64,000 nucleotides of DNA, taken from Nitzschia sp. pyKryTriq1 (Eukaryota > Bacillariophyta > Bacillariophyceae > Bacillariales > Bacillariaceae). Location of the stretch: assembly GCA_956465555.1 (NCBI GenBank), contig OY101129.1, positions 1 to 64,000 of the forward strand. The letters are read 5' to 3'. The notes under the pieces were generated by a model that was not told the DNA's origin, did no database searches, and saw only the letters and a list, made by a program, of their open reading frames with translations. A program made the translations under genes and the position numbers. Shown here one piece after another: positions 1-64,000 of the stretch; position 1 is the first letter of the stretch, and every line of letters begins with the position of its first letter.

Positions 1-300
1 CCAACCCCAACCCCAACCCCAACCCCAACCCCAACCCCAACCCCAACCCCAACCCCAACCCCAACCCCAACCCCAACAACCCCAACCCCAACCCCAACCC
101 CAACCCCAACCCCAACCCCAACCCCAACCCCAACCCCAACCCCAACCCCAACCCCAACCCCAACCCCAACCCCAACCTCAACCCCAACCCCAACCCCAAC
201 CCCAACCCCAACCCCAACCCCAACCCCAACCCCAACCCCAACCCCAACCCCAACCCCAACCCCAACCCCAACCCCAACCCCAACCCCAACCCCAACCCCA
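1..300. repeat. Telomere-like (CCCCAA)n array
   Basis: About 300 bp of almost perfect CCCCAA hexamers, with variant units near 76 (an extra CAA) and near 176 (CCTCAA). The C-rich strand reads 5' to 3' from the first base, which is the orientation expected for the left end of a chromosome; the G-strand would be TTGGGG. Such a terminal array marks the end of an assembled chromosome. The unit is the ciliate (Tetrahymena-type) hexamer and not the TTAGGG usually reported for diatoms. Confidence 0.85.
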
Positions 301-720
301 ATTAACCTATTAAGTACTATTAACTATTAGTATTATTAATATTAGTATTAGTATTAACATAACTTAACTTACCTAAGTACCTATTAACCTATTAAGTACC
401 TATTAACTATTAGTATTAGTAGTATTAGTATTAGTATTAGTATTAATATTAGGAATTATAGTACTATGACATCTTCTACCACCGCTAATACTTTATACAT
501 TACGACTACCACTACTGATACCACTGTCACTATAATAATACTACTACTACAACTATAGTAGTACTGCTACTACTGGTACTACTATTAGTGTTACTACTAC
601 TACTTTTACTACTACTGCTAGTAGTACACCTACTATTCGTACTGCTAGTATTACTTCCGGTATCCATCTGAGACACACTACTACTCCTCTGCTACTACTA
701 CTATACCTTGTTGCTAACTC
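301..720. repeat. AT-rich subtelomeric degenerate repeats
   Basis: Directly inside the telomeric array. A block of about 35 bp beginning ATTAACCTATTAAGTAC occurs at 300-335 and again at about 382-415, followed by ATTAGT-type and CTA/ACT-type short repeats to about 720. No coding potential is seen. This fits simple subtelomeric repeat DNA. Confidence 0.6.
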
Positions 721-721
721 A

Positions 722-908
722 CTAATCCTACTTACCCTTGTTCCTAATCCCACTTGCCCTTGTTCCTAATTCCACTTGCCCATGTTCCTATTCCCATTTT
801 TCCATGTTTCCTTTTTCCAATTTCCGACTTCCGACTTCCAATTACCCAACCCCATTTTTCCATGTTTCCTTTTTCCAATTTCCGACTTCCGACTTCCAAT
901 TACCCAAC
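722..908. repeat. Two small tandem repeats (22 bp x3, 58 bp x2)
   Basis: Three copies of a 22-bp unit (CTAATCC-type, ending CTTGTTC) run 722-787. They are followed by two near-identical 58-bp units at 793-850 and 851-908 that start CCCATTTTTCCATG. Reading frames across this stretch are repeat-derived. Bases 909-1525 hold no gene I can support. Confidence 0.7.
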
Positions 909-1525
909 CCCATCTGAGGTGTCTTTGAGGATCTCCTCCACAGTGTGGTCGATGTAGATCAAGGTTGGGGAAGACATGTTGTGTGTGTGGTGTGTGGTGT
1001 AGGGTGTGTGTTTTTAAAGACTGATTTTGAATCGTTGATACTGCAAGATGAGGAGCCCAGCCGGCGTGGGCCATCATCCGACTAACGGAAACAAAACAGT
1101 CACCGCGGTGAAATAACACGGGAGACCAAATGAAGCCCAAAATACCAAGTGGAGGAGGGGCGAGCCAGCCTGCTGGTACACTTTTAACGTAAAGGCTACT
1201 GAGGACCGCGTGTTTTAGATACTTTTTATACATGTACGTAGTTATTTATGCTCCGCGTGGTCGATTTTTCGGCAAATACATTAGGGCCGGGCATCGTGCG
1301 TGCGTCAAACGTCACGATGACTGAAAAAAAACCTTTTTGCGTGCAAGCGAAGGCAGCATTCGCATTCAGAAGCATCACAATATCATCATCCCATCTACCA
1401 ATACAAGTAGTCACTTCACCCTGTGCTCTCCCTTTCGTCCGCATCATCAAACCACCCCCCATGGCATTATCTCTCGAACAGCTTTGGATGTTTATGCTGT
1501 AGTCGTCTAGGAGCAAGAGAAGACG

Positions 1526-3649
1526 ATGGGGTTCGGCGACCATGACGACGACGACGACGACGATGTTTGGGTCACTCCTCATGATCACGCCGATGACTTT
1601 TCCGTCAGTGTCTACGGTGCGACTCCTTCCTTTGGTGCGGCTGCGAGAAAAGCCACAAGTATTCCCATTACGCGTGTCAAAACTACCAAAGTGGCAATAG
1701 TACCGTCCACTTCAACGACGATGATGGTCAAGAGCAAGCAGGCTTCAAAAAAATCAAAGTCGCCGTCGAATCTCAACAGCAACAAGGAAAAAGACGAAGG
1801 AGACGGACTCCACCGATTCCATTCCAGTTTTGGTAACCTTGCTGAATTGAATAATAGTAGCAGCGGTAATATTAACAACGCAGCAACGCCAAATGCGCAA
1901 GATCGATTCCACAACAGTTTTGGAGATTTGGGAGTGCAGCAAGAACACCAAAAGAATATGTTGGACGAATCCTTTATCATGTTTGAAGCCGACCTGCCGC
2001 CCATGAGTCCAGCCCCTCTAAAAGATCATAAGAAAGCGGTTGGTAGTAGTAGAGAAAGCCGCAAGGATCGCAAGACATCATCCAGTCGGGGTCGATCATC
2101 TTCCCGTGGTCGTCTTTCTTCTTCTTCCAAAGACAAAGCAGCTGAAAAGGAAGACGAAGAAGGCGACAAATCGTCTCGACGACGACGTGGGCGCTCCTCC
2201 TCGCGAGGGCCTTTGGGAGAAAAGGAAAGTAAGCGAGACAAATCACGTGGACCGACTAATACTAATACTACCGAGGAACGGAGGTCTCGAGATCGGTCCA
2301 GAGGACCTTTGGAAGGGGGCAAGGAGCGAAAATCAAGAGAACGATCCCGATCGAGAGGTCCGCTGGAAAAGGAAGAGAAACGAAAATCAAGAGAACGATC
2401 CAGATCAAGATGTCCACTAGAAAAGGAAGAGAAACGAAAATCAAGAGAACGATCCCGATCAAGAGGTCCACTGGAAAAGGAGGAGAAACGAAAATCAAGA
2501 GATCGATCGAGAGGACCTCTTGAAGCTTCCACAACCGAACGAAGATCACGAGATCGATCGAGAGGACCATTAGAAACTACGGAACGCAAATCACGAGACC
2601 GATCAAGAGGACCCCTAGAGACTACGGAACGCAAATCACGAGAGCGATCAAGATCAAGAGGCCCACTGGATACCAAGTCTGAAGATGCGAAAAAGACTAG
2701 TAGTACTACATCACGATCACGATTGTCGGGTCCACAAGAAGATGTTGCCACCACTACGGAAGGACGGCGACGTGGCACCACCAAGCGAGGAAAATCACCA
2801 GGCGCACTCAGTCGGCACCGTGGTAAATCTCCGGGAGCATTGACACGACACTCGAGTATTGTCCTACCATCGGCAACTACAAGAAAGCCGCCTCCGAGAC
2901 GGTCCAAGTCATTGGAATTGACCGATATGATGGCCGATGTGCAAATTTCTGATGACGAAGAAGAAGATACTGGCGTTCCGCACAAAGTGGGATCACGGCC
3001 TCATTTGAGGCATGTTCAGAACGGATCGTTGGACGAAGGACTAAAAGTAGCGGATGCCAATCCTACAAGTCTTCGCAGAAGTTCTACTCGGCGATCCAAA
3101 GACGAACGGAGCATGTCAAGTCGTTCATCTGAAAGTAGTCGTGCTGGGAAATCCTTGGATGCACTCATGGACCAAATGGCTCCTCACAACAACAGAGGGG
3201 GGGATCGATCCGTAGTAAGTGAAGTTGTCGAAAGTCGATCCAGCAGCAGACGAGGAGGATTGGGAGGACACCACTCATCTCGCAGCATAGGTTCATCTGG
3301 ATCGTCGGATCGTGACTTGTTGAAAGAAGCGACCAGTAGTAGCCGAGAACTACGACGAAAAGAACGAGTCCGTTCCGCTAGAGAACGTTTGGCAGAAGAA
3401 GAGTCGAAGGTCAAACGGTTGCAAGAAGAGGCCAAATTCTTGGAAGAACAACGGAGAATGGAAGAAGCACGATTGGAAGCGTTGAGGAAAGAGGCACAAG
3501 ATCTTGAACGTCATAGCAGCACTTCCACTGAATCAGTCAAGCCATTGACTCGCAAAGTCAGCAAGAAGTATGGCGCTGCAGCCGTTGATACGTCGCAGCT
3601 GCCACCTGCCTTTCAAAACATGTATGCATCCAAGAACAAGTCAAAGTAA
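1526..3649 (+). CDS. RS/SRGPL-repeat protein with C-terminal coiled coil
   Basis: A 707-residue protein in one open exon; function unknown. It begins MGFGDHDDDDDDD (acidic run). Residues about 95-145 hold two copies of a motif like RFHNSFGDL. Residues about 215-390 are Arg/Ser-rich, with roughly eleven repeats ending S-R-G-P-L separated by charged spacers (for example RKSRERSRSRGPL). This resembles RS domains of splicing-associated proteins in composition, but no RRM is visible. Residues about 606-664 are Glu/Arg/Leu-rich with heptad character and should form a coiled coil. The C-terminus is basic (SKNKSK). The start is the first ATG of the frame and gives an uninterrupted frame. It is the gene nearest the telomere and converges on the transporter that ends at 3893. 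A nuclear, RNA-related role is inference from composition only. Confidence 0.75.
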   Translation: MGFGDHDDDDDDDVWVTPHDHADDFSVSVYGATPSFGAAARKATSIPITRVKTTKVAIVPSTSTTMMVKSKQASKKSKSPSNLNSNKEKDEGDGLHRFHSSFGNLAELNNSSSGNINNAATPNAQDRFHNSFGDLGVQQEHQKNMLDESFIMFEADLPPMSPAPLKDHKKAVGSSRESRKDRKTSSSRGRSSSRGRLSSSSKDKAAEKEDEEGDKSSRRRRGRSSSRGPLGEKESKRDKSRGPTNTNTTEERRSRDRSRGPLEGGKERKSRERSRSRGPLEKEEKRKSRERSRSRCPLEKEEKRKSRERSRSRGPLEKEEKRKSRDRSRGPLEASTTERRSRDRSRGPLETTERKSRDRSRGPLETTERKSRERSRSRGPLDTKSEDAKKTSSTTSRSRLSGPQEDVATTTEGRRRGTTKRGKSPGALSRHRGKSPGALTRHSSIVLPSATTRKPPPRRSKSLELTDMMADVQISDDEEEDTGVPHKVGSRPHLRHVQNGSLDEGLKVADANPTSLRRSSTRRSKDERSMSSRSSESSRAGKSLDALMDQMAPHNNRGGDRSVVSEVVESRSSSRRGGLGGHHSSRSIGSSGSSDRDLLKEATSSSRELRRKERVRSARERLAEEESKVKRLQEEAKFLEEQRRMEEARLEALRKEAQDLERHSSTSTESVKPLTRKVSKKYGAAAVDTSQLPPAFQNMYASKNKSK

Positions 3650-3892
3650 CAATTCTCGAGCATCGTTCGTGACGAGGACCGGTCGGGGTTCCATCGTGAG
3701 TCAGGCAAAGGATTGCCATTAAGTGGATCTCTCCTGACGAATCGGAATCCCATGGCAAGCACCGATTCTGTAAGCCGGGGTCGAGCGTCAACGTCAACTC
3801 GACCATCCAATCTTGGTTTAGATGCAACAAACTACTACTACTACTACTAGAGTACGACAAGCTAAAGTACTGTCTACTCCTTTACTAATTGG

Positions 3893-6059
3893 CTACTGCT
3901 CTCTTACTTTCCCAGTACTTGTACTTGTACTTCCATTGCCGTAGTCATAGCCATTGCCATCACCATCATTTTTCGACATTGACAACATTAGTTGTTGTTT
4001 CTGTTGTTGTTGCTGTTGTTCTTGTTGTTTGAAATAGGAAAAGAATAGAAATCCTAAAATGGAAATTCCAATACCAAGACCCGACAAGGGCGTAATTGGC
4101 GTCTGAAAGATGATGGACGTGACGACAATCGCGACGATGCGTCGAATACAATTCAATGCCGCATGATGAACGACCGTGATTCGAGAAAGAATAAAAGTCG
4201 AGGCCAAACTTTTTTATTAAAAAAAAAGGTGGGTGGTGGATGATTGTGTTGGTGGTGGTCGTCGTCGTAAGAGTAGTAGAAGTCGGATGGTGATGCAAGT
4301 AGTATAGTAGAGTAGAGTAGTATTGAATGGAATGAAAGGTGAGACGACAATCCCTCGAAGAACGACAATCCAACAACAACAACCTGCAATATTTTTCAAT
4401 ACCATCCGCATACCGGTCGCACGATCCGTCGACTTACTTGTAACTCGTAAAGGCCATGCCGTTGATGAGTGCCAGCCCGATATATTGAAACATGGCCATT
4501 CGATCGGGCAGCGGCGCTTGTTGTGAATGGCTATTGCTGCTGTTGTTGTTACTATTACCGAGTAGTAGTATTTTCACAAGACTGGAAAAGTTTCGTACCA
4601 GCCACGATCCATAAAGTAGAATGGTAGGTATCAATAGTAGATAGACGCCGACGGTTTGAAATTGCCATTGTAGTTTGACGGCTGATAGCGTCGTAGTGGC
4701 ACCACCACCGCCGCCACCATCCTGATGATTCGTATGTTTTTGTTTTTGCTTGGCATGTAGTTTTTGAAACAGTCCTCGTAATGAAAAGCAAATGTTGGAT
4801 GTCATGACCATGGCACAGGAAGTCAAGGAAGTAGCAAGAGATGATGTTGTAGTAGATGTATCATCACTTGCTACTATCCTCGAATGTGAATTCCCCCACG
4901 TTGAACACAGTACGCCGACAATGATCCCTCCCAAACTGGTCCATTCCTTGACGGACAAGACTTCTAATCCAATGCCCGTGGCCAGTACTGCCGATGTTAA
5001 TGGTTCGGCAGCCTTGATGGTTTCCACAAAGGAAGCCGACGCTTGTCCAAAGGAATAATTGGTCGTGAGAAATCCCAAGGAGAACATTGTGGCGGCTCCA
5101 TATAACAATAGAATACTTTCAGTATTGTTTTTGTTGTTGTCTGATGATGATGATGATGATAGTTGTAGTCGATTCGACAGGAATTGATGGAGCCACTGAA
5201 TCAAGACCGATGTTCCACGACTCTGACGACGACGAACCAGTCTTCGTCTTTGATGATGAGCAGACCGTATTATTATAGAGGAGGATGTGGATACTGTTGT
5301 CGATACTGATACTGATGAGGCCGTTCTTGTAGTGGCAAATGTCTTGTTGCCTCCTCCTCCTCCTCCTTGTTCAAGATCGCTATTCTCTTGCTCTTGCTTT
5401 TCATTAGTATATGTATTTGTATTTGTATTTGTATTGGATGATGAAGTACGCGTCCTCGTCCAAATGGACAATAAGAGGCGCAACATGGTACTTCCCAAGA
5501 ATAATTGTTGAATCGTCAAGACCGAGGGAGACACGGACATAGTTGACGACATTGAAGATGATGATGGCGTCAGTAATAACTTAGTGGTGGAAATACTGAC
5601 AATCCCCAAGGAATACCACAAGAGTACGGCAATCACGAGATAGAGAGGGTTGTTGTGGTGGTTGTTGTGGTGGTTGTTGTTGTTGGGATGATTCTTGTTG
5701 TTGGGATTGGAATTGGTAGTATTATCATTATCATCCTCCTTGTCATCATTGTGGACATTGTGGACATTATCGTTTCTCACACTCAAGAAACTGCTTTGCG
5801 ACGCACTTGTACTTGTACTTGTACTAATTCGTTTCGGGATGCGTCTCCGCGGCCGTGGTTGCATTGTTGGTGTTGGTGTTGGTGTGGGAGCCGGTGTTGG
5901 ATCATTGGAGGATGGTGGATGAGCCGAAGCATTGCCATTCCTATTGCCAGTGCGGGTAGGAGTACTTGTACTTGTACTTGTACTGCCATTCATAATATTC
6001 TTTCCGCGGACGGCCAAGACACTGCTTGGAAATTGCTGAGGCGTTAGTATCGCCGTCAT
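3893..6059 (-). CDS. SLC35/triose-phosphate-translocator-type transporter, two exons
   Basis: Drug/metabolite-superfamily transporter, probably moving a sugar phosphate or nucleotide sugar across a plastid, Golgi or ER membrane. Exon 1 (6059-4438) has a low-complexity Ser/Thr/Asn-rich N-terminus followed by hydrophobic segments starting LYLVIAVLLWYSLG. It contains the family-typical stretch SFVETIKAAEPLTSAVLA and ends INGMAFTSY. A GTAAGT donor at 4437 and an AG acceptor at 4210-4209 define a 229-bp intron (4209-4437). Splicing restores an Asn codon and continues into LASTFILSRITVVHHAALN, then IRRIVAIVVTSIIFQTPITPL, the last TPT helices. The spliced product is 645 aa. I prefer the ATG at 6059 over 6152, because the 31 extra residues are encoded by a TATGAA-type repeat. 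The C-terminal tail is Gln-rich. Substrate is not predictable. Confidence 0.8.
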
Positions 6060-6099
6060 GATATAATATGTCCCCTGCCTGTTGTGGATGGGAATGAAT

Positions 6100-6181
6100 A
6101 TATGAATATGAATATGAATATGAATGAATGATACAATGAATGAATGATACAATGAATGAATGATACAATGAATGAATGATG
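6100..6181. repeat. Simple tandem repeat (GAATGAATGATACAAT)n
   Basis: Short TATGAA repeats followed by about four 16-bp units (GAATGAATGATACAAT) lie just upstream of the transporter start. A run of CAA and AATAGC repeats follows at 6218-6252. This may be part of the transporter 5' region. Confidence 0.7.
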
Positions 6182-6396
6182 GTTTAGTGATGGAGATAAT
6201 AGTGTATGCACATCCACGACAACAACAACAACAATAGCAATAGCAATAGCAATGCTGCGACAGCTTGCTTTTGCTTGCTTACATTGCGACAGAAGGCCAG
6301 GCGTCCAAAAAAAGTGGGCTGGGAGATGTTTCAAAGTCAGTTTTCGGTAATGACCATTTCGCGTCCGCAGGGCGCAGAAATTTTTTATGCGAGTAC

Positions 6397-6628
6397 ATTC
6401 GAGCACGCGATAGCGCTAGTAATAGACATTGTTGTACATTCATTCACGCGATAGCGCTAGTAATAGACATTGTTGTACATTCGAGCACGCGATAGCGCTA
6501 GCAATAGACATTGTTGTACATTCGAGCACGCGATAGCGCTAGTAATAGACATTGTTGTACATTCGAGCACGCGATAGCGCTAGTAATAGACATTGTTGTA
6601 CATTCGAGCACGCGATAGCGCTAGTAAT
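6397..6628. repeat. 41-bp minisatellite, about 5.5 copies, with palindromic core
   Basis: The phrase CGCGATAGCGCTAG starts at 6406, 6447, 6488, 6529, 6570 and 6611, an exact 41-bp period. Units differ by only one or two bases. Each contains the self-complementary TAGCGCTA and the sequence ACATTGTTGTACATT. The array lies between the transporter and the Cys/His protein; no gene overlaps it. Confidence 0.85.
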
Positions 6629-6708
6629 ACTTCCATAACTTTCATGTGGTAAGGACAACAACACAACAAATAATAACGACAACAACAAAACACAAAACAT
6701 AAAATCTA

Positions 6709-7313
6709 TTATTTCCTGCATCCTCGCACCATCTCTTCGTACTGTGCATTGCGCCACGCCGGTACCGATGTACTACGGCAGTAATATCCCATGGGGGAAT
6801 TTACATATGCGTGGTAAGTTTTGTCTGCTCCGCACCGGGCACAATACCGGTGGGAGCATTGACTTCCGAATCCCCCACTGCCGTGCTCACTCCTTTTTCG
6901 TCCACACGTTCTACAGATGACATTAAATGTCACCCCCTGCGGAAGATTTTTGGCTGCAGGCTTGTTATCGGTTCGTGCTCGTTTCTCACCAGGTGGGGCA
7001 GGCTCTACAGGAACAACAAATGGGGCCTCTGCGTTTCTTTTTCTGCCCACTGTTGCCATTGCTGCCGATGAGTTGAGGGTGAATGGGGCTCCAACTGGAA
7101 CTTCACCCGTAACATCTTCTTCGTCGTCATCATCTTGTGCTCCAGGACTTGGCAAAAGGTTCTCAAAGAATTGCTGGACTGCTGTGGGCGAAAGATGCCG
7201 AGGAATTGCAGCCTTCCGTGCAGCCTCTTCGGCAGCATAACGAGCCCACGACTGTTCATAGTCATGGACATCATCAAATATCATTGATGGAGGCAAGGGT
7301 AGCCTCATTCTTA

Positions 7314-7356
<43 letters not shown>

Positions 7357-7467
7357 GCCGTTGCTTTCTATTTGTATTGTATTGTTGTTTTGTGTTGTTG
7401 TGTTATGATGGACGTCAGTGTTGATAATGCTCGAGATTCCAGATACCCGAGATCGCCGTGTCGGCAA
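6709..7467 (-). CDS. Small protein with C-terminal Cys/His cluster, 5' end uncertain
   Basis: The open frame has 252 codons, but its first codon is TTG and an in-frame TAA lies shortly upstream with no ATG between. The true start is therefore either the ATG at 7308 (199 aa) or lies in an unseen upstream exon. The N-terminal part has a 14-residue Asn run from a (CAA)n repeat. The middle is acidic (DDDDEEDV) with a basic patch KRARTDNK that could be a nuclear signal. The C-terminal 60 residues hold a metal-binding-like cluster: CRTCG, then H, then CSHRYCARCG, H and a final C. I do not recognise the family. It could be a DNA- or protein-binding zinc knuckle; function is not assigned. Confidence 0.6.
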
Positions 7468-7561
7468 TACAGTATGATATCTGGATTCGCATTAGTCGAT
7501 CTGCAATAACGTGAGTGTCACCGTTATCCTGGAACTACAGAGTCGCGGGACACACTAAAAT

Positions 7562-7657
7562 TTTTGACACTTTGGAATAAAGTATAAACCCGTTTTTGTA
7601 TTCGTAGAGTTAGTCGTGAGCTATTTATTTTGACACTCTGGAATAAAGTATAAACCG
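7562..7657. repeat. Imperfect direct repeat, 66-bp spacing
   Basis: The sequence TGACACTYTGGAATAAAGTATAAACC occurs at 7565 and 7631. It lies in the spacer between the Cys/His protein and the 3' end of the first giant gene. The remainder of 7468-7857 shows no gene. Confidence 0.6.
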
Positions 7658-7857
7658 GTTTCAGGATTTTCGGACGTGAAAAAAAGACTCCCCAGTTTTC
7701 TCCCCTCGTTGATCCCCCCAAAGCTATGCAGACTGCCCCGTTCAAAAAATATCCAATAAGTAAAGCACTCGTTAAACCTCGTGCCCTGCTAATGCACAAC
7801 CCATCACTAAAAAAAATCAATAGCTACCTGTAGTCGAGAGTCTACTAGAGAGTAGTA

Positions 7858-10800
7858 CTAATTCTGCCCCTCGCAGCACGACGATTCTTCGTCTATGTAT
7901 TCGATAAAGAGCGACCCAGGATCAGAATCAGAATCAACGGCGACGTGGATCAGAATGTTTTCCGTCTCTCTGCAAAGTGCAGTCCAGGACCACCAAAAAC
8001 CACCTTCTCCTTCGCAACCAAACGTGTCGATTGGCGTGAAGGCGGAACAGGTGGCCTCTGCAATGTCTTCATTTTTAGGAAAACTAAAGAGTTCGACTTC
8101 CAAATTCCCCTTATAGCCCTCCCCCATTTCAATATATATCTCCCCGCCACCACAGTCTTTACAAACAAAAAACATGTCGAGAGATCCTCCCCCTTGTGGT
8201 GGTGCGTATTCTCCGTACGTCCCACATCCTTCAGGTTCGCCGCATTCGCCGCCACAACCCTCCTGATAACCGAGCCAACGACTGTAAGGATGGGTTTTCC
8301 AGTTAATGTCACATCCACATGCTGCGTCTGGGTTGCAACCTTCGGGAAAGCAACCTTCTCCCCCTTCGCAGCGTTCTCCTGTACAGCATTCACAAGAATT
8401 GCATAGGCAATTCTCAACTTTGGTTTTGTCATCATAGAGATAGCCGAAATCCTTGTCAAAACATGGGAGCTTCTCCAGAATGAATTCGATAGTCAAAAGA
8501 ATTCGCTGTTGATCGTATCGCCAATAAGCTAGTAGGCTCATTGGGATTGGCAATTCTTTGGCAACAAATCGAGTCGGCATCGCACAACACGGCACTGGGG
8601 ACAACAATGGTGCCATCGGGGCAGCCTAAATCACCACATGTTGTTTCTTCATCTTCGTATGGGATGATTGACAACTCAAAGTCGGGAAGCGCACCACCGC
8701 CTGGGGGGAGATCAATGTATATATAATCTCCTCCCTCTACTTTGTACATGACAAAGTTACCCGTGGTGCCAGGCTCGGGAATACACTGGTCAGCATTTTC
8801 GTACCAATCCAGCAAAGAAGTGTCCCCGATCGGTGCCTTTTTGTCATTGAAATCCGCAGTAACCGGCAAGGTTCCGACTGCCTCGTCTCCGCAAGAAGGC
8901 CCAACGTAAATAGTCCCCTTACATTTACCAGATATGAGCACCACAAAAGTACCCTTCTCTTCAAGAACAAACTTTCCCGGTGCCTCTCGGAGATCGGCTA
9001 GAACCATTTCCGAAAGAGTTTCCACCGCCTCCCATAGTTTGCACGGCAATAGATCGTCAGCTCCTGATCCAACATTCTTCCACAATTGAATCGCGGTGCA
9101 CTTAGCGCTATTCACATCATTCTTTACAACGATGGTGTCGCCTTTTCTGCCATCGTAAAAGAAAGCAACTTTCAGCGCATTGTTCTCGATCTTGTCAAAG
9201 TCGTCTTCTTCCGGCAGGCTGGCAGTTTTGGCATCATCGTAATTGCCAGTTTCAAAGACTTTTGGTGTGTCTGTTATTATCTCGATATCATCTCCATCAA
9301 AACACGACAGTGGCTCCGACGGAGCCATACTGGGGGAGGCACTGGGAGTTCTTGACTCTTGGCGATCAACAACTTGAACCTGATTAACTGCTCTTTGAGC
9401 ATTGGCGCCCCCACTCAATGCTGCAGCTAGCCAAGTGGAGAAATCTTCCCCGAAACGCGCAGCTGCTCCGTTTGGATTTCCATTGATCGAGAAGCGAAGT
9501 CTTAACGTGGTCGAAACAAATCTCCAGTCTGGCTGTAGCTTGCGACCATGCTGATCCAGAACAAAGTCTTCTTCTTCATGGTCGCCTTCTTCCAAATGTC
9601 GACGACGACAACCACCGGCAAGAATGGTAGCAGGATCCAAGAACAGAAATGAGATCTGGTTGTAGTTGGGCTCGCAAGGAAAGGGATAGTCCAATCTCTT
9701 CTGATTGTTGTACGTTGACAAAAAGTCTGTCGTCAGCGTCGTGACATCGGCGTCAGTCATACATTGCCCGTCCGTGCGTCGGACAGAGAAATTGATCGGG
9801 AATTCCACTTCGGGTCCTGTAGGAACAACGGAGCACTGCACTTCCGTCGCCACGGGCAAGCCGCAGATCGACGGATGCGGATCCCATGGAGCAGTACCAA
9901 AGACAGGTCTCAGCGCTTCCAGTACTGCCGCCAGGCTGGGGGCGCTCTTTTTACCTAATGCACCAGCATCACACACGCATGTCGTAGTTGCAAGTCGTCG
10001 TTCACCACGATTGGGTTCATCCATTTCGTGGCCAACGTGACGACCCGCCCCTCCCAAAAGGTCAAAATCAAAATCGAGATCGAGGAACTCAAGTTCTCTC
10101 TGTCTGGTCGCGCTGCTATTGCCGAAGAGCGGAATCGGAGAGCCAAGGGCTTGACAGCCACCACAGAAGCCAGTCACACTGAATTCGGCAACGTAGTTGA
10201 AGCATCCTGGAGGACTTTGCTGCAAGTCGCGACCACGGATGTTCAGTCTTCGAGTGCTACTGACCCGCCGAACGGTACCTAGCTTGTACGTCAACGAAAT
10301 GCTGTTGCGAAAGTACTCGTCACAGAATTGCGGTACCAGCTTGTTGTACGCGTTCGCAATAGCGTTTCCTAGCCCTTGAAGATCACCAACATTGTTCGAT
10401 AGCGTGACCCACTGGTAGGCCGAAAAGCGAAACCTGAGAGTGTCAATGGTAAAGGCTTCTTGGGGCTTGGAGCAATCGACTTTACTCAGATCGACCTTCG
10501 GTTCGCCTACTATTGTCAGATTCTGACTCTTTTCCGTTACTTTCGTTTGTATGTCCTCCACGAACGAAGTAACATTCAGTTGAGGAGAGAAAGGAACGGA
10601 TCCAATCGGGCAGTAGCAGTCCGACTCTGGTCCGTCCGTCCTCTCCAGACCAGTAACTGGGTCGATTTCTAAGAAACGAGGAGTACTCGGATCAAGAATC
10701 GAAGACCAACTTTGGTAGTTGTCGGGCGCTGACGAAGAGCCTAACATCATCCTTCTATTGCTGACTTGATTGGTGCCAAAGAAGTTGCTCGGACAGCCGT

Positions 10801-13453
10801 TGCAGACTCCTGTGGCCGAGAGCAGGACAAACGCAGTCGCTGGTGGCGGGGTGAAAGTCGGAGCCGACGAGGGTGCCGATGATATGTTCAGAAGAAGCAG
10901 CTCGTCTTCCAGTACTGTGGGAGCTACAGTTCCGTCTCCGTCCTGAAGAGTACGGGAAAGACGTCGTTCCGGTGTCTCGGTTTCGTTCGAGCCAACTTCC
11001 AGACTGTTGTACACAAAGTTCAGAAAGAATTCCGAGTCGGTCACGAACCCGAAGAGGTCGTTACATTGGGTCTCGTTCCCGCCATTGACCAGAGCGCGCA
11101 GTACCTCAACGTAGGCCTCCTCTAGGATTTGGGCCATCGCTTCTGGTGTGAGTGCATCGTCCAGCTGCACCTCCAACAAGATGTTCGTCGCGAAAGCTCT
11201 GCCAAAGTCGCATTCGGTGGTATTCCCGATACAGGTCAACGACGATGTTGTTGTAGTGAGAGCTTCTTGGAGGACAGGGTCCATGGCATCAGTAACATCC
11301 GCCTCCAAGACGGCTCGTTGCGGTAGGTCAGCATCACATTCACACGTCTGGTCCTCCATCCGGCGACCTCTTCTGTGTGATGATGGTCCTTCTTCTTGTA
11401 CTACAGATAATCGTCGACCAAAGCCCCCAACGAGTGCATTATCGGCCAATGCTTGTTCTTCCTCAGTTGGAAACCCATAGACTTCTACCGAGTTGGCGTC
11501 ACAACCAAAGCATTCCATGTCCAGTTCTAGTTCGAATGGGATGCTAGTACCATCGGCCCGTAAATCACCGACCTTCACCACGCGAGCAGCCTTGACTCTT
11601 CGGTCAAACGGATCGCATACAGTACCTTGCAAGCTTGCGTAGGACCTCACAAAGGCGGCAGCAATCTCGTTCTTGACTTCTTCTGTAAACTCGGGGTCGG
11701 CTGCATCGGTGCATGTGTACTGCAGCTCGAGAGTAATGTTCTTCTGAAACATGGGGCTGACTTCCGTAGTACAAGGATATCGGTAGACGAAGTCGTCGCT
11801 CGGTACCTGACGAATCTTGGTGATATTGAGACCAGTTTCTTTTTCAATTCCTTCTTCGAATTCTTCAATCTTGGGCAGTGTCACCACGATCGTAGTGTCC
11901 AAACCGCAAAAGCAGTTGGACTTGGCTTCAATATCAGCCAGCTCTCGTAGTAGGCGTAGGTCTTGTTGTTGTTGTTGTTGCTGTTGCCGACTAGTAGTAG
12001 TACTAGCCGAGGACTTGTGGGTTGTTTGCATGGCCTTCTCAAAGAGAGCCAGCTTTCTCCCACTGACCTGATTGGAAAGAAAGAGATCGTTGCCGCAGGC
12101 TTGACATACACCAGAGGTCAGAATGATAATAGGAAGCTCGCCTTGTTCTGGCGTGGTAGGGGTACCAAAAGTCGGACTTGCCGATACAGCAGCAACAGTA
12201 TCAAAAGTCGGACTTGTCGTTGGGACGGGAGTGGATGTCGGCGACGAAGACTGAGTAGGGGAGGAAGATGGCGCGTCCTGGAGTAGGCGATGTCCGCCGA
12301 GACGATTTCCGGAAAGCTCGGATTCGTCGTCTTCTTCTACAACAAGATCAGTAGAAGACGTCTCAGTCTCCATCAAAAGGCGTCTTTCCTCGTCTTGGAA
12401 GATCACCCGGACGCTCTTGAAAACACGAAATTCGGGATTGCATGTCGCTGGATCGTCGGCTGCGAAAATCGAGTTGAGAATCTCCAAGGCTTTGGCTTCC
12501 AGTTCAGCAGAAGGCAACGCTCTTGCCGCCGCTCCATCGGCAAAGGTCACCTCGATGGCAGAATCAAAGATGGCTCCAAAATCGCAGTCGGCCACGGACA
12601 GGTTTGGGCAATCCAAGGTGGAAGTGATATTCACGAGCCTTGCTTGGAGTTCTCCGATCACGTCCCTCTCTTGCATGGCACGGTCCGCAATGGGATCGAC
12701 AGGGCAGGTACAGTTTCGTTCCTGTAGACGGCGCCTTGTTCTTCTTCGCGTGTTGTCACTCACCGAGGAGAGATCCAGGCCCGGGATGTCGTAGAGGCCG
12801 ATACCGGCAACGTTACAGCTCTCATCATCGCTCTCCAAGCAGTACAGGGTACCGGTCACTTCGACCTCGATTCCAAGCTTGCCTTCGTCGGTCACGGTTC
12901 CTTCGTCAACAATGGTAGCAGTGTCTACCTGACGAAAGTACGGATCGCAGTATTTGCCGGCCAGGCTGTTGAAAGAAAGGACGTAGGCGCCAGTCAGGCT
13001 GGCCTTGTCATTCTCCGAAAGCGTACCACACGCTTGATTGAGCTCGATAATGGTGCGGAAGACGAAAGGAATCGCCACTTCTCCAGGGCACGCTTGGAGG
13101 TTCCGTCCAGCAAAAAGCATGAGAGGATCCGCATCATTAGAACTACCGGTAGCAGTTTCCGTATCAGCAGGAATGCTACCGGATTTGGTTGCTCCTTCTT
13201 CGCCGCCGCCGGTGGTCTCCAATCCAAGAACCATCATCTTGTTGCTGCCTCCTCCAAGCTCCGAGTCGACCTTTTCAATGATGAGTTTGCGGATATCGTC
13301 GTCGGTTGTAGCAGGCTGACCGCCGGCAGTGATGGACGTTCCATCAGCATCGAGTACCAGTCGACCTCCTCGTCCCCCATCGACCAGTAGCAGCCCGAAC
13401 GCAATGGTGCCCAAGATGGACGGCAAGGGAATGAGACACATTCCTTTCTTCAT
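7858..13453 (-). CDS. Giant secreted Cys-rich modular protein, gene 1 (frameshifted)
   Basis: First member of the giant paralogue family, about 1864 aa if read through one frameshift. It starts MKKGMCLIPLPSILGTIAF, a likely signal peptide. It lacks the roughly 150-residue N-terminal domain of genes 2 and 3 and joins them at TTDDDIRKLIIEKV. Modules are delimited by C-x-C sites (NCTCP, NCFCG, TCECD, DCYCP, TCVCD), each preceded by basic R-x-L motifs such as RRRLQE and GRRLS, and by C-x2-C sites. Ser/Pro/Thr linkers separate some modules. The frame runs to a TGA after HSGEAPMF near 8456. The adjacent frame (7858 to about 8470) continues with CFDKDFGYLYD, which matches gene 2 CFDKEFGFLYD. One extra base in the GGG at 8465-8467 explains this. 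It is either a true frameshift, which removes about 200 C-terminal residues, or a sequence error. The C-terminal module is type A, as in gene 2. Extracellular location is likely; function unknown. Confidence 0.8.
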
Positions 13454-13711
13454 GATTAACGGATGTAGCTTTGATGTTTGTTGAGGAAGCTGTTGATGAT
13501 GATGTTATTTTTATGATGATTTGGTGTTGGTGTTGTAGAGGAATTTTTCACAGGCTTTTGCTACTAGTAGAGTGCAGAGAGCCGAGGCAAAAGCGCGTCC
13601 TAGCATAATATTGGCAACTGGTTCTCTGCTAGCTTCAACACACAGCCCAGTTTCGGTCTTGTGTCTTTTGTCCAAGAGAAGCCAAAGTATTGTTCTTTGT
13701 TGAATGTGACA

Positions 13712-13824
13712 TGTCGTATCGCTTAATTGTCCATGATCCTCAATTATGACGACTCCCGTAGAAGATTTTTTTTGTCGTGTCGCTTTTAAAAAATATCCAT
13801 GATCCTCAATAATTATGACTCCCG
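13712..13824. repeat. Imperfect direct repeat upstream of gene 1
   Basis: Two copies of a segment with CCATGATCCTCAATTATGAC and ACTCCCG, at about 13712-13757 and 13773-13824. They lie 260-370 bp upstream of gene 1 on its 5' side. They could be promoter elements or simple duplication; nothing decides between these. Confidence 0.5.
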
Positions 13825-14115
13825 GGTCCACGGGATTCGTTCCAAATGACTCCTCTGATTGATCATTAGTGATTCACACAGTAGCAGCAGCGCCCGTATA
13901 CAGTAATTACGCGCAAAATCTGTTTTCGCACGTGGCGGTCTCCATCCAGTTAGTCAACAATCACCATACATACAGTTCATCATCAGCAGAGTGGCGGGAC
14001 CATGTAGTAGTAGTGAATTGGTACTGAAATGGTTGGATAGATCGTGTTGTTGCTGTTGTTGTTGTTCTTCTTCTTCTTGTTGGTGGTAGAGGGCTCACGG
14101 AGCGTCCTTGCCGTA

Positions 14116-14373
14116 CTACAGTAGTATGCTACTGCTGCTGCCTGATGTACCACACGGTACTACCCCCGTGCTGTTTTCACACGTTATATTCATGATCCCT
14201 CCAGCATCCTCAAAGATAATGAGAAGCGATGCAATCATGCCTCTGCTACTGTTCCAGCTTGTCGTTTTTGCTTTCTCTGTTGTCGACGACTCCGATTTTA
14301 TCAAGTCTGCACAAGTAAACAAGAGCAGGATAACGATGACTCTCGTTGAATAAGGAGTAGCTGGTGAATCCAT
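14116..14373 (-). CDS. Possible small secreted protein (weak)
   Basis: An 85-codon frame beginning MDSPATPYSTR followed by a hydrophobic stretch VIVILLLFTCADLIKS that looks like a signal peptide, then a Ser/Thr-rich tail with a Cys pair. The ATG at 14373 is internal to a longer frame opening at 14445. No family is recognised and the frame could be chance or one exon of a longer gene. The rest of 13454-15448 holds microsatellites, including (TTTC)n at 14882-14911 and TCG runs, and no other gene I can support. Confidence 0.25.
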   Translation of the reverse strand: MDSPATPYSTRVIVILLLFTCADLIKSESSTTEKAKTTSWNSSRGMIASLLIIFEDAGGIMNITCENSTGVVPCGTSGSSSSILL

Positions 14374-15340
14374 GATGATGATGATGCTAGAACCATCCAG
14401 CAGTCGTAGTCGTCCTCGTCCTTCTGCTGATTCTTGCGTTGGCATTGTGGTTGTTTAGAGGGGTTGCTGGGATGTAGAAGTGGTAGTTGCAGCAGTCGTA
14501 GAAGTACCGGTGGATATAAGATCACAAGCCGCCGTAGTTGCTCTTGAAACTGCTGCATCAATCGTTGTTGATGCGTAGGTACAATCCTGTTGCCGTAAAC
14601 GTCCTAGCAGTGATTCCATATCTTCAAGTTTTTGCTTGTCATCTCGTTGTGGCTGGTAGTAGCTGGTAGTACTTTGTAGTCGTCGTCGTCGTCGTCGCGT
14701 TTATTGTTGTGGCGCATCAGGATGATGATTGTCATGCTCAGAGTACAGTACAACTAAGTAGTAATACCAACGATGCCGGTGGTGTGGATTGATGAGCACC
14801 GCACTTCGTTTTCTTCGTCATCTCATTTTGCATGCATGGATGATCATGATGTCGCTCTTCCTTCGTTCGCTCGTTCGTTCCTTTTCTTTCTTTCTTTCTT
14901 TCTTTCTTTCTGTCATATACATAAATACACACATTCTACCGGTATAAGGCGCATCAGCAGGGATGATGATAATGGCGATGGAAGATGCCGTGTGTGAGAG
15001 ATTATGATGATGATGAGCGATGAGCGAGAAGAGTTCATTTTGAATAATACAATAATAATAAACAATAAAATGCGCCGAATAGAAATTGGCGCTGCAGCCG
15101 TCATACCACTGGAGTTGTGGCCAGCGGATTGGTAGCGGGAGGCACGGTTTCCTGGCGGGTTCTGCGCCCCCGCTTCCCCTATGAATCCGCTAAATACGAG
15201 CTATTCGAGCTCTAAAATTTGCAGGGTCATTAGGGACACCGGCCACTACTCGTACCCGCCACGAATCCGCCACGCCACCGCGCAAACCCGCGACGAACCC
15301 GCTGATAGCGGAATCTCAGCTGGTTTGCGCCCAGCGGGAA

Positions 15341-15495
15341 AACGGACAGACGTCCTATCATTCCTGACGCCCGCTCGGAATCCGCTACCAGCGGTTTGCC
15401 AGCGGGTTCGCGTTGAGCTGGATAACGGACAGACGTCTTCCCATTCCTTCAGCCCGCTCGGAATCCGCCGAAAGCAGTTTGTCGGCGGTTCTTTC
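15341..15495. repeat. Diverged 83-bp tandem duplication, GC-rich
   Basis: The sequence AACGGACAGACGTC followed by GCCCGCTCGGAATCCGC occurs at 15341 and 15424. The block lies inside a locally GC-rich island (about 15120-15560) with many CCGC/GCGG words, unlike the surrounding AT-richer spacer. It probably belongs to a decayed mobile element. Confidence 0.55.
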
Positions 15496-16227
15496 CGGTG
15501 ACGTACACGTTCACACACAAAAGAACAGCCCGCCGAAAATCCGGGAAGAGCGGGTTTCTCCCGGAGAATAGAATTATGGCGGGAAGCGTGGATATTGATG
15601 CTGAGTTCACCTCCTGAACAAATTCTCCAGATGTTGAACCTCGTAAAACATCAAGTACATGATGCACATACTCGTCGAACATGGTCTTCTTTCTCAAGAT
15701 TGACCTCATTGCTTCTAATATAGCTCTTTTGTTCCCCACAAAGATCAGGTTCCGAAATCTGTTTGTCCTTGAAATAAGTACAACCAGCTGACCCTTTTCC
15801 CATAGAGCATACTCAACATCGGTGTTGCTGATTTTACATGCCACTGAGCCAAGCCAGATTCTATTTTTCCCGATGCCATTAGCACGTTCAGATGGGCTAC
15901 TAGATCTGTCCTTCCAGCTAATCCAACAACTGAGTTCTTGTGTAGAATAGTCGACTTTCGACCATAATCTCCAACCACACCAACCGTACAACTGTCAATA
16001 CCACCATAACGTGCTCGCAAGTCAAAGGTTGGATATATAGTGTTCAATTTCCTCCTCTGCATACTTTTCAAAATTCGTGGCTTGATTATCGCAAAACTCA
16101 ACTGATCCGCCACTGCAGCTGGTAAACATGGCATTATGCACCTGGGTTGGTGAAAGTACATTTTAGAACTGCCTTTGTTGTGAAGCCGACATGTGCAAAA
16201 ATAAGGTCCATCGTCAGTTATCGGCAT
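15449..16227 (-). pseudogene. Decayed helicase-like/transposon-associated fragment
   Basis: Two overlapping open frames on the minus strand (16227-15745 and 15991-15449) together look like one disrupted coding region. The second contains WEKGQLVVLISRT followed by NLIFVGNKRAILEAM. From memory this resembles a segment near the end of large eukaryotic helicase-like proteins (WEKGQ-V-V-LLSRT ... IIFVG). No upstream ATPase motifs remain in the window, and the frame change together with the missing N-terminus marks it as a remnant. The assignment is tentative and rests on one short motif. It could instead derive from another transposon-borne protein. Confidence 0.4.
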
Positions 16228-16278
16228 AGTTCACAGCAATCAATATGACTCCCCCCCTCCATAATATGTTCCCAATGA

Positions 16279-16431
16279 TTATTGGAACTCTTCCACTTTC
16301 GAAGCTACGTGACGAAGGGTTGGATCTCAATCCATCCTATTGGTACCTACGACCAACCGGCGGACATACTGACCAAACCGCTGAACGAGCCGGATTTCAA
16401 GCGTCACCGAAAGAGCATGAACGGAAGGTAA
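16279..16431 (+). mobile_element. Ty1/Copia retrotransposon, last part of RNase H
   Basis: A 50-codon frame after a TGA at 16276 reads FHFRSYVTKG, then SIHPIGTYDQPADILTKPL, and ends in TAA at 16429. The motif ADILTKPL preceded by HFR-(x)n-KG is the classic C-terminal end of Copia RNase H (consensus QLADIFTKPL). Everything upstream is lost or scrambled, so this is a 5'-truncated remnant. It is followed 29 bp later by the polypurine tract and LTR. Confidence 0.8.
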
Positions 16432-16451
16432 TCAACTCACTGCCTACTCGC

Positions 16452-16460
16452 GAGAGGGAG
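16452..16460 (+). other. Polypurine tract of the Copia remnant
   Basis: GAGAGGGAG immediately precedes the TG that opens the LTR. This is the normal site of plus-strand priming in LTR retrotransposons. Confidence 0.65.
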
Positions 16461-16810
16461 TGTTCGAATAACTACATCGAACGTCCACGGAGCGACGGAC
16501 GGACGCGAACAGCGTTCGCAATTACGCACGATCACGCACGACGCACGTTTCGATCACGACTCAGAGATTCATTCTAAGACTCTCGGAGACAGTCTATGAT
16601 CCTCCAAGAAACTATAAGAAGCCCACAGACTTCTATCGAAATACATGTCAACGCATCAAGAAAATAGAAATGAACCAAAGTTCATTTCATCAGAAGAGCA
16701 TTCAGCTCATTAATTTATGTTAGCGCACTTCGTTAACCCACAGTCAAATTAGTCCTTCAGCCCGAATCCCTGAGCCGCTAGCCACTGCCTAGAACTCACG
16801 GATTTTAACA
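16461..16810 (+). mobile_element. 3' LTR of the Copia remnant (350 bp)
   Basis: The LTR begins TGTTCGAATAAC right after the polypurine tract and ends GATTTTAACA, giving the expected TGTT...AACA terminal inverted repeat. No matching 5' LTR is visible upstream, consistent with a truncated copy. The 3' boundary is inferred from the terminal dinucleotides only. Confidence 0.65.
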
Positions 16811-17432
16811 GGTACCGTATACTCAACAACAAACCGTACTCATCAACAACAACGTACGCGTACTCGTTCGTGCGAAGTACGTACAGTAGGATGATGGATG
16901 ATCTCTACTACCGGTACAGTATGAGTACGGACTTGTATTTTGTTGCGTGGTTCGGCGCTAACCAAGTGATGGACGACAGACGTTGTTGTGCGACTATTAA
17001 TACTCTAGTAGACTCTCTGACAACAACAACAACAAAATTGAACAACAAGAGGAGTCGCCGCTCCTCTCTTACTAATCTACCAGCTACTACCGGCACTACT
17101 ACTAGCTATCTACTACTAGCAGTAGCTAGTAGTAGCTACAGTAGTAGAATTGCGATATCCTCTCTTGCAGGAATAGTCGTACTACTAGGCATTACCCAAC
17201 CAACAAGAAACGGGCAACTTTTCTGATGGTGGTGTGGGCGTGTGAGGAAAGTCTTTTCTGGTTGATTCGTGTAGACCACGCATTCATCATGATTCCTGGT
17301 GTGAACACAAGAACAAGAAGGATAGAAAGAATAACCAGTTGGGTCATGATGATGATGATGATGATGATCATGCAGAAATATGAAATGGCTAGTATTATAT
17401 TATGGTACTAATCAACAACAAAAGCTGGTGCT
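16811..17432. other. Gene-free spacer
   Basis: Contains GTAC/ACCGGT-type palindromes, CAA and CTA/TAG tracts and an ATG-rich run at 17346-17369. No coding region or RNA gene that I can support. Confidence 0.6.
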
Positions 17433-17669
17433 CCTCCTCGCAAGGAACTTCATTAGGCTCGCCCTAAAGGAGATAGACTGGGCGCGGCGTTACTACAAGA
17501 CTCCGACTCCGGATAGTATTCAACGTAGAAAGGCTCCGTCGGCAAAGAACACGTACTGACTTGGATCAGAATGTCTTCTTTCGTCACATCGCAGAGAGAG
17601 TTGTACTCGCAGGAGTAGAAACCGAGGAAGGTGAAGTCGGAACAGGTGGCTTGTGTAATGTCCGCGAAG
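17433..17669 (-). pseudogene. Duplicated 3'-terminal fragment of gene 2
   Basis: The translated segment DITQATCSDFTFLG ... YNSLCDVTKEDILIQVSTC is nearly the same as the C-terminal segment of gene 2 (17740-17975). The flanking AGCTCC(N)nGCAAGGAACT(T/C)CATTAGG is also repeated at 17690. This is therefore a tandem duplication of about 250-290 bp of the gene 2 3' end. The copy has diverged, notably in the tail before the stop, and has no 5' part. The homology ends abruptly at GTCCGC (17669). It is probably a non-functional remnant. Confidence 0.75.
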
Positions 17670-17739
17670 CTTCTTAGGGCGACAGCAAAAGCTCCTTGCA
17701 AGGAACTCCATTAGGCTATGGTTTAGGCGCGGGGGTTTG

Positions 17740-20700
17740 TTAAAGAAAAGGAGCTTCACTGGGCGCTTGTTCAACAATAGGAGCGTCATTGGGCGAAAAG
17801 GTGTCAAAGCTGCACCAGTCCGGCTCATAAATGATCTGAACAGGCTCCGTCGGCTCAGAACACGTACTGACTTGGATCAGAATGTCTCCTTTCGTCACAT
17901 CGCAGAGAGAGTTGTACTCGCAGGAGTAGGAACCGAGGTAGGTGAAGTCGGAACAGGTGGCTTGTGTAATGTCCGCATCAAAATTGAAAAAACGAACATC
18001 AAACACACCAATCTCCCCACCAATGGATATCTCCCCGCCACTACAGCCTTTACAAACAAGAAACATGTTGAAAGGGTCACAATCAAGTGAACGCCTTGTT
18101 TGTAGGGGGCCTTCACTAGAGTACGTCCCACATCCTCCAAACGGTTCACCGAGCCAAGCACTGTAGGGATGGGTTTTCCACTGAATCTCGCATCCACATG
18201 GTTCCGTTTCGCCACAATTACAATTTTCAACTTTTGTCTTGACATCATAGAGAAAGCCGAACTCCTTGTCGAAGCAAGGAGCGTCCCCTGAATGAATTCG
18301 ATATTGAAAAGAATTCTCGGCAGATCTGAGAGCCACTAAGCTGGGCTCATTGGGAATAACAATCTTTTGATAGCAAGTTCCGAACTGGAACAAATCGAAA
18401 CTCGAGACAACAATCGAATTGTCGCATCCGAGATCACCACATGGTTCTGCGTTCGCGTAGGGGATAATCGAAAGCTCAAACGCCGGAGGGGTGTTGCTGT
18501 CCGGGGCGAGATCAAAGTATAGATATTCTCCTTGCTCCACTCGGTACATGACAAAGTCTCCTGTGGTGTCAGCAGTATCGACACCGCAACCTTTTTCGTA
18601 CCAGTCAGACATAGAAGTGTCCTCGATCGTCGCCTTTTTGTCATTGAAATCCGCAGTAATCGGCAAGGTGCCCACTGCCTCATCTCCGCAAGAAAGCCCA
18701 ACGTAAATAGAGCCAGCGCAATCGCCAGATATGAGAACCATAAAGGTGCCTTTCTGTTCCAAAATGAATTTTCCTGGTGCCTCGTCCAGATCGTTCAGAG
18801 CCAAATCCGAAAGACTTTCGACTGGCTCCCAATCTTGGCACGGTAATATGTTGTCTGTTACTGTCCCGACATTCTCCCAAAATTGAATCGCATCGCACGC
18901 GCTGGTACCCTGATCCGTTTTGACAACGATCGTATCACCTTGTTTGCCGTCGTAAAAAAAAGCAACCTTCAGAGCCTCATTCTCGATGGTGTCGAAGTTG
19001 TTATCCTCCGGAAGACTGGCAGTTTTCGCATAATCGTAATCGCCGGATGTTTGAAAGTCTTGTGGGTCTTCAGTTATCGTCTTGATATCAGCTTGCCGAA
19101 AACAAGACACTGGCCCCGTCGGAGCTGAACTTGGAGACGAGCTGGGCGACCGAGATATTTGCTCGGCTCGGATCTGATAGGTTCCACCACTCCTAATTTG
19201 AGGGTTCACCACCGCCGTCAAAAAGACATAAAACTCATCGATCGCGCTCTGCGAATTACCCAGTACGGACTGCCAAAGTTGAAAAAGTCCACTCACAATA
19301 TAGTAGTCAGTGACGAGTCGTCTACGCCCATGCAGACCGGCCACATCGCCTTCTGCTTCTTCTTCTTCTGCTTCTTCGTCGCCTTCTATCATGCGACGAC
19401 GACAACCCCCCGCGAGAACGGACGCCACATTCACGGGAGTGCCCATCGCGATCTGGTTGTATTTCGGATCGCAAGGAAAGGGAACCTGGGCGCGTTTCTG
19501 ATCATTGTACCTGTTCACAACAGCCGCGCTTATGGCATTAATATCAGCGGCAGTCACGCATTGCCCGTCCGTACGTCGGAAAGAGTATGCGAAATCGAAT
19601 TGCACAGTCGGTGCTGTTCCCGTGAAAGTAAGTGGGCATTGAACCTCAGTCGCAACGGGCAAGCCGCAGATGGATGGATGCGCATCCCATGGAGCGGTAC
19701 CAAAGACAGTTTTCAACACAGCCTGTACTGCCGCAAGACTAGGGGCGCTCTTTCGACCTTGTGCACCAGCATCACAAACGCACGTCGTCGCTTCGAGTCG
19801 GCGTTCACGATGACGCTCATCCATTCCATAGCCAGCTTGGTGACCCTCGTCGCCGTCCAAGTCAAGGTCGTCGAAATCGAGGAAAAAATTTAGTTCTCTC
19901 TGCCTGGTGACACTGCTATTTCTAAAGAGGGGGATTGGGCTGCCAAGGGCTTTGCAGTCTCTACATAGGCCAGTCACACTGAATTCGGCAACATAGTTGA
20001 AGCATCCAGTAGTTTGCTGCAAGTCACGACCGCGGACGTTATGTCTTCGAGTGCTACTGGTGACCCGCCTAGCCGAACCAGTCTTGTACGTCAGCGAAAT
20101 GGTGTTGCGAAAGTACTCATCGCAAAACTTGGGCACAAGACTGTTGTAGGCGGCCGCGATCGCGTTTCCTAGCCCTTGAAGGTCACCAACATTGTTCGAT
20201 AACGTGACCCATTGGTAGGCCGAAAATCTAAATTGCAGAGTATCAATTGTAAAAGTTTCTTGGGGCTTGGAGCAATTCACTTGACTCAGATCGACCTTCG
20301 GTTCACCGACAATCGTGATATTCGCGCCCTTTTCGGCGACTTTTGCTTGAAGGTCCTCGACGAATGAAGTTACATTCAGTTGGGGAGAGAAAGGGATCGA
20401 TCCGATCGGGCAGTAGCAATCCGACTCTGGACCATCCGTCGTCGTCTCGAGACCAGTGACAGGGTCGATTTGTAAGAAACGAGGAAGACTCGGATCAAAC
20501 GATGTCAAACCGTGATGGTAATAGTCGAACTCGGATGACGAATCAAGCATCATCCTCCTTCCATTGCTGACTTGATTGCTGCCGAAGAAGTTGCTGGGAC
20601 AGCCGTTACAAACACCCGTAGCCGAGAGCAACACAAAGGCAGTTGCTGGGGGCGGGGTGAATGTCGGGGCCGACGAGGGCGATGATGACACGTTGAAAAC

Positions 20701-23541
20701 TAGCAGCTCGTCCTCAAAGACCGAGGGATCCAACGTTTGTTGTTGTTGGTCTTGAAGCATACGACTAAAACGTCGTTCTGGTGTTTCGGTCCCATTGGAG
20801 CCGACTTCCAAACTGTTGTACACAAAGTTGAGAAAGAACTCCGAGTCGGTCACGAAGCCGAAAAGGTCGTTACATTGGGTCTCGTTCCCACCACTGACCA
20901 GAACGCTCAAGGTTTCGACGTAGGCCTCTTTCAGGATTTGGGCCATCTCTTCTGGTGTCAGAGAATCATCAAGCTGAATTTCCAGCAAGATGTTCGTCGC
21001 AAATGTTCTACCAAAGTCGCATTCGGTAGTGTTCCCGATACAGGTCAACGATGTTGGAAGAGCTCGCAAGATAGGGTCCAAGGCAGCAGTAACATCCGCC
21101 TCGAGGACGGCCCGTCGCGGTAGGTCGGCATCACATTCACAGGTCTGGTCTTCCATCCGACGACTTCTTCGTCGTAGGGGTACTACTCCTAGACCTTCTT
21201 CTTGTTCCGATAGTGTGCGTCGACGACCGAAACCTCCCGAGAGGGCGTTGTCGGACAAGCCTTGTTCTTCCTCAGTTGGAAAACCATAGACTTCGACAGT
21301 ATTGATGTCACAACCATAGCAGTTCATGTCGAGTTCTAGCTCGAATGGGACGCTGGTGCCATTGGCACGGAGATCGCCAACTTTGACTACTCGAGCGGCC
21401 GTGACTTGTCGATCAAAGGGATCGCATACGGTGCCTTGCAAGCTTGCGTAGGATGTAACAAATGCTGCAGCAATCTCGTTCTTGACTTCGTCCGTGAACT
21501 CCGGATTTGTCATCGTACTAGCACACGTGTACTGCAGCTCGAGGGTAATATTCTTTTTGAACAGAGGGCTGACTTCGGTAGTACAAGGATATCTGTAGAT
21601 GAAGTCGTTGGGGATCTGACGGGTCATGGTAATATTCAGACCAGTACTGGTTTCGAGAGCTGTCTCGAACTCTTCAATCTTCGGCAAGTTCACGACGATC
21701 GTCGTGTCCAAACCGCAAAAGCAATTGGACTTGGCTTCAATGTCTTCCAACTCTCGCAGTAGCAGGTCTTGGCGACTGGTACCAAACGCTGCATTTCCCA
21801 CGGCCTTCTCGAACAGGGCGCGCTTTCTCGCGCTGACCTGATTGGATAGCTGGAATAGGTCATTCCCGCAGCCTTGACAGACGCCAGAAGACAGAAGGAC
21901 TATAGGAAGCGGGCCTTGTTCTGACGCAGTAGGAGTACCAAAAGTCGGACTTGTCGTTGGGACGGGAGTGGATGTCGGCGACGAAGACTGAGTAGGGGAG
22001 GAAGATGGCGCGTCCTGGAGTAGGCGATGTCCGCCGAGACGATTTCCGGAAAGCTCGGATTCGTCGTCTTCTTCTTCAACAAGATCAGTAGAAGACGTCT
22101 CAGGCTTCATCCAAAGGCGTCTTTCCTCGTCTTGGAAGATCACCCGGACGCTCTTGAAAACACGAAATTCGCGATTGCATGTCGCTGGATCGTCGGCTGC
22201 GAAAATCGAGTTGAGAATCTCCAAGGCTGTGGCTTCCAGTTCAGCAGGAGGCAACGCTCTTGCCGCCGCTCCATCGGCAAAGGTCACCTCGATGGCAGAA
22301 TCAAAGATGGCTCCAAAATCGCAGTCGGCCACGGAAAGGTCCGGACATTCCAAGGTGGAAGAGATATTCGCCAGCCTTGCTTGGAGTTCTCCGATCACGT
22401 CCCTCTCTTGCATGGCACGGTCCGCAATGGGATCGACAGGGCAGGTACAGTTTCGTTCCTGTAGATGGCGGCTTGTTCTTCTTCGCGTGTTGTCGCTCAC
22501 CGAGGAGAGATCCAGGCCCGGGATGTCGTAGAGGCCGATATCGGCAACGTTACAGCTCTCATCATCGCTCTCCAAGCAGTACAGGGTACCGGTCACTTCG
22601 ACCTCGATTCCAAGCTTGCCTTCGTCGGTCACGGTTCCTTCGTCAACAATGGTAGCAGTGTCTACCTGACGAAAGTACGGATCGCAGTATTTGTTGGCCA
22701 GGCTGTTGAAAGAAAGGACGTAGGCGCCAGTCAGGCTGGCCTTGTCATTCTCCGAAAGCGTACCACACGCTTGATTGAGCTCGATAATGGTACGGAAGAC
22801 GAAAGGAATCGCCACTCCTCCAGGGCACGCTTGGAGGTTTCGTCCAGCAAGCAGCATGAGAGGATCCGCATCAGTAGAACTACCGTTAGCAGTTTCCTTA
22901 TCAGCAGCAATACTACTATCGAATTTGTTCGTTCCTTTACCGCCGCCGGTGGTGGGGGGAATCACAAGTCTCTCCAATCCAAGAACCGTCATCTTGTTGT
23001 TGCTGCTGCTGCCTCCTCGTCCGAGTTCCGAGTTGACCTTTTCAATGATGAGTTTGCGGACGTCGTCGTCGGTCGTAGAAGGTTGATTGGCTTCGCAATC
23101 CCTGCAGGCGAAGCCTTCGGCTTGAATAGAGAGGAGCGCCAAATCTTCTTGCTTGATGGTGGTGCTTGTAACAGTAGTAGTAGTAGCCGAGCCTGCTGCT
23201 TCATCTGTAGTACTGGTAGGATCATCTTCTTCTTTTTGGGGGTCAAGGAGAAACACAGTCACTTTATCGATTGACTCTGTGCAAGACGAGGCGGTGGAAG
23301 AAGCACCACCGCTCGAGGCCTTGAATACGTCCAAAATGACCTTTTCCACCCGAGAAATAAGATGGCGACGACTCTCCTTCAGGTCGATAACCACATTGTT
23401 GCTGCTCCCTTGAACGGAAGCTAAATACCACTTGTCCACCGGCTTGTCGCATGCTGTCTTTGAAGCCTCGATATGCGAGGTTCTATCAATCAGGCAGAGC
23501 AGCAGAAAGAAAGCTATTAGTCGCAAAAAGTCCAACCTCAT
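17740..23541 (-). CDS. Giant secreted Cys-rich modular protein, gene 2
   Basis: A single-exon frame of 1933 aa from the ATG at 23541; a further in-frame ATG at 23595 adds 18 residues but would precede the signal peptide. The N-terminus RLDFLRLIAFFLLLCLIDRTS is a clear signal peptide. A domain of about 150 residues (CDKPVDKWYLASVQ ... FACRDCEANQP) follows, then five degenerate Cys-rich modules. The C-x-C module starts lie near residues 364, 607, 801, 1039 and 1253. Each is preceded by a C-x2-C (or C-x7-C) site and a basic loop with R-x-L motifs. NxT/S sites are frequent. A Ser/Pro linker (SRSPSSSPSSAPT) leads to a C-terminal region of about 460 residues of type A, also seen in gene 1. The stop is a TAA where gene 3 has CAA, so it ends eight residues earlier than gene 3. 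No membrane anchor is visible. Likely an extracellular or cell-wall protein of unknown function. Confidence 0.85.
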   Translation of the reverse strand: MRLDFLRLIAFFLLLCLIDRTSHIEASKTACDKPVDKWYLASVQGSSNNVVIDLKESRRHLISRVEKVILDVFKASSGGASSTASSCTESIDKVTVFLLDPQKEEDDPTSTTDEAAGSATTTTVTSTTIKQEDLALLSIQAEGFACRDCEANQPSTTDDDVRKLIIEKVNSELGRGGSSSNNKMTVLGLERLVIPPTTGGGKGTNKFDSSIAADKETANGSSTDADPLMLLAGRNLQACPGGVAIPFVFRTIIELNQACGTLSENDKASLTGAYVLSFNSLANKYCDPYFRQVDTATIVDEGTVTDEGKLGIEVEVTGTLYCLESDDESCNVADIGLYDIPGLDLSSVSDNTRRRTSRHLQERNCTCPVDPIADRAMQERDVIGELQARLANISSTLECPDLSVADCDFGAIFDSAIEVTFADGAAARALPPAELEATALEILNSIFAADDPATCNREFRVFKSVRVIFQDEERRLWMKPETSSTDLVEEEDDESELSGNRLGGHRLLQDAPSSSPTQSSSPTSTPVPTTSPTFGTPTASEQGPLPIVLLSSGVCQGCGNDLFQLSNQVSARKRALFEKAVGNAAFGTSRQDLLLRELEDIEAKSNCFCGLDTTIVVNLPKIEEFETALETSTGLNITMTRQIPNDFIYRYPCTTEVSPLFKKNITLELQYTCASTMTNPEFTDEVKNEIAAAFVTSYASLQGTVCDPFDRQVTAARVVKVGDLRANGTSVPFELELDMNCYGCDINTVEVYGFPTEEEQGLSDNALSGGFGRRRTLSEQEEGLGVVPLRRRSRRMEDQTCECDADLPRRAVLEADVTAALDPILRALPTSLTCIGNTTECDFGRTFATNILLEIQLDDSLTPEEMAQILKEAYVETLSVLVSGGNETQCNDLFGFVTDSEFFLNFVYNSLEVGSNGTETPERRFSRMLQDQQQQTLDPSVFEDELLVFNVSSSPSSAPTFTPPPATAFVLLSATGVCNGCPSNFFGSNQVSNGRRMMLDSSSEFDYYHHGLTSFDPSLPRFLQIDPVTGLETTTDGPESDCYCPIGSIPFSPQLNVTSFVEDLQAKVAEKGANITIVGEPKVDLSQVNCSKPQETFTIDTLQFRFSAYQWVTLSNNVGDLQGLGNAIAAAYNSLVPKFCDEYFRNTISLTYKTGSARRVTSSTRRHNVRGRDLQQTTGCFNYVAEFSVTGLCRDCKALGSPIPLFRNSSVTRQRELNFFLDFDDLDLDGDEGHQAGYGMDERHRERRLEATTCVCDAGAQGRKSAPSLAAVQAVLKTVFGTAPWDAHPSICGLPVATEVQCPLTFTGTAPTVQFDFAYSFRRTDGQCVTAADINAISAAVVNRYNDQKRAQVPFPCDPKYNQIAMGTPVNVASVLAGGCRRRMIEGDEEAEEEEAEGDVAGLHGRRRLVTDYYIVSGLFQLWQSVLGNSQSAIDEFYVFLTAVVNPQIRSGGTYQIRAEQISRSPSSSPSSAPTGPVSCFRQADIKTITEDPQDFQTSGDYDYAKTASLPEDNNFDTIENEALKVAFFYDGKQGDTIVVKTDQGTSACDAIQFWENVGTVTDNILPCQDWEPVESLSDLALNDLDEAPGKFILEQKGTFMVLISGDCAGSIYVGLSCGDEAVGTLPITADFNDKKATIEDTSMSDWYEKGCGVDTADTTGDFVMYRVEQGEYLYFDLAPDSNTPPAFELSIIPYANAEPCGDLGCDNSIVVSSFDLFQFGTCYQKIVIPNEPSLVALRSAENSFQYRIHSGDAPCFDKEFGFLYDVKTKVENCNCGETEPCGCEIQWKTHPYSAWLGEPFGGCGTYSSEGPLQTRRSLDCDPFNMFLVCKGCSGGEISIGGEIGVFDVRFFNFDADITQATCSDFTYLGSYSCEYNSLCDVTKGDILIQVSTCSEPTEPVQIIYEPDWCSFDTFSPNDAPIVEQAPSEAPFL

Positions 23542-23595
23542 TTTGTTGTTGTGTTCTGTTGTTGCATGTTGTGTTATGCGTTGCTGTGAAAACAA

Positions 23596-23935
23596 TCATG
23601 CACGGCGCAGACATGCCTTTTTTTTATGTATTATGGGCTTGCTCGTGCTTTTTGGACATTCGGCGTCGGCGCACGGTCGGTGTTGGTTGCAAGTTTCCTT
23701 TTGGCTTGATCGTACAAAATTCGCGGTCTTGCGTCTCGACAAAAATAAGTCCCTTCATCAACATGAATGATGATGCATGCCTGAGGATCACTTTCGAACG
23801 TACATTATATGCCCCCCTGTTCTGAGGACACAAGCTTCTTCCAATGATACTGAAGGAAGATTCGAAGCTTCCGATTGCCCCATCAATGGCCCCGATCTTG
23901 GCAGTCCTGCCTGTCAGCGCGTGAGACACATGAAA
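23596..23935 (-). promoter_or_regulatory. Upstream region shared by genes 2 and 3
   Basis: This 5' flank of gene 2 is recognisably homologous to the 5' flank of gene 3 (33150-33520). Shared blocks include CTTGCTCGTGCTTTTTGGACATT, ATGCATGCCTGAGGATCACTTTCGAA (in part) and CTGTTCTGAGGACACAAGCTTCTTCCAATGATACT (in part). Conservation outside the coding region suggests promoter/5'UTR function or recent common duplication. Short upstream ATG frames occur between here and the start codon at 23541. Confidence 0.45.
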
Positions 23936-24149
23936 TAATAATCAACGCATGGGACTCCAAAGCAAATGGAGTAGAGCACTGTGGGCGTGCCAAGCCAAAA
24001 CATACACACCGGCAGCTGTCCATCACCAAGCAAAGTGGCGAGAACAAGGCGTGAGAGAGGTTGAGTCTGGTAAGAATCCACGATATTCAAGAAAGACTCT
24101 TGTCTAATCGCCAGCATACCAGTAGCGGCCAACTATTATTTGATCGTCG

Positions 24150-24285
24150 CGTACGTAGCGTGGGTAGAGTACTGGTACGGACCGGTACTGGTGTGCCAGG
24201 TACAGTACTGTACAAGTACAGCGTCTACCGGAACGGTACTGTACGTACTGTATGTACCTGTAGCGCTACCGGTCGGGCGGGGTGC
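24150..24285. other. GTAC/ACCGGT-dense palindromic cluster
   Basis: About a dozen GTAC or ACCGGT words occur within 130 bp, including GGTACAGTACTGTAC. The cluster lies in the spacer downstream of gene 3' and upstream of gene 2. It is repeated exactly in unit 2 at about 26778-26913. It is capable of several alternative hairpins. Confidence 0.5.
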
Positions 24286-24480
24286 GGCGCATGGACCGGG
24301 CTGATGTCACTTCGTTGGCGGGGACAAGCCGCCGACGTTTGCCATTATTTGCACCGTCTTCGTGATAAGTTGGGATGCTGTCACAAAGCAATCAGCAGAA
24401 GGGCGCGGGGTTGTTGTTGGTTCACTATTCGGAGCCTCATGGGGCGAGAGCAAAAGCTCCTTGCAAGGAACTCCATTAGG

Positions 24481-26212
24481 CTATGGTTTAGGCGCGGGGG
24501 TTTGTTGAAGAAAAGGAGCTTCATTGGGCGCTTGTTCAACAATAGGAGCGTCATTGGGCGCACCAAAAGGAGCTTCATTGGGCGCACCAAAAGGAGCTTC
24601 ATTGGGCGCACCAAAAGGAGCTTCATTGGGCGCACCAAAAGGAGCTTCATTGGGCGAGGAGGTGTCAAAGCTGCACAAGTCCGGCTCATAAATGATCTGA
24701 AAAGGGGCGCGATAGGCATTGATGTGGATCAGAATATCATCTTTGTCATTCGCGTCGCAGGCGTCAAGAAAACCATTGCCATAAAGGTCGCCCAGAAATA
24801 CGATGTCGCTGCAGGGGGATTGATCGATGTTTGGGACAATCGACAGTGTAACCAACGGGTCTGCGCTCTCTTGAAAAATAAAACGAAACAAACCACCACT
24901 GCATCCTTTACAGAGAAAAAACATGTTTTCATAAAAACAATCTAGGCCGCCTCCTCCCTCCACTTCAAGTCGTCGTTGAGTTCTTTCGTTGAGAGTCCCC
25001 TCCTCTTCACGTGCCGTTCTTCCCTTTTGAGTCCCTTCCTCTTCACGTCGTCGTTCTCTACCCGCCGGTCCCTCGTTACCGTCATCGCCACACCCACCGA
25101 AATACGGCAACCAAGGATTGAACGGGTGGTTTGTCCAGTCAAGCAAGCATCCTTCACATTCAGAGTCGCCGGCGCAATTGCATTGGCCGATATTAAGTTG
25201 TTCATAGACGAAACCAAGGTTTTGGTCAAAGCAAGGAGCTTCTCCACCATGAAGTCGGTACTTGAAGTTGTCAGAGGACGTGAGCGCAACTAAACTGTCG
25301 GCTGTTATGGGAACCCGTGGGCAACAAACTGTATTCAGCTCTTCACAGAAGAAGCAAAATTCGCTACTCGGAAGAATAAGCGCGTCGGCCTCGTCACAAC
25401 CGAGATCTTCACATGATTCTCCGTCATATGGGATGACAGATAACTCAAAATCGGGAAAGTTTCCGTCAGGAACGATGTCAACGTACAGCAATTCTTCGTT
25501 GTTCGGTACTACATTGTACATCACAAAGTTATCCGCGCCAAAAGTTGCGACGCATGTATCGTCGTACCAGGAAGAAAATGTGCTATCCGCGACTGGGGTA
25601 TCATTGTCTTCAAAATTCGCCCCCGCTTCCATGGGGAAGCCAGTCTTTGCCTCGTCTCCGCAAGAAAGCCCAACGTAAATAGAGCCAGCGCAATCGCCAG
25701 ATATGAGAACCATAAAGGTGCCTTTCTGTTCCAAAACGAATTTTCCTGGTGCCTCGTCCAGATCGTTCAGAGCCAAATCCGAAAGACTTTCGACTGGCTC
25801 CCAATCTTGGCACGGCAATATGTTGTCTGTTGCTGTCCCGACATTCTCCCACAATTGAATCGCATCGCACGCACTGGTACCCTGATCCGTTTTGACAACG
25901 ATCGTATCACCTTGTTTGCCGTCGTAAAAAAAAGCAACCTTCAGCGCATCATTCTCGATGATGTCGAACTTGTTATCCTCCGGAAGACTGGCAGTTTTGG
26001 TGTACTCATAATCACCGGATGTTTCAAAGTCTTGTGGGTCTTCAGTTATCGTCTCGATATCAGCTTCCAGAAAACAAGATAATGGCCCCGTCGGAGCTGA
26101 ACTGGGAGACGAGCTGGGCGACCGAGAAAGTTGTTCGGCGCGGATCTGATAGGTTCCACCAGTCCTAATTTGAGGGTTCACCGCCGTCGTCAAAAAGAAA
26201 TAAAACTCATCG
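24481..26212 (-). pseudogene. 5'-truncated copy of gene 3 (gene 3')
   Basis: Encodes the same last 577 residues as gene 3 (from DEFYFFLTTAVNPQIR to the tail QQTPAPKP), including the type B C-terminal module and the 8-residue NEAPFGAP repeats. It lacks signal peptide and all N-terminal modules. The open frame extends into unit 2 to 26370, but that extension is a translation of the gene 2 upstream region and opens with TTG. No in-frame ATG occurs until the internal Met of GTFMVLISG. A duplicated gene 2 5' flank lies directly upstream, so it could be transcribed. Secretion is not expected. It could alternatively be an assembly duplication. Confidence 0.8.
24548..24658. repeat. 24-bp coding minisatellite in gene 3'
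   Basis: Units of GGAGCTTCATTGGGCGCACC plus AAAA repeat about four to five times, encoding tandem N-E-A-P-F-G-A-P on the minus strand. The same array is in gene 3. Gene 2 has only the flanking unit, so the copy number differs between paralogues. Confidence 0.85.
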
Positions 26213-26565
26213 CTGTGAAAACAATCATGCACGGCGCAGACATGCCTTTTTTTATGTATTATGGGCTTGCTCGTGCTTTTTGGACATTCGGCGTCGGCGC
26301 ACGGTCGGTGTTGGTTGCAAGTTTCCTTTTGGCTTGATCGTACAAAATTCGCGGTCTTGCGTCTCGACAAAAATAAGTCCCTTCATCAACATGAATGATG
26401 ATGCATGCCTGAGGATCACTTTCGAACGTACATTATATGCCCCCCTGTTCTGAGGACACAAGCTTCTTCCAATGATACTGAAGGAAGATTCGAAGCTTCC
26501 GATTGCCCCATCAATGGCCCCGATCTTGGCAGTCCTGCCTGTCAGCGCGTGAGACACATGAAATA
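26213..26565 (-). promoter_or_regulatory. Duplicated gene 2 upstream region, now before gene 3'
   Basis: Copy of the gene 2 5' flank, in the same orientation, placed directly upstream of the truncated gene 3' by the tandem duplication. On the minus strand the copied part ends ...GATTGTTTTCACAG, which also resembles a splice acceptor, and is joined to CGATGAGTTTTATTTC of gene 3. Whether it drives transcription cannot be seen from sequence. Confidence 0.4.
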
Positions 26566-27108
26566 ATAATCAACGCATGGGACTCCAAAGCAAATGGAGT
26601 AGAGCACTGTGGGCGTGCCAAGCCAAAACATACACACCGGCAGCTGTCCATCACCAAGCAAAGTGGCGAGAACAAGGCGTGAGAGAGGTTGAGTCTGGTA
26701 AGAATCCACGATATTCAAGAAAGACTCTTGTCTAATCGCCAGCATACCAGTAGCGGCCAACTATTATTTGATCGTCGCGTACGTAGCGTGGGTAGAGTAC
26801 TGGTACGGACCGGTACTGGTGTGCCAGGTACAGTACTGTACAAGTACAGCGTCTACCGGAACGGTACTGTACGTACTGTATGTACCTGTAGCGCTACCGG
26901 TCGGGCGGGGTGCGGCGCATGGACCGGGCTGATGTCACTTCGTTGGCGGGGACAAGCCGCCGACGTTTGCCATTATTTGCACCGTCTTCGTGATAAGTTG
27001 GGATGCTGTCACAAAGCAATCAGCAGAAGGGCGCGGGGTTGTTGTTGGTTCACTATTCGGAGCCTCATGGGGCGAGAGCAAAAGCTCCTTGCAAGGAACT
27101 CCATTAGG

Positions 27109-30100
27109 CTATGGTTTAGGCGCGGGGGTTTGTTGAAGAAAAGGAGCTTCATTGGGCGCTTGTTCAACAATAGGAGCGTCATTGGGCGCACCAAAAGGAG
27201 CTTCATTGGGCGCACCAAAAGGAGCTTCATTGGGCGCACCAAAAGGAGCTTCATTGGGCGCACCAAAAGGAGCTTCATTGGGCGAGGAGGTGTCAAAGCT
27301 GCACAAGTCCGGCTCATAAATGATCTGAAAAGGGGCGCGATAGGCATTGATGTGGATCAGAATATCATCTTTGTCATTCGCGTCGCAGGCGTCAAGAAAA
27401 CCATTGCCATAAAGGTCGCCCAGAAATACGATGTCGCTGCAGGGGGATTGATCGATGTTTGGGACAATCGACAGTGTAACCAACGGGTCTGCGCTCTCTT
27501 GAAAAATAAAACGAAACAAACCACCACTGCATCCTTTACAGAGAAAAAACATGTTTTCATAAAAACAATCTAGGCCGCCTCCTCCCTCCACTTCAAGTCG
27601 TCGTTGAGTTCTTTCGTTGAGAGTCCCCTCCTCTTCACGTGCCGTTCTTCCCTTTTGAGTCCCTTCCTCTTCACGTCGTCGTTCTCTACCCGCCGGTCCC
27701 TCGTTACCGTCATCGCCACACCCACCGAAATACGGCAACCAAGGATTGAACGGGTGGTTTGTCCAGTCAAGCAAGCATCCTTCACATTCAGAGTCGCCGG
27801 CGCAATTGCATTGGCCGATATTAAGTTGTTCATAGACGAAACCAAGGTTTTGGTCAAAGCAAGGAGCTTCTCCACCATGAAGTCGGTACTTGAAGTTGTC
27901 AGAGGACGTGAGCGCAACTAAACTGTCGGCTGTTATGGGAACCCGTGGGCAACAAACTGTATTCAGCTCTTCACAGAAGAAGCAAAATTCGCTACTCGGA
28001 AGAATAAGCGCGTCGGCCTCGTCACAACCGAGATCTTCACATGATTCTCCGTCATATGGGATGACAGATAACTCAAAATCGGGAAAGTTTCCGTCAGGAA
28101 CGATGTCAACGTACAGCAATTCTTCGTTGTTCGGTACTACATTGTACATCACAAAGTTATCCGCGCCAAAAGTTGCGACGCATGTATCGTCGTACCAGGA
28201 AGAAAATGTGCTATCCGCGACTGGGGTATCATTGTCTTCAAAATTCGCCCCCGCTTCCATGGGGAAGCCAGTCTTTGCCTCGTCTCCGCAAGAAAGCCCA
28301 ACGTAAATAGAGCCAGCGCAATCGCCAGATATGAGAACCATAAAGGTGCCTTTCTGTTCCAAAACGAATTTTCCTGGTGCCTCGTCCAGATCGTTCAGAG
28401 CCAAATCCGAAAGACTTTCGACTGGCTCCCAATCTTGGCACGGCAATATGTTGTCTGTTGCTGTCCCGACATTCTCCCACAATTGAATCGCATCGCACGC
28501 ACTGGTACCCTGATCCGTTTTGACAACGATCGTATCACCTTGTTTGCCGTCGTAAAAAAAAGCAACCTTCAGCGCATCATTCTCGATGATGTCGAACTTG
28601 TTATCCTCCGGAAGACTGGCAGTTTTGGTGTACTCATAATCACCGGATGTTTCAAAGTCTTGTGGGTCTTCAGTTATCGTCTCGATATCAGCTTCCAGAA
28701 AACAAGATAATGGCCCCGTCGGAGCTGAACTGGGAGACGAGCTGGGCGACCGAGAAAGTTGTTCGGCGCGGATCTGATAGGTTCCACCAGTCCTAATTTG
28801 AGGGTTCACCGCCGTCGTCAAAAAGAAATAAAACTCATCGATCGCGCTCTGCGAATTACCCAGTACTGACTGCCACAGCTGAAAAAGTCCACTCACAGTA
28901 TAGTAGTCAGTGACGAGTCGTCTACGCCCATGCAGACCGGCCACATCGCCTTCTGCTTCTTCTTCTTCGTCGTCTTCTATCATGCGACGACGACAACCCC
29001 CCGCGAGAATGGACGCCACATTCACGGGTGTGCCCATCGCGATCTGGTTGTATTTCGGATCGCAAGGAAAGGGAACCTGAGCGCGTTTCTGATCATTGTA
29101 CCTGTTCACAACAGCCGCGCTTATGGCATCGATATCACCGGCAGTCACGCATTGCCCGTCCGTACGTCGGAAAGAGTATGAGAAATCGAATTGCACAGTC
29201 GGTGCTGTTCCTGTGAAAGTAGCTGGGCACTGAACCTCAGTCGCAACGGGCAAGCCGCAGATGGATGGATGTGCATCCCATGGAGCGGTACCAAAGACAG
29301 TTTTCAACACAGCCTGTACTGCCGCAAGACTAGGGGCGCTCTTTCGACCTTGTGCACCAGCATCACAAACGCACGTCGTCGCTTCAAGTCGGCGTTCACG
29401 ATGACGCTCATCCATTCCATAGCCAGCTTGGTGACCCTCGTCGCCGTCCAAGTCAAGGTCGTCGAAATCGAGGGAAAATTCTAGTTGTCTCTGCCTGGTG
29501 ACACTGCTATTTCCAAAGAGGGGGATAGGACTGCCAAGGGCTTTGCAGTCTCTACATAGGCCAGTCACACTGAATTCGGCAACATAGTTGAAGCATCCAG
29601 TAGTTTGCTGTAATTCACGACCGCGGACGTTATGTCTTCGAGTGCTACCGGTGACCCGTCTAGCCGAACCAGTCTTGTACGTCAGCGAAATGGTGTTGCG
29701 AAAGTACTCGTCGCATAATTGTTGAGCAAGACTGTTGTAGGCGGCCGCGATCGCGTTTCCTAGCCCTTGAAGGTCGCCAACATTGTTCGATAACGTGACC
29801 CATTGGTAGGCCGAAAATCTAAATTGCAGAGTATCAATTGTAAAGAGTTCTTGGGGCTTGGAGCAATTCACTTGACTCAGATCGACCTTCGGTTCACCGA
29901 CAATCGTGATATTCGCGCTCTTTTCGGCGACTTTCGCTTGAACGTCCTCGACGAATGAAGTTACATTCAGTTGGGGAGAGAAAGGGATGGATCCGATCGG
30001 GCAGTAGCAATCCGACTCTGGACCATCCGTCGTCGTCTCGAGACCAGTGACAGGGTCGATTTGTAAGAAACGAGGAAGACTCGGATCAAACGATGTCAAA

Positions 30101-33100
30101 CCGTGATAGTAATAGTCAAGCTCGGATGACGAATCAAGCATCATCCTCCTTCCATTGCTGACTTGATTGCTGCCGAAGAAGTTGCTGGGACAGCCGTTAC
30201 AAACACCCGTGGCCGAGAGCAACACAAAGGCAGTTGCTGGGGGCGGGGTGAATGTCGGAGCCGACGAGGGCGATGACGACACGTTGAAAACTAGCAGCTC
30301 GTCCTCAAAGACCGAGGGATCCAACGTTTGTTGGTCTTGAAGCATACGACTAAGACGTCGTTCTGGTGTTTCGGTCCCATTGGAGCCGACTTCCAGACTG
30401 TTGTACACAAAGTTGAGAAAGAACTCCGAGTCGGTCACGAAGCCGAAAAGGTCGTTACATTGGGTCTCATTTCCCCCATTGACCAGAGCGCTCAAGGTTT
30501 CGACGTAGGCCTCTTTCAGGATTTGGGCCATCTCTTCTGGTGTCAGAGAATCATCAAGCTGAATTTCCAACAAGATGTTCGTCGCGAAAGTCCGACCAAA
30601 GTCGCATTCGGTAGTGTTCCCGATACAGGTCAACGATGTTGGAAGAGCTTGCAAGATAGGGTCCAAGGCAGCAGTTACATCCGCCTCGAGGACGGCCCGT
30701 CGCGGTAGGTCGGCATCACATTCACAGGTCTGGTCTTCCATCCGACGACTTCTTCGTCGTAGGGGTACTACTCCTAGACCTTCTTCTTGTTCCGATAGTG
30801 TGCGTCGACGACCGAAACCTCCCGAGAGGGCGTTGTCGGACAAACCTTGTTCTTCCTCAGTTGGAAAACCATAGACTTCGACAGTATTGATGTCACAACC
30901 ATAGCAGTTCATGTCGAGTTCTAGCTCGAATGGGACGCTGGTGCCATCGGCACGGAGATCGCCAACCTTGACAACTCGAGCGGCCGTGACTTGTCGATCA
31001 AAGGGATCGCATACGGTGCCTTGCAAGCTTGCGTACGACGAAACGAACGCGGCAGCAATCTCGTTCTTGACTTCGTCCGTGAACTCCGGGTTTGTCGTCG
31101 TACTAGCGCACGTGTACTGCAGCTCGAGGGTAATATTCTTTTTGAACAGAGGGCTGACTTCGGTAGTACAAGGATATCTGTAGATGAAGTCGTTGGGGAT
31201 CTGGCGGGTCATGGTAATATTCAGACCAGTACTGGTTTCGAGAGCTGTCTCGAATTCATCAATCTTTGGCAGGATCACGACGATCGTCGTGTCCAAACCG
31301 CAAAAGCAATTGGACTTGGCTTCAATGTCTTCCAACTCTCGCAGTAGCAGGTCTTGGCGACTGCTACCAGACGCTGTCGTACTTCCCATGGCCTTCTCGA
31401 AAAGGGCGCGCTTTCTTCTGCTGACCTGATTGGATAGCTGGAATAGGTCATTCCCGCAGCCTTGACAGACGCCAGAGGACAGAAGGACTATGGGAAGCGG
31501 GCCTTGTTCTGACGTAGTAGGACTACCAAAAGTCGGACTGGCCGTTGGGACGGGAGTGGATGTCGGCGACGGAGACTCAGTAGGGAAGGAAGATGGCGCG
31601 TCCTGGAGTAGGCGATGTCCGCCGAGACGATTTCCGGAAAGCTCGGATTCGTCGTCTTCTTCTTCAACAAGATCAGTAGAAGACGTCTCACGCTTCATCG
31701 AAAGGCGTCTCTCTTCGTCTTGGAAGATTACCCGGACGCTCTTGAAAACACGAAATTCGGGATTGCATGTCGCTGGATCGTCGGCTGCGAAAATCGAGTT
31801 GAGAATCTTCAAGGCTGTGGCTTCCAGTTCAGCAGGAGGCAACGCTCTTGCCGCCGTGCCATCGGCAAAGGTCACCTCGATGGCAGAATCAAAGATGGCT
31901 CCAAAATCGCAGTCGGCCACGGAAAGGTCCGGACATTCCAAGGTGGAAGTGATATTCGCCAGCCTTGCTTGGAGTTCTCCGATCACGTCCCTCTCTTGCA
32001 TGGCACGGTCCGCAATGGGATCGACAGGGCAGGTACAGTTTCGTTCCTGTAGATGGCGGCTTGTTCTTCTTCGCGTGTTGTCACTCACCGAGGAGAGATC
32101 CAGGCCCGGGATGTCGTAGAGGCCGATATCGGCAACGTTACAGCTCTCATCATCGCTCTCCAAGCAGTACAGGGTACCGGTCACTTCGACCTCGATTCCA
32201 AGCTTGCCTTCGTCGGTCACGGTTCCTTCGTCAACAATGGTAGCAGTGTCTACCTGACGAAAGTACGGATCGCAGTATTTGCCGGACAGGCTGTTGAAAG
32301 AAAGGACGTAGGCGTCAGTCAGGCTGGCCTTGTCATTCTCCGAAAGCGTACCACCACACGCTTGATTGAGCTCGATAATGGTGCGGAAGACGAAAGGAAT
32401 CGCCACTTCTCCAGGGCACGCTTGGAGGTTCCGTCCAGCAAGCAGCATGAGAGGATCCGCATCAGTAGAACTACCGGTAGCAGTTTCCTTATCAGCAGCA
32501 ATACTACTATCGAATTTGGTCGTTCCTTTACCGCCGCCGGTGGTGGGGGGAATCACAAGTCTCTCCAATCCAAGAACCGTCATCTTGTTGTTGCTGCTGC
32601 TGCCTCCTCGTCCGAGTTCCGAGTTGACCTTTTCAATGATGAGTTTGCGGATCTCGTCGTCGGTGGTATAAGGTTGATTGGCTTCGCAATCCCCGCAGGC
32701 GAAGCCTTCGGCTTGAATAGAGAGGAGTGCCAAATCTTGTTGCTTGATGGTGGTGCTTGTAACAGTAGTAGTAGTAGCCGAGCCAGCTGCTGCTTCTTCT
32801 TTAGTACTGGTAGGATCATCTTCTTCTTCTTCTTCGGGGTCAAGGAGAAACACAGCCACTTTATCGATTGACTCTGTGCAAGACGAGGCGGTGGAAGAGG
32901 CACCACCGCTCGAGGCCTTGAATACGTCCAAAATGACCTTTTCCACCCGAGAAATAACATGGCGACGACTCTCCTTCAAGGCGATAACCACATTGTTGTT
33001 GCTCCCTTGAACGGAAGCTAAATACCACTTGTCCACCGGCTTGTCGCATGCTGTCTTTGCAGCCTCAATATGCGAGGTTCTACCAATGAGGCAGAGTAGC

Positions 33101-33138
33101 AGAAGGAACGCTGGTAGTCGCAAAAAGTCCAACATCAT
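27109..33138 (-). CDS. Giant secreted Cys-rich modular protein, gene 3
   Basis: Single-exon frame of 2009 aa. It starts MMLDFLRLPAFLLLLCLIG, a signal peptide, then the N-terminal domain AAKTACDKPVDKWYL found also in gene 2. The same five Cys-rich modules follow with their C-x2-C / R-x-L / C-x-C linkers. Up to about residue 1560 it is almost the same as gene 2. After the SCGDEA motif it switches to a type B C-terminal module (TGFPMEAGANFEDNDTPVADS) that matches gene 4 and not gene 2. This is followed by an Arg/Glu-rich insertion with REEEGT repeats and a Cys-rich stretch. It ends in four NEAPFGAP repeats and the tail QQTPAPKP. No transmembrane anchor is evident. Probably extracellular; function unknown. 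Its start codon could be either of the first two ATGs. Confidence 0.85.
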   Translation of the reverse strand: MMLDFLRLPAFLLLLCLIGRTSHIEAAKTACDKPVDKWYLASVQGSNNNVVIALKESRRHVISRVEKVILDVFKASSGGASSTASSCTESIDKVAVFLLDPEEEEEDDPTSTKEEAAAGSATTTTVTSTTIKQQDLALLSIQAEGFACGDCEANQPYTTDDEIRKLIIEKVNSELGRGGSSSNNKMTVLGLERLVIPPTTGGGKGTTKFDSSIAADKETATGSSTDADPLMLLAGRNLQACPGEVAIPFVFRTIIELNQACGGTLSENDKASLTDAYVLSFNSLSGKYCDPYFRQVDTATIVDEGTVTDEGKLGIEVEVTGTLYCLESDDESCNVADIGLYDIPGLDLSSVSDNTRRRTSRHLQERNCTCPVDPIADRAMQERDVIGELQARLANITSTLECPDLSVADCDFGAIFDSAIEVTFADGTAARALPPAELEATALKILNSIFAADDPATCNPEFRVFKSVRVIFQDEERRLSMKRETSSTDLVEEEDDESELSGNRLGGHRLLQDAPSSFPTESPSPTSTPVPTASPTFGSPTTSEQGPLPIVLLSSGVCQGCGNDLFQLSNQVSRRKRALFEKAMGSTTASGSSRQDLLLRELEDIEAKSNCFCGLDTTIVVILPKIDEFETALETSTGLNITMTRQIPNDFIYRYPCTTEVSPLFKKNITLELQYTCASTTTNPEFTDEVKNEIAAAFVSSYASLQGTVCDPFDRQVTAARVVKVGDLRADGTSVPFELELDMNCYGCDINTVEVYGFPTEEEQGLSDNALSGGFGRRRTLSEQEEGLGVVPLRRRSRRMEDQTCECDADLPRRAVLEADVTAALDPILQALPTSLTCIGNTTECDFGRTFATNILLEIQLDDSLTPEEMAQILKEAYVETLSALVNGGNETQCNDLFGFVTDSEFFLNFVYNSLEVGSNGTETPERRLSRMLQDQQTLDPSVFEDELLVFNVSSSPSSAPTFTPPPATAFVLLSATGVCNGCPSNFFGSNQVSNGRRMMLDSSSELDYYYHGLTSFDPSLPRFLQIDPVTGLETTTDGPESDCYCPIGSIPFSPQLNVTSFVEDVQAKVAEKSANITIVGEPKVDLSQVNCSKPQELFTIDTLQFRFSAYQWVTLSNNVGDLQGLGNAIAAAYNSLAQQLCDEYFRNTISLTYKTGSARRVTGSTRRHNVRGRELQQTTGCFNYVAEFSVTGLCRDCKALGSPIPLFGNSSVTRQRQLEFSLDFDDLDLDGDEGHQAGYGMDERHRERRLEATTCVCDAGAQGRKSAPSLAAVQAVLKTVFGTAPWDAHPSICGLPVATEVQCPATFTGTAPTVQFDFSYSFRRTDGQCVTAGDIDAISAAVVNRYNDQKRAQVPFPCDPKYNQIAMGTPVNVASILAGGCRRRMIEDDEEEEAEGDVAGLHGRRRLVTDYYTVSGLFQLWQSVLGNSQSAIDEFYFFLTTAVNPQIRTGGTYQIRAEQLSRSPSSSPSSAPTGPLSCFLEADIETITEDPQDFETSGDYEYTKTASLPEDNKFDIIENDALKVAFFYDGKQGDTIVVKTDQGTSACDAIQLWENVGTATDNILPCQDWEPVESLSDLALNDLDEAPGKFVLEQKGTFMVLISGDCAGSIYVGLSCGDEAKTGFPMEAGANFEDNDTPVADSTFSSWYDDTCVATFGADNFVMYNVVPNNEELLYVDIVPDGNFPDFELSVIPYDGESCEDLGCDEADALILPSSEFCFFCEELNTVCCPRVPITADSLVALTSSDNFKYRLHGGEAPCFDQNLGFVYEQLNIGQCNCAGDSECEGCLLDWTNHPFNPWLPYFGGCGDDGNEGPAGRERRREEEGTQKGRTAREEEGTLNERTQRRLEVEGGGGLDCFYENMFFLCKGCSGGLFRFIFQESADPLVTLSIVPNIDQSPCSDIVFLGDLYGNGFLDACDANDKDDILIHINAYRAPFQIIYEPDLCSFDTSSPNEAPFGAPNEAPFGAPNEAPFGAPNEAPFGAPNDAPIVEQAPNEAPFLQQTPAPKP
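27176..27286. repeat. 24-bp coding minisatellite in gene 3
   Basis: Same array as at 24548-24658, encoding NEAPFGAP repeats at the C-terminus of gene 3. It is an in-frame length polymorphism candidate. Confidence 0.85.
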
Positions 33139-33149
33139 TTTGTTGTTGT

Positions 33150-33520
33150 TGTTGTTGTTGTGAAAAAAAGGTCGTGGAATCGGCGCAGACTTGCCTTTTT
33201 TATGTGCTTGCTCGTGCTTTTTTGGACATTACGCGTCTCTGGGCGCACGTTCGGTGTTGGTTGCATTCGAATTCTGGCCTAATCGTACAAAACTCGCCTT
33301 CGTGTTGCGTCTCGACAAAAATGAGTCCCTTCAACATGCATGCCTGAGGATCACTTTCGAAAGTACAGTATATGCCCCACTGTTCTGAGGACACAAGCTT
33401 CTTCCAATGATACTAAAGTAAGACTCGAAACCATAAATCGAAGGGACCACATCTTCCAGTTGTCCCATCAATGGCCCCGATCTTGGCAGTCCTGCCAGCG
33501 CGTGAGACACTTGAAATAAT
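33150..33520 (-). promoter_or_regulatory. Upstream region of gene 3
   Basis: Homologous to the upstream regions of gene 2 and gene 3' but clearly more diverged, with indels. Conserved words include CGGTGTTGGTTGCA, TGCATGCCTGAGGATCACTTTCGAA (in part) and CAATGGCCCCGATCTTGGCAGTCCTGCC (in part). It probably includes the promoter and 5'UTR. Confidence 0.45.
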
Positions 33521-35436
33521 AATTAGAGTCTCCATAGAGTGAACGCTACCGAAATGTACGAGCGAGCCGTACGTACGAACCGCCAGCTGTAGAGACAGTG
33601 CATACAGTATTTTGCATTTTCCGTACACGTCTTAACGCACTATCAATCATCCACAAAGACTTTTCTACCTTCATGCGGAAGAACATCCAGGAACATCGGC
33701 CTTGCTTCCACGAGAGGCCTTCAGAATGTCCGAGTGTGGTTTGGCGCTGGCAGCGCGAGATTGCGTAACTCATGGGAGCGCAGCACGGCGCACGCGATAA
33801 TACCCAATCAATGGTATCTCAATGGAATCTCACCATAGGAAACAGTCAATTGAAAACACGAAACATTTAAATTGTAACGCATGTCAATAAGAAATAAAAA
33901 TAGATCAATTTAATATAAAATCGCCTCGATTAATGTAACGACGATAAATGAGTCAGTCCTTCAACGGTTGAGTCTTACACCAACAGGAAGGGTGTTGCGA
34001 TATGTTGATATCAGACTCATACAAATATTAAGAATCGCCCCGGCAAAATTTTTTTGCCAGTTTTGCCACTCCGGCAAAATTTTGAGGCCAATAATACTAC
34101 TTATTTAACATCAAAACAGCATGCGAGAGGCCAATATTCTTACAAATTTTCGAGGTGCCAGAGGATCGTCGGGGCTATGGAACGAGTTTTGGCCCAAGAT
34201 TCGGCGTATAGCTCAATTGAGGGTCTCTTGAGCGAATGGAACGAAAAGTTTGTTGGGGTTTGTAGGAGTAAAGTCTCCAATTTTGAGGTTTGGCTCAAAG
34301 AGCAAGGGTTCATGGAAACACAAAAAGCAAGAGGAAAATTCGCAGCCATTTCGTAATGGTTGCGAATTTCCAGATGAGACCAATTACAATTAGTTAAAGC
34401 GTATCTTACGCTATCTATAGATGCTATTATATTTACAGTAATACAAGTATTCGTAGAGAAAAGTGGCGACAAGCACCATTTTCATGGTCAAAAAGAAAAA
34501 TTCGTTGCGACGAAGCGACGATCGGCATTGCTCGAATCTCGAGCCTAAGTCGAAGCGCCTCTACAATTTACTACTTGGGAATCTTCCCCCAAGGTCGGCC
34601 GCGGATTCCCCCAAAGTAGGGATGTGTGTTTTTCGATCCAACTTGGAGCAAAAAGTGCCCGTACATCTACGTAGAAATGTACCAGGAAACACACTCCAAA
34701 TTGCTACACGAAATGTCCGTACAATCGTACCAGAGCTAAACTTTTAGAGGGTCGAATTGCTTTCTTTTCTTTCTACGGCCTCTGACGTGACCCCTGGTAC
34801 TGAATTCAAAAAGGCGGAAACCACAGAACATGCCAGAAATTATTTAAGGGAAAATAGATTATTCATTTAAGGCAAAGTACAGTCCACTACTTTTCGATGC
34901 ACAGTCTACTGGATTTAGGGGTCAATAACCGCCAGAAGCAGCCGTTACCGTCTCACTTAGGGACAACTGCAGTTTCGTCTGGCCATCCACCGCGTAAGAG
35001 CAATGGGAAACGGGCCTTATTTGCCGCCCGGCAAAAAGAAGGGCCTGAGGCTAAATAGGGCACGTGGCGCGCCGTAGGCGCCCGTTCAACCAGTACCAGC
35101 GCAAATTTTGCCTGGCAAAAGACAGAGGTAGATTAAGGTATAAATAATAATATTGAAAATGAATGAAAATAATAATATCATGAAAATGAAAAATAAATAA
35201 TTGAAAATGACCGCCCGACCGCATGGTGTACTGTACCGGTACCGGTAGGTACCGGTAGCGTCGTCTTGCGGCTTGCTCTATCATACTTGAAAACCCGCAA
35301 TACTATTACTGTCGTGCTGCTACGCTGTACATCTTGTTTTTCGTACCCATATCATCATCATAAGCACACAAACAAGCAAGCAAGCTACAAGAATAACATT
35401 TCTCTCTTACGATAATAATAATAATAATACTGTACC
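33521..35436. other. Gene-free spacer with GGCAAAA hairpin words
   Basis: No convincing gene; the longest frames (about 100 codons at 34054-34356 and 34463-34747) have no recognisable domain. Short inverted words of the type GGCAAAA/TTTTGCC occur at 34043-34080 and again near 35020-35120, so a decayed element could lie between them. GTACCGGTAC palindromes occur at 35230-35260, about 180 bp before the Rab3GAP start. Confidence 0.5.
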
Positions 35437-38400
35437 ATGAACGGTAGTATTAGTATTAGCAGTCATCATCATCATCATCAGCAGCAATTGCAGGCACAAG
35501 CACCACAAGGAGAAGAAGAATATACCGATTATTCCTGTTCGACCGCGTTGGAACGTTTGAGCCGCGATGTCGAAACCGTCTTGCGGACCTGGCATGTCGA
35601 CAAGGGGTGTGATCGTCACGTCAGCGTGGGTATGGGTATTGAAAGCAGTACTGCTACTACTACTGCTGGTAGTGGTGGTAGTGATCACAACAACACCTCC
35701 TCCTTTATGAATACTACAACGACGCCCCTCATTCGATCCAATACCATCAGTTGGCACATTCCCGTCACTACAAAACAAGGCCGGACTACCGTCACGGTCG
35801 ATTTGGAATTGGCACTGTGGGATGCTCCTACGGGTAATAGTGGAAGTGGAGGAGATAATACTCTTGCAAACTATAATGATGATTACTACGAAGACGACGA
35901 GTTCTATCTTCGGCAAGGTCATCGGCATCGTCGTCGTCCCATGGTCGAGACTTCGACAAGTACATGTCCGCAGGACCAAGAGAGTAGTGCGGAGCTCTCT
36001 CCTCTCGTCAAGTCTCTGCAACAGCGTCAACTGAATAATAATAATAATAATGGCAGCGGTGGCGGTGGTATCCTCATCATGCCCACTCATGATGGATTGT
36101 TTGACAACTTTGCTCAACTCTTTGGGATTGGACAACACATTTCGTTGTCCTTGATCGGTGGTACTGGTGGTAGTGGTGCTAATGATGATGATGATGGGAG
36201 TGGCATGAATAATAATCAATGGATGAACATGAACATGAATATGGATCCCGATTTGGTGGAATTCTTGGCGACGAATCAATTGCAACGTCATGCGATTGGA
36301 TTGACGCCGCTCCACTTGTCGGCGACGCTTTCGTCGTGGCTCCAAACCGCGCTCAATATTGCCACATGCAATTGTACCTGTGCCATTCCTGCCATTGGTG
36401 TGTGGGGCGTATACCGACCCAACCACAATCACAACCACAATTACCATCACATTGCTGCTGCTGGTGCTGGTGGTGGTGCTGGTACTTCTACTACCTGGAG
36501 CGTGCCTTCGGGAAACAACAATAATAGTAATGGCGGAACTCCTGGTGTTCCTTCGTCTTCGGACTACTACTTGTTGGGAACGACCATTCAAACCAAGGAA
36601 GACATGGAGACTATGAGGATGATGATGATGACGACGATGAACGGGAATGCTCCATCATCTCCATCACCACCATCACCTTCACCACCCCAAGGCATTCCCG
36701 TCTTCCCTCAATGGGCGCAAGCCTTTATCAATACCAATACCAATACCCAAAACCAATCCAAAAAACAACCACGACTTTCCCTCCCACCCGTTTCGTCGGC
36801 CTATCAACGACGGGCCCAACATTCCTTTTGGAATACGCAATTTGTACCACCCTTGGTATGCGGACAAGTGCAAGGCTTTGAATTTCGACGCGATATTCCC
36901 ACCACGTCGGCGACCATGTGGATTTCGGGAATGACCACGAATACTACTAGTAGTACTAGTACTACTAGCATTGGGAACAACAAGAACAAGAACAACAACA
37001 GCAATCCTCATCACGCTACTACTACTACTACTACTCACATTAGTCCCCAACATTATCCATTGGCGACATGGGCCCGGGTGTTACTACAACATACCGAAGA
37101 TACGTCTTGCTTGTTGGTCGGGGCACGACATGTCTTTGGGTGGTTCAAAAGCAAGGACAAGGGCAACAAGAGCAAGAGTAAAAATGGGGAAGAAGAACAA
37201 GAAGAATGGAGAGAAATGCCAATCACTGCATCAGCGTCATCATCATCATCATCAGCAGCAGCAGCAGCAGCATCTTCTTCTTCTTCGTTTGCCGCCTATC
37301 AACGAAATTGTCAAATCCAAGCCCGGAATTTGCTGCAAGATGCGTGGGAAAATAATACGACGGCATGGAGTACGAGTGCTGCAAGGAATGATGGATATTC
37401 TCATTCTCATTCTTCTTCCGACAACTACAACTACAACTACAACAATAGCAACAGAGGTCGACCTCCCGTGTGGGGACCCTTGGATGATCCCGTGGCCAGT
37501 GTCTATGCTACAACGACATGGAACGGAAGTACTCACAGTACCACCTCTACGAGTACTGGCAGTACTGGTAGTGGCAGTGTCGTGGTGGAGCCGCTTTGGG
37601 TCTTTCCCAGTCGCATCACATCCTTCAATAACAAATCGGGAAGCAAGTCGGGCAGCAATACCAGTAACAAGAAGGATTATATGGAAATGGAACGAGCCGT
37701 CGAGCAAACCATTTTGGATCCCCTTCAAAACCCTTCCCGATTTGTCGTGCAAGTGTATTTTGATCGAGACACCTCCGTGACACGACTGGCCGCGCATCAA
37801 AAATGTCTCTTGGCCGCCTTGATTCGATCGGCAACGTTACCGGGAGAAACGCTCTTGCATCATTTGACCGATGCTCAACTGGTGTCGTTGTGGGATGAAG
37901 AGGCCGGTAACCTCGTGGCCCAAAAATTGGCCACCTCGGCACACGTCGGATCGGCGACGCAACAGATTGTTCAAGCCATGGATTGGGCCAGTGGCATGGA
38001 AGAGATCATGACGATCGAACAAGCGGAACGTCGGATCCATCCTCTCTTGAATGGACATGCGATTTCCTTTGAATCGCCACCGGAAAATGATAATGATGAC
38101 GACGGTAATGGTCATCGCTCCTCCTCCTCCAGTGATAACGACCAAGTATTATCATTGCTATGCCGTCCCTTTACCAAGGCAGCTCCACTGGGACGACTCG
38201 TATCCCTACTGTTTGCACAATTGGCCAGTGTCCAAACATTGTCCAACATGTCCTTGTTGTGGCAGGTCTTTTGTCAAGAAATACGACGCAAATGGCAAGC
38301 CCGAGAATCCTTGCCCAATATGAGCACGTTGGTGCCTGGATTGGACGGCGCCCATGACCATTTGGACAATACTCACCGCGCAGCCGCAATGGCAATGGCC

Positions 38401-40593
38401 GCAGTGGCAGCAGGACATTCTTCTACCGGTAATCATCATAATCATCACAAGTCTCCTGAAGGAGCCGCCTTTTGGCATGGACAAGAACCCGATCCGGATC
38501 AATATCATTGTTTGATTGGACAAAAGTTACAAACCTTCCAAGTCGGTGTGGAATGTATTGTGGCACGAGAATTGTTGGAACAAGAAGTCATGCAAGCCTT
38601 TTTGGAACAAGGACAAGTCCCCAGTTCTTGTAACAACAACAGCAACAACAGCAACAATGTCACTGGTAAGGGCGACAAGAAACCTCCTGGATTGGAGGAA
38701 GAAGAGACCGACCATCGATGGCGACCGGTTGGAAGTGACAAGTTGATGGCCTCCCTCGAGAAAGAACCGGGCGAAATTTTATCCTCTTCTGCCGGCGAGC
38801 CACCCAAGATTATTTTGGAACCGCCCAGCAATAGCAGCAGCCACAACAAGAAGAAAAAGACCAAGAAAAGCAGCAGTATGGAAAGTACCAACACCAATAC
38901 TATTAATAGTGTGACTGGTGAAAAGAAGGATTATGGTCCACCGGCCATTAATTCTGATTTGGAATTCTGGGTCATGGATCAACCGGGGTATGCTCCACGG
39001 GATGTGGCCCGAGTGACGCAACAAGTCCCCACGGCGGACGATACGGGCTTTGATTTTGTCGTGGCCGCGCCCTTGGATTTGGAAGACGTCGATGCCGATA
39101 TGGATTCGGTCGATGCGTATTCTTCCCGACGACGAAGTACTAATACGACCACCAATAATGGATGGGAAGGTACCATTATGCAAGACAATGGAAGTCAACA
39201 AGACAATGATGAAGACGACGACGATGACGATGATGACGCTTCCGACGCCTCACATACTACGAATGGTAGTCTGAGCCAAGCGTACTTTGATGCAGCCGAA
39301 GCAGGAAGTATCTTTTCCACCAAGCATGGGTTCGTCACGTTGGATACCGTGGTCAATGTGGCCGATATGAAACGACGACCGGGCGCTCGTTGTCCGGTCC
39401 ACAAAGTGACCCTTGGAACGGGAGATCAACTCTACGCACCGTACTTGCAACGTCCTTGTCCCCTGACGGACGATCTCGTGATGGAACGAAAGCACATGCT
39501 GGCAAGTGAACAACGAGAAGGCGAAAGCCGCAAAGCCGTCCTTCAAGCTCGCATTGAATTGGCCCATCGACTCCAGCGGCCCAAGCTGTTGAGTGACATG
39601 AGCGCCTTCAAGTCGGCGAATCCCAATGCTACGATTGACGACTTTACCAAGTGGTATGGGAATCCAGGAAGTCCTCTGGACGAGTACGATGACGACGTTC
39701 CTTTGCCAGAGGATGCCTCCTTGTCGGGTGCCTATTATGCATCTGCCGCCAAAAAATTGGACCGGGCCTCCGAGGCCATGAAGGTACTCATGGCGACTCG
39801 TGACTTTTGGGCCACGACTTGGGAACAAGCACCCGCCGTGCCAGCGGCCGAACAAGAACCTCTCTTTGACTTTGAAAGTACGGTGGAAATGGCCATTGAC
39901 TATTTGGAGCAGATGCATCCTGCCAATCTGGTGAATCAAGTCATGGCCGTCAATCTATCTTCCGCCTACTTTGTCCTTGTATCTTCGGCTGATGAGGCGC
40001 TCAAGGTCGGATTGGTCAAGACGACCATCCAAAAGCTACGCGAAAAAGTTGATCGAGCGCTCCAACTCTTGTCGGACGACGCCACGGGGGCTCTCTTCCA
40101 ACAGCAAGCCAACAACAACAACAGTAGTGACAATGGCAGTACTGCCACCGCTACGGCCAACCAGTACATCTCGGAAGAATCCATCTTTGCCTGTGAAGAC
40201 GCTTGCAACTCTCTGAGTGTGACGGAAACCATGCTCTCTCGAGCCATTTCCCTGCTCAGTAAATTCCCCCACCAATATACTCTGGTGCAAGACTTGCTAA
40301 AACTAACCGACGGAACGACCGTCGCACTCACGGATCCTCTCGGCCGAAAGGGCTTTTTGAATGTCATCTACCAGCAGCAAAGGAATCATCCGACCTTTCT
40401 TGGCGCAGCAGCAAGTGGTGGTATTTCGGACAGTACTCCCCAACCTGTCCTTCGAGAGTATATATTGAGGAATTTGGATGATGAAAAGCCATGCCAATTA
40501 GCGGTTCGTCTGGGGGATTCCGATGCGTATTTGGGACGCGTCGAGAATGAGGGTGGCGTCCTCTTGGCAATTCTCAAGAGTTATACAGAGTAG
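35437..40593 (+). CDS. RAB3GAP1: Rab3 GTPase-activating protein catalytic subunit homologue
   Basis: Single-exon frame of 1718 aa. In animals Rab3GAP catalytic subunit, with its non-catalytic partner, acts on Rab3 and Rab18 in membrane traffic and autophagy. The N-terminus (YTDYSCSTALERLSRDVETVLRTW) fits the family start. The core is at residues about 1000-1060 (GAAFWHGQEPDPDQYHCLIG and QVGVECIVARELLEQEVM) and about 1165-1190 (SDLEFWVMDQPGYAPRDVARV). At about 1385 is the highly typical MSAFKSANPNATIDDFTKWYG. The protein is much longer than the roughly 980-residue human protein because of many low-complexity insertions (His, Asn, Ser, Gly, Thr runs and an Asp run near 1265). Whether the partner subunit exists cannot be judged here. 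It converges on the exostosin gene, 180 bp away. Confidence 0.85.
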   Translation: MNGSISISSHHHHHQQQLQAQAPQGEEEYTDYSCSTALERLSRDVETVLRTWHVDKGCDRHVSVGMGIESSTATTTAGSGGSDHNNTSSFMNTTTTPLIRSNTISWHIPVTTKQGRTTVTVDLELALWDAPTGNSGSGGDNTLANYNDDYYEDDEFYLRQGHRHRRRPMVETSTSTCPQDQESSAELSPLVKSLQQRQLNNNNNNGSGGGGILIMPTHDGLFDNFAQLFGIGQHISLSLIGGTGGSGANDDDDGSGMNNNQWMNMNMNMDPDLVEFLATNQLQRHAIGLTPLHLSATLSSWLQTALNIATCNCTCAIPAIGVWGVYRPNHNHNHNYHHIAAAGAGGGAGTSTTWSVPSGNNNNSNGGTPGVPSSSDYYLLGTTIQTKEDMETMRMMMMTTMNGNAPSSPSPPSPSPPQGIPVFPQWAQAFINTNTNTQNQSKKQPRLSLPPVSSAYQRRAQHSFWNTQFVPPLVCGQVQGFEFRRDIPTTSATMWISGMTTNTTSSTSTTSIGNNKNKNNNSNPHHATTTTTTHISPQHYPLATWARVLLQHTEDTSCLLVGARHVFGWFKSKDKGNKSKSKNGEEEQEEWREMPITASASSSSSSAAAAAASSSSSFAAYQRNCQIQARNLLQDAWENNTTAWSTSAARNDGYSHSHSSSDNYNYNYNNSNRGRPPVWGPLDDPVASVYATTTWNGSTHSTTSTSTGSTGSGSVVVEPLWVFPSRITSFNNKSGSKSGSNTSNKKDYMEMERAVEQTILDPLQNPSRFVVQVYFDRDTSVTRLAAHQKCLLAALIRSATLPGETLLHHLTDAQLVSLWDEEAGNLVAQKLATSAHVGSATQQIVQAMDWASGMEEIMTIEQAERRIHPLLNGHAISFESPPENDNDDDGNGHRSSSSSDNDQVLSLLCRPFTKAAPLGRLVSLLFAQLASVQTLSNMSLLWQVFCQEIRRKWQARESLPNMSTLVPGLDGAHDHLDNTHRAAAMAMAAVAAGHSSTGNHHNHHKSPEGAAFWHGQEPDPDQYHCLIGQKLQTFQVGVECIVARELLEQEVMQAFLEQGQVPSSCNNNSNNSNNVTGKGDKKPPGLEEEETDHRWRPVGSDKLMASLEKEPGEILSSSAGEPPKIILEPPSNSSSHNKKKKTKKSSSMESTNTNTINSVTGEKKDYGPPAINSDLEFWVMDQPGYAPRDVARVTQQVPTADDTGFDFVVAAPLDLEDVDADMDSVDAYSSRRRSTNTTTNNGWEGTIMQDNGSQQDNDEDDDDDDDDASDASHTTNGSLSQAYFDAAEAGSIFSTKHGFVTLDTVVNVADMKRRPGARCPVHKVTLGTGDQLYAPYLQRPCPLTDDLVMERKHMLASEQREGESRKAVLQARIELAHRLQRPKLLSDMSAFKSANPNATIDDFTKWYGNPGSPLDEYDDDVPLPEDASLSGAYYASAAKKLDRASEAMKVLMATRDFWATTWEQAPAVPAAEQEPLFDFESTVEMAIDYLEQMHPANLVNQVMAVNLSSAYFVLVSSADEALKVGLVKTTIQKLREKVDRALQLLSDDATGALFQQQANNNNSSDNGSTATATANQYISEESIFACEDACNSLSVTETMLSRAISLLSKFPHQYTLVQDLLKLTDGTTVALTDPLGRKGFLNVIYQQQRNHPTFLGAAASGGISDSTPQPVLREYILRNLDDEKPCQLAVRLGDSDAYLGRVENEGGVLLAILKSYTE

Positions 40594-40772
40594 TACAGTA
40601 GCTGGATCGATGGATCGGTCGATCATGCGAGGAAGCAATAACGGGGTATATCGAGAAAACAAAAGCTCTACTACTACCAACGATAATAATGTAATAACGT
40701 AATGATTCATGTTGAGACTTACTTCTACTACTACTTCTTCTACTAGTACTACTTGTACTACTACTACTTGTA

Positions 40773-42479
40773 CTACTGCAACGATAGTCGCTTGGCAAAT
40801 TCGGCCATGTAGGCATCGAATTGATAGATTTGGGTATGGTCCCAAATATGTCGGTACTCTTCTATCAGACGAAGCATTTCATGGTATTCCGATGCAGGAC
40901 GAGACAAGATCCATTCCAACGACTCGTCAAAGGATTCTCGGGTGGTAACATTGACAAGATAGGTAAAATTCTTCCATGGAATATCACCCACATGGGGTAG
41001 AATATCATACTGGCCTGGGTCTGTAAAGAGAGGAATCGTCCTTGACAAGAGTAAATCCATGACGCGATTGGAACCCAAGGTATCTCCCCGAACATGGAAA
41101 CCATATTTCGCTTGGATCAGAGCCGGACATTGTTGTCCCTCACCACAATGCGAGACCGAATAGGAGTGCTGCTGCTGCTGTAGGCTCGTATCATTATCAT
41201 CATTGTTGTTGTTGCCACTGCCGGTTGTTGATGCTGATGATGATGATGATTTCGCTTCTAGTAGCCATTGACAAATATCACTCCTCGAAGCAAATCCTTT
41301 TTTGCCAACATGCAACGATGCTACCATGACAAAGTCGTGTGTCCTGTTGCGGCTGGTGGTGGTGGTGGTGGTCGTCGTGGTATCTTTATCTTCAGCAACA
41401 CCAGTAGCATAATAATTATTGTTGTTGTTGCCGATGATCATAGCCGACGATGAAGATGATTCTTGCTTCTGTTGCTGCTGCTGCTGCTGTATTGGGCAAG
41501 GATTTCCTATTCGAAATGCAGGTATGACTGTTCTGCGCAAACCTCCTCCTGCTGGCGGCTGCTGCTGCTGCTTGATTCCTCGAGGAATCGGAGAGTGACC
41601 TTCAAAATTGATCATGTTGCATCGAAACAAATTCGGTTTGTCCGTCCGAGTATTTTTGCTGGGCGTGTTGTAATGACTATGCACAACGACATGATCCTTG
41701 CCTTGATTCCGTTGAAAGTATTCCGATTGTTCCAAATACGTATGCGCCCATTTATACGCCTTGTGGATCCGACCTCCTTTTCGTCCTCTTCCACCAAAAC
41801 CGCCTCCGATAAAACATTCCTCCTTCCATGATGATGATGATGATGATGATGATGATGCTGATGGTGTGGCATTCATTTTCATTTGAACTTTCATTTGAAC
41901 ACACAAATCGTGCGAGGCGACGGCATTCAGTAACAGGGGTACAAAAAAGAGCTTGGCCTGGGATGGATCGTGGGTCCGCATCGGGTGACGGAGCGATGCT
42001 CGACTCAACCATAAATCGTCCGAATGTTTGTAGTTGGAATATTCGGTTCCATCATCTCGTCGAGTAGAAGTAGAAGTAGAAGTAAAAGTAGTAGTGGTAG
42101 TATTACTTTGTTGTTCTTGCTGCTTCTTTTTCTTTCCATTCTTGTTCTTCTTCTTGTTGTTGTTGTTATCTGTTGGCTCTTGAAACGCAAAGTTCATCCA
42201 GTGGAGAGGTGATTCTGCATATACGTAGTAGGGAACTTGGAGGAGTAGTGGTTTGTCCCTTGTACCAGTACTTTCTCCTCCTCCGAGGACGTGATGGTCA
42301 CCCAGCATCATGAGCGATGTGCTGATCTCGGAAGAAGAAGAAGAAGCAGACGAAGAATGATAATAATATGCTTTCTCAAACTTTAGCTGTTGCATCACGA
42401 AGCAAGCCCCCAAGACTATTCCCACCGCCAGGCGGAGGACCCGCGGATGGTGCCGTCTAATACTAGTAGTAGTACCCAT
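40773..42479 (-). CDS. Exostosin-family (GT47) glycosyltransferase
   Basis: A 568-residue type II membrane protein from the ATG at 42479, which I prefer over the frame start at 42599. The protein then begins MGTTTSIRRHHPRVLRLAVG followed by a hydrophobic anchor, normal for Golgi glycosyltransferases. Family motifs: VPYYVYAESPLHWMNF, AKLFFVPLLLNA, HVVVHSHYN and RCNMINFEGH. The GT47 acceptor/donor region is YGFHVRGDTLGSNRVMDLLLSRTIPLFTD followed by DIPWKNFTYLVN near the C-terminus. Family members build polysaccharides or protein-linked glycans in the Golgi lumen; the exact sugar is not predictable. Long Gln, Ser and Thr runs interrupt the domain, as in its neighbours. The C-terminus ends AEFAKRLSLQ. 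Confidence 0.8.
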   Translation of the reverse strand: MGTTTSIRRHHPRVLRLAVGIVLGACFVMQQLKFEKAYYYHSSSASSSSSEISTSLMMLGDHHVLGGGESTGTRDKPLLLQVPYYVYAESPLHWMNFAFQEPTDNNNNKKKNKNGKKKKQQEQQSNTTTTTFTSTSTSTRRDDGTEYSNYKHSDDLWLSRASLRHPMRTHDPSQAKLFFVPLLLNAVASHDLCVQMKVQMKMNATPSASSSSSSSSSWKEECFIGGGFGGRGRKGGRIHKAYKWAHTYLEQSEYFQRNQGKDHVVVHSHYNTPSKNTRTDKPNLFRCNMINFEGHSPIPRGIKQQQQPPAGGGLRRTVIPAFRIGNPCPIQQQQQQQKQESSSSSAMIIGNNNNNYYATGVAEDKDTTTTTTTTTSRNRTHDFVMVASLHVGKKGFASRSDICQWLLEAKSSSSSASTTGSGNNNNDDNDTSLQQQQHSYSVSHCGEGQQCPALIQAKYGFHVRGDTLGSNRVMDLLLSRTIPLFTDPGQYDILPHVGDIPWKNFTYLVNVTTRESFDESLEWILSRPASEYHEMLRLIEEYRHIWDHTQIYQFDAYMAEFAKRLSLQ

Positions 42480-42634
42480 GATGATGACCAGGAGAGCTAT
42501 ACCTCGACTACCACCACCACTACTTCGCTGCTTTGTGAAATCTGAGATCGGATGAGCTGAAGGATGGACATACCACATCCGCGGGTCTTGCTCCCGCACC
42601 TCGCACCTACCGGCACAGCGGGAAGGTTACGGAG

Positions 42635-42690
42635 TAAGGGCGGGACACGGATCCCTAAAAACTTTTCATATATGCCGTGTCCCGCCCTTA
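42635..42690. repeat. Perfect 16-bp inverted repeat (hairpin)
   Basis: TAAGGGCGGGACACGG at 42635-42650 is perfectly complementary to CCGTGTCCCGCCCTTA at 42675-42690, with a 24-base loop. It lies about 155 bp upstream of the exostosin start. It could be a regulatory hairpin or a very short foldback element. Confidence 0.8.
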
Positions 42691-43196
42691 TCCCGCCCTC
42701 GAGTCTACACGGGTACCGGTGGAGTATCTACATGTACTTGTACGCAAGTACGAATACGTACCTTGTCGTCCGTGTGTGCGTCCGACGAATCTTCGAACAA
42801 CTCGACTAACAACAACTGTACGACCACCGACAGAGGATCATTCTTGTTACTACTCTCTACTAGCTAGTAGTAGTAGTAGTAGTATTCCCTCGAACAAGAA
42901 GAACGACCCGTTGCTGACTTTCAAAAACTTCCAACAAAGTACGAGTACTGTAGTAGTAGTAGTAGTAGTAGATGTTATAACACTCTACTGTCCTCTGTAC
43001 TAGTACGGTACTACTTTGTAAGCTATTACTACCGATCGTACAAGCTCGTTACGCGCCTTCCTCATGGTGTAGTACTACCCGAGGTATTGGGCCTGTTGTT
43101 GTTAACTACCTCCGGTGACGTTGAGCTTGCCCAGCATGGGATTCCAATCCCGGCAGAGGCTCGCGGGCACCTAGGCTGACCACTAATATGCGTACT

Positions 43197-43409
43197 TTAA
43201 CTATCACTATCACCGTCCGAGTCCGGTTCAGAGTCGGACACAACGCGGGCTGGCGCATCCTCGTCTAGCGCTAGCGTTTGTTGTGACCACCAGTAGACTC
43301 TACTGGGTGCTGACCCGGTCTGTCGCTCGGCACGTTCACATTCTCGGAGGATAGGGCGGGTTGCCACCTTGTCGACAAAACTATTCTGGCGAACTGCGAT
43401 GTAGTCTAC
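43197..43409 (-). pseudogene. Possible C-terminal coding fragment
   Basis: An uninterrupted 70-codon minus-strand frame, with no ATG, runs from a CTA tract at 43410 down to a TAA at 43197. It reads YIAVRQNSFVDKVATRPI and later ends SDSEPDSDGDSDS. The acidic Ser/Asp tail and balanced composition look more like real protein than the repeats around it. The upstream part is missing, replaced by CTA/TAG repeats. It may be the last exon of a decayed gene or transposase. The rest of 42691-43983 is spacer. Confidence 0.3.
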
Positions 43410-43983
43410 TAGTAGTACTACTACTAGTTGGGAGCAGAAGCATGATGAGTACTCTACTCTAGTAGTAGTATGTCTTGCTTCTTCTGAGGATAATACATAC
43501 AGTTCATAGTAATAGTAGTAGTAGTAGTAGTCTACTGAAATCGGTTGTTATTTTGAATCACCAAACAGAAAATTTTACTATATACACAGTAAAAACACCG
43601 GTATTTCTTTTTCATTGGGGAGTTTGAAAAAGAAGAAGAAGCAAAAAAAGTACAAAGAAAAAGAGAAAGAAAGAAACACTCGTTGCTTCTCTCTCCTCCT
43701 CCTCGTCATTAAATCGCATCGGGTCCTCCTCGTCCTCGGGTTTTACAACAACACCAGCAGGTATTGCAGTATGTATGTACAAATCGCGTTGTTTGCTTGC
43801 TTGCTTGCTTGTGTGCACCGGTACTACTAGTACAGTGGTACAGGACATGAAGAAGACGCAAGCAAGCAAGCCAGCAAGCAACCCGATTGTTGGACGAGGA
43901 TGCAATGGATGGACGGATCGTTCATTGTTGTGTATATCGATTGCTGCTGGTGTTCTTGTTCTTGTTGTTATCAGAAGCAACAA

Positions 43984-44931
43984 TCATCGAGGATGAGTAG
44001 TAGTAGTAGTAGTACGACGACCCACAACTACTAGTGCTTTGCGCAAAAATGTGGCTCCCTTGAGGATACTTTGAAGCGGCCGGGAAGTACCAGGAGTATG
44101 ACGACGCATCTTGGCGGCCAAGGCCATGCGTCGGATACGTATTTCATCCGATTCCAAAGTCGCTTCACTGATTTCACGCATGGTAAATCCGGATGCGGTC
44201 AAACTGTAGTGTTGCAGAAGAAGAGGAGAGGAGGAGGAGAATGTGAGAAAGATGAGTCCGAAAGTACAACAACCATCGAAAAAACGACATAGCCATCAAT
44301 ATATTACTTACAGTGCAGCCCTATGTTCCTTTGTGAGAAGGAGTTCCTCCCCTCTTCGTCCTGATGATGGAAGACGTTGTAGTAGGTCATCGTATTCTTC
44401 CACCGACGCAATATGGTGGTATGACTTTCGTTCCCAACTCAAACTGACGGGCGGTCCTCCCATTCGCGGAACTCCGGCCCCGCCCAATATCATGGAATGT
44501 TCGTGAATTTGGAGCGATCCGAATCGGACCACACGGCGTTCTTCTTGTGGTTGTTGTTGTGGTTGTTCTCCGCGAGGAAAAACTACCGTGGTGGTGGTGG
44601 TGGTGGTGGTGGTGGTGGTTGGTGAAGAAGCAGCAGCAGCAGCAGAAGCAGCGAGGATCATTTCATCGCTACCTTCTTCGGCGGGGTCGACGATCATGCT
44701 GTCCGAAGTGATGCTGGTACTGCGAGCGGTAGTGCTTGCAACCGTCGAAACATCATCGTTGCTATCATCATCATCATCATCATCATCATCACGTTGAGAG
44801 GACGTTAGCGAAAGCTTCACAGCATCGGATGACAAGCAGAAGGACGACTTGTTGACAGAAGACGAAGAAGAACACGAAGATTGCTGCTGCTGCTGCTTCT
44901 TGGAGACATTGAGGATTCGAAGAGATACCAT
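43984..44931 (-). CDS. Diatom-type hypothetical protein, two exons
   Basis: Exon 1 is 44931-44312 and exon 2 is 44203-43984. A GTAAGT donor at 44311 and a CAG acceptor at 44206-44204 define a 108-bp intron, and splicing joins ...KEHRAAL to LTASGFTMREISEAT, giving 279 aa. The N-terminal half is low complexity (Gln, Ser, Asp9 and Thr runs). The central segment VRFGSLQIHEHSMILGG, then GPPVSLSWER and a Tyr/Glu-rich stretch, matches a motif I remember as widespread in diatom proteins of unknown function (VRF..v.I..y...LGDNP....GPP...WE). The C-terminal region is basic and helical. No enzymatic motif is present. A diatom-restricted regulatory or stress protein is possible but unproven. Confidence 0.65.
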
Positions 44932-46237
44932 GTTTTAAAAATGAATACGATGTCGGGGTTGGAGCGTAATAGAAGATGTATGTATGTGTAGTTTATGTTT
45001 TGGATGGTACCGGTGAGCGGATGATGAGAAATAATAATGAGAATCGTACATTTTCGTTGGCTCCATCTTAATGATTCTCCCTGGATATCGGAGTATTTGT
45101 ACCACGCACCCGGAACACTTTTTTCTACGTGTCCATAAAAGAGAGCTCGTGCTGGGGGGCACTAAGTAATAGGGAACTTGTCATCGAATTAATAAGCCAT
45201 GAGGACCTACAATAAATTATCCGTAATATTTTTATCTCGCTCCTTCGCGCCCGTCGCGTGAGTGCGTCATTAGCGCGTAGTTCAGAACAGAACTTTTGTT
45301 CCAGATCACAAAAGGTCTTCGCTAATTTGACAACCGGAGGAATTAAAACTTCTTTTTACTTATAAGTCCACTTAAGCCAAAGTTGAAGTGATGGGTCAAT
45401 TATCATCTATCTCCTCCGTGCGTGGTGGTACCACACATAACAAGCCGTAGACCGACCATGTTGTACCTCTGATGGCGTACACAGTACCGGTACAGGAGAA
45501 CTGGCATACCGGTACCGGTACAAGTGCCGGCATCAGAACAACATACTGTACGTAGTTCTATCACAAACCAATCACGAATGCGTGCCTTTTCTCTCTCTTG
45601 TGATATTTCGAAGTGATGGAGGATGACGGGAAGGGGACAGACCGAAGTGGTTGAAGCAGACAGGTGGTCCGGATGCGAAACTAGCTGGAGCAGCGCTCAA
45701 CGGTGCAGTCACGGGTAAGGGGGGTCCCCTCTTTAGTAAACCCCTTCTATTGCCAACACACCAACTACTGCTAGTACGTGACGTAGCCGTTGGTAGACGA
45801 TGCGGATGATGATGATGATGATGATGACATCCTTGATGATGATTTACTTCTTCGTCGATGAGGACCATTGAAAGACAAACTAAGCTCATAATCCAATGAA
45901 GAAGAACTACAAAAAGTTCACACCGAGAGAGAGCGAGGGGAGGGTCGCGTCCATCATCATCATCATCGTCATCATCATCATCATCATCATTTACAAAATA
46001 TTATCTTCTTCTTGTGACCACTCACTATTACTACTACTTGTTATTAGCATCCCAGTCCATAATGTCTATATTTCGTCGAAGCGACTACTACTACTACCAA
46101 TACTAGCACTATAGTACTCTTGCTACTCTACTACTAGTAGTAGTAGTATACCGGTATACAAGAAGAATCGAGGACGTGGTTGTTATAGCAACACCACCAC
46201 CACCACCACCACCACGACTACAACAACAACAACCATC
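44932..46237. other. Divergent intergenic region
   Basis: Between two divergently transcribed genes (minus strand 44931, plus strand 46238), so it should contain both promoters. It holds ACCGGTACCGGTAC palindromes near 45483-45525, CAT and CTA tracts and a TACCGGTATAC palindrome near 46148. No gene is supported; the only longer frames come from the ATG/CAT repeats. Confidence 0.5.
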
Positions 46238-48358
46238 ATGCTGGCGAACAACAACAACAACCACAACAATGATAGGATGATGGATCATGATGCGCCGCCA
46301 CAGCAACAAAAACAACAACAACAACACAAGAAGCGTCTTCCACCAGTCATGGTTCATTCGATCGACGATGAAGACGACCTCGACAATACTGCTGCTGCTA
46401 CTACTAGTAGTGGTACCACGACTACTACTACTAGTAGTAGTAAGCAGCAAAAGCAGGTCTCTTTTTGCTTTTGGGAGTATCTTACTCCCAAGAGCGAGGA
46501 TGATGATGATGATGATGATGACGATGATGATGATGATGATGATACTACTACTAATACTGGTAGTAGCAGTAAACCCAAACCCAATAATAAGATCGTCCAG
46601 GCCTTGGCAGTATCGGTAGCACCCAAAGATTGCAGTCGCATCGTCAAGGCCTTGACGGCCGCTTCGGCAGAAGTATTAAAATCATCTGCAGCAGCAGCAG
46701 CAGCAACAACAACAACATATGATGACTATGATAATATATTTGCATTGCCTCCTTCAATGAGTCATTTGAAACGAGTCAAAAAGAAGAAAATGAAAATGAA
46801 AAAGAAAAATAAAGCACAACCACCAGGACGACCACCATCACAAGAAAAGGACAAGAATGAGGAAAAAGAGCCGCACTACTCTACTACTAGCAACAACAGC
46901 AACAGCAACAGCAACAGCAACAAACGCCCACGTGTGGAGGGGACGAAAACTAGTACAAAGACGACGACGACGAACAATCGTCCTGATGATGATGATGATG
47001 ATGATAATCGTCTGCTGATATTATTGGGACCGGTCGAACCACTCTCTAGCATTCTTCTTCGTCTTCTTCTTCTTGCGGAGCAGGACAACAAAGAGACGTC
47101 GAAAAATACTACTACTAATAATAATCATAATCATTGGAGGATGAACAAGAAAGAACAACAAGTCATTCGCCTGGTGCAAATCCTCAAGAAGCAGGAGGGT
47201 GGTGGTGGTGGTGGTGGTGGTATTGGAAAACAGCAACAACAACAACAAAAACAAGAAGAAGAAAGTAATCCAACCAACAACAACACCGCCGCCGCCACCA
47301 CCACCACCATGGACTTGGACATCGGCATGGACATGAACGACGATTTTAAAAAGGTGGTATTACAGCAGTCCGGTGGCGGCGGCATCTTATTGGAGACCGT
47401 TCCAGTTCCGGCCCGGCCCCCGCAATCGCAAGCCGAAGCCAATTATGACAATCAATATTTGTGGCCAACCTATTTTTATCCCTTACAATCCAAAGAATAT
47501 CAGCGACAACAGCTTGTTTTGAAACAAAAAGAAGAAACGAAACCAATGCAAGCGATTCTTCAAAAGTACTTTTACAACAACAACAACAACAACAACAATG
47601 ACAACAACAACAACACAACCAACAACGAGGACCTGATGATGGTGCGAAAAGAACAGACAGCCACAACCCCATCTTCAAGATCACTATCGGCCATTGTGGT
47701 GGACCCATCTTCATCATCTTCTTCATCATCATCGAATACCGTGGTGGCAACCTCTTGGGAGGAACGAGCTCTCCAGCAGCAGCAGCAAGAACAACACGAA
47801 TGCGGTTGCAAGACTACAACTACTGCTACTACTGGTACTGGTACTAATCCACTGGCGACTCCCATTCTGTGGGCCATTCAAGGGGTTTCTAGACTAGAAC
47901 GACAAAGACAACTACAACAACTACAACGGGGAGGTGACAATGACAACAACAACAAGGACATCATCATCGATGACATTACTCATCAACATCAACAAGAACA
48001 AGAATCACAATCAACAACAAAGCCTCAGTACTTGTGTACCGGATACGATTTGTATTGCAACTATGAACCTACAATATTTGAAGGGATGGCCTGTGTCCAT
48101 TCAAGATTTCGGCGTCTGGTATTTTGTCGTCATCCACAAGAACACGACCAAGAACAAGAGCAAGGGGAAACTAGTACTACTAATACTAGTACTACTAGCA
48201 GCAGCAAGTCCTACCACTCGTCTGTCTGGAACAATGCTTTTTCAAAGCACGGAATTCACGTCTTGCCTGGTACCAATCATCATTTTCGGGTCTTTGAATA
48301 CAAGCAACAACAGAATGATGATTCGAATGAGCGAGATACCACTCTACGAGTGAAGTAG
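46238..48358 (+). CDS. ADAT3-like protein (tRNA adenosine deaminase non-catalytic subunit), zinc ligands not conserved
   Basis: Single-exon frame of 706 aa. ADAT3/Tad3 pairs with ADAT2 to convert A34 to inosine in tRNAs. The family fold is visible only in the C-terminal third: PLATPILWAIQGVSRLER at about residue 538, YLCTGYDLYCNYEP at about 600, MACVHSRFRRLVFC at about 617, then WNNAFSKHGIHVLPGTNHHFRVFEY before the end. The motif that is normally EPCxMC here reads EPTIFE, and the usual HAVM-type His reads TPIL, so all three expected zinc ligands look replaced. Two-thirds of the protein is low complexity (Asn, Gln, Asp15, Ser, Thr, Gly runs) with a basic patch KRVKKKKMKMKKKNK. The overall motif order supports ADAT3 over other deaminases. 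Confidence 0.65.
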   Translation: MLANNNNNHNNDRMMDHDAPPQQQKQQQQHKKRLPPVMVHSIDDEDDLDNTAAATTSSGTTTTTTSSSKQQKQVSFCFWEYLTPKSEDDDDDDDDDDDDDDDTTTNTGSSSKPKPNNKIVQALAVSVAPKDCSRIVKALTAASAEVLKSSAAAAAATTTTYDDYDNIFALPPSMSHLKRVKKKKMKMKKKNKAQPPGRPPSQEKDKNEEKEPHYSTTSNNSNSNSNSNKRPRVEGTKTSTKTTTTNNRPDDDDDDDNRLLILLGPVEPLSSILLRLLLLAEQDNKETSKNTTTNNNHNHWRMNKKEQQVIRLVQILKKQEGGGGGGGGIGKQQQQQQKQEEESNPTNNNTAAATTTTMDLDIGMDMNDDFKKVVLQQSGGGGILLETVPVPARPPQSQAEANYDNQYLWPTYFYPLQSKEYQRQQLVLKQKEETKPMQAILQKYFYNNNNNNNNDNNNNTTNNEDLMMVRKEQTATTPSSRSLSAIVVDPSSSSSSSSSNTVVATSWEERALQQQQQEQHECGCKTTTTATTGTGTNPLATPILWAIQGVSRLERQRQLQQLQRGGDNDNNNKDIIIDDITHQHQQEQESQSTTKPQYLCTGYDLYCNYEPTIFEGMACVHSRFRRLVFCRHPQEHDQEQEQGETSTTNTSTTSSSKSYHSSVWNNAFSKHGIHVLPGTNHHFRVFEYKQQQNDDSNERDTTLRVK

Positions 48359-48869
48359 CTATACTCTACAGTGGATGGAGTGAGATAGATCGAGGATGCA
48401 CGCATCAGGCATGCTGATGGAGATGACACTTGTACTACGAACTGCACTTAACGGCACGCCGATCCGGGGTAAGGATTATTGGGGGTACGGGTTGTGCGGT
48501 AGGCGGGTTGGTGGCTATATTTATTACTATATGTGATGGTGGGGAGTTCTATTTTCTCCAATAGCGCTCCCCTTTCTTTCGAATTCTTGACGAGTCTCAA
48601 GTCTGTTATGACCGTAATAATATGCTCCATCCTCCGAACCCATCGTCTCAGCAGGGAAAGGAACAGGTAGGATATGGCAAATACTTCCGAAAGTTTTGTA
48701 TTTTGGTGGTATGTATTATGGTGTTGTGAGGATCTTTATGCATGCATGTAAAGGTACAGTTTACTTTGGATTGTATGTTTGGATTGTATGTTTCTCTATC
48801 TATATGGGAATCTGGCGGGGAATGACTAAACGCTTCTGTCGATGTATGTGTGTGGCTTTGCCAAGAGCT

Positions 48870-50038
48870 TTACCAAGAACCAGCGCCAAGGCCGCCTTTG
48901 CGTCCCACCATCATCGCCTCAATAGGGCGGGGCTCAAAGATCAACGACGATGAATCACCATTCACGACGGCTGGAAAGCTATCCAAGAAAGTTTCCAGTA
49001 TCATCCACCAAGAAGGTTGTTGTTCCGCTGCTGCTGCCTCTTCTACGAGTGGTAGCGGTTCGTCCTCTGGCGACAACATTATGGTGCTGCGCTGCTGCTC
49101 CCCGCTAACCTCCCTGCTGGAGGAGGACCATTTCAGCAAAGCGTTGTTATTCGAAGAGTCGTAGACTCGATTTCGCGTGGTAGGATATAGTAGTGGCTCA
49201 CAACGCACTCCGAACTCGATGGCCTGGAAGGACGATGACGACCACGACGATGACTTTCGGGCAGCCAAAGGTAGAAAGTCAGAGGAAAACGGCACTCGTA
49301 GTGCTCCGGGTCCTCCTTGTGGTTCTTCCACCAGACCGCCGCAGGAGGCCGACAGAGAAGAAGAAGTTGTCTTATCGGCCGTTTCTTGGCGAGGGGATCT
49401 TTCTACTTTACGGCGACGGTCTCGCGGCACCGAATGCCTCTGGATAGTCAACGCCTTGGCTTGTTCGCCCCTCTGAAAGTCTGGATGGATGTAGGAGCCA
49501 CTACTTGGCCCGCCTTCGATCTTGGCAAAACCGTAAATGTAGCACTGTTGTTGTTGGTATATGATATGATATGACATGATGGTGCGTGTGGTTAGCTCTG
49601 TATATGAGAGGATAAGACATAGGACCGTCGCCTGTAAAGCGAGATGATTCTTACCTGTCGAATGAACGAAGCAATCTTGGACTGCTGGAAGTACCGATGC
49701 TGGATCTTTGTCTCGAACACTGTAGGCTTGTGAATTTTGAAAGCCTTGCCGTCTTCGACCCAAGAAATAATGTCATCACGTCCTGTCTTTTCCATATCTT
49801 CCAAAAGAAGGTGGAGTTTGAATGCAAACGGGAGACGCATGTGGCCTACTCCGTCTCGAAGGACCGTTTGTACAGCTTTGAGCTGCGCCTTTTCCTCCCC
49901 ACTGAGATTGTTCTTGTTGTTCTTGACGCTCATCCTTTCGTTCTTCGAGAAGCAAGTAGTCGTCGTCACGGCAGAATGATCGTCGTTATGCATATACTGT
50001 GAAATGAGATGTTTTTGTTGATAGGTTGGGTAGATCAT
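48870..50038 (-). CDS. Heat shock factor-type transcription factor, two exons
   Basis: Exon 1 is 50038-49655 and exon 2 is 49544-48870. A GTAAGA donor and a CAACAG acceptor define a 110-bp intron that lies inside the DNA-binding domain, and splicing gives 352 aa. The HSF winged-helix domain is at residues about 69-160: LPFAFKLHLLLEDMEKTG, IISWVEDGKAFKIHKP, FQQSKIASFIRQ, then across the intron CYIYGFAKIEGGPSSGSYIHP. HSF proteins bind inverted nGAAn repeats; diatoms encode many of them. No clear HR-A/B coiled coil follows, and the C-terminal half is Ser-rich with a Trp/acidic segment (WWMILETFLDSFPAVV) and an EPRPIEAM motif. The start is the first in-frame ATG, since the frame upstream to 50278 opens with TTG. 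Confidence 0.85.
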
Positions 50039-50198
50039 CACGTTCGTTTCGTTCTCGCAGGAAGCTTCTCGGTTTGGGAGTTTTGGGAATTGTGAGGGTT
50101 GCCGGATGTGGAAAAATCTGCTTCTCGATCTCGATAGACGGATGATAGTAGGGTAATATGCTCGCGGAGAATTTCGGACATTTTCGATGGCGATGGGT

Positions 50199-51085
50199 AT
50201 GTGTTCTATGGAACCAATTTGTCGCAAAGAAATTAGCGTTTGGTATTGATGATCGTCAAACCAAAGACGGGTCGGCAAGATTTAGGCATATTAAAGACGT
50301 TCCCCGTCGAATAGTTGACATGTCATCATTGCGCTATCGCGGGGAAATTATTACCGCCTTTTTGCCACAATTCGCATTGCGGATGTTCCTCATCCCTCAT
50401 CCTATTTTGATAATTGCCCTAATCTTGCATAATCCTTTGTACAAATAACATCCGGAAGACTACCAAAATGTCCAATTTTTTCATAATACAAGATTAATAA
50501 TTATGAAAGTGCAAAGGTAGGTCTTTTTGTTGAGGGGCCGGCGGGATCAGAAATCAAACGCAGTTCTTCCATACCCGCCGCCTTTGTGCTGTAGTAGCGA
50601 GACAAGAGGAGGGGAGGCCAGACGAAAAAGAGGCGAAAGCAGACGAGACTTCTACAGTAGAAGCCTCCGGAAGTGGAAAGATGTGTTCTATACGGAACCA
50701 ATTTGTCACAAACAAATTAGCGTGTGGTATTGATGATCTTCAAACCGAACATGAGAAGCAAATCTCCCCAGAATCTCGGGTCGCCAAGATTCAGGCATAT
50801 TAAAGACGTTCCCCGTGGGATCCTTGACCTGTCATCAGCATAGCGCTATCGCTTGCAATTATTAGGGCCTTTTCCCACAATTCGCATTGGGGATGTTCCT
50901 CATCCTTTTTTGATAAATGCCCTAATTTTGTTCAATCCTCGATATAAATAACATCCGGAAGACTACCAAAATGTCCAATTTTCACAATAATGAAAGATTA
51001 ATTATGAAAGTGCTAAGGGAAGGATCTTGCATTAAATAAGCGCTAGGTCTTTGTTGAGGGGGGCGGAGTTCTTCTACCCGCCGCT
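50199..51085. repeat. Diverged tandem duplication upstream of the HSF gene (2 x about 0.4 kb)
   Basis: Copy A (about 50199-50580) and copy B (about 50682-51085) share long collinear blocks. These include ATGTGTTCTAT then GGAACCAATTTGTC, GGCATATTAAAGACGTTCCCCGT (in part), CACAATTCGCATTG and AACATCCGGAAGACTACCAAA. The period is about 483 bp, with many substitutions and indels. No frame is conserved across both copies, so this is non-coding DNA or a decayed element lying 5' of the HSF gene. Confidence 0.75.
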
Positions 51086-51228
51086 GCCGGACATCGTTGA
51101 TACTTGTGCAGTGTCCTGTCGACGTCATCGGTCCGTCCGTCCCTCCCTCGACGTCATCCTGACACTGCGTGACGTCATAGCGTTCCTACTAGTCGTGACA
51201 CCTCCGTCAATGACTACTGCATTTCATC

Positions 51229-51442
51229 TAGAGGCGATCCCTCCTTCACAAACTTCACAAGACATCCAAGATCGCCATCACCACTACATTTATGATAAGT
51301 CGTTCGTGCCCCTGACACTTCACGACTACCTTACGATTACAAAAGATTCATCTCTCAAAACAACCCAGAAAAATAGTCTCACTTCTTTTAATTTCATCTA
51401 CTTTAAATCACGAATTGAATCCCGTAACTACGAGTCGTTGCA
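51229..51442 (+). repeat. 214-bp perfect direct repeat, copy 1
   Basis: Identical as far as I can compare to 51623-51836 (period 394 bp). It lies inside an open frame from 51051 to 51542 (163 codons, containing YDKSFVPLTLHDYLTITKD). I do not recognise that frame; it may be a fragment of a captured gene. Confidence 0.9.
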
Positions 51443-51622
51443 TTCTGATCAGAAGTTCGACAATATCGTACACCCTTTCGAACGACCAATACTACTAATT
51501 ACTTTGCCTACGAGAAGTCGCCGCTATGTTGCGTGCAGGTAACAATCGTCGAGGAAACCGTGTTCCTCGAGCCCAAGGAGTCCTCCCCTTCAAAAAGGAT
51601 TTCTCCCCCAAATCTCTCGACA

Positions 51623-51836
51623 TAGAGGCGATCCCTCCTTCACAAACTTCACAAGACATCCAAGATCGCCATCACCACTACATTTATGATAAGTCGTTCG
51701 TGCCCCTGACACTTCACGACTACCTTACGATTACAAAAGATTCATCTCTCAAAACAACCCAGAAAAATAGTCTCACTTCTTTTAATTTCATCTACTTTAA
51801 ATCACGAATTGAATCCCGTAACTACGAGTCGTTGCA
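51623..51836 (+). repeat. 214-bp perfect direct repeat, copy 2
   Basis: Second copy of 51229-51442. The flanks differ immediately: copy 1 continues TTCTGATC and copy 2 AGTTGTACC. It also lies in an open frame (51526-51867, 113 codons). The rest of 51837-52693 shows GTACCGGTAC palindromes, CTCT runs and no supported gene. Confidence 0.9.
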
Positions 51837-52693
51837 AGTTGTACCGACTGTACCGGTACTCGTATAAGCGACGCACGCATGCATGGGTATGCAGTTACGA
51901 CTCATGCGAGTACATGGTATAGCAGTACGAGACGAATACGAATACTACTGTAATGCCGGTAGCACCCACTTTTCGGTGTTCCAAAGCGGTTGTACCGATA
52001 CTATTGGTAGCACGGGGCGGACGACTCACTCCGCTCTAGTTGTACCCGACGACGAGGCAGATACTATACCGAACGGGAGAGCGCGCACCATACATTTTTC
52101 ATCGGATAGTAATCCGTCATCATTTAGGTATTCCAATATGTGTTTGTCCTAAGTACTATAACTGTGACGTCCGTTAGATGAACAATGGACATTAAAGCAT
52201 GAATATATTCATTCATTCCACGGCGCATCCTTCGTTCGGGATTTCGACCACACTTACGAATACTGTACATTCAGTACACCGGTACACGCATGATACCGGT
52301 ACTTGAACACACACTCTAGCTAGTAGAGCTAGTAGACGATGCGGTGATGATGCATGTGAGTATTACGTTGTGAGAATAACAAGCATCATCGAGCGACAGA
52401 AATACTAAAAAACATCCATCGATCCCAAGCAAATGAATCCCAAAGCATCATCACCAGAGTTCGTTTCGTGACACGGTTGCTTCCCTTCTATCTACTAATA
52501 TCGAACTACTAAAACAAGAGAGTGTACGGGTCGTCTCCTCGCTCTCTCTCTCCCTATTCTATCTCTCAATCTCTCCAACACCAGATAGTGTTCATTGCAA
52601 GAATTAAGAAGAACGCCCGCCTACATTCCTATCTTATCCTATATTGAGGTCGAGTCATCATCATCATCATCATCATCATAACCATCTACCATC

Positions 52694-53650
52694 ATGGGTC
52701 GTACTTTACAAGTACTAGTAGTAGAAGGCGGCGAACATCGTCATGGTGTTCACGCTTCTTCGTGTTCTTCTTCTGTTGCTTCTTCTTCTTCTTCTTCTTC
52801 TTCTTCTTCTTCTTTTGCGAGACATCAAGAAATGATGAAAAGCAATCTGGAGATGCTTCGCAAGAAAGGTAAAGAGGAATTGCGAACCATGTTATTTGGA
52901 GGAGAAGTAGCGCGAGTTGTTGGCGGTGCTGGAAAACTTCAACATCAAGATCATCAGCATCCTCATCCTCAGCGTGTCGACTGGAAGGCTGTCATGGTGA
53001 CGGCATCATCTATACAGGTCCAAGAAGAAGCCATGGTGCGTGCCATGGAACAACAGGAAGCGACAAAGAGGCGAGAAAAGGAAGCCCGGGAAAAGAAGGA
53101 GGCATGGGAAAAGAAGGAGGCAAGGGAAAAAGAGGCCAGGGAAAAGGAGGCAAGGGAAATGGAGGCAAGGGAAAAGGAGGCCAGGGAAAAAGAGGCCAGG
53201 GAAAAGGAGGCCAGGGAAAAGGAGGCCAGGGAAAAGGAGGCCAGGGAAAAGGAGGCCAGAGAGAGAAGGAAACAATACGAGGATCGCTTTGGCTCTCTTA
53301 TGAACATAACAACCGTAGGAGGAATATTATGGAAACAGCAGCATCATGAACATGGGGACTACGACGACTACGAGGACGTCGAGGAGGAAATGAGTGAAGT
53401 TCTTTTACCTCCCTACCAGGAACGAAGTTCCATGCACGGTCGTCCCCCCGGCGTTCTTGGCAAACATCATCATCACCACAAAGCTGTTGCTGCTGCTGCT
53501 GCTGAAAATCATGATAGTCCTTGTTCTTATGAATCCTTGTCAGACGACCAAGAATCATCATCTGTGGCAAGCACTGAAAGCTGCAGCAGTGATGATGATC
53601 GGCGTGTTCCCGGCAGGCATTATCTGATTCCCAACGAAACGACTCTCTAA
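52694..53650 (+). CDS. Charged single-helix (EKEAR-repeat) protein
   Basis: A 318-residue protein of unknown function, starting MGRTLQVLVVEGG. Residues 26-40 are a Ser run. Residues about 95-200 are dominated by tandem pentapeptides of the type E-K-E-A-R, about eleven perfect or near-perfect units encoded by a 15-bp DNA repeat. Such alternating Glu/Lys/Arg sequence is expected to form a long single alpha-helix. The C-terminal third is acidic (DYDDYEDVEEE), then has HHHHHK and Ala runs, and ends Ser-rich with a conserved-looking PGRHYLIPNETTL. A few diatom proteins share such low-complexity layout, but no family is named. It converges on the LRR gene. Confidence 0.65.
   Translation: MGRTLQVLVVEGGEHRHGVHASSCSSSVASSSSSSSSSSSFARHQEMMKSNLEMLRKKGKEELRTMLFGGEVARVVGGAGKLQHQDHQHPHPQRVDWKAVMVTASSIQVQEEAMVRAMEQQEATKRREKEAREKKEAWEKKEAREKEAREKEAREMEAREKEAREKEAREKEAREKEAREKEAREKEARERRKQYEDRFGSLMNITTVGGILWKQQHHEHGDYDDYEDVEEEMSEVLLPPYQERSSMHGRPPGVLGKHHHHHKAVAAAAAENHDSPCSYESLSDDQESSSVASTESCSSDDDRRVPGRHYLIPNETTL
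53090..53262. repeat. 15-bp coding minisatellite (GGCCAGGGAAAAGGA)n
   Basis: About eleven units encoding E-K-E-A-R. Several consecutive units (53176-53250) are identical, so copy number is likely to vary between alleles. Confidence 0.9.
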
Positions 53651-54032
53651 AGCAATGGTAGTACGCACTGGCCATCTCAACCACCACCAAGCCAAGCTAT
53701 TGTATCTTGTTCTTCTACTACTACTGCTGCTTCTGCTTCTGCTTCTACTGCGAGTTGGAGTAGAACAACTACAACAGCAACAAACATTCATTGTAAATTC
53801 ATAAACTTTTCTCTAAAATCCGTCTGACTCATCTTTGAATGAGAGAAATAGGCAGACTACTACTACTCTAGTACATCATCCCTTTACCAACTACCTTACG
53901 TTTTAGAGCTACTACAGTAGACTCTTGTCGTAGTACTAGTCTAGCTACTCTACTAGCTACTAGTAACAGTATTACTCATCATAGAGATATTCGTATTCGC
54001 TAGAGTAGTAGTAGTAGTAGTAGTGGCTACTA
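53651..54032. other. Convergent spacer with CTA/TAG tracts
   Basis: Lies between the 3' ends of the EKEAR protein and the LRR gene. It contains several CTACTACTAGTAG-type tracts (53700-54030) that can fold on themselves. No gene. Confidence 0.6.
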
Positions 54033-56816
54033 CTAGCATCCACAACAACTGCAATTCAAGGCCGCCGCTGTCGATGACGTTGAGGAAGAGGAGGATTGAC
54101 AATTGATCTCCAGCAGTGGTTCCACCACTTGGGCCATTTGACACAATGGTTCGAGATCTCCCACAACATGCAAGTCCGAATTCCCTCTGAGTTTCAGCAC
54201 TTGTAGATTCGTCAAGGCGACAAGAGACGAAGCGGGAATCGTCCCGGTCAAATCATTGATACTGATATCAAGGTATTGAAGATTGACCAACAACGACGGA
54301 TCGAGAGGAATCATAGAACCTTCGAGGGCATTGGATCCCAAATCCAGATATTGTAATTTGGAATTAGTACTGCTGTTGCTCCAGTCAAAACTATTCCACG
54401 GAATACTTCCCGTCAGACCATTGCCATGAAGGGATAGGGATGTCAAATTGGGCATGCTGCTGCTACTGCTACTGCTGCTGCCGAAGAAAACATCGGGCAA
54501 TGGCGTATCGGTAATATCACCATTATCCCAGTGAAAGATTTCGAGAGAAGATAATCGATTCATGGCCCGTAGGGATTGGGTAGTCATTTTCACGCCACTC
54601 ATTGTCAATACACGTAGATTGGTCAATAACAACCAAAATTCTTGATACGTTGATAATCGATCCAGGTCGCTTCGTTGATTTCCTTCCATTCGTAATTCTT
54701 CGAGATTGGTCATGGCATAAACACCTGGATTGGCCGAACCAAACATTCGATTATTGTGCAAATGTAAAATTCTCATATGGGTGGTGGCGGCGGCGGCGGC
54801 GGCTGCTGCCTGCTCCTCCTCTTCCTCCTCCATTTCATCGGGAATAAGTAGTTGTCCAACGAATTGATTATCATTCAAATACAGTTCCTGCAATCGTATC
54901 AAATGACTCTTGCTGCCAGCAGCACCAGGCGCAATCACACTGGGAATTCCACCTCCAATTTGATTGTGGGACAAGTCGAGTATTTGAAGATTCGTCAAGG
55001 AACCCAAATGTGAAATGTGGTGAATTTGTTGAAGGCCTTCTTGATCGCCGGAACGGACTTGATGAGAAATCTTGACGACTTGAAGATCCTTGGCCAGTAA
55101 TTTGATTTCTTCTGGAATAGATCCTTGTAAATTATTGGGCTCGTCTATAATATTTAATACGTAAGAGTACAATATGTGAGAAATGTTGAGTAGAAGTAGT
55201 AAACAGGGTATAAACAAGCATAACATGTGTAGTTAGTACGAACGAACGAACTTACCCAATATCAATTGTACCACTTTTCCTTGTTCATTACAAAAGACTC
55301 CTTGTTGAGCACTACCACCACCACTACCACCACTATTATTGATACCATTCCATTCACAGACGCTGACGGTCGGCGTCAAGAAATTCCAATCGTTCGTCCA
55401 AGAAGCTGGTGAAGAAGAAGGTTCTCCTCCTCCTGGATCGTTGTCGTCGGCCATGGTGGCTACTTCGTTTTGAGGGCGGCTGCTGGTGGCAAAATAAAAG
55501 ACCGCCAAGGCGTACCGTACCTCTAATTCATCATAGTAGTACGCAGCAGTAGCATGATCATCCTCATCCATCGCCATGTTGGTGATATTGTTGTAATAGT
55601 TGTAGTCATCGGATTGAGCGGCAGCAGCAGCAGCAAGCCATGCAATGGCCAAGGATTGAGGCGAATCAGGATTGGCAAAGACCGTGGCAGGATTGGAAGA
55701 ATAATTCCGTAGTCGGAGATACAAAATGGCTTCTTGTTCACTCAGACCGGGCGGCAAGAGTGTCGTCGGAGCTTGTGTCGGTGGTGGACGAGGGGAAGAG
55801 GAGAAAGTGCTGGAAGAAGCAGAAGCAGAAATACTGTCTGAGTCTTGATTTCCCCCTAACAACAATGTGACCAGCACAACAATCGAAATCAATATCACTC
55901 CACCGACACAAATCAAGGCAATCCCCCGTGCCACGTCGCCTTTGTACATATCATCATCATCATTATCATGTTGAGCTGATGATGATGGTTGAGTGGTGGG
56001 CTCACAAGATGCCCCCACCGCTTCGGGATCTTCTTCCACCCACGACGACCGGCGGGTCGATAGCATGCGACTGAAAAGAGAAGGTCGACGGCTACTACTA
56101 CTACTAGTAGTAGTATTCGTTCTTCTTCTGGCCGGGGTCGTTGTTGTTGTTTCTCCTCCTCCCCCCGCCGTCATGCCAGTAGTACGAGTACTAGCAGTAA
56201 ATCCTCCTCCTCCTCCTCCTTCTCCTCTTGTCCGAGAAGAAGAACTCTGCATCATCATCATCATCATGGAACGACGAAATGGAGCTCGCAAATCGGCCGT
56301 CATGCGCTGCCTCCATTGGTGGTGCTGGTGCTGGTTGTTCGAGATGAAGGGAGCTCGAAATGGAACATGGACGGCTCCCGGGCGCTGTACTTCCTCACCA
56401 TATCTTGTCAACGCTGGGGGTGGTGGTGGTGGTGGTACTGCAGCCGTAATAACATTATTATCTTGAAACGCATCATCTGAAGAATCATCATTATAGCCGG
56501 CCTCATTTACCACTGCTAGTAGATGATGTTGTTGATGCTGATGCTGATGATTCACACGTGTCGTCGGCATGGTGGTGATGATGGAACCGGCGGGCAAGGT
56601 GGCTAGTTCATCTCCAGGAGCGGCGGCTGCTGATGCTGATGCTGATGCTGATGCTGATGCTGATGCTGATGCTGATGCTGATGCTGATGCTGATGCTGAT
56701 GCTGATGCTGATGCTGATGAAGACATGCCCATCATCATTTCATCCTCGTCCATGCTGAGCAATATGAGTCCTCCGCCGGAAGAGGATGATGATGATGATG
56801 CTGCTGCCGCTGCCAT
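54033..56816 (-). CDS. Membrane-anchored LRR receptor-like protein, two exons
   Basis: Exon 1 is 56816-55256 and exon 2 is 55144-54033. A GTAAGT donor at 55255 and a TATAG acceptor at 55146-55145 define a 111-bp intron, and splicing restores LILDEPNNLQGSIP and gives 890 aa. The N-terminal 290 residues are low complexity, including an (AS)n run from a GATGCT hexamer repeat, and probably cytoplasmic. A single TM helix (IALICVGGVILISIVVLVTLLLG) lies at about residues 296-319. A Cys/Trp-containing cap (SVCEWNGI, GVFCNEQGKVVQL) precedes about nine leucine-rich repeats such as LTNLQILDLSHNQIGGGIP and LVNLQYLDISINDLTGTIP. It ends in a Cys-rich tail. No kinase domain is present. This layout recalls LRR receptor-like proteins of diatoms; ligand unknown. 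Confidence 0.85.
56636..56719. repeat. (GATGCT)14 hexanucleotide repeat
   Basis: Perfect hexamer repeat in the coding sequence of the LRR protein, giving alternating Ala-Ser. In-frame, so length changes would be tolerated. Confidence 0.95.
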
Positions 56817-57868
56817 GATGAATGAAAGATGAAAGTGCTATGTGTTTGCTTGCTTTTGCTTGCTTGCTTGCTACGCTGGATAGAAGAATGAATTATGTTG
56901 CAACGGCATACACATAATAATAATAATAATAATAGTAGTAGACATTGATCGATGGATCAATGGACATATCATCATATGAGATAATTGGCATGGCCACTAG
57001 TTCAAAAGATCACATACATAGAATAATAATAAGGGTCATCATTCTCTCATGCATGTCTCGCTCCTCATATTACTATGACGATGTCTCTCGTCGTTCGCCG
57101 CCGCGGTAGTCTTCTCTCGCGATACATACTACCGGGACTTGTACACGTACTGTACCGGTACAACGCCGCCGACCGGTCGTGTCGGTCGATCGTTCCAAAA
57201 AAAGAAGAAGAGCGTTACCCCTCATTGTTTCTTCTTCAAGACAACAACTACAGTACCGGTATTACGTGCGTCACAGGCCCGCATGGACATGGAGAGATGG
57301 ACAGACGACTGACTCCCTCTACAAGCTACAAGTACTAACTGTAGTGCCATCATAAATCCCAATTTACATACATTACATTATAATAAATAATAAGCCCAGG
57401 CAAAAAGTCGTCCAATCAGGACGACTGCATCATCATGGGCCACGCCAAAATTCTTTATCTACAATTCTGTAGAAACGCATTGGTATTGTATAAGAACGTT
57501 GACACTCACTACACCGACCACCCTTCTATGGTACCAGGTACACGTACTGCACAAACTCGGAAGTTGTGCTACTACGAACCGGTATGCATGTCTGTACAAG
57601 TAGAAATCCTACGCTGCCTTCTCACGTGTTCTCATGCATGTGTAGGATGTACTTTATTTTTTGTCGTGTGTCGTTGGGAATTTCCACACGATTGATTGAT
57701 TGGCGATGCTTTCTCTCGCATCTCTCTCTCTCTCTTTATGCTTTCGCGTACAGAAGGATGAATGAATGAATGATGAACGGAACAAACACAAAACACGACA
57801 CGACACGACACAACTAAACACAACCCCATCATATTACTATTCAACCTCGCATACTGTACGTACACAAG
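56817..57868. other. Divergent intergenic region
   Basis: 5' flanks of the LRR gene (minus) and the small secreted protein (plus). It contains TTGC and AAT short repeats and GTACCGGTAC palindromes near 57148-57160. No supported gene; the longest frames are under 90 codons and repeat-poor but featureless. Confidence 0.5.
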
Positions 57869-58354
57869 ATGATGACCAACCACAAACTTCTATCATCACC
57901 ACAGGTACTGTTCATGGTCGCCTTGCTGCTGCTGATGCTGCTGCCATGTTGTTGCAAAGCACAAGAATTATGGGAGAATAATCATCATCATGGTCGATTG
58001 CCCCAAGTAGTAGATGCTGCTGGTGCTGCAGCAGCAGCAGCTGCAGCCGAACTCGCCATTATTCAACAAGAATTGGATTGGGCCGAAAAGGCCATGGAGA
58101 ATTATAAGCAAACAAAGGGAGGCGGAAGCATGATGCCATTACGATCCTCGATTCGTGCCGCCCATGTCCATACCGAGCAATGGCGACGAGATGCCATTGA
58201 AGTGTTGGCCCAAGCGGCGTCTCGAGATTTGGAAGCCGAAATACAGAGCGCAAGATTATTATCATCATCATCAACATCATCATCATCACCAACCAAGACT
58301 TATTATTTGCGGGGCGGAAGAGGAGGAGGAGGACGTTCGGATCAGCATGATTGA
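57869..58354 (+). CDS. Small secreted protein
   Basis: A 161-residue protein with a strong signal peptide (MMTNHKLLSS, then VLFMVALLLLMLLPCCCKA with a likely cleavage before QELW). The mature part is predicted mostly helical: an Ala run, then AELAIIQQELDWAEKAMENY and a second amphipathic stretch (WRRDAIEVLAQAASRDLEAEIQSA). A Ser-rich stretch and a Gly/Arg tail follow. It has no cysteines in the mature region, unlike the giant secreted proteins nearby. No family is recognised. An ATG one codon later is an equally possible start. Confidence 0.6.
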   Translation: MMTNHKLLSSPQVLFMVALLLLMLLPCCCKAQELWENNHHHGRLPQVVDAAGAAAAAAAAELAIIQQELDWAEKAMENYKQTKGGGSMMPLRSSIRAAHVHTEQWRRDAIEVLAQAASRDLEAEIQSARLLSSSSTSSSSPTKTYYLRGGRGGGGRSDQHD

Positions 58355-59816
58355 TGATGATGATGATAACGTCAATATTTCAAGTCAAGTCAAGTGAACG
58401 GTCAACATCAGCAAGAACAACAACAACAACAACATCACGGAATCATTTGCTGTTACAATAAGCAGGTGAAGCAGACTGATGGAGGAGGATGAGAGGTCAA
58501 TATAAGGAACAACTGCTATTACAGATCGGATCGGATCGAAGCAACAAGCAACAGACAAACATTGCTGTCCCCGGTCTGTGGGTCTACCTAGTGGTACGTC
58601 GTAGACTGCTCGATGAGGAGACGACTCTAGTCTAGTAGTAGACGACTTCACACCTGCTCAAGTATACGTACGTAATACTGGAAGAAGTCAAGGTGGTGAG
58701 ACTACTCTCTGCTACTATTAGAGTAGCTTGGTGGTCCAGGAGGACAGTTGCTTGCTTGTTCCTCTCTTTACCGACCCCGCCGCCGCCGGCTGCAGTATAC
58801 AGTACAGTATTTCATGGAAGCAAGAGAATCATCATCACTATCATCTTCTCACGTCGTGCATCCATCCATCCATGCATCATTAATACTCGTTTGGAATGAT
58901 GGATGGATGGATGGATGGACGATCTTATTATGGTGGTCCTGTACTGTATTTTTTTTGGTACGTATTCCTGTACGAGACGGGATTTGATCGGAATACTACA
59001 TCATACTGTACTACTACAGTTCTACTAATATAATAGTACCATGAGTACTACTAGCTGGTCTTCTACGTACGTACAGCGACTTTTTTGGCATTAGAAATTG
59101 ATAGACCTACTACTACTTCTAGCTAGTCTTCTCTACTCTCTACTACTAGTAGAGCTACTCTAAACGATCTAGTAGTAGGAGAGAGCTACTACTACTACTA
59201 CTCAACTCAATTATTGAGGTCGAGGAAAGCTGCAAGCATAGGACTACAAGGTTCCATCGTCTCTTGAGATGTGCAGATCAGCGCTGATGATCCCGTAAGG
59301 GTGAAAAGAGTCCATTGAGTCAATCAATTGGACTGTCTGGCGTGGATGGTATCGTTCCGGCGGGAGAGAGATTCATTGCTCTCAACCGTCAAGGTAGCAA
59401 CTAAATTAGACAGTGCACTTTTTCGCTGCTTTACGATATAGTAGTAGTAATAGTAGAGTAGTATAGTAGAGCTACTACTACTAGTAGTAGTAGAGTAGTA
59501 TAGTCCGTAGTACGTATTTAGTAAACAACAGGACGAAGCGAGAGATCTGTTCTCCCTTGTTCTACCCAACAACCGGTAGCGGCATAGTAGTATTTAGCAA
59601 GAAGACGATATTATTTTACTTTTACAATGATGTATTGCACCTCCTACTCTACTACCTTTCAATAACAGCATCAACAGCGACAGAACGACCGATACCGATA
59701 TCACTTTATTGTCAGACTCTAAGACTGCAAGTAAATCAACTAATTGAGTAGATTCTATTACATTATTTGTGAGGGTATCTTGAAGAGATACTCGGAGGCT
59801 TACGAAGCTACTACTA
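58355..59816. other. Gene-free spacer before gene 4
   Basis: Rich in CTACTACTAGTAG-type tracts (59100-59200, 59440-59500), ATGG repeats (58894-58918) and GTACTGTA words. Nothing I can call as a gene or RNA. It is the 3' flank of gene 4. Confidence 0.55.
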
Positions 59817-62800
59817 CTAGTAGGGAATGGGACAATTACACACGCCCGGCTCAAATACGATCCTAATTTCGCCGGGATATGCATTCATGTGAATCAGAAT
59901 ATCTTCCTGACCATCCGGAGCAAGGTTGCAGACACAAGCGTATTGCCCGAACTCAGTAGCAGCCAAAAGTGTTATCTCATTACAGGGGGATTTGTCGATT
60001 TTTCGGACAGTCGAGAGATAAACTGACCCGCCTGCTCCATCAAACCCAGAAAAACTAATTTCAATTTTACCTTGAGCGCATCCTTGACAGAGAAAAAACA
60101 TGTTCTCCTTTGGAATCACCTGCGCTGTACGTCGTCGTTGTGGTCTTCCGTTTGGAGGAGTCCCCTCGTTTTCACGTGGCGTTATTGCCTTTGGAGTCCC
60201 CTCCTCCTCTTCACGTCGTCGTCTTTGTCGACGTCTTTGTGGAGGTTCACATCCACCAAAATACGGCAACCCAGGATTGAGCGGTTGATTTGTCCACACC
60301 GGCCTGCATGCGCCTTGACAACCGGGAGGGCCCCCGCATGGGCAGTTAATGAGGTCGATGTTTTGATAGACGAAACCTAGGTCTGGGTCAAAGCAAAGAG
60401 CGTCTCCACCATGAAGTCGGTAGTTGAAATTGGCAGAGGACGTGAGCGCAACTAGACTGTCGTCGGGAACGTCAACCGGTTCGCAACAAACTGAATCCAA
60501 GTCTTGATTGTAGGAGCAAAAGTCGTCACTTTGAAGAATAAGCGCGTCGCCCTTGTCACAACCCAGGTCTCCACATGTTTCTCCGTCATATGAGATGACT
60601 GATAGCTCAAAATCAGGCAAGTTCCCCTCGGGGGCGATGTCAAGGTAGAGCAATCCTCCTTTGACGTCGTTTTTTGCTACATTGTACATCACAAAGTTAT
60701 CCGCGCCATTCGTTGCTGCGCATGTACCGTCGTACCATTGAGCAAATTTGCTATCAACGATTGGGGTATCAATGTCTTTAAAAGCTGTCAGCGCTATAAT
60801 TGGGAAGCCAGGGGTTGCCTCGTCACTGCAAAAACCCACCGGATCGGTCGGAGCTAAACTGGGAGAAGAGCTCGGCGACCGAGAAAGTTTTTCGGCTCGG
60901 ATCTCAAATGTTCCATCGGACCTAATAGTGTTCATCACTGTCGTTAAAAAGGCGTAAAACTCCTCGAGCGCGCTCTGCGAATTGCCCAGTACTGACTGCC
61001 ACAGCTGAAAAAGTCCACTCACAGTATAGTAGTCAGTGACGAGTCGTCTACGCCCATGCAGACCGGGCACATCGCCTTCTGCTTCGTCGTCTTCTATCAC
61101 ACGACGACGGCAGCCCCCGGCGAGAACCGACGCCACATTCACGGGAGTGCCCATCGCGATCTGGTTGTATTTCGGATCGCAAGGAAAGGGAACCTGGGCC
61201 CGTTTCTGATTATTGTACCTGTTCACAACAGCCGCGCTGATGGCATCGATATCAGCGGCAGTCACGCATTGCCCGTCCGTACGTCGGAAAGAGTATGAGA
61301 AATCGAATTGCACAGTCGGTGCTGTTCCTGTGAAAGTAGCTGGGCACTGAACCTCAGTCGCAACGGGCAAGCCGCAGATGGATGGATGCGCATCCCATGG
61401 AGCGGTACCAAAGACTGTTTGCAACACAGCCTTTACTTCTGCTAGACTGGGGGCTCTCTTTTGACCTTGTGCAAATGCATCACAAAAGCACGTCGCCGTC
61501 TCAAGTCGTCGTGGACGATGACTCGCATCCGGTCCGGAGCGACCCTCGTCAAGGTCGTCGAAATCTAGAAATTCGAGCAGTTCTCTCTCCCTTGTGACGC
61601 TGCTGTTGCCGAAGAGGGGGATGGGCGAGCCAAGGGCTTGGCAGTCTCTACATATGCCCGTGACACTGAATTCGGCAACATAGTTGAAGCATCCTGCAGT
61701 TTGCTGCAAGTCACGACCACGCACGTTCTGTCTTCGAGTGCTACTGTTGAGACGTCTAGCGGAACCAGTCTTGTACGTCAACGAAATGGCGCTGCGAAAG
61801 TACTCGTCGCAGAACTGTGGAACAAGACTGTTGTAGGCGGCCGCGATCGCGTTTCCAAGCCCTTGAAGATCACCAACATTGTTCGATAGCGTGACCCACT
61901 GGTAGGCCGAAAACTCAAACTTGAGAGTATCAATAGTAAAGACTGATTCGGACTTGGAGCAATCGACTTGACTCAGATCGACTTCCGGTTCACCTACGAT
62001 CATGAGCTGGTTGTTCAACTCTGAAACTTTTGTTTGAATATCCTCGACGAACAAGGTAACATTCAGTTGCGGAGAGAAAGGGATCGATCCGATCGGGCAG
62101 TAGCAGTCCGACTCTGGGCCATCCGTCGTCGTCTCGAGACCAGTGACAGGGTCGATTTGTAAGAAACGAGGAAGACTCGGATCAAACGAAGACCAATCTT
62201 CGTAAATGTCGGGATGTTCGTCCGCCAAAGAGCCAAGCATCATCCTTCGACCGCTGACTTGATTGCTGCCGAAGAAGTTGCGGGGACAGCCATTGCAGAC
62301 GCCGTACGCGGTAAGCAGGACAAATGCAGTGGGGGGTGTAGTCGGAGCTGATGAGGGCGCCGATGACGATACGTTGAGAAAGAGCAGGTCCTCCTCAAAG
62401 GATACGTTGAGAAAGAGCAGGTCGTCCTCAAAGACCGAGGGATCCAATGTTTGTTGCTGTTGGTCTTGAAGCATACGACTAAGACGCCGTTCTGGTGTTT
62501 CGGTCCCATTGGAGCCGACTTCCAGACTGTTGTACACAAAGTTGAGAAAGAATTCCGAGTCGGTCACGAACCCGAAGAGATCGTTACATTGGGTCTCGTT
62601 TCCACCACTGACCAGAGCGCTCAAGGTTTCGACGTAGGCCTCTTTCAGGATTTGGGCCGTCTCTTCTGGTGTCAGAGAATCATCGAGCTGCACTTCCAAC
62701 AAGATGTTCGTCGCAAAATTCCGACCAAAGTCGCATTGTGTTGTGTTCCCAATACAGTTTGATGATGATGTTGTTGTTGTTGTTGTTGTAAGAGTTTGCA

Positions 62801-64000
62801 GGATGGGGTCCAATGCATCCGTGACATCTGCCTCCAACACGGCTCTTCGAGGCAGGTCCACGTCGCATTCGCACGTCGTCTGGTCTTCCACCCGGCGATG
62901 TTTTCGGGGTACTCGCAGTCGCCCTAGTCGTCGACCAAAACCTCCGACGGGAGCGTTTTCAGGCAAGGATCGCTCTTCCTCTGTTGGGAAACCATATACT
63001 TCGACCGTGTTGATGTCACAGCCATTACATTCCAAGTCAAGCTCCAGCTCGAATGGGATGCTGGTGCCCTCGGCACGGAGATCGCCCAACTTGATGACTC
63101 GAGCAGCCTTGACTCGTCGGTCAAAGGGATCGCATACTGTGCCTTGCAAGCTTGCGTAGGATCTCACAAACGCGGCAGCAATCTCGCTCTTGACTTCGTC
63201 CGTGAACTCCGGGTCTGTCGTGCCAGTACCAGCGCACGTGTACTGCAGCTCGAGAGTAATATTCTTCTGGAACAGCGGGCTGACTTCGGTAGTACAAGGA
63301 TATGTGTAGATGAAATCGTTAAGGACCTGACGGGTCGTGGTAATATTCAGACCAGTACTGGTTTCGAGAGCTGTCTCGAATTCTTCAATCTTGGGTGGTG
63401 TCACCACGATCGTAGTGTCCAAACCACAAAAGCAATTGGACGTGGCTTCTATATCAGCCAACTCTCTTTGTAGAACGGGGTCGTCGGGCCGGCGGTCAAC
63501 ATTAGTAGTACTACTAGATGACTTGTTCTTGGCTTTCGCCTTTAGTACTTTCTCCTCAAAAAGAGCCCGCTTTCTTCCATTGAGTTGATTTGAAAGAGTA
63601 AAGAGATCGTTGCTGCAGCCTCGACATACACCATATGTCAGAAGGATAACTGGAAGACCGCCTTGGCCTGTGCTCGAAACAGGAACATCCAAGGAGGTCG
63701 GACTGGCAGATGCAGTCGGCGATTGAGACAAAGAAGGGGAAGAAGACGGGGCCTCCTGCTGGAGTTGGCGATCATGCCCAGCGGCAGCACGCTTGGATTC
63801 TTCGTCTTTCTCCACTTCAATAGCAGAGAGAAGGGACGCAGCGCCCATTGTACCGAGGCGTCTCTCGTCTTGAAAGATTACCTCGACTCTATTGAAAACA
63901 CGAAACTCCGGATCGCATGTCTCTGGATCGTTTGCTGCAAAGATTGTATTGAGAATAGCCAAGGCCTTGGCCTCCAGTTCACCAGGAGGCAAAGCTCTGG
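59817..64000 (-). CDS. Giant secreted Cys-rich modular protein, gene 4 (5' part outside window)
   Basis: The frame is open to the window edge, so N-terminus and signal peptide are not seen; about 1394 residues are present. It covers the family from the end of module 1 (LEAKALAILNTIFAANDPETC) through NCFCG, TCECD, DCYCP and TCFCD modules with the R-x-L linkers. Unlike genes 1-3 it goes directly from the Ser/Pro linker (SRSPSSSPSLAPT) to CSDEATPGFP. It thus lacks about 140 residues carrying the CF-x-EADIETITEDP ... SIYVGLSCGDEA domain. The C-terminal module is type B, as in gene 3, with an Arg-rich insertion and a Cys-containing end CNCPIPY instead of NEAPFGAP repeats. It has an 11-residue duplication EEDLLFLNVS. 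Extracellular; function unknown. Confidence 0.85.
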   Translation of the reverse strand, partial: RALPPGELEAKALAILNTIFAANDPETCDPEFRVFNRVEVIFQDERRLGTMGAASLLSAIEVEKDEESKRAAAGHDRQLQQEAPSSSPSLSQSPTASASPTSLDVPVSSTGQGGLPVILLTYGVCRGCSNDLFTLSNQLNGRKRALFEEKVLKAKAKNKSSSSTTNVDRRPDDPVLQRELADIEATSNCFCGLDTTIVVTPPKIEEFETALETSTGLNITTTRQVLNDFIYTYPCTTEVSPLFQKNITLELQYTCAGTGTTDPEFTDEVKSEIAAAFVRSYASLQGTVCDPFDRRVKAARVIKLGDLRAEGTSIPFELELDLECNGCDINTVEVYGFPTEEERSLPENAPVGGFGRRLGRLRVPRKHRRVEDQTTCECDVDLPRRAVLEADVTDALDPILQTLTTTTTTTSSSNCIGNTTQCDFGRNFATNILLEVQLDDSLTPEETAQILKEAYVETLSALVSGGNETQCNDLFGFVTDSEFFLNFVYNSLEVGSNGTETPERRLSRMLQDQQQQTLDPSVFEDDLLFLNVSFEEDLLFLNVSSSAPSSAPTTPPTAFVLLTAYGVCNGCPRNFFGSNQVSGRRMMLGSLADEHPDIYEDWSSFDPSLPRFLQIDPVTGLETTTDGPESDCYCPIGSIPFSPQLNVTLFVEDIQTKVSELNNQLMIVGEPEVDLSQVDCSKSESVFTIDTLKFEFSAYQWVTLSNNVGDLQGLGNAIAAAYNSLVPQFCDEYFRSAISLTYKTGSARRLNSSTRRQNVRGRDLQQTAGCFNYVAEFSVTGICRDCQALGSPIPLFGNSSVTRERELLEFLDFDDLDEGRSGPDASHRPRRLETATCFCDAFAQGQKRAPSLAEVKAVLQTVFGTAPWDAHPSICGLPVATEVQCPATFTGTAPTVQFDFSYSFRRTDGQCVTAADIDAISAAVVNRYNNQKRAQVPFPCDPKYNQIAMGTPVNVASVLAGGCRRRVIEDDEAEGDVPGLHGRRRLVTDYYTVSGLFQLWQSVLGNSQSALEEFYAFLTTVMNTIRSDGTFEIRAEKLSRSPSSSPSLAPTDPVGFCSDEATPGFPIIALTAFKDIDTPIVDSKFAQWYDGTCAATNGADNFVMYNVAKNDVKGGLLYLDIAPEGNLPDFELSVISYDGETCGDLGCDKGDALILQSDDFCSYNQDLDSVCCEPVDVPDDSLVALTSSANFNYRLHGGDALCFDPDLGFVYQNIDLINCPCGGPPGCQGACRPVWTNQPLNPGLPYFGGCEPPQRRRQRRRREEEEGTPKAITPRENEGTPPNGRPQRRRTAQVIPKENMFFLCQGCAQGKIEISFSGFDGAGGSVYLSTVRKIDKSPCNEITLLAATEFGQYACVCNLAPDGQEDILIHMNAYPGEIRIVFEPGVCNCPIPY
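62368..62433. repeat. 33-bp tandem duplication in gene 4
   Basis: GATACGTTGAGAAAGAGCAGG plus CCTCAAAG is present twice in tandem (62368-62400 and 62401-62433, one mismatch). It adds eleven residues in frame just before the SSAPSSAPT linker. The paralogues have one copy. Confidence 0.9.

Follow-up and report, generated by a model that had tools for sequence, protein, structure and literature searches.

A subtelomeric stretch of the Nitzschia sp. pyKryTriq1 genome (64,000 nucleotides of contig OY101129.1; hereafter the window) carries four large minus-strand genes and a duplicated 3' fragment, all encoding or derived from one family of proteins built of tandem modules of about 200 residues. We propose, at a probability just short of one half (about 0.48), that these are wall or extracellular-matrix proteins, secreted as tandem SEA-like modules and cut inside the module at an R-x-L loop to give a nicked, disulfide-held scaffold. 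Each module would be a SEA-like (ferredoxin-type) domain with six cysteines, and in most modules a disordered loop, its ends fixed by a C-x2-C and a C-x-C site, would lie between strand 3 and helix 2. Along the secretory path or in the silica deposition vesicle, this loop would be cut after R-x-L, and in some members so would the N-terminal propeptide. The module halves would then stay together through the sheet and putative disulfides, exposing new ends that often begin with an N-terminal Gln prone to pyroglutamate formation. The loop of some members may also hold a functional insert, for example a lysine-rich stretch that resembles silaffins.

The family spans positions 7858-33138 and 59817-64000 and continues past the window end; no family match was found between 35437 and 58354. 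All of its features described here lie on the minus strand. Gene 3 (g3, 27109..33138) is an intact ORF of 2009 aa with modules M0-M6, a signal-peptide-like start (judged by eye, as were those of other family ORFs), NEAPFGAP repeats and a cysteine-rich C-terminal part. Gene 2 (g2, 17740..23595; 1951 aa) has modules as in g3 and C-terminal domains that have diverged from those of g3. The ORF of gene 1 (g1, 8456..13453; 1665 aa) has a shorter N-terminus and a frame change near 8465-8470, and its C-terminal domain continues in another frame (7858..8470; blastp match to g2 1773-1911). Gene 4 (g4, 59817..64000) is open at the window end, and its full ORF of 1882 aa runs on to roughly 65.5 kb along contig C15. 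The duplicated 3' part of g3 (24481..26211), identical over 576 aa, is a portion of a 2630-bp tandem duplication. A pseudogene array is ruled out for g2-g4 by their intact ORFs and a core dN/dS of about 0.26; g1 has the frame change.

Alignment of 18 window modules left six cysteines as the sole invariant residues, including those of the C-x2-C and C-x-C sites, and all four loop cysteines are invariant. Genes g1-g4 have five loops each, the first loop of g4 being taken from the surrounding contig. The first-pass annotation had described a recurring device of C-x2-C, R-x-L loop and C-x-C in all full members, and the C-x-C sites that it quoted for g2 (CTCP, CFCG, CECD, CYCP and CVCD) are correct. 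The spacing holds for four of the five loops per gene, because in module 1 the first half of the device reads C-x7-C instead. In g3, M1 (31909..32412; loop 32029..32166) accordingly has C-x7-C, an R-H-L site and CTC. M2 (31156..31908; loop 31300..31467) has CQGC, RAL and REL sites and CFC, and M3 (30601..31155; loop 30718..30906) has CYGC, an RTL site with R-R-M, and CEC. M4 (29842..30600; loop 30001..30201) reads CNGC, RFLQ and CYC, and M5 (29203..29841; loop 29365..29556) reads CRDC, RQLE with RRLE, and CVC. The boundaries of M1, M2, M4 and M5 come from the HMM and alignment. The degenerate M6 (28699..29202) gave a weak HMM match (E 0.017) and is without the C-x2-C/C-x-C pair.

The R-x-L motif is strongly enriched in these loops. 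Across 12 family ORFs of the genome it occurs in 41 of 45 loops, against a mean of 17.0 (sd 2.9) when each loop was shuffled at its own composition, and none of 2000 shuffles reached 41. The count excludes two C-terminal-domain matches and the C-x3-C and C-x4-C spacings. The four loops free of R-x-L measure 16, 18, 20 (with R-R-M) and 55 residues. After removal of near-duplicate genes, 22 of 26 loops retained the motif (9.0 in shuffles), with 36 sites against 11.1, whereas the mirror motif L-x-R (9 against 11.1 expected) and R-x-[MIVAF] (13 against 17.0) showed no excess. Chance occurrence in Arg-rich loops is ruled out by the shuffles and the L-x-R control within loops, and the device is real. 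Ten non-family ORFs of the window likewise had no excess (25 against 25.1). Outside the loops of family proteins, both R-x-L (47 against 27.9) and L-x-R (41 against 27.4) were mildly enriched; since the two rise alike there, it is within the loops alone that plain R-x-L stands out. For a further family member outside this count, L066, the script found no exact-spacing loop in the module part, and two of its three variant loops contain R-x-L by eye.

The residues following the motif are also biased. Q directly follows L in 28 of the 83 family sites (7.8-fold), R-x-L-x-[E/D/Q] fits 32 of the 83 against 6.7 expected, and R-x-L-[QE] is enriched inside and outside loops (outside, 16 against 3.2). 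The consensus is best written (R)R-x-L-Q/E. Pairs of arginines are frequent as well (RR occurs 39 times, shuffles giving 10.3; R..[RK] 18 times, shuffles giving 12.2). These dibasic counts, together with subtilase (PF00082) matches in the genome, would fit a kexin- or furin-like subtilase cutting at dibasic or R-x-x-R sites, with R-x-L a by-product of Arg-rich loops. We regard this as unlikely, since, with each loop shuffled at its own composition, an excess persists for R-x-L and for neither L-x-R nor R-x-[MIVAF], and sites such as RFLQ, RTLQ, RNLE and RELE are without a dibasic pair. Alternatively, the loops may never be cut: tandem modules whose loops are closed by disulfides could serve as an adhesive or a mechanical spring that yields hidden length under pull, and the Arg-rich loops could bind polysaccharides, phosphorylated silica proteins or other polyanions. 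The giant tandem architecture, the 13 or 14 N-x-S/T sequons per gene in g1-g3, and the PT-rich and proline-rich tails of paralogues suit such a role. We consider it possible but rather unlikely, as it leaves unexplained why L stands exactly two residues after R and is followed by Q/E, and why the motif also occurs at the propeptide position of some members.

The loop is predicted to be disordered yet is under purifying selection. Its dN/dS was 0.21-0.37 in five gene pairs; between g2 and g3, which are very similar to each other, it was 0.52. In the four window paralogues only, the R and L columns were slightly better conserved (11 of 14 and 12 of 14, few columns in all) than other loop columns (335 of 480). 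Loss of R-x-L among homologues, which the first-pass annotation had named as evidence against processing, was not seen among the paralogues of this one genome.

We modelled g3 M3 with AlphaFold2. The single-module model was compact (pTM 0.61), with predicted order beta-alpha-beta-beta-[disordered loop]-alpha; pLDDT in the loop was mostly under 50. Strand 4 is absent from this model, and we infer it. SEA domains were the best fold matches, below significance; PheRS, ACE2 and other matches were set aside as a common arrangement. A two-module model was too poor for use. By-eye inspection of register indicated that the arrays of g2, g3, g4, c1a, c3a, c16a, c16b and c12 begin at strand 1 and finish after helix 2; most readable arrays being of this form, the modules appear to be joined directly. 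The ORFs of g1 (within M0), c2a and c14a begin inside a module and are therefore uninformative on register. Resting on this moderate-confidence model and the by-eye reading, the loop probably lies inside one SEA-like module, between strand 3 and helix 2, and cutting it would nick the module, not free it.

The device had instead been read as a joiner, cleavage at which frees or loosely links separate modules. Sequence by itself does not fix where one unit of a tandem array ends and the next begins, the two-module model is poor, the single-module model is without strand 4, and g1 starts inside M0, all of which leave room for that arrangement. It is nevertheless distinctly unlikely, because the array ends of the eight ORFs above leave complete units with the loop inside, and one such unit gives the compact model whose best matches are SEA domains.

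SEA domains are extracellular and often cut within the domain, the halves remaining together; a G-S-V-V-type self-cleavage motif is missing from many of them. The Notch heterodimerisation domain is SEA-like and has a furin-cut loop. SEA domains have a ferredoxin-like beta-alpha-beta-beta-alpha-beta fold. The diatom modules resemble the SEA domains of MUC16, TMPRSS6 and GPR126 in the predicted beta-alpha-beta-beta-alpha order and differ in being arrayed in tandem and in having, between strand 3 and helix 2, a loop with four cysteines. The motif GS[VI][VI] was absent from 12 of 12 ORFs, and a Pfam scan (E <= 1) of g1-g3 and eight other ORFs, including two LNR ORFs, returned no SEA domain. On contig C14, ORFs after one paralogue carry LNR/Notch repeats (PF00066). 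Pfam identified no family for g1-g3; in the scan of the other ORFs, NifU matches around CxGC, under that family's cut-off, were disregarded. NCBIfam gave one chance match of 12.5 bits and nothing else, and a PDB sequence search with g3 found nothing. No relatives appeared in viral_contigs or in the bacterial and archaeal genome_contigs. In a literature search whose coverage mostly left out subscription journals, no title concerned this protein family and no paper joined silaffin and aspartic protease.

R-x-L sites occur in secreted diatom precursors, also at repeat ends (PMC4557024), and the family shares this feature with silaffins, cingulins, frustulins and silacidins. According to the available text of PMC5525289, silaffins, cingulins and silacidins have one or no cysteine and are random coil; unlike them, the family carries R-x-L in loops of six-cysteine modules. 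Members of the silicanin family are type I transmembrane proteins with an N/Q-rich domain of 18 cysteines. Silicanin-1 is secretory and has a cysteine-rich region after its RXL site, with all 18 Sin1 cysteines reported to be disulfide-bonded (PMC5525289), and SiMat7-like proteins combine eight conserved cysteines with RXL (PMC5501833). Compared by description, each has a transmembrane helix, its RXL being N-terminal, whereas the family has several R-x-L loops in tandem modules. Silicalemma-associated proteins (SAPs) are described as serine-rich transmembrane proteins with RXL after the signal peptide, two of three having a second, C-terminal RXL that seemingly matches a cleavage product; the PMC5647440 main text, as available, makes no mention of cysteine. 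The RXL substrates that these sources describe are peptides or proteins that are disordered and carry one or two RXL sites close to a terminus.

Links of the family to silica are indirect. The loop of paralogue c12 contains five silaffin-like K[SG][SG]K repeats and c16b has one, against none in the four window genes; a published silaffin-like screen required a signal peptide together with recurring KXXK in which X is S or G (PMC5501833, as excerpted). Pentalysine windows were non-specific, occurring in c12, g4 and also three of ten control ORFs. The genome has eight silicon-transporter matches. Aspartic-protease matches lie at five places (C8, C11, C6 and two on C10); C11 was read, and the PDB comparison covered C8 alone. 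The best PDB match of the C8 protease (C8:1468443-1469747) was plasmepsin V (67.9 bits, residues 64-241 only), and no C-terminal membrane segment was seen by eye in its ORF. In the available text of PMC3116508, plasmepsin V cuts R-x-L-x-E/Q, and PEXEL is an export signal on malaria parasite proteins. The R-x-L-x-[E/D/Q] form of 32 family sites resembles PEXEL, the export-signal role being PEXEL's. A more specific and speculative form of our proposal, which we hold to be improbable as a whole, is that a plasmepsin V-type aspartic protease acts on R-x-L-Q/E in disulfide-stapled SEA-like loops, so that nicked two-chain scaffolds present inserts, silaffin-like and lysine-rich in some members, to growing silica.

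If the proposed nicking occurs, proteins with some five R-x-L loops in cysteine-rich modules would add, to the extracellular proteins of diatoms, a class that is both folded and nicked. R-x-L-Q/E offers a sharper site for searching proteomes, in which pyroglutamate N-termini are predicted and can be missed by ordinary searches. The plasmepsin V-like candidate makes the RXL protease question testable and, should that reading be true, diatom RXL, oomycete RxLR and apicomplexan PEXEL would be one old secretory processing system.

Four large genes of the family lie on the minus strand of the window: g1 (8456-13453, extending at 7858-8470 in a different frame), g2 (17740-23595), g3 (27109-33138) and g4, which runs from 59817 to beyond the window end and has a full length of 1882 aa. 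A duplicated 3' fragment lies on the same strand at 24481-26211. An HMM built from five g3 segments identified 5 good modules and a weak sixth per gene. Eighteen window modules were aligned (M1-M5 of g1-g4; M1 and M2 of g4, outside the window or cut by its end, were excluded). All 6 invariant columns are cysteines, located at the end of helix 1, in the C-x2-C pair (C-x7-C in M1), in the C-x-C pair and near the module end. The first-pass annotation had placed the C-x2-C/R-x-L/C-x-C device between modules; the predicted fold puts the loop inside a SEA-like module, and the geometry is therefore most likely different.

The device itself is real, recurs across the family in the genome and exceeds chance expectation. 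We counted R-x-L in 45 loops from 12 family ORFs, each bounded by C-x2-C (C-x7-C in M1) and the C-x-C that follows it, with two C-terminal-domain matches and loops of variant spacing left out. R-x-L was present in 41 of them, compared with 17.0 (sd 2.9) when each loop was shuffled separately, and none of 2000 shuffles reached 41. After removal of near-duplicate genes, 22/26 loops retained the motif (9.0 in shuffles). These 26 loops contain 36 R-x-L sites (11.1 expected) and 39 R-R (10.3 expected), whereas the mirror motif L-x-R showed no excess (9 against 11.1). Outside the loops of eight non-redundant proteins, both R-x-L (47 against 27.9) and L-x-R (41 against 27.4) were raised, so plain R-x-L is not specific there. 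In ten other window ORFs, the counts were 25 against 25.1 for R-x-L, 5 against 3.0 for R-x-L-[QE] and 34 against 24.8 for L-x-R.

Across 83 family R-x-L sites, Q is enriched 7.8-fold directly after L, E 2.5-fold at the second position after L, and R 5.1-fold both before the first R and between R and L. (R)R-x-L-Q/E thus describes the site more accurately. In the eight non-redundant proteins, R-x-L-[QE] occurs 21 times inside loops (1.6 expected) and 16 times outside (3.2 expected). In paralogues on contigs C1, C3 and C16 (c1a, c3a, c16a), this site also occurs, as RYLQ or RQLQ, downstream of the signal-peptide-like start and ahead of the first module. A script found no exact-spacing loop in the module part of L066, a C1 segment; by eye, 2/3 variant loops carry R-x-L, including RDLQ and RTLQ.

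Excerpts of four papers on diatom silica proteins (PMC5525289, PMC5647440, PMC4557024, PMC5501833) present RXL as a proposed processing site, removed in silaffins, with a general role described as still to be proven and a protease not identified. No K[SG][SG]K motif was found in g1-g4. The two-module paralogue c12 (L063) carries a silaffin-like K/S/G-rich run (residues 200-262) in its first C-x2-C/C-x-C loop, with five K[SG][SG]K motifs and pentalysine windows directly after R-G-L. Among ten control ORFs, K[SG][SG]K occurred in 0/10 and pentalysine windows in 3/10; the latter also occur in g4. The genome encodes subtilases, and an aspartic protease on C8 (L064:44-1348) has plasmepsin V as its best PDB match (E 5e-18), followed by BACE2 (1.5e-10). 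PMC3116508 attributes the processing of R-x-L-x-E/Q sites to plasmepsin V, reports plasmepsin V-like enzymes from oomycetes and adds a Phaeodactylum protein to their tree. By sequence similarity, the C8 protease is a candidate for the R-x-L loops, a lead rather than a link.

The genome comprises 40.65 Mb in 20 contigs, the window being the first 64 kb of C15, and contains 8 silicon-transporter (PF03842) matches, on which basis it is taken to be a diatom genome. Paralogues with the same layout are found on C1 (L024, L066), C3 (L025), C2 (L026), C14 (L027), C16 (L062) and C12 (L063); C16 also carries one partial member. Three members left out when the A2 profile was constructed were detected by it in a search set of just 73 sequences, with full-sequence E values of 1e-22 (c12), 5e-13 (c16a) and 4e-17 (c16b); the best E among 60 shuffled sequences was 0.08, and the ten control ORFs gave no match. 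LNR (Notch) repeats (PF00066) occur in ORFs directly after a family member (L027 4903-7000), probably its later exons, and this recalls the Notch layout of LNR plus a SEA-like domain.

The telomere repeat usually reported for diatoms is TTAGGG. An AACCCC (TTGGGG) telomere-type repeat opens the window (1-301) and also ends C10, where a broken family remnant (L029, C10:1714000-1720000) lies ~3 kb from the end; the family may therefore move between chromosome ends. A 41-bp tandem repeat (5.8 copies, 6393-6629) is close to the window's telomere. The interval 35437-58354 has no match to the module family; it contains a 214-bp exact direct repeat (51229-51442 and 51623-51836) and two abutting ORFs (54033-56816) that jointly resemble, by eye, a leucine-rich-repeat membrane protein.

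Identity is 83% between g2 and g3, and 72% and 71% between g1 and these two; the in-window part of g4 shares about 74% identity with g2 and g3 and 64% with g1. A 2630-bp tandem duplication (23583-28840, 99.96% identity) carrying a copy of the g3 3' part is either very recent or an assembly artefact. The modules of g2 and g3 (17740-33138) are nearly identical (dS 0.09), whereas their C-terminal domains have diverged (dS 0.70), a pattern that suggests gene conversion or chimerism. Among window genes, dN/dS over aligned codons, insertions and deletions not counted, was 0.26-0.27 for the module core and 0.21-0.37 for loops (0.52 for g2/g3, a pair with tiny divergence), indicating that aligned loop codons are about as constrained as the core.

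The family resembles SEA systems, although SEA sequence hallmarks were not found, and RXL systems, although the window genes lack the silaffin-like K[SG][SG]K motif. Processing at the R-x-L loops is plausible, but the loop most likely lies within a SEA-like module, as a stapled and probably cut segment.
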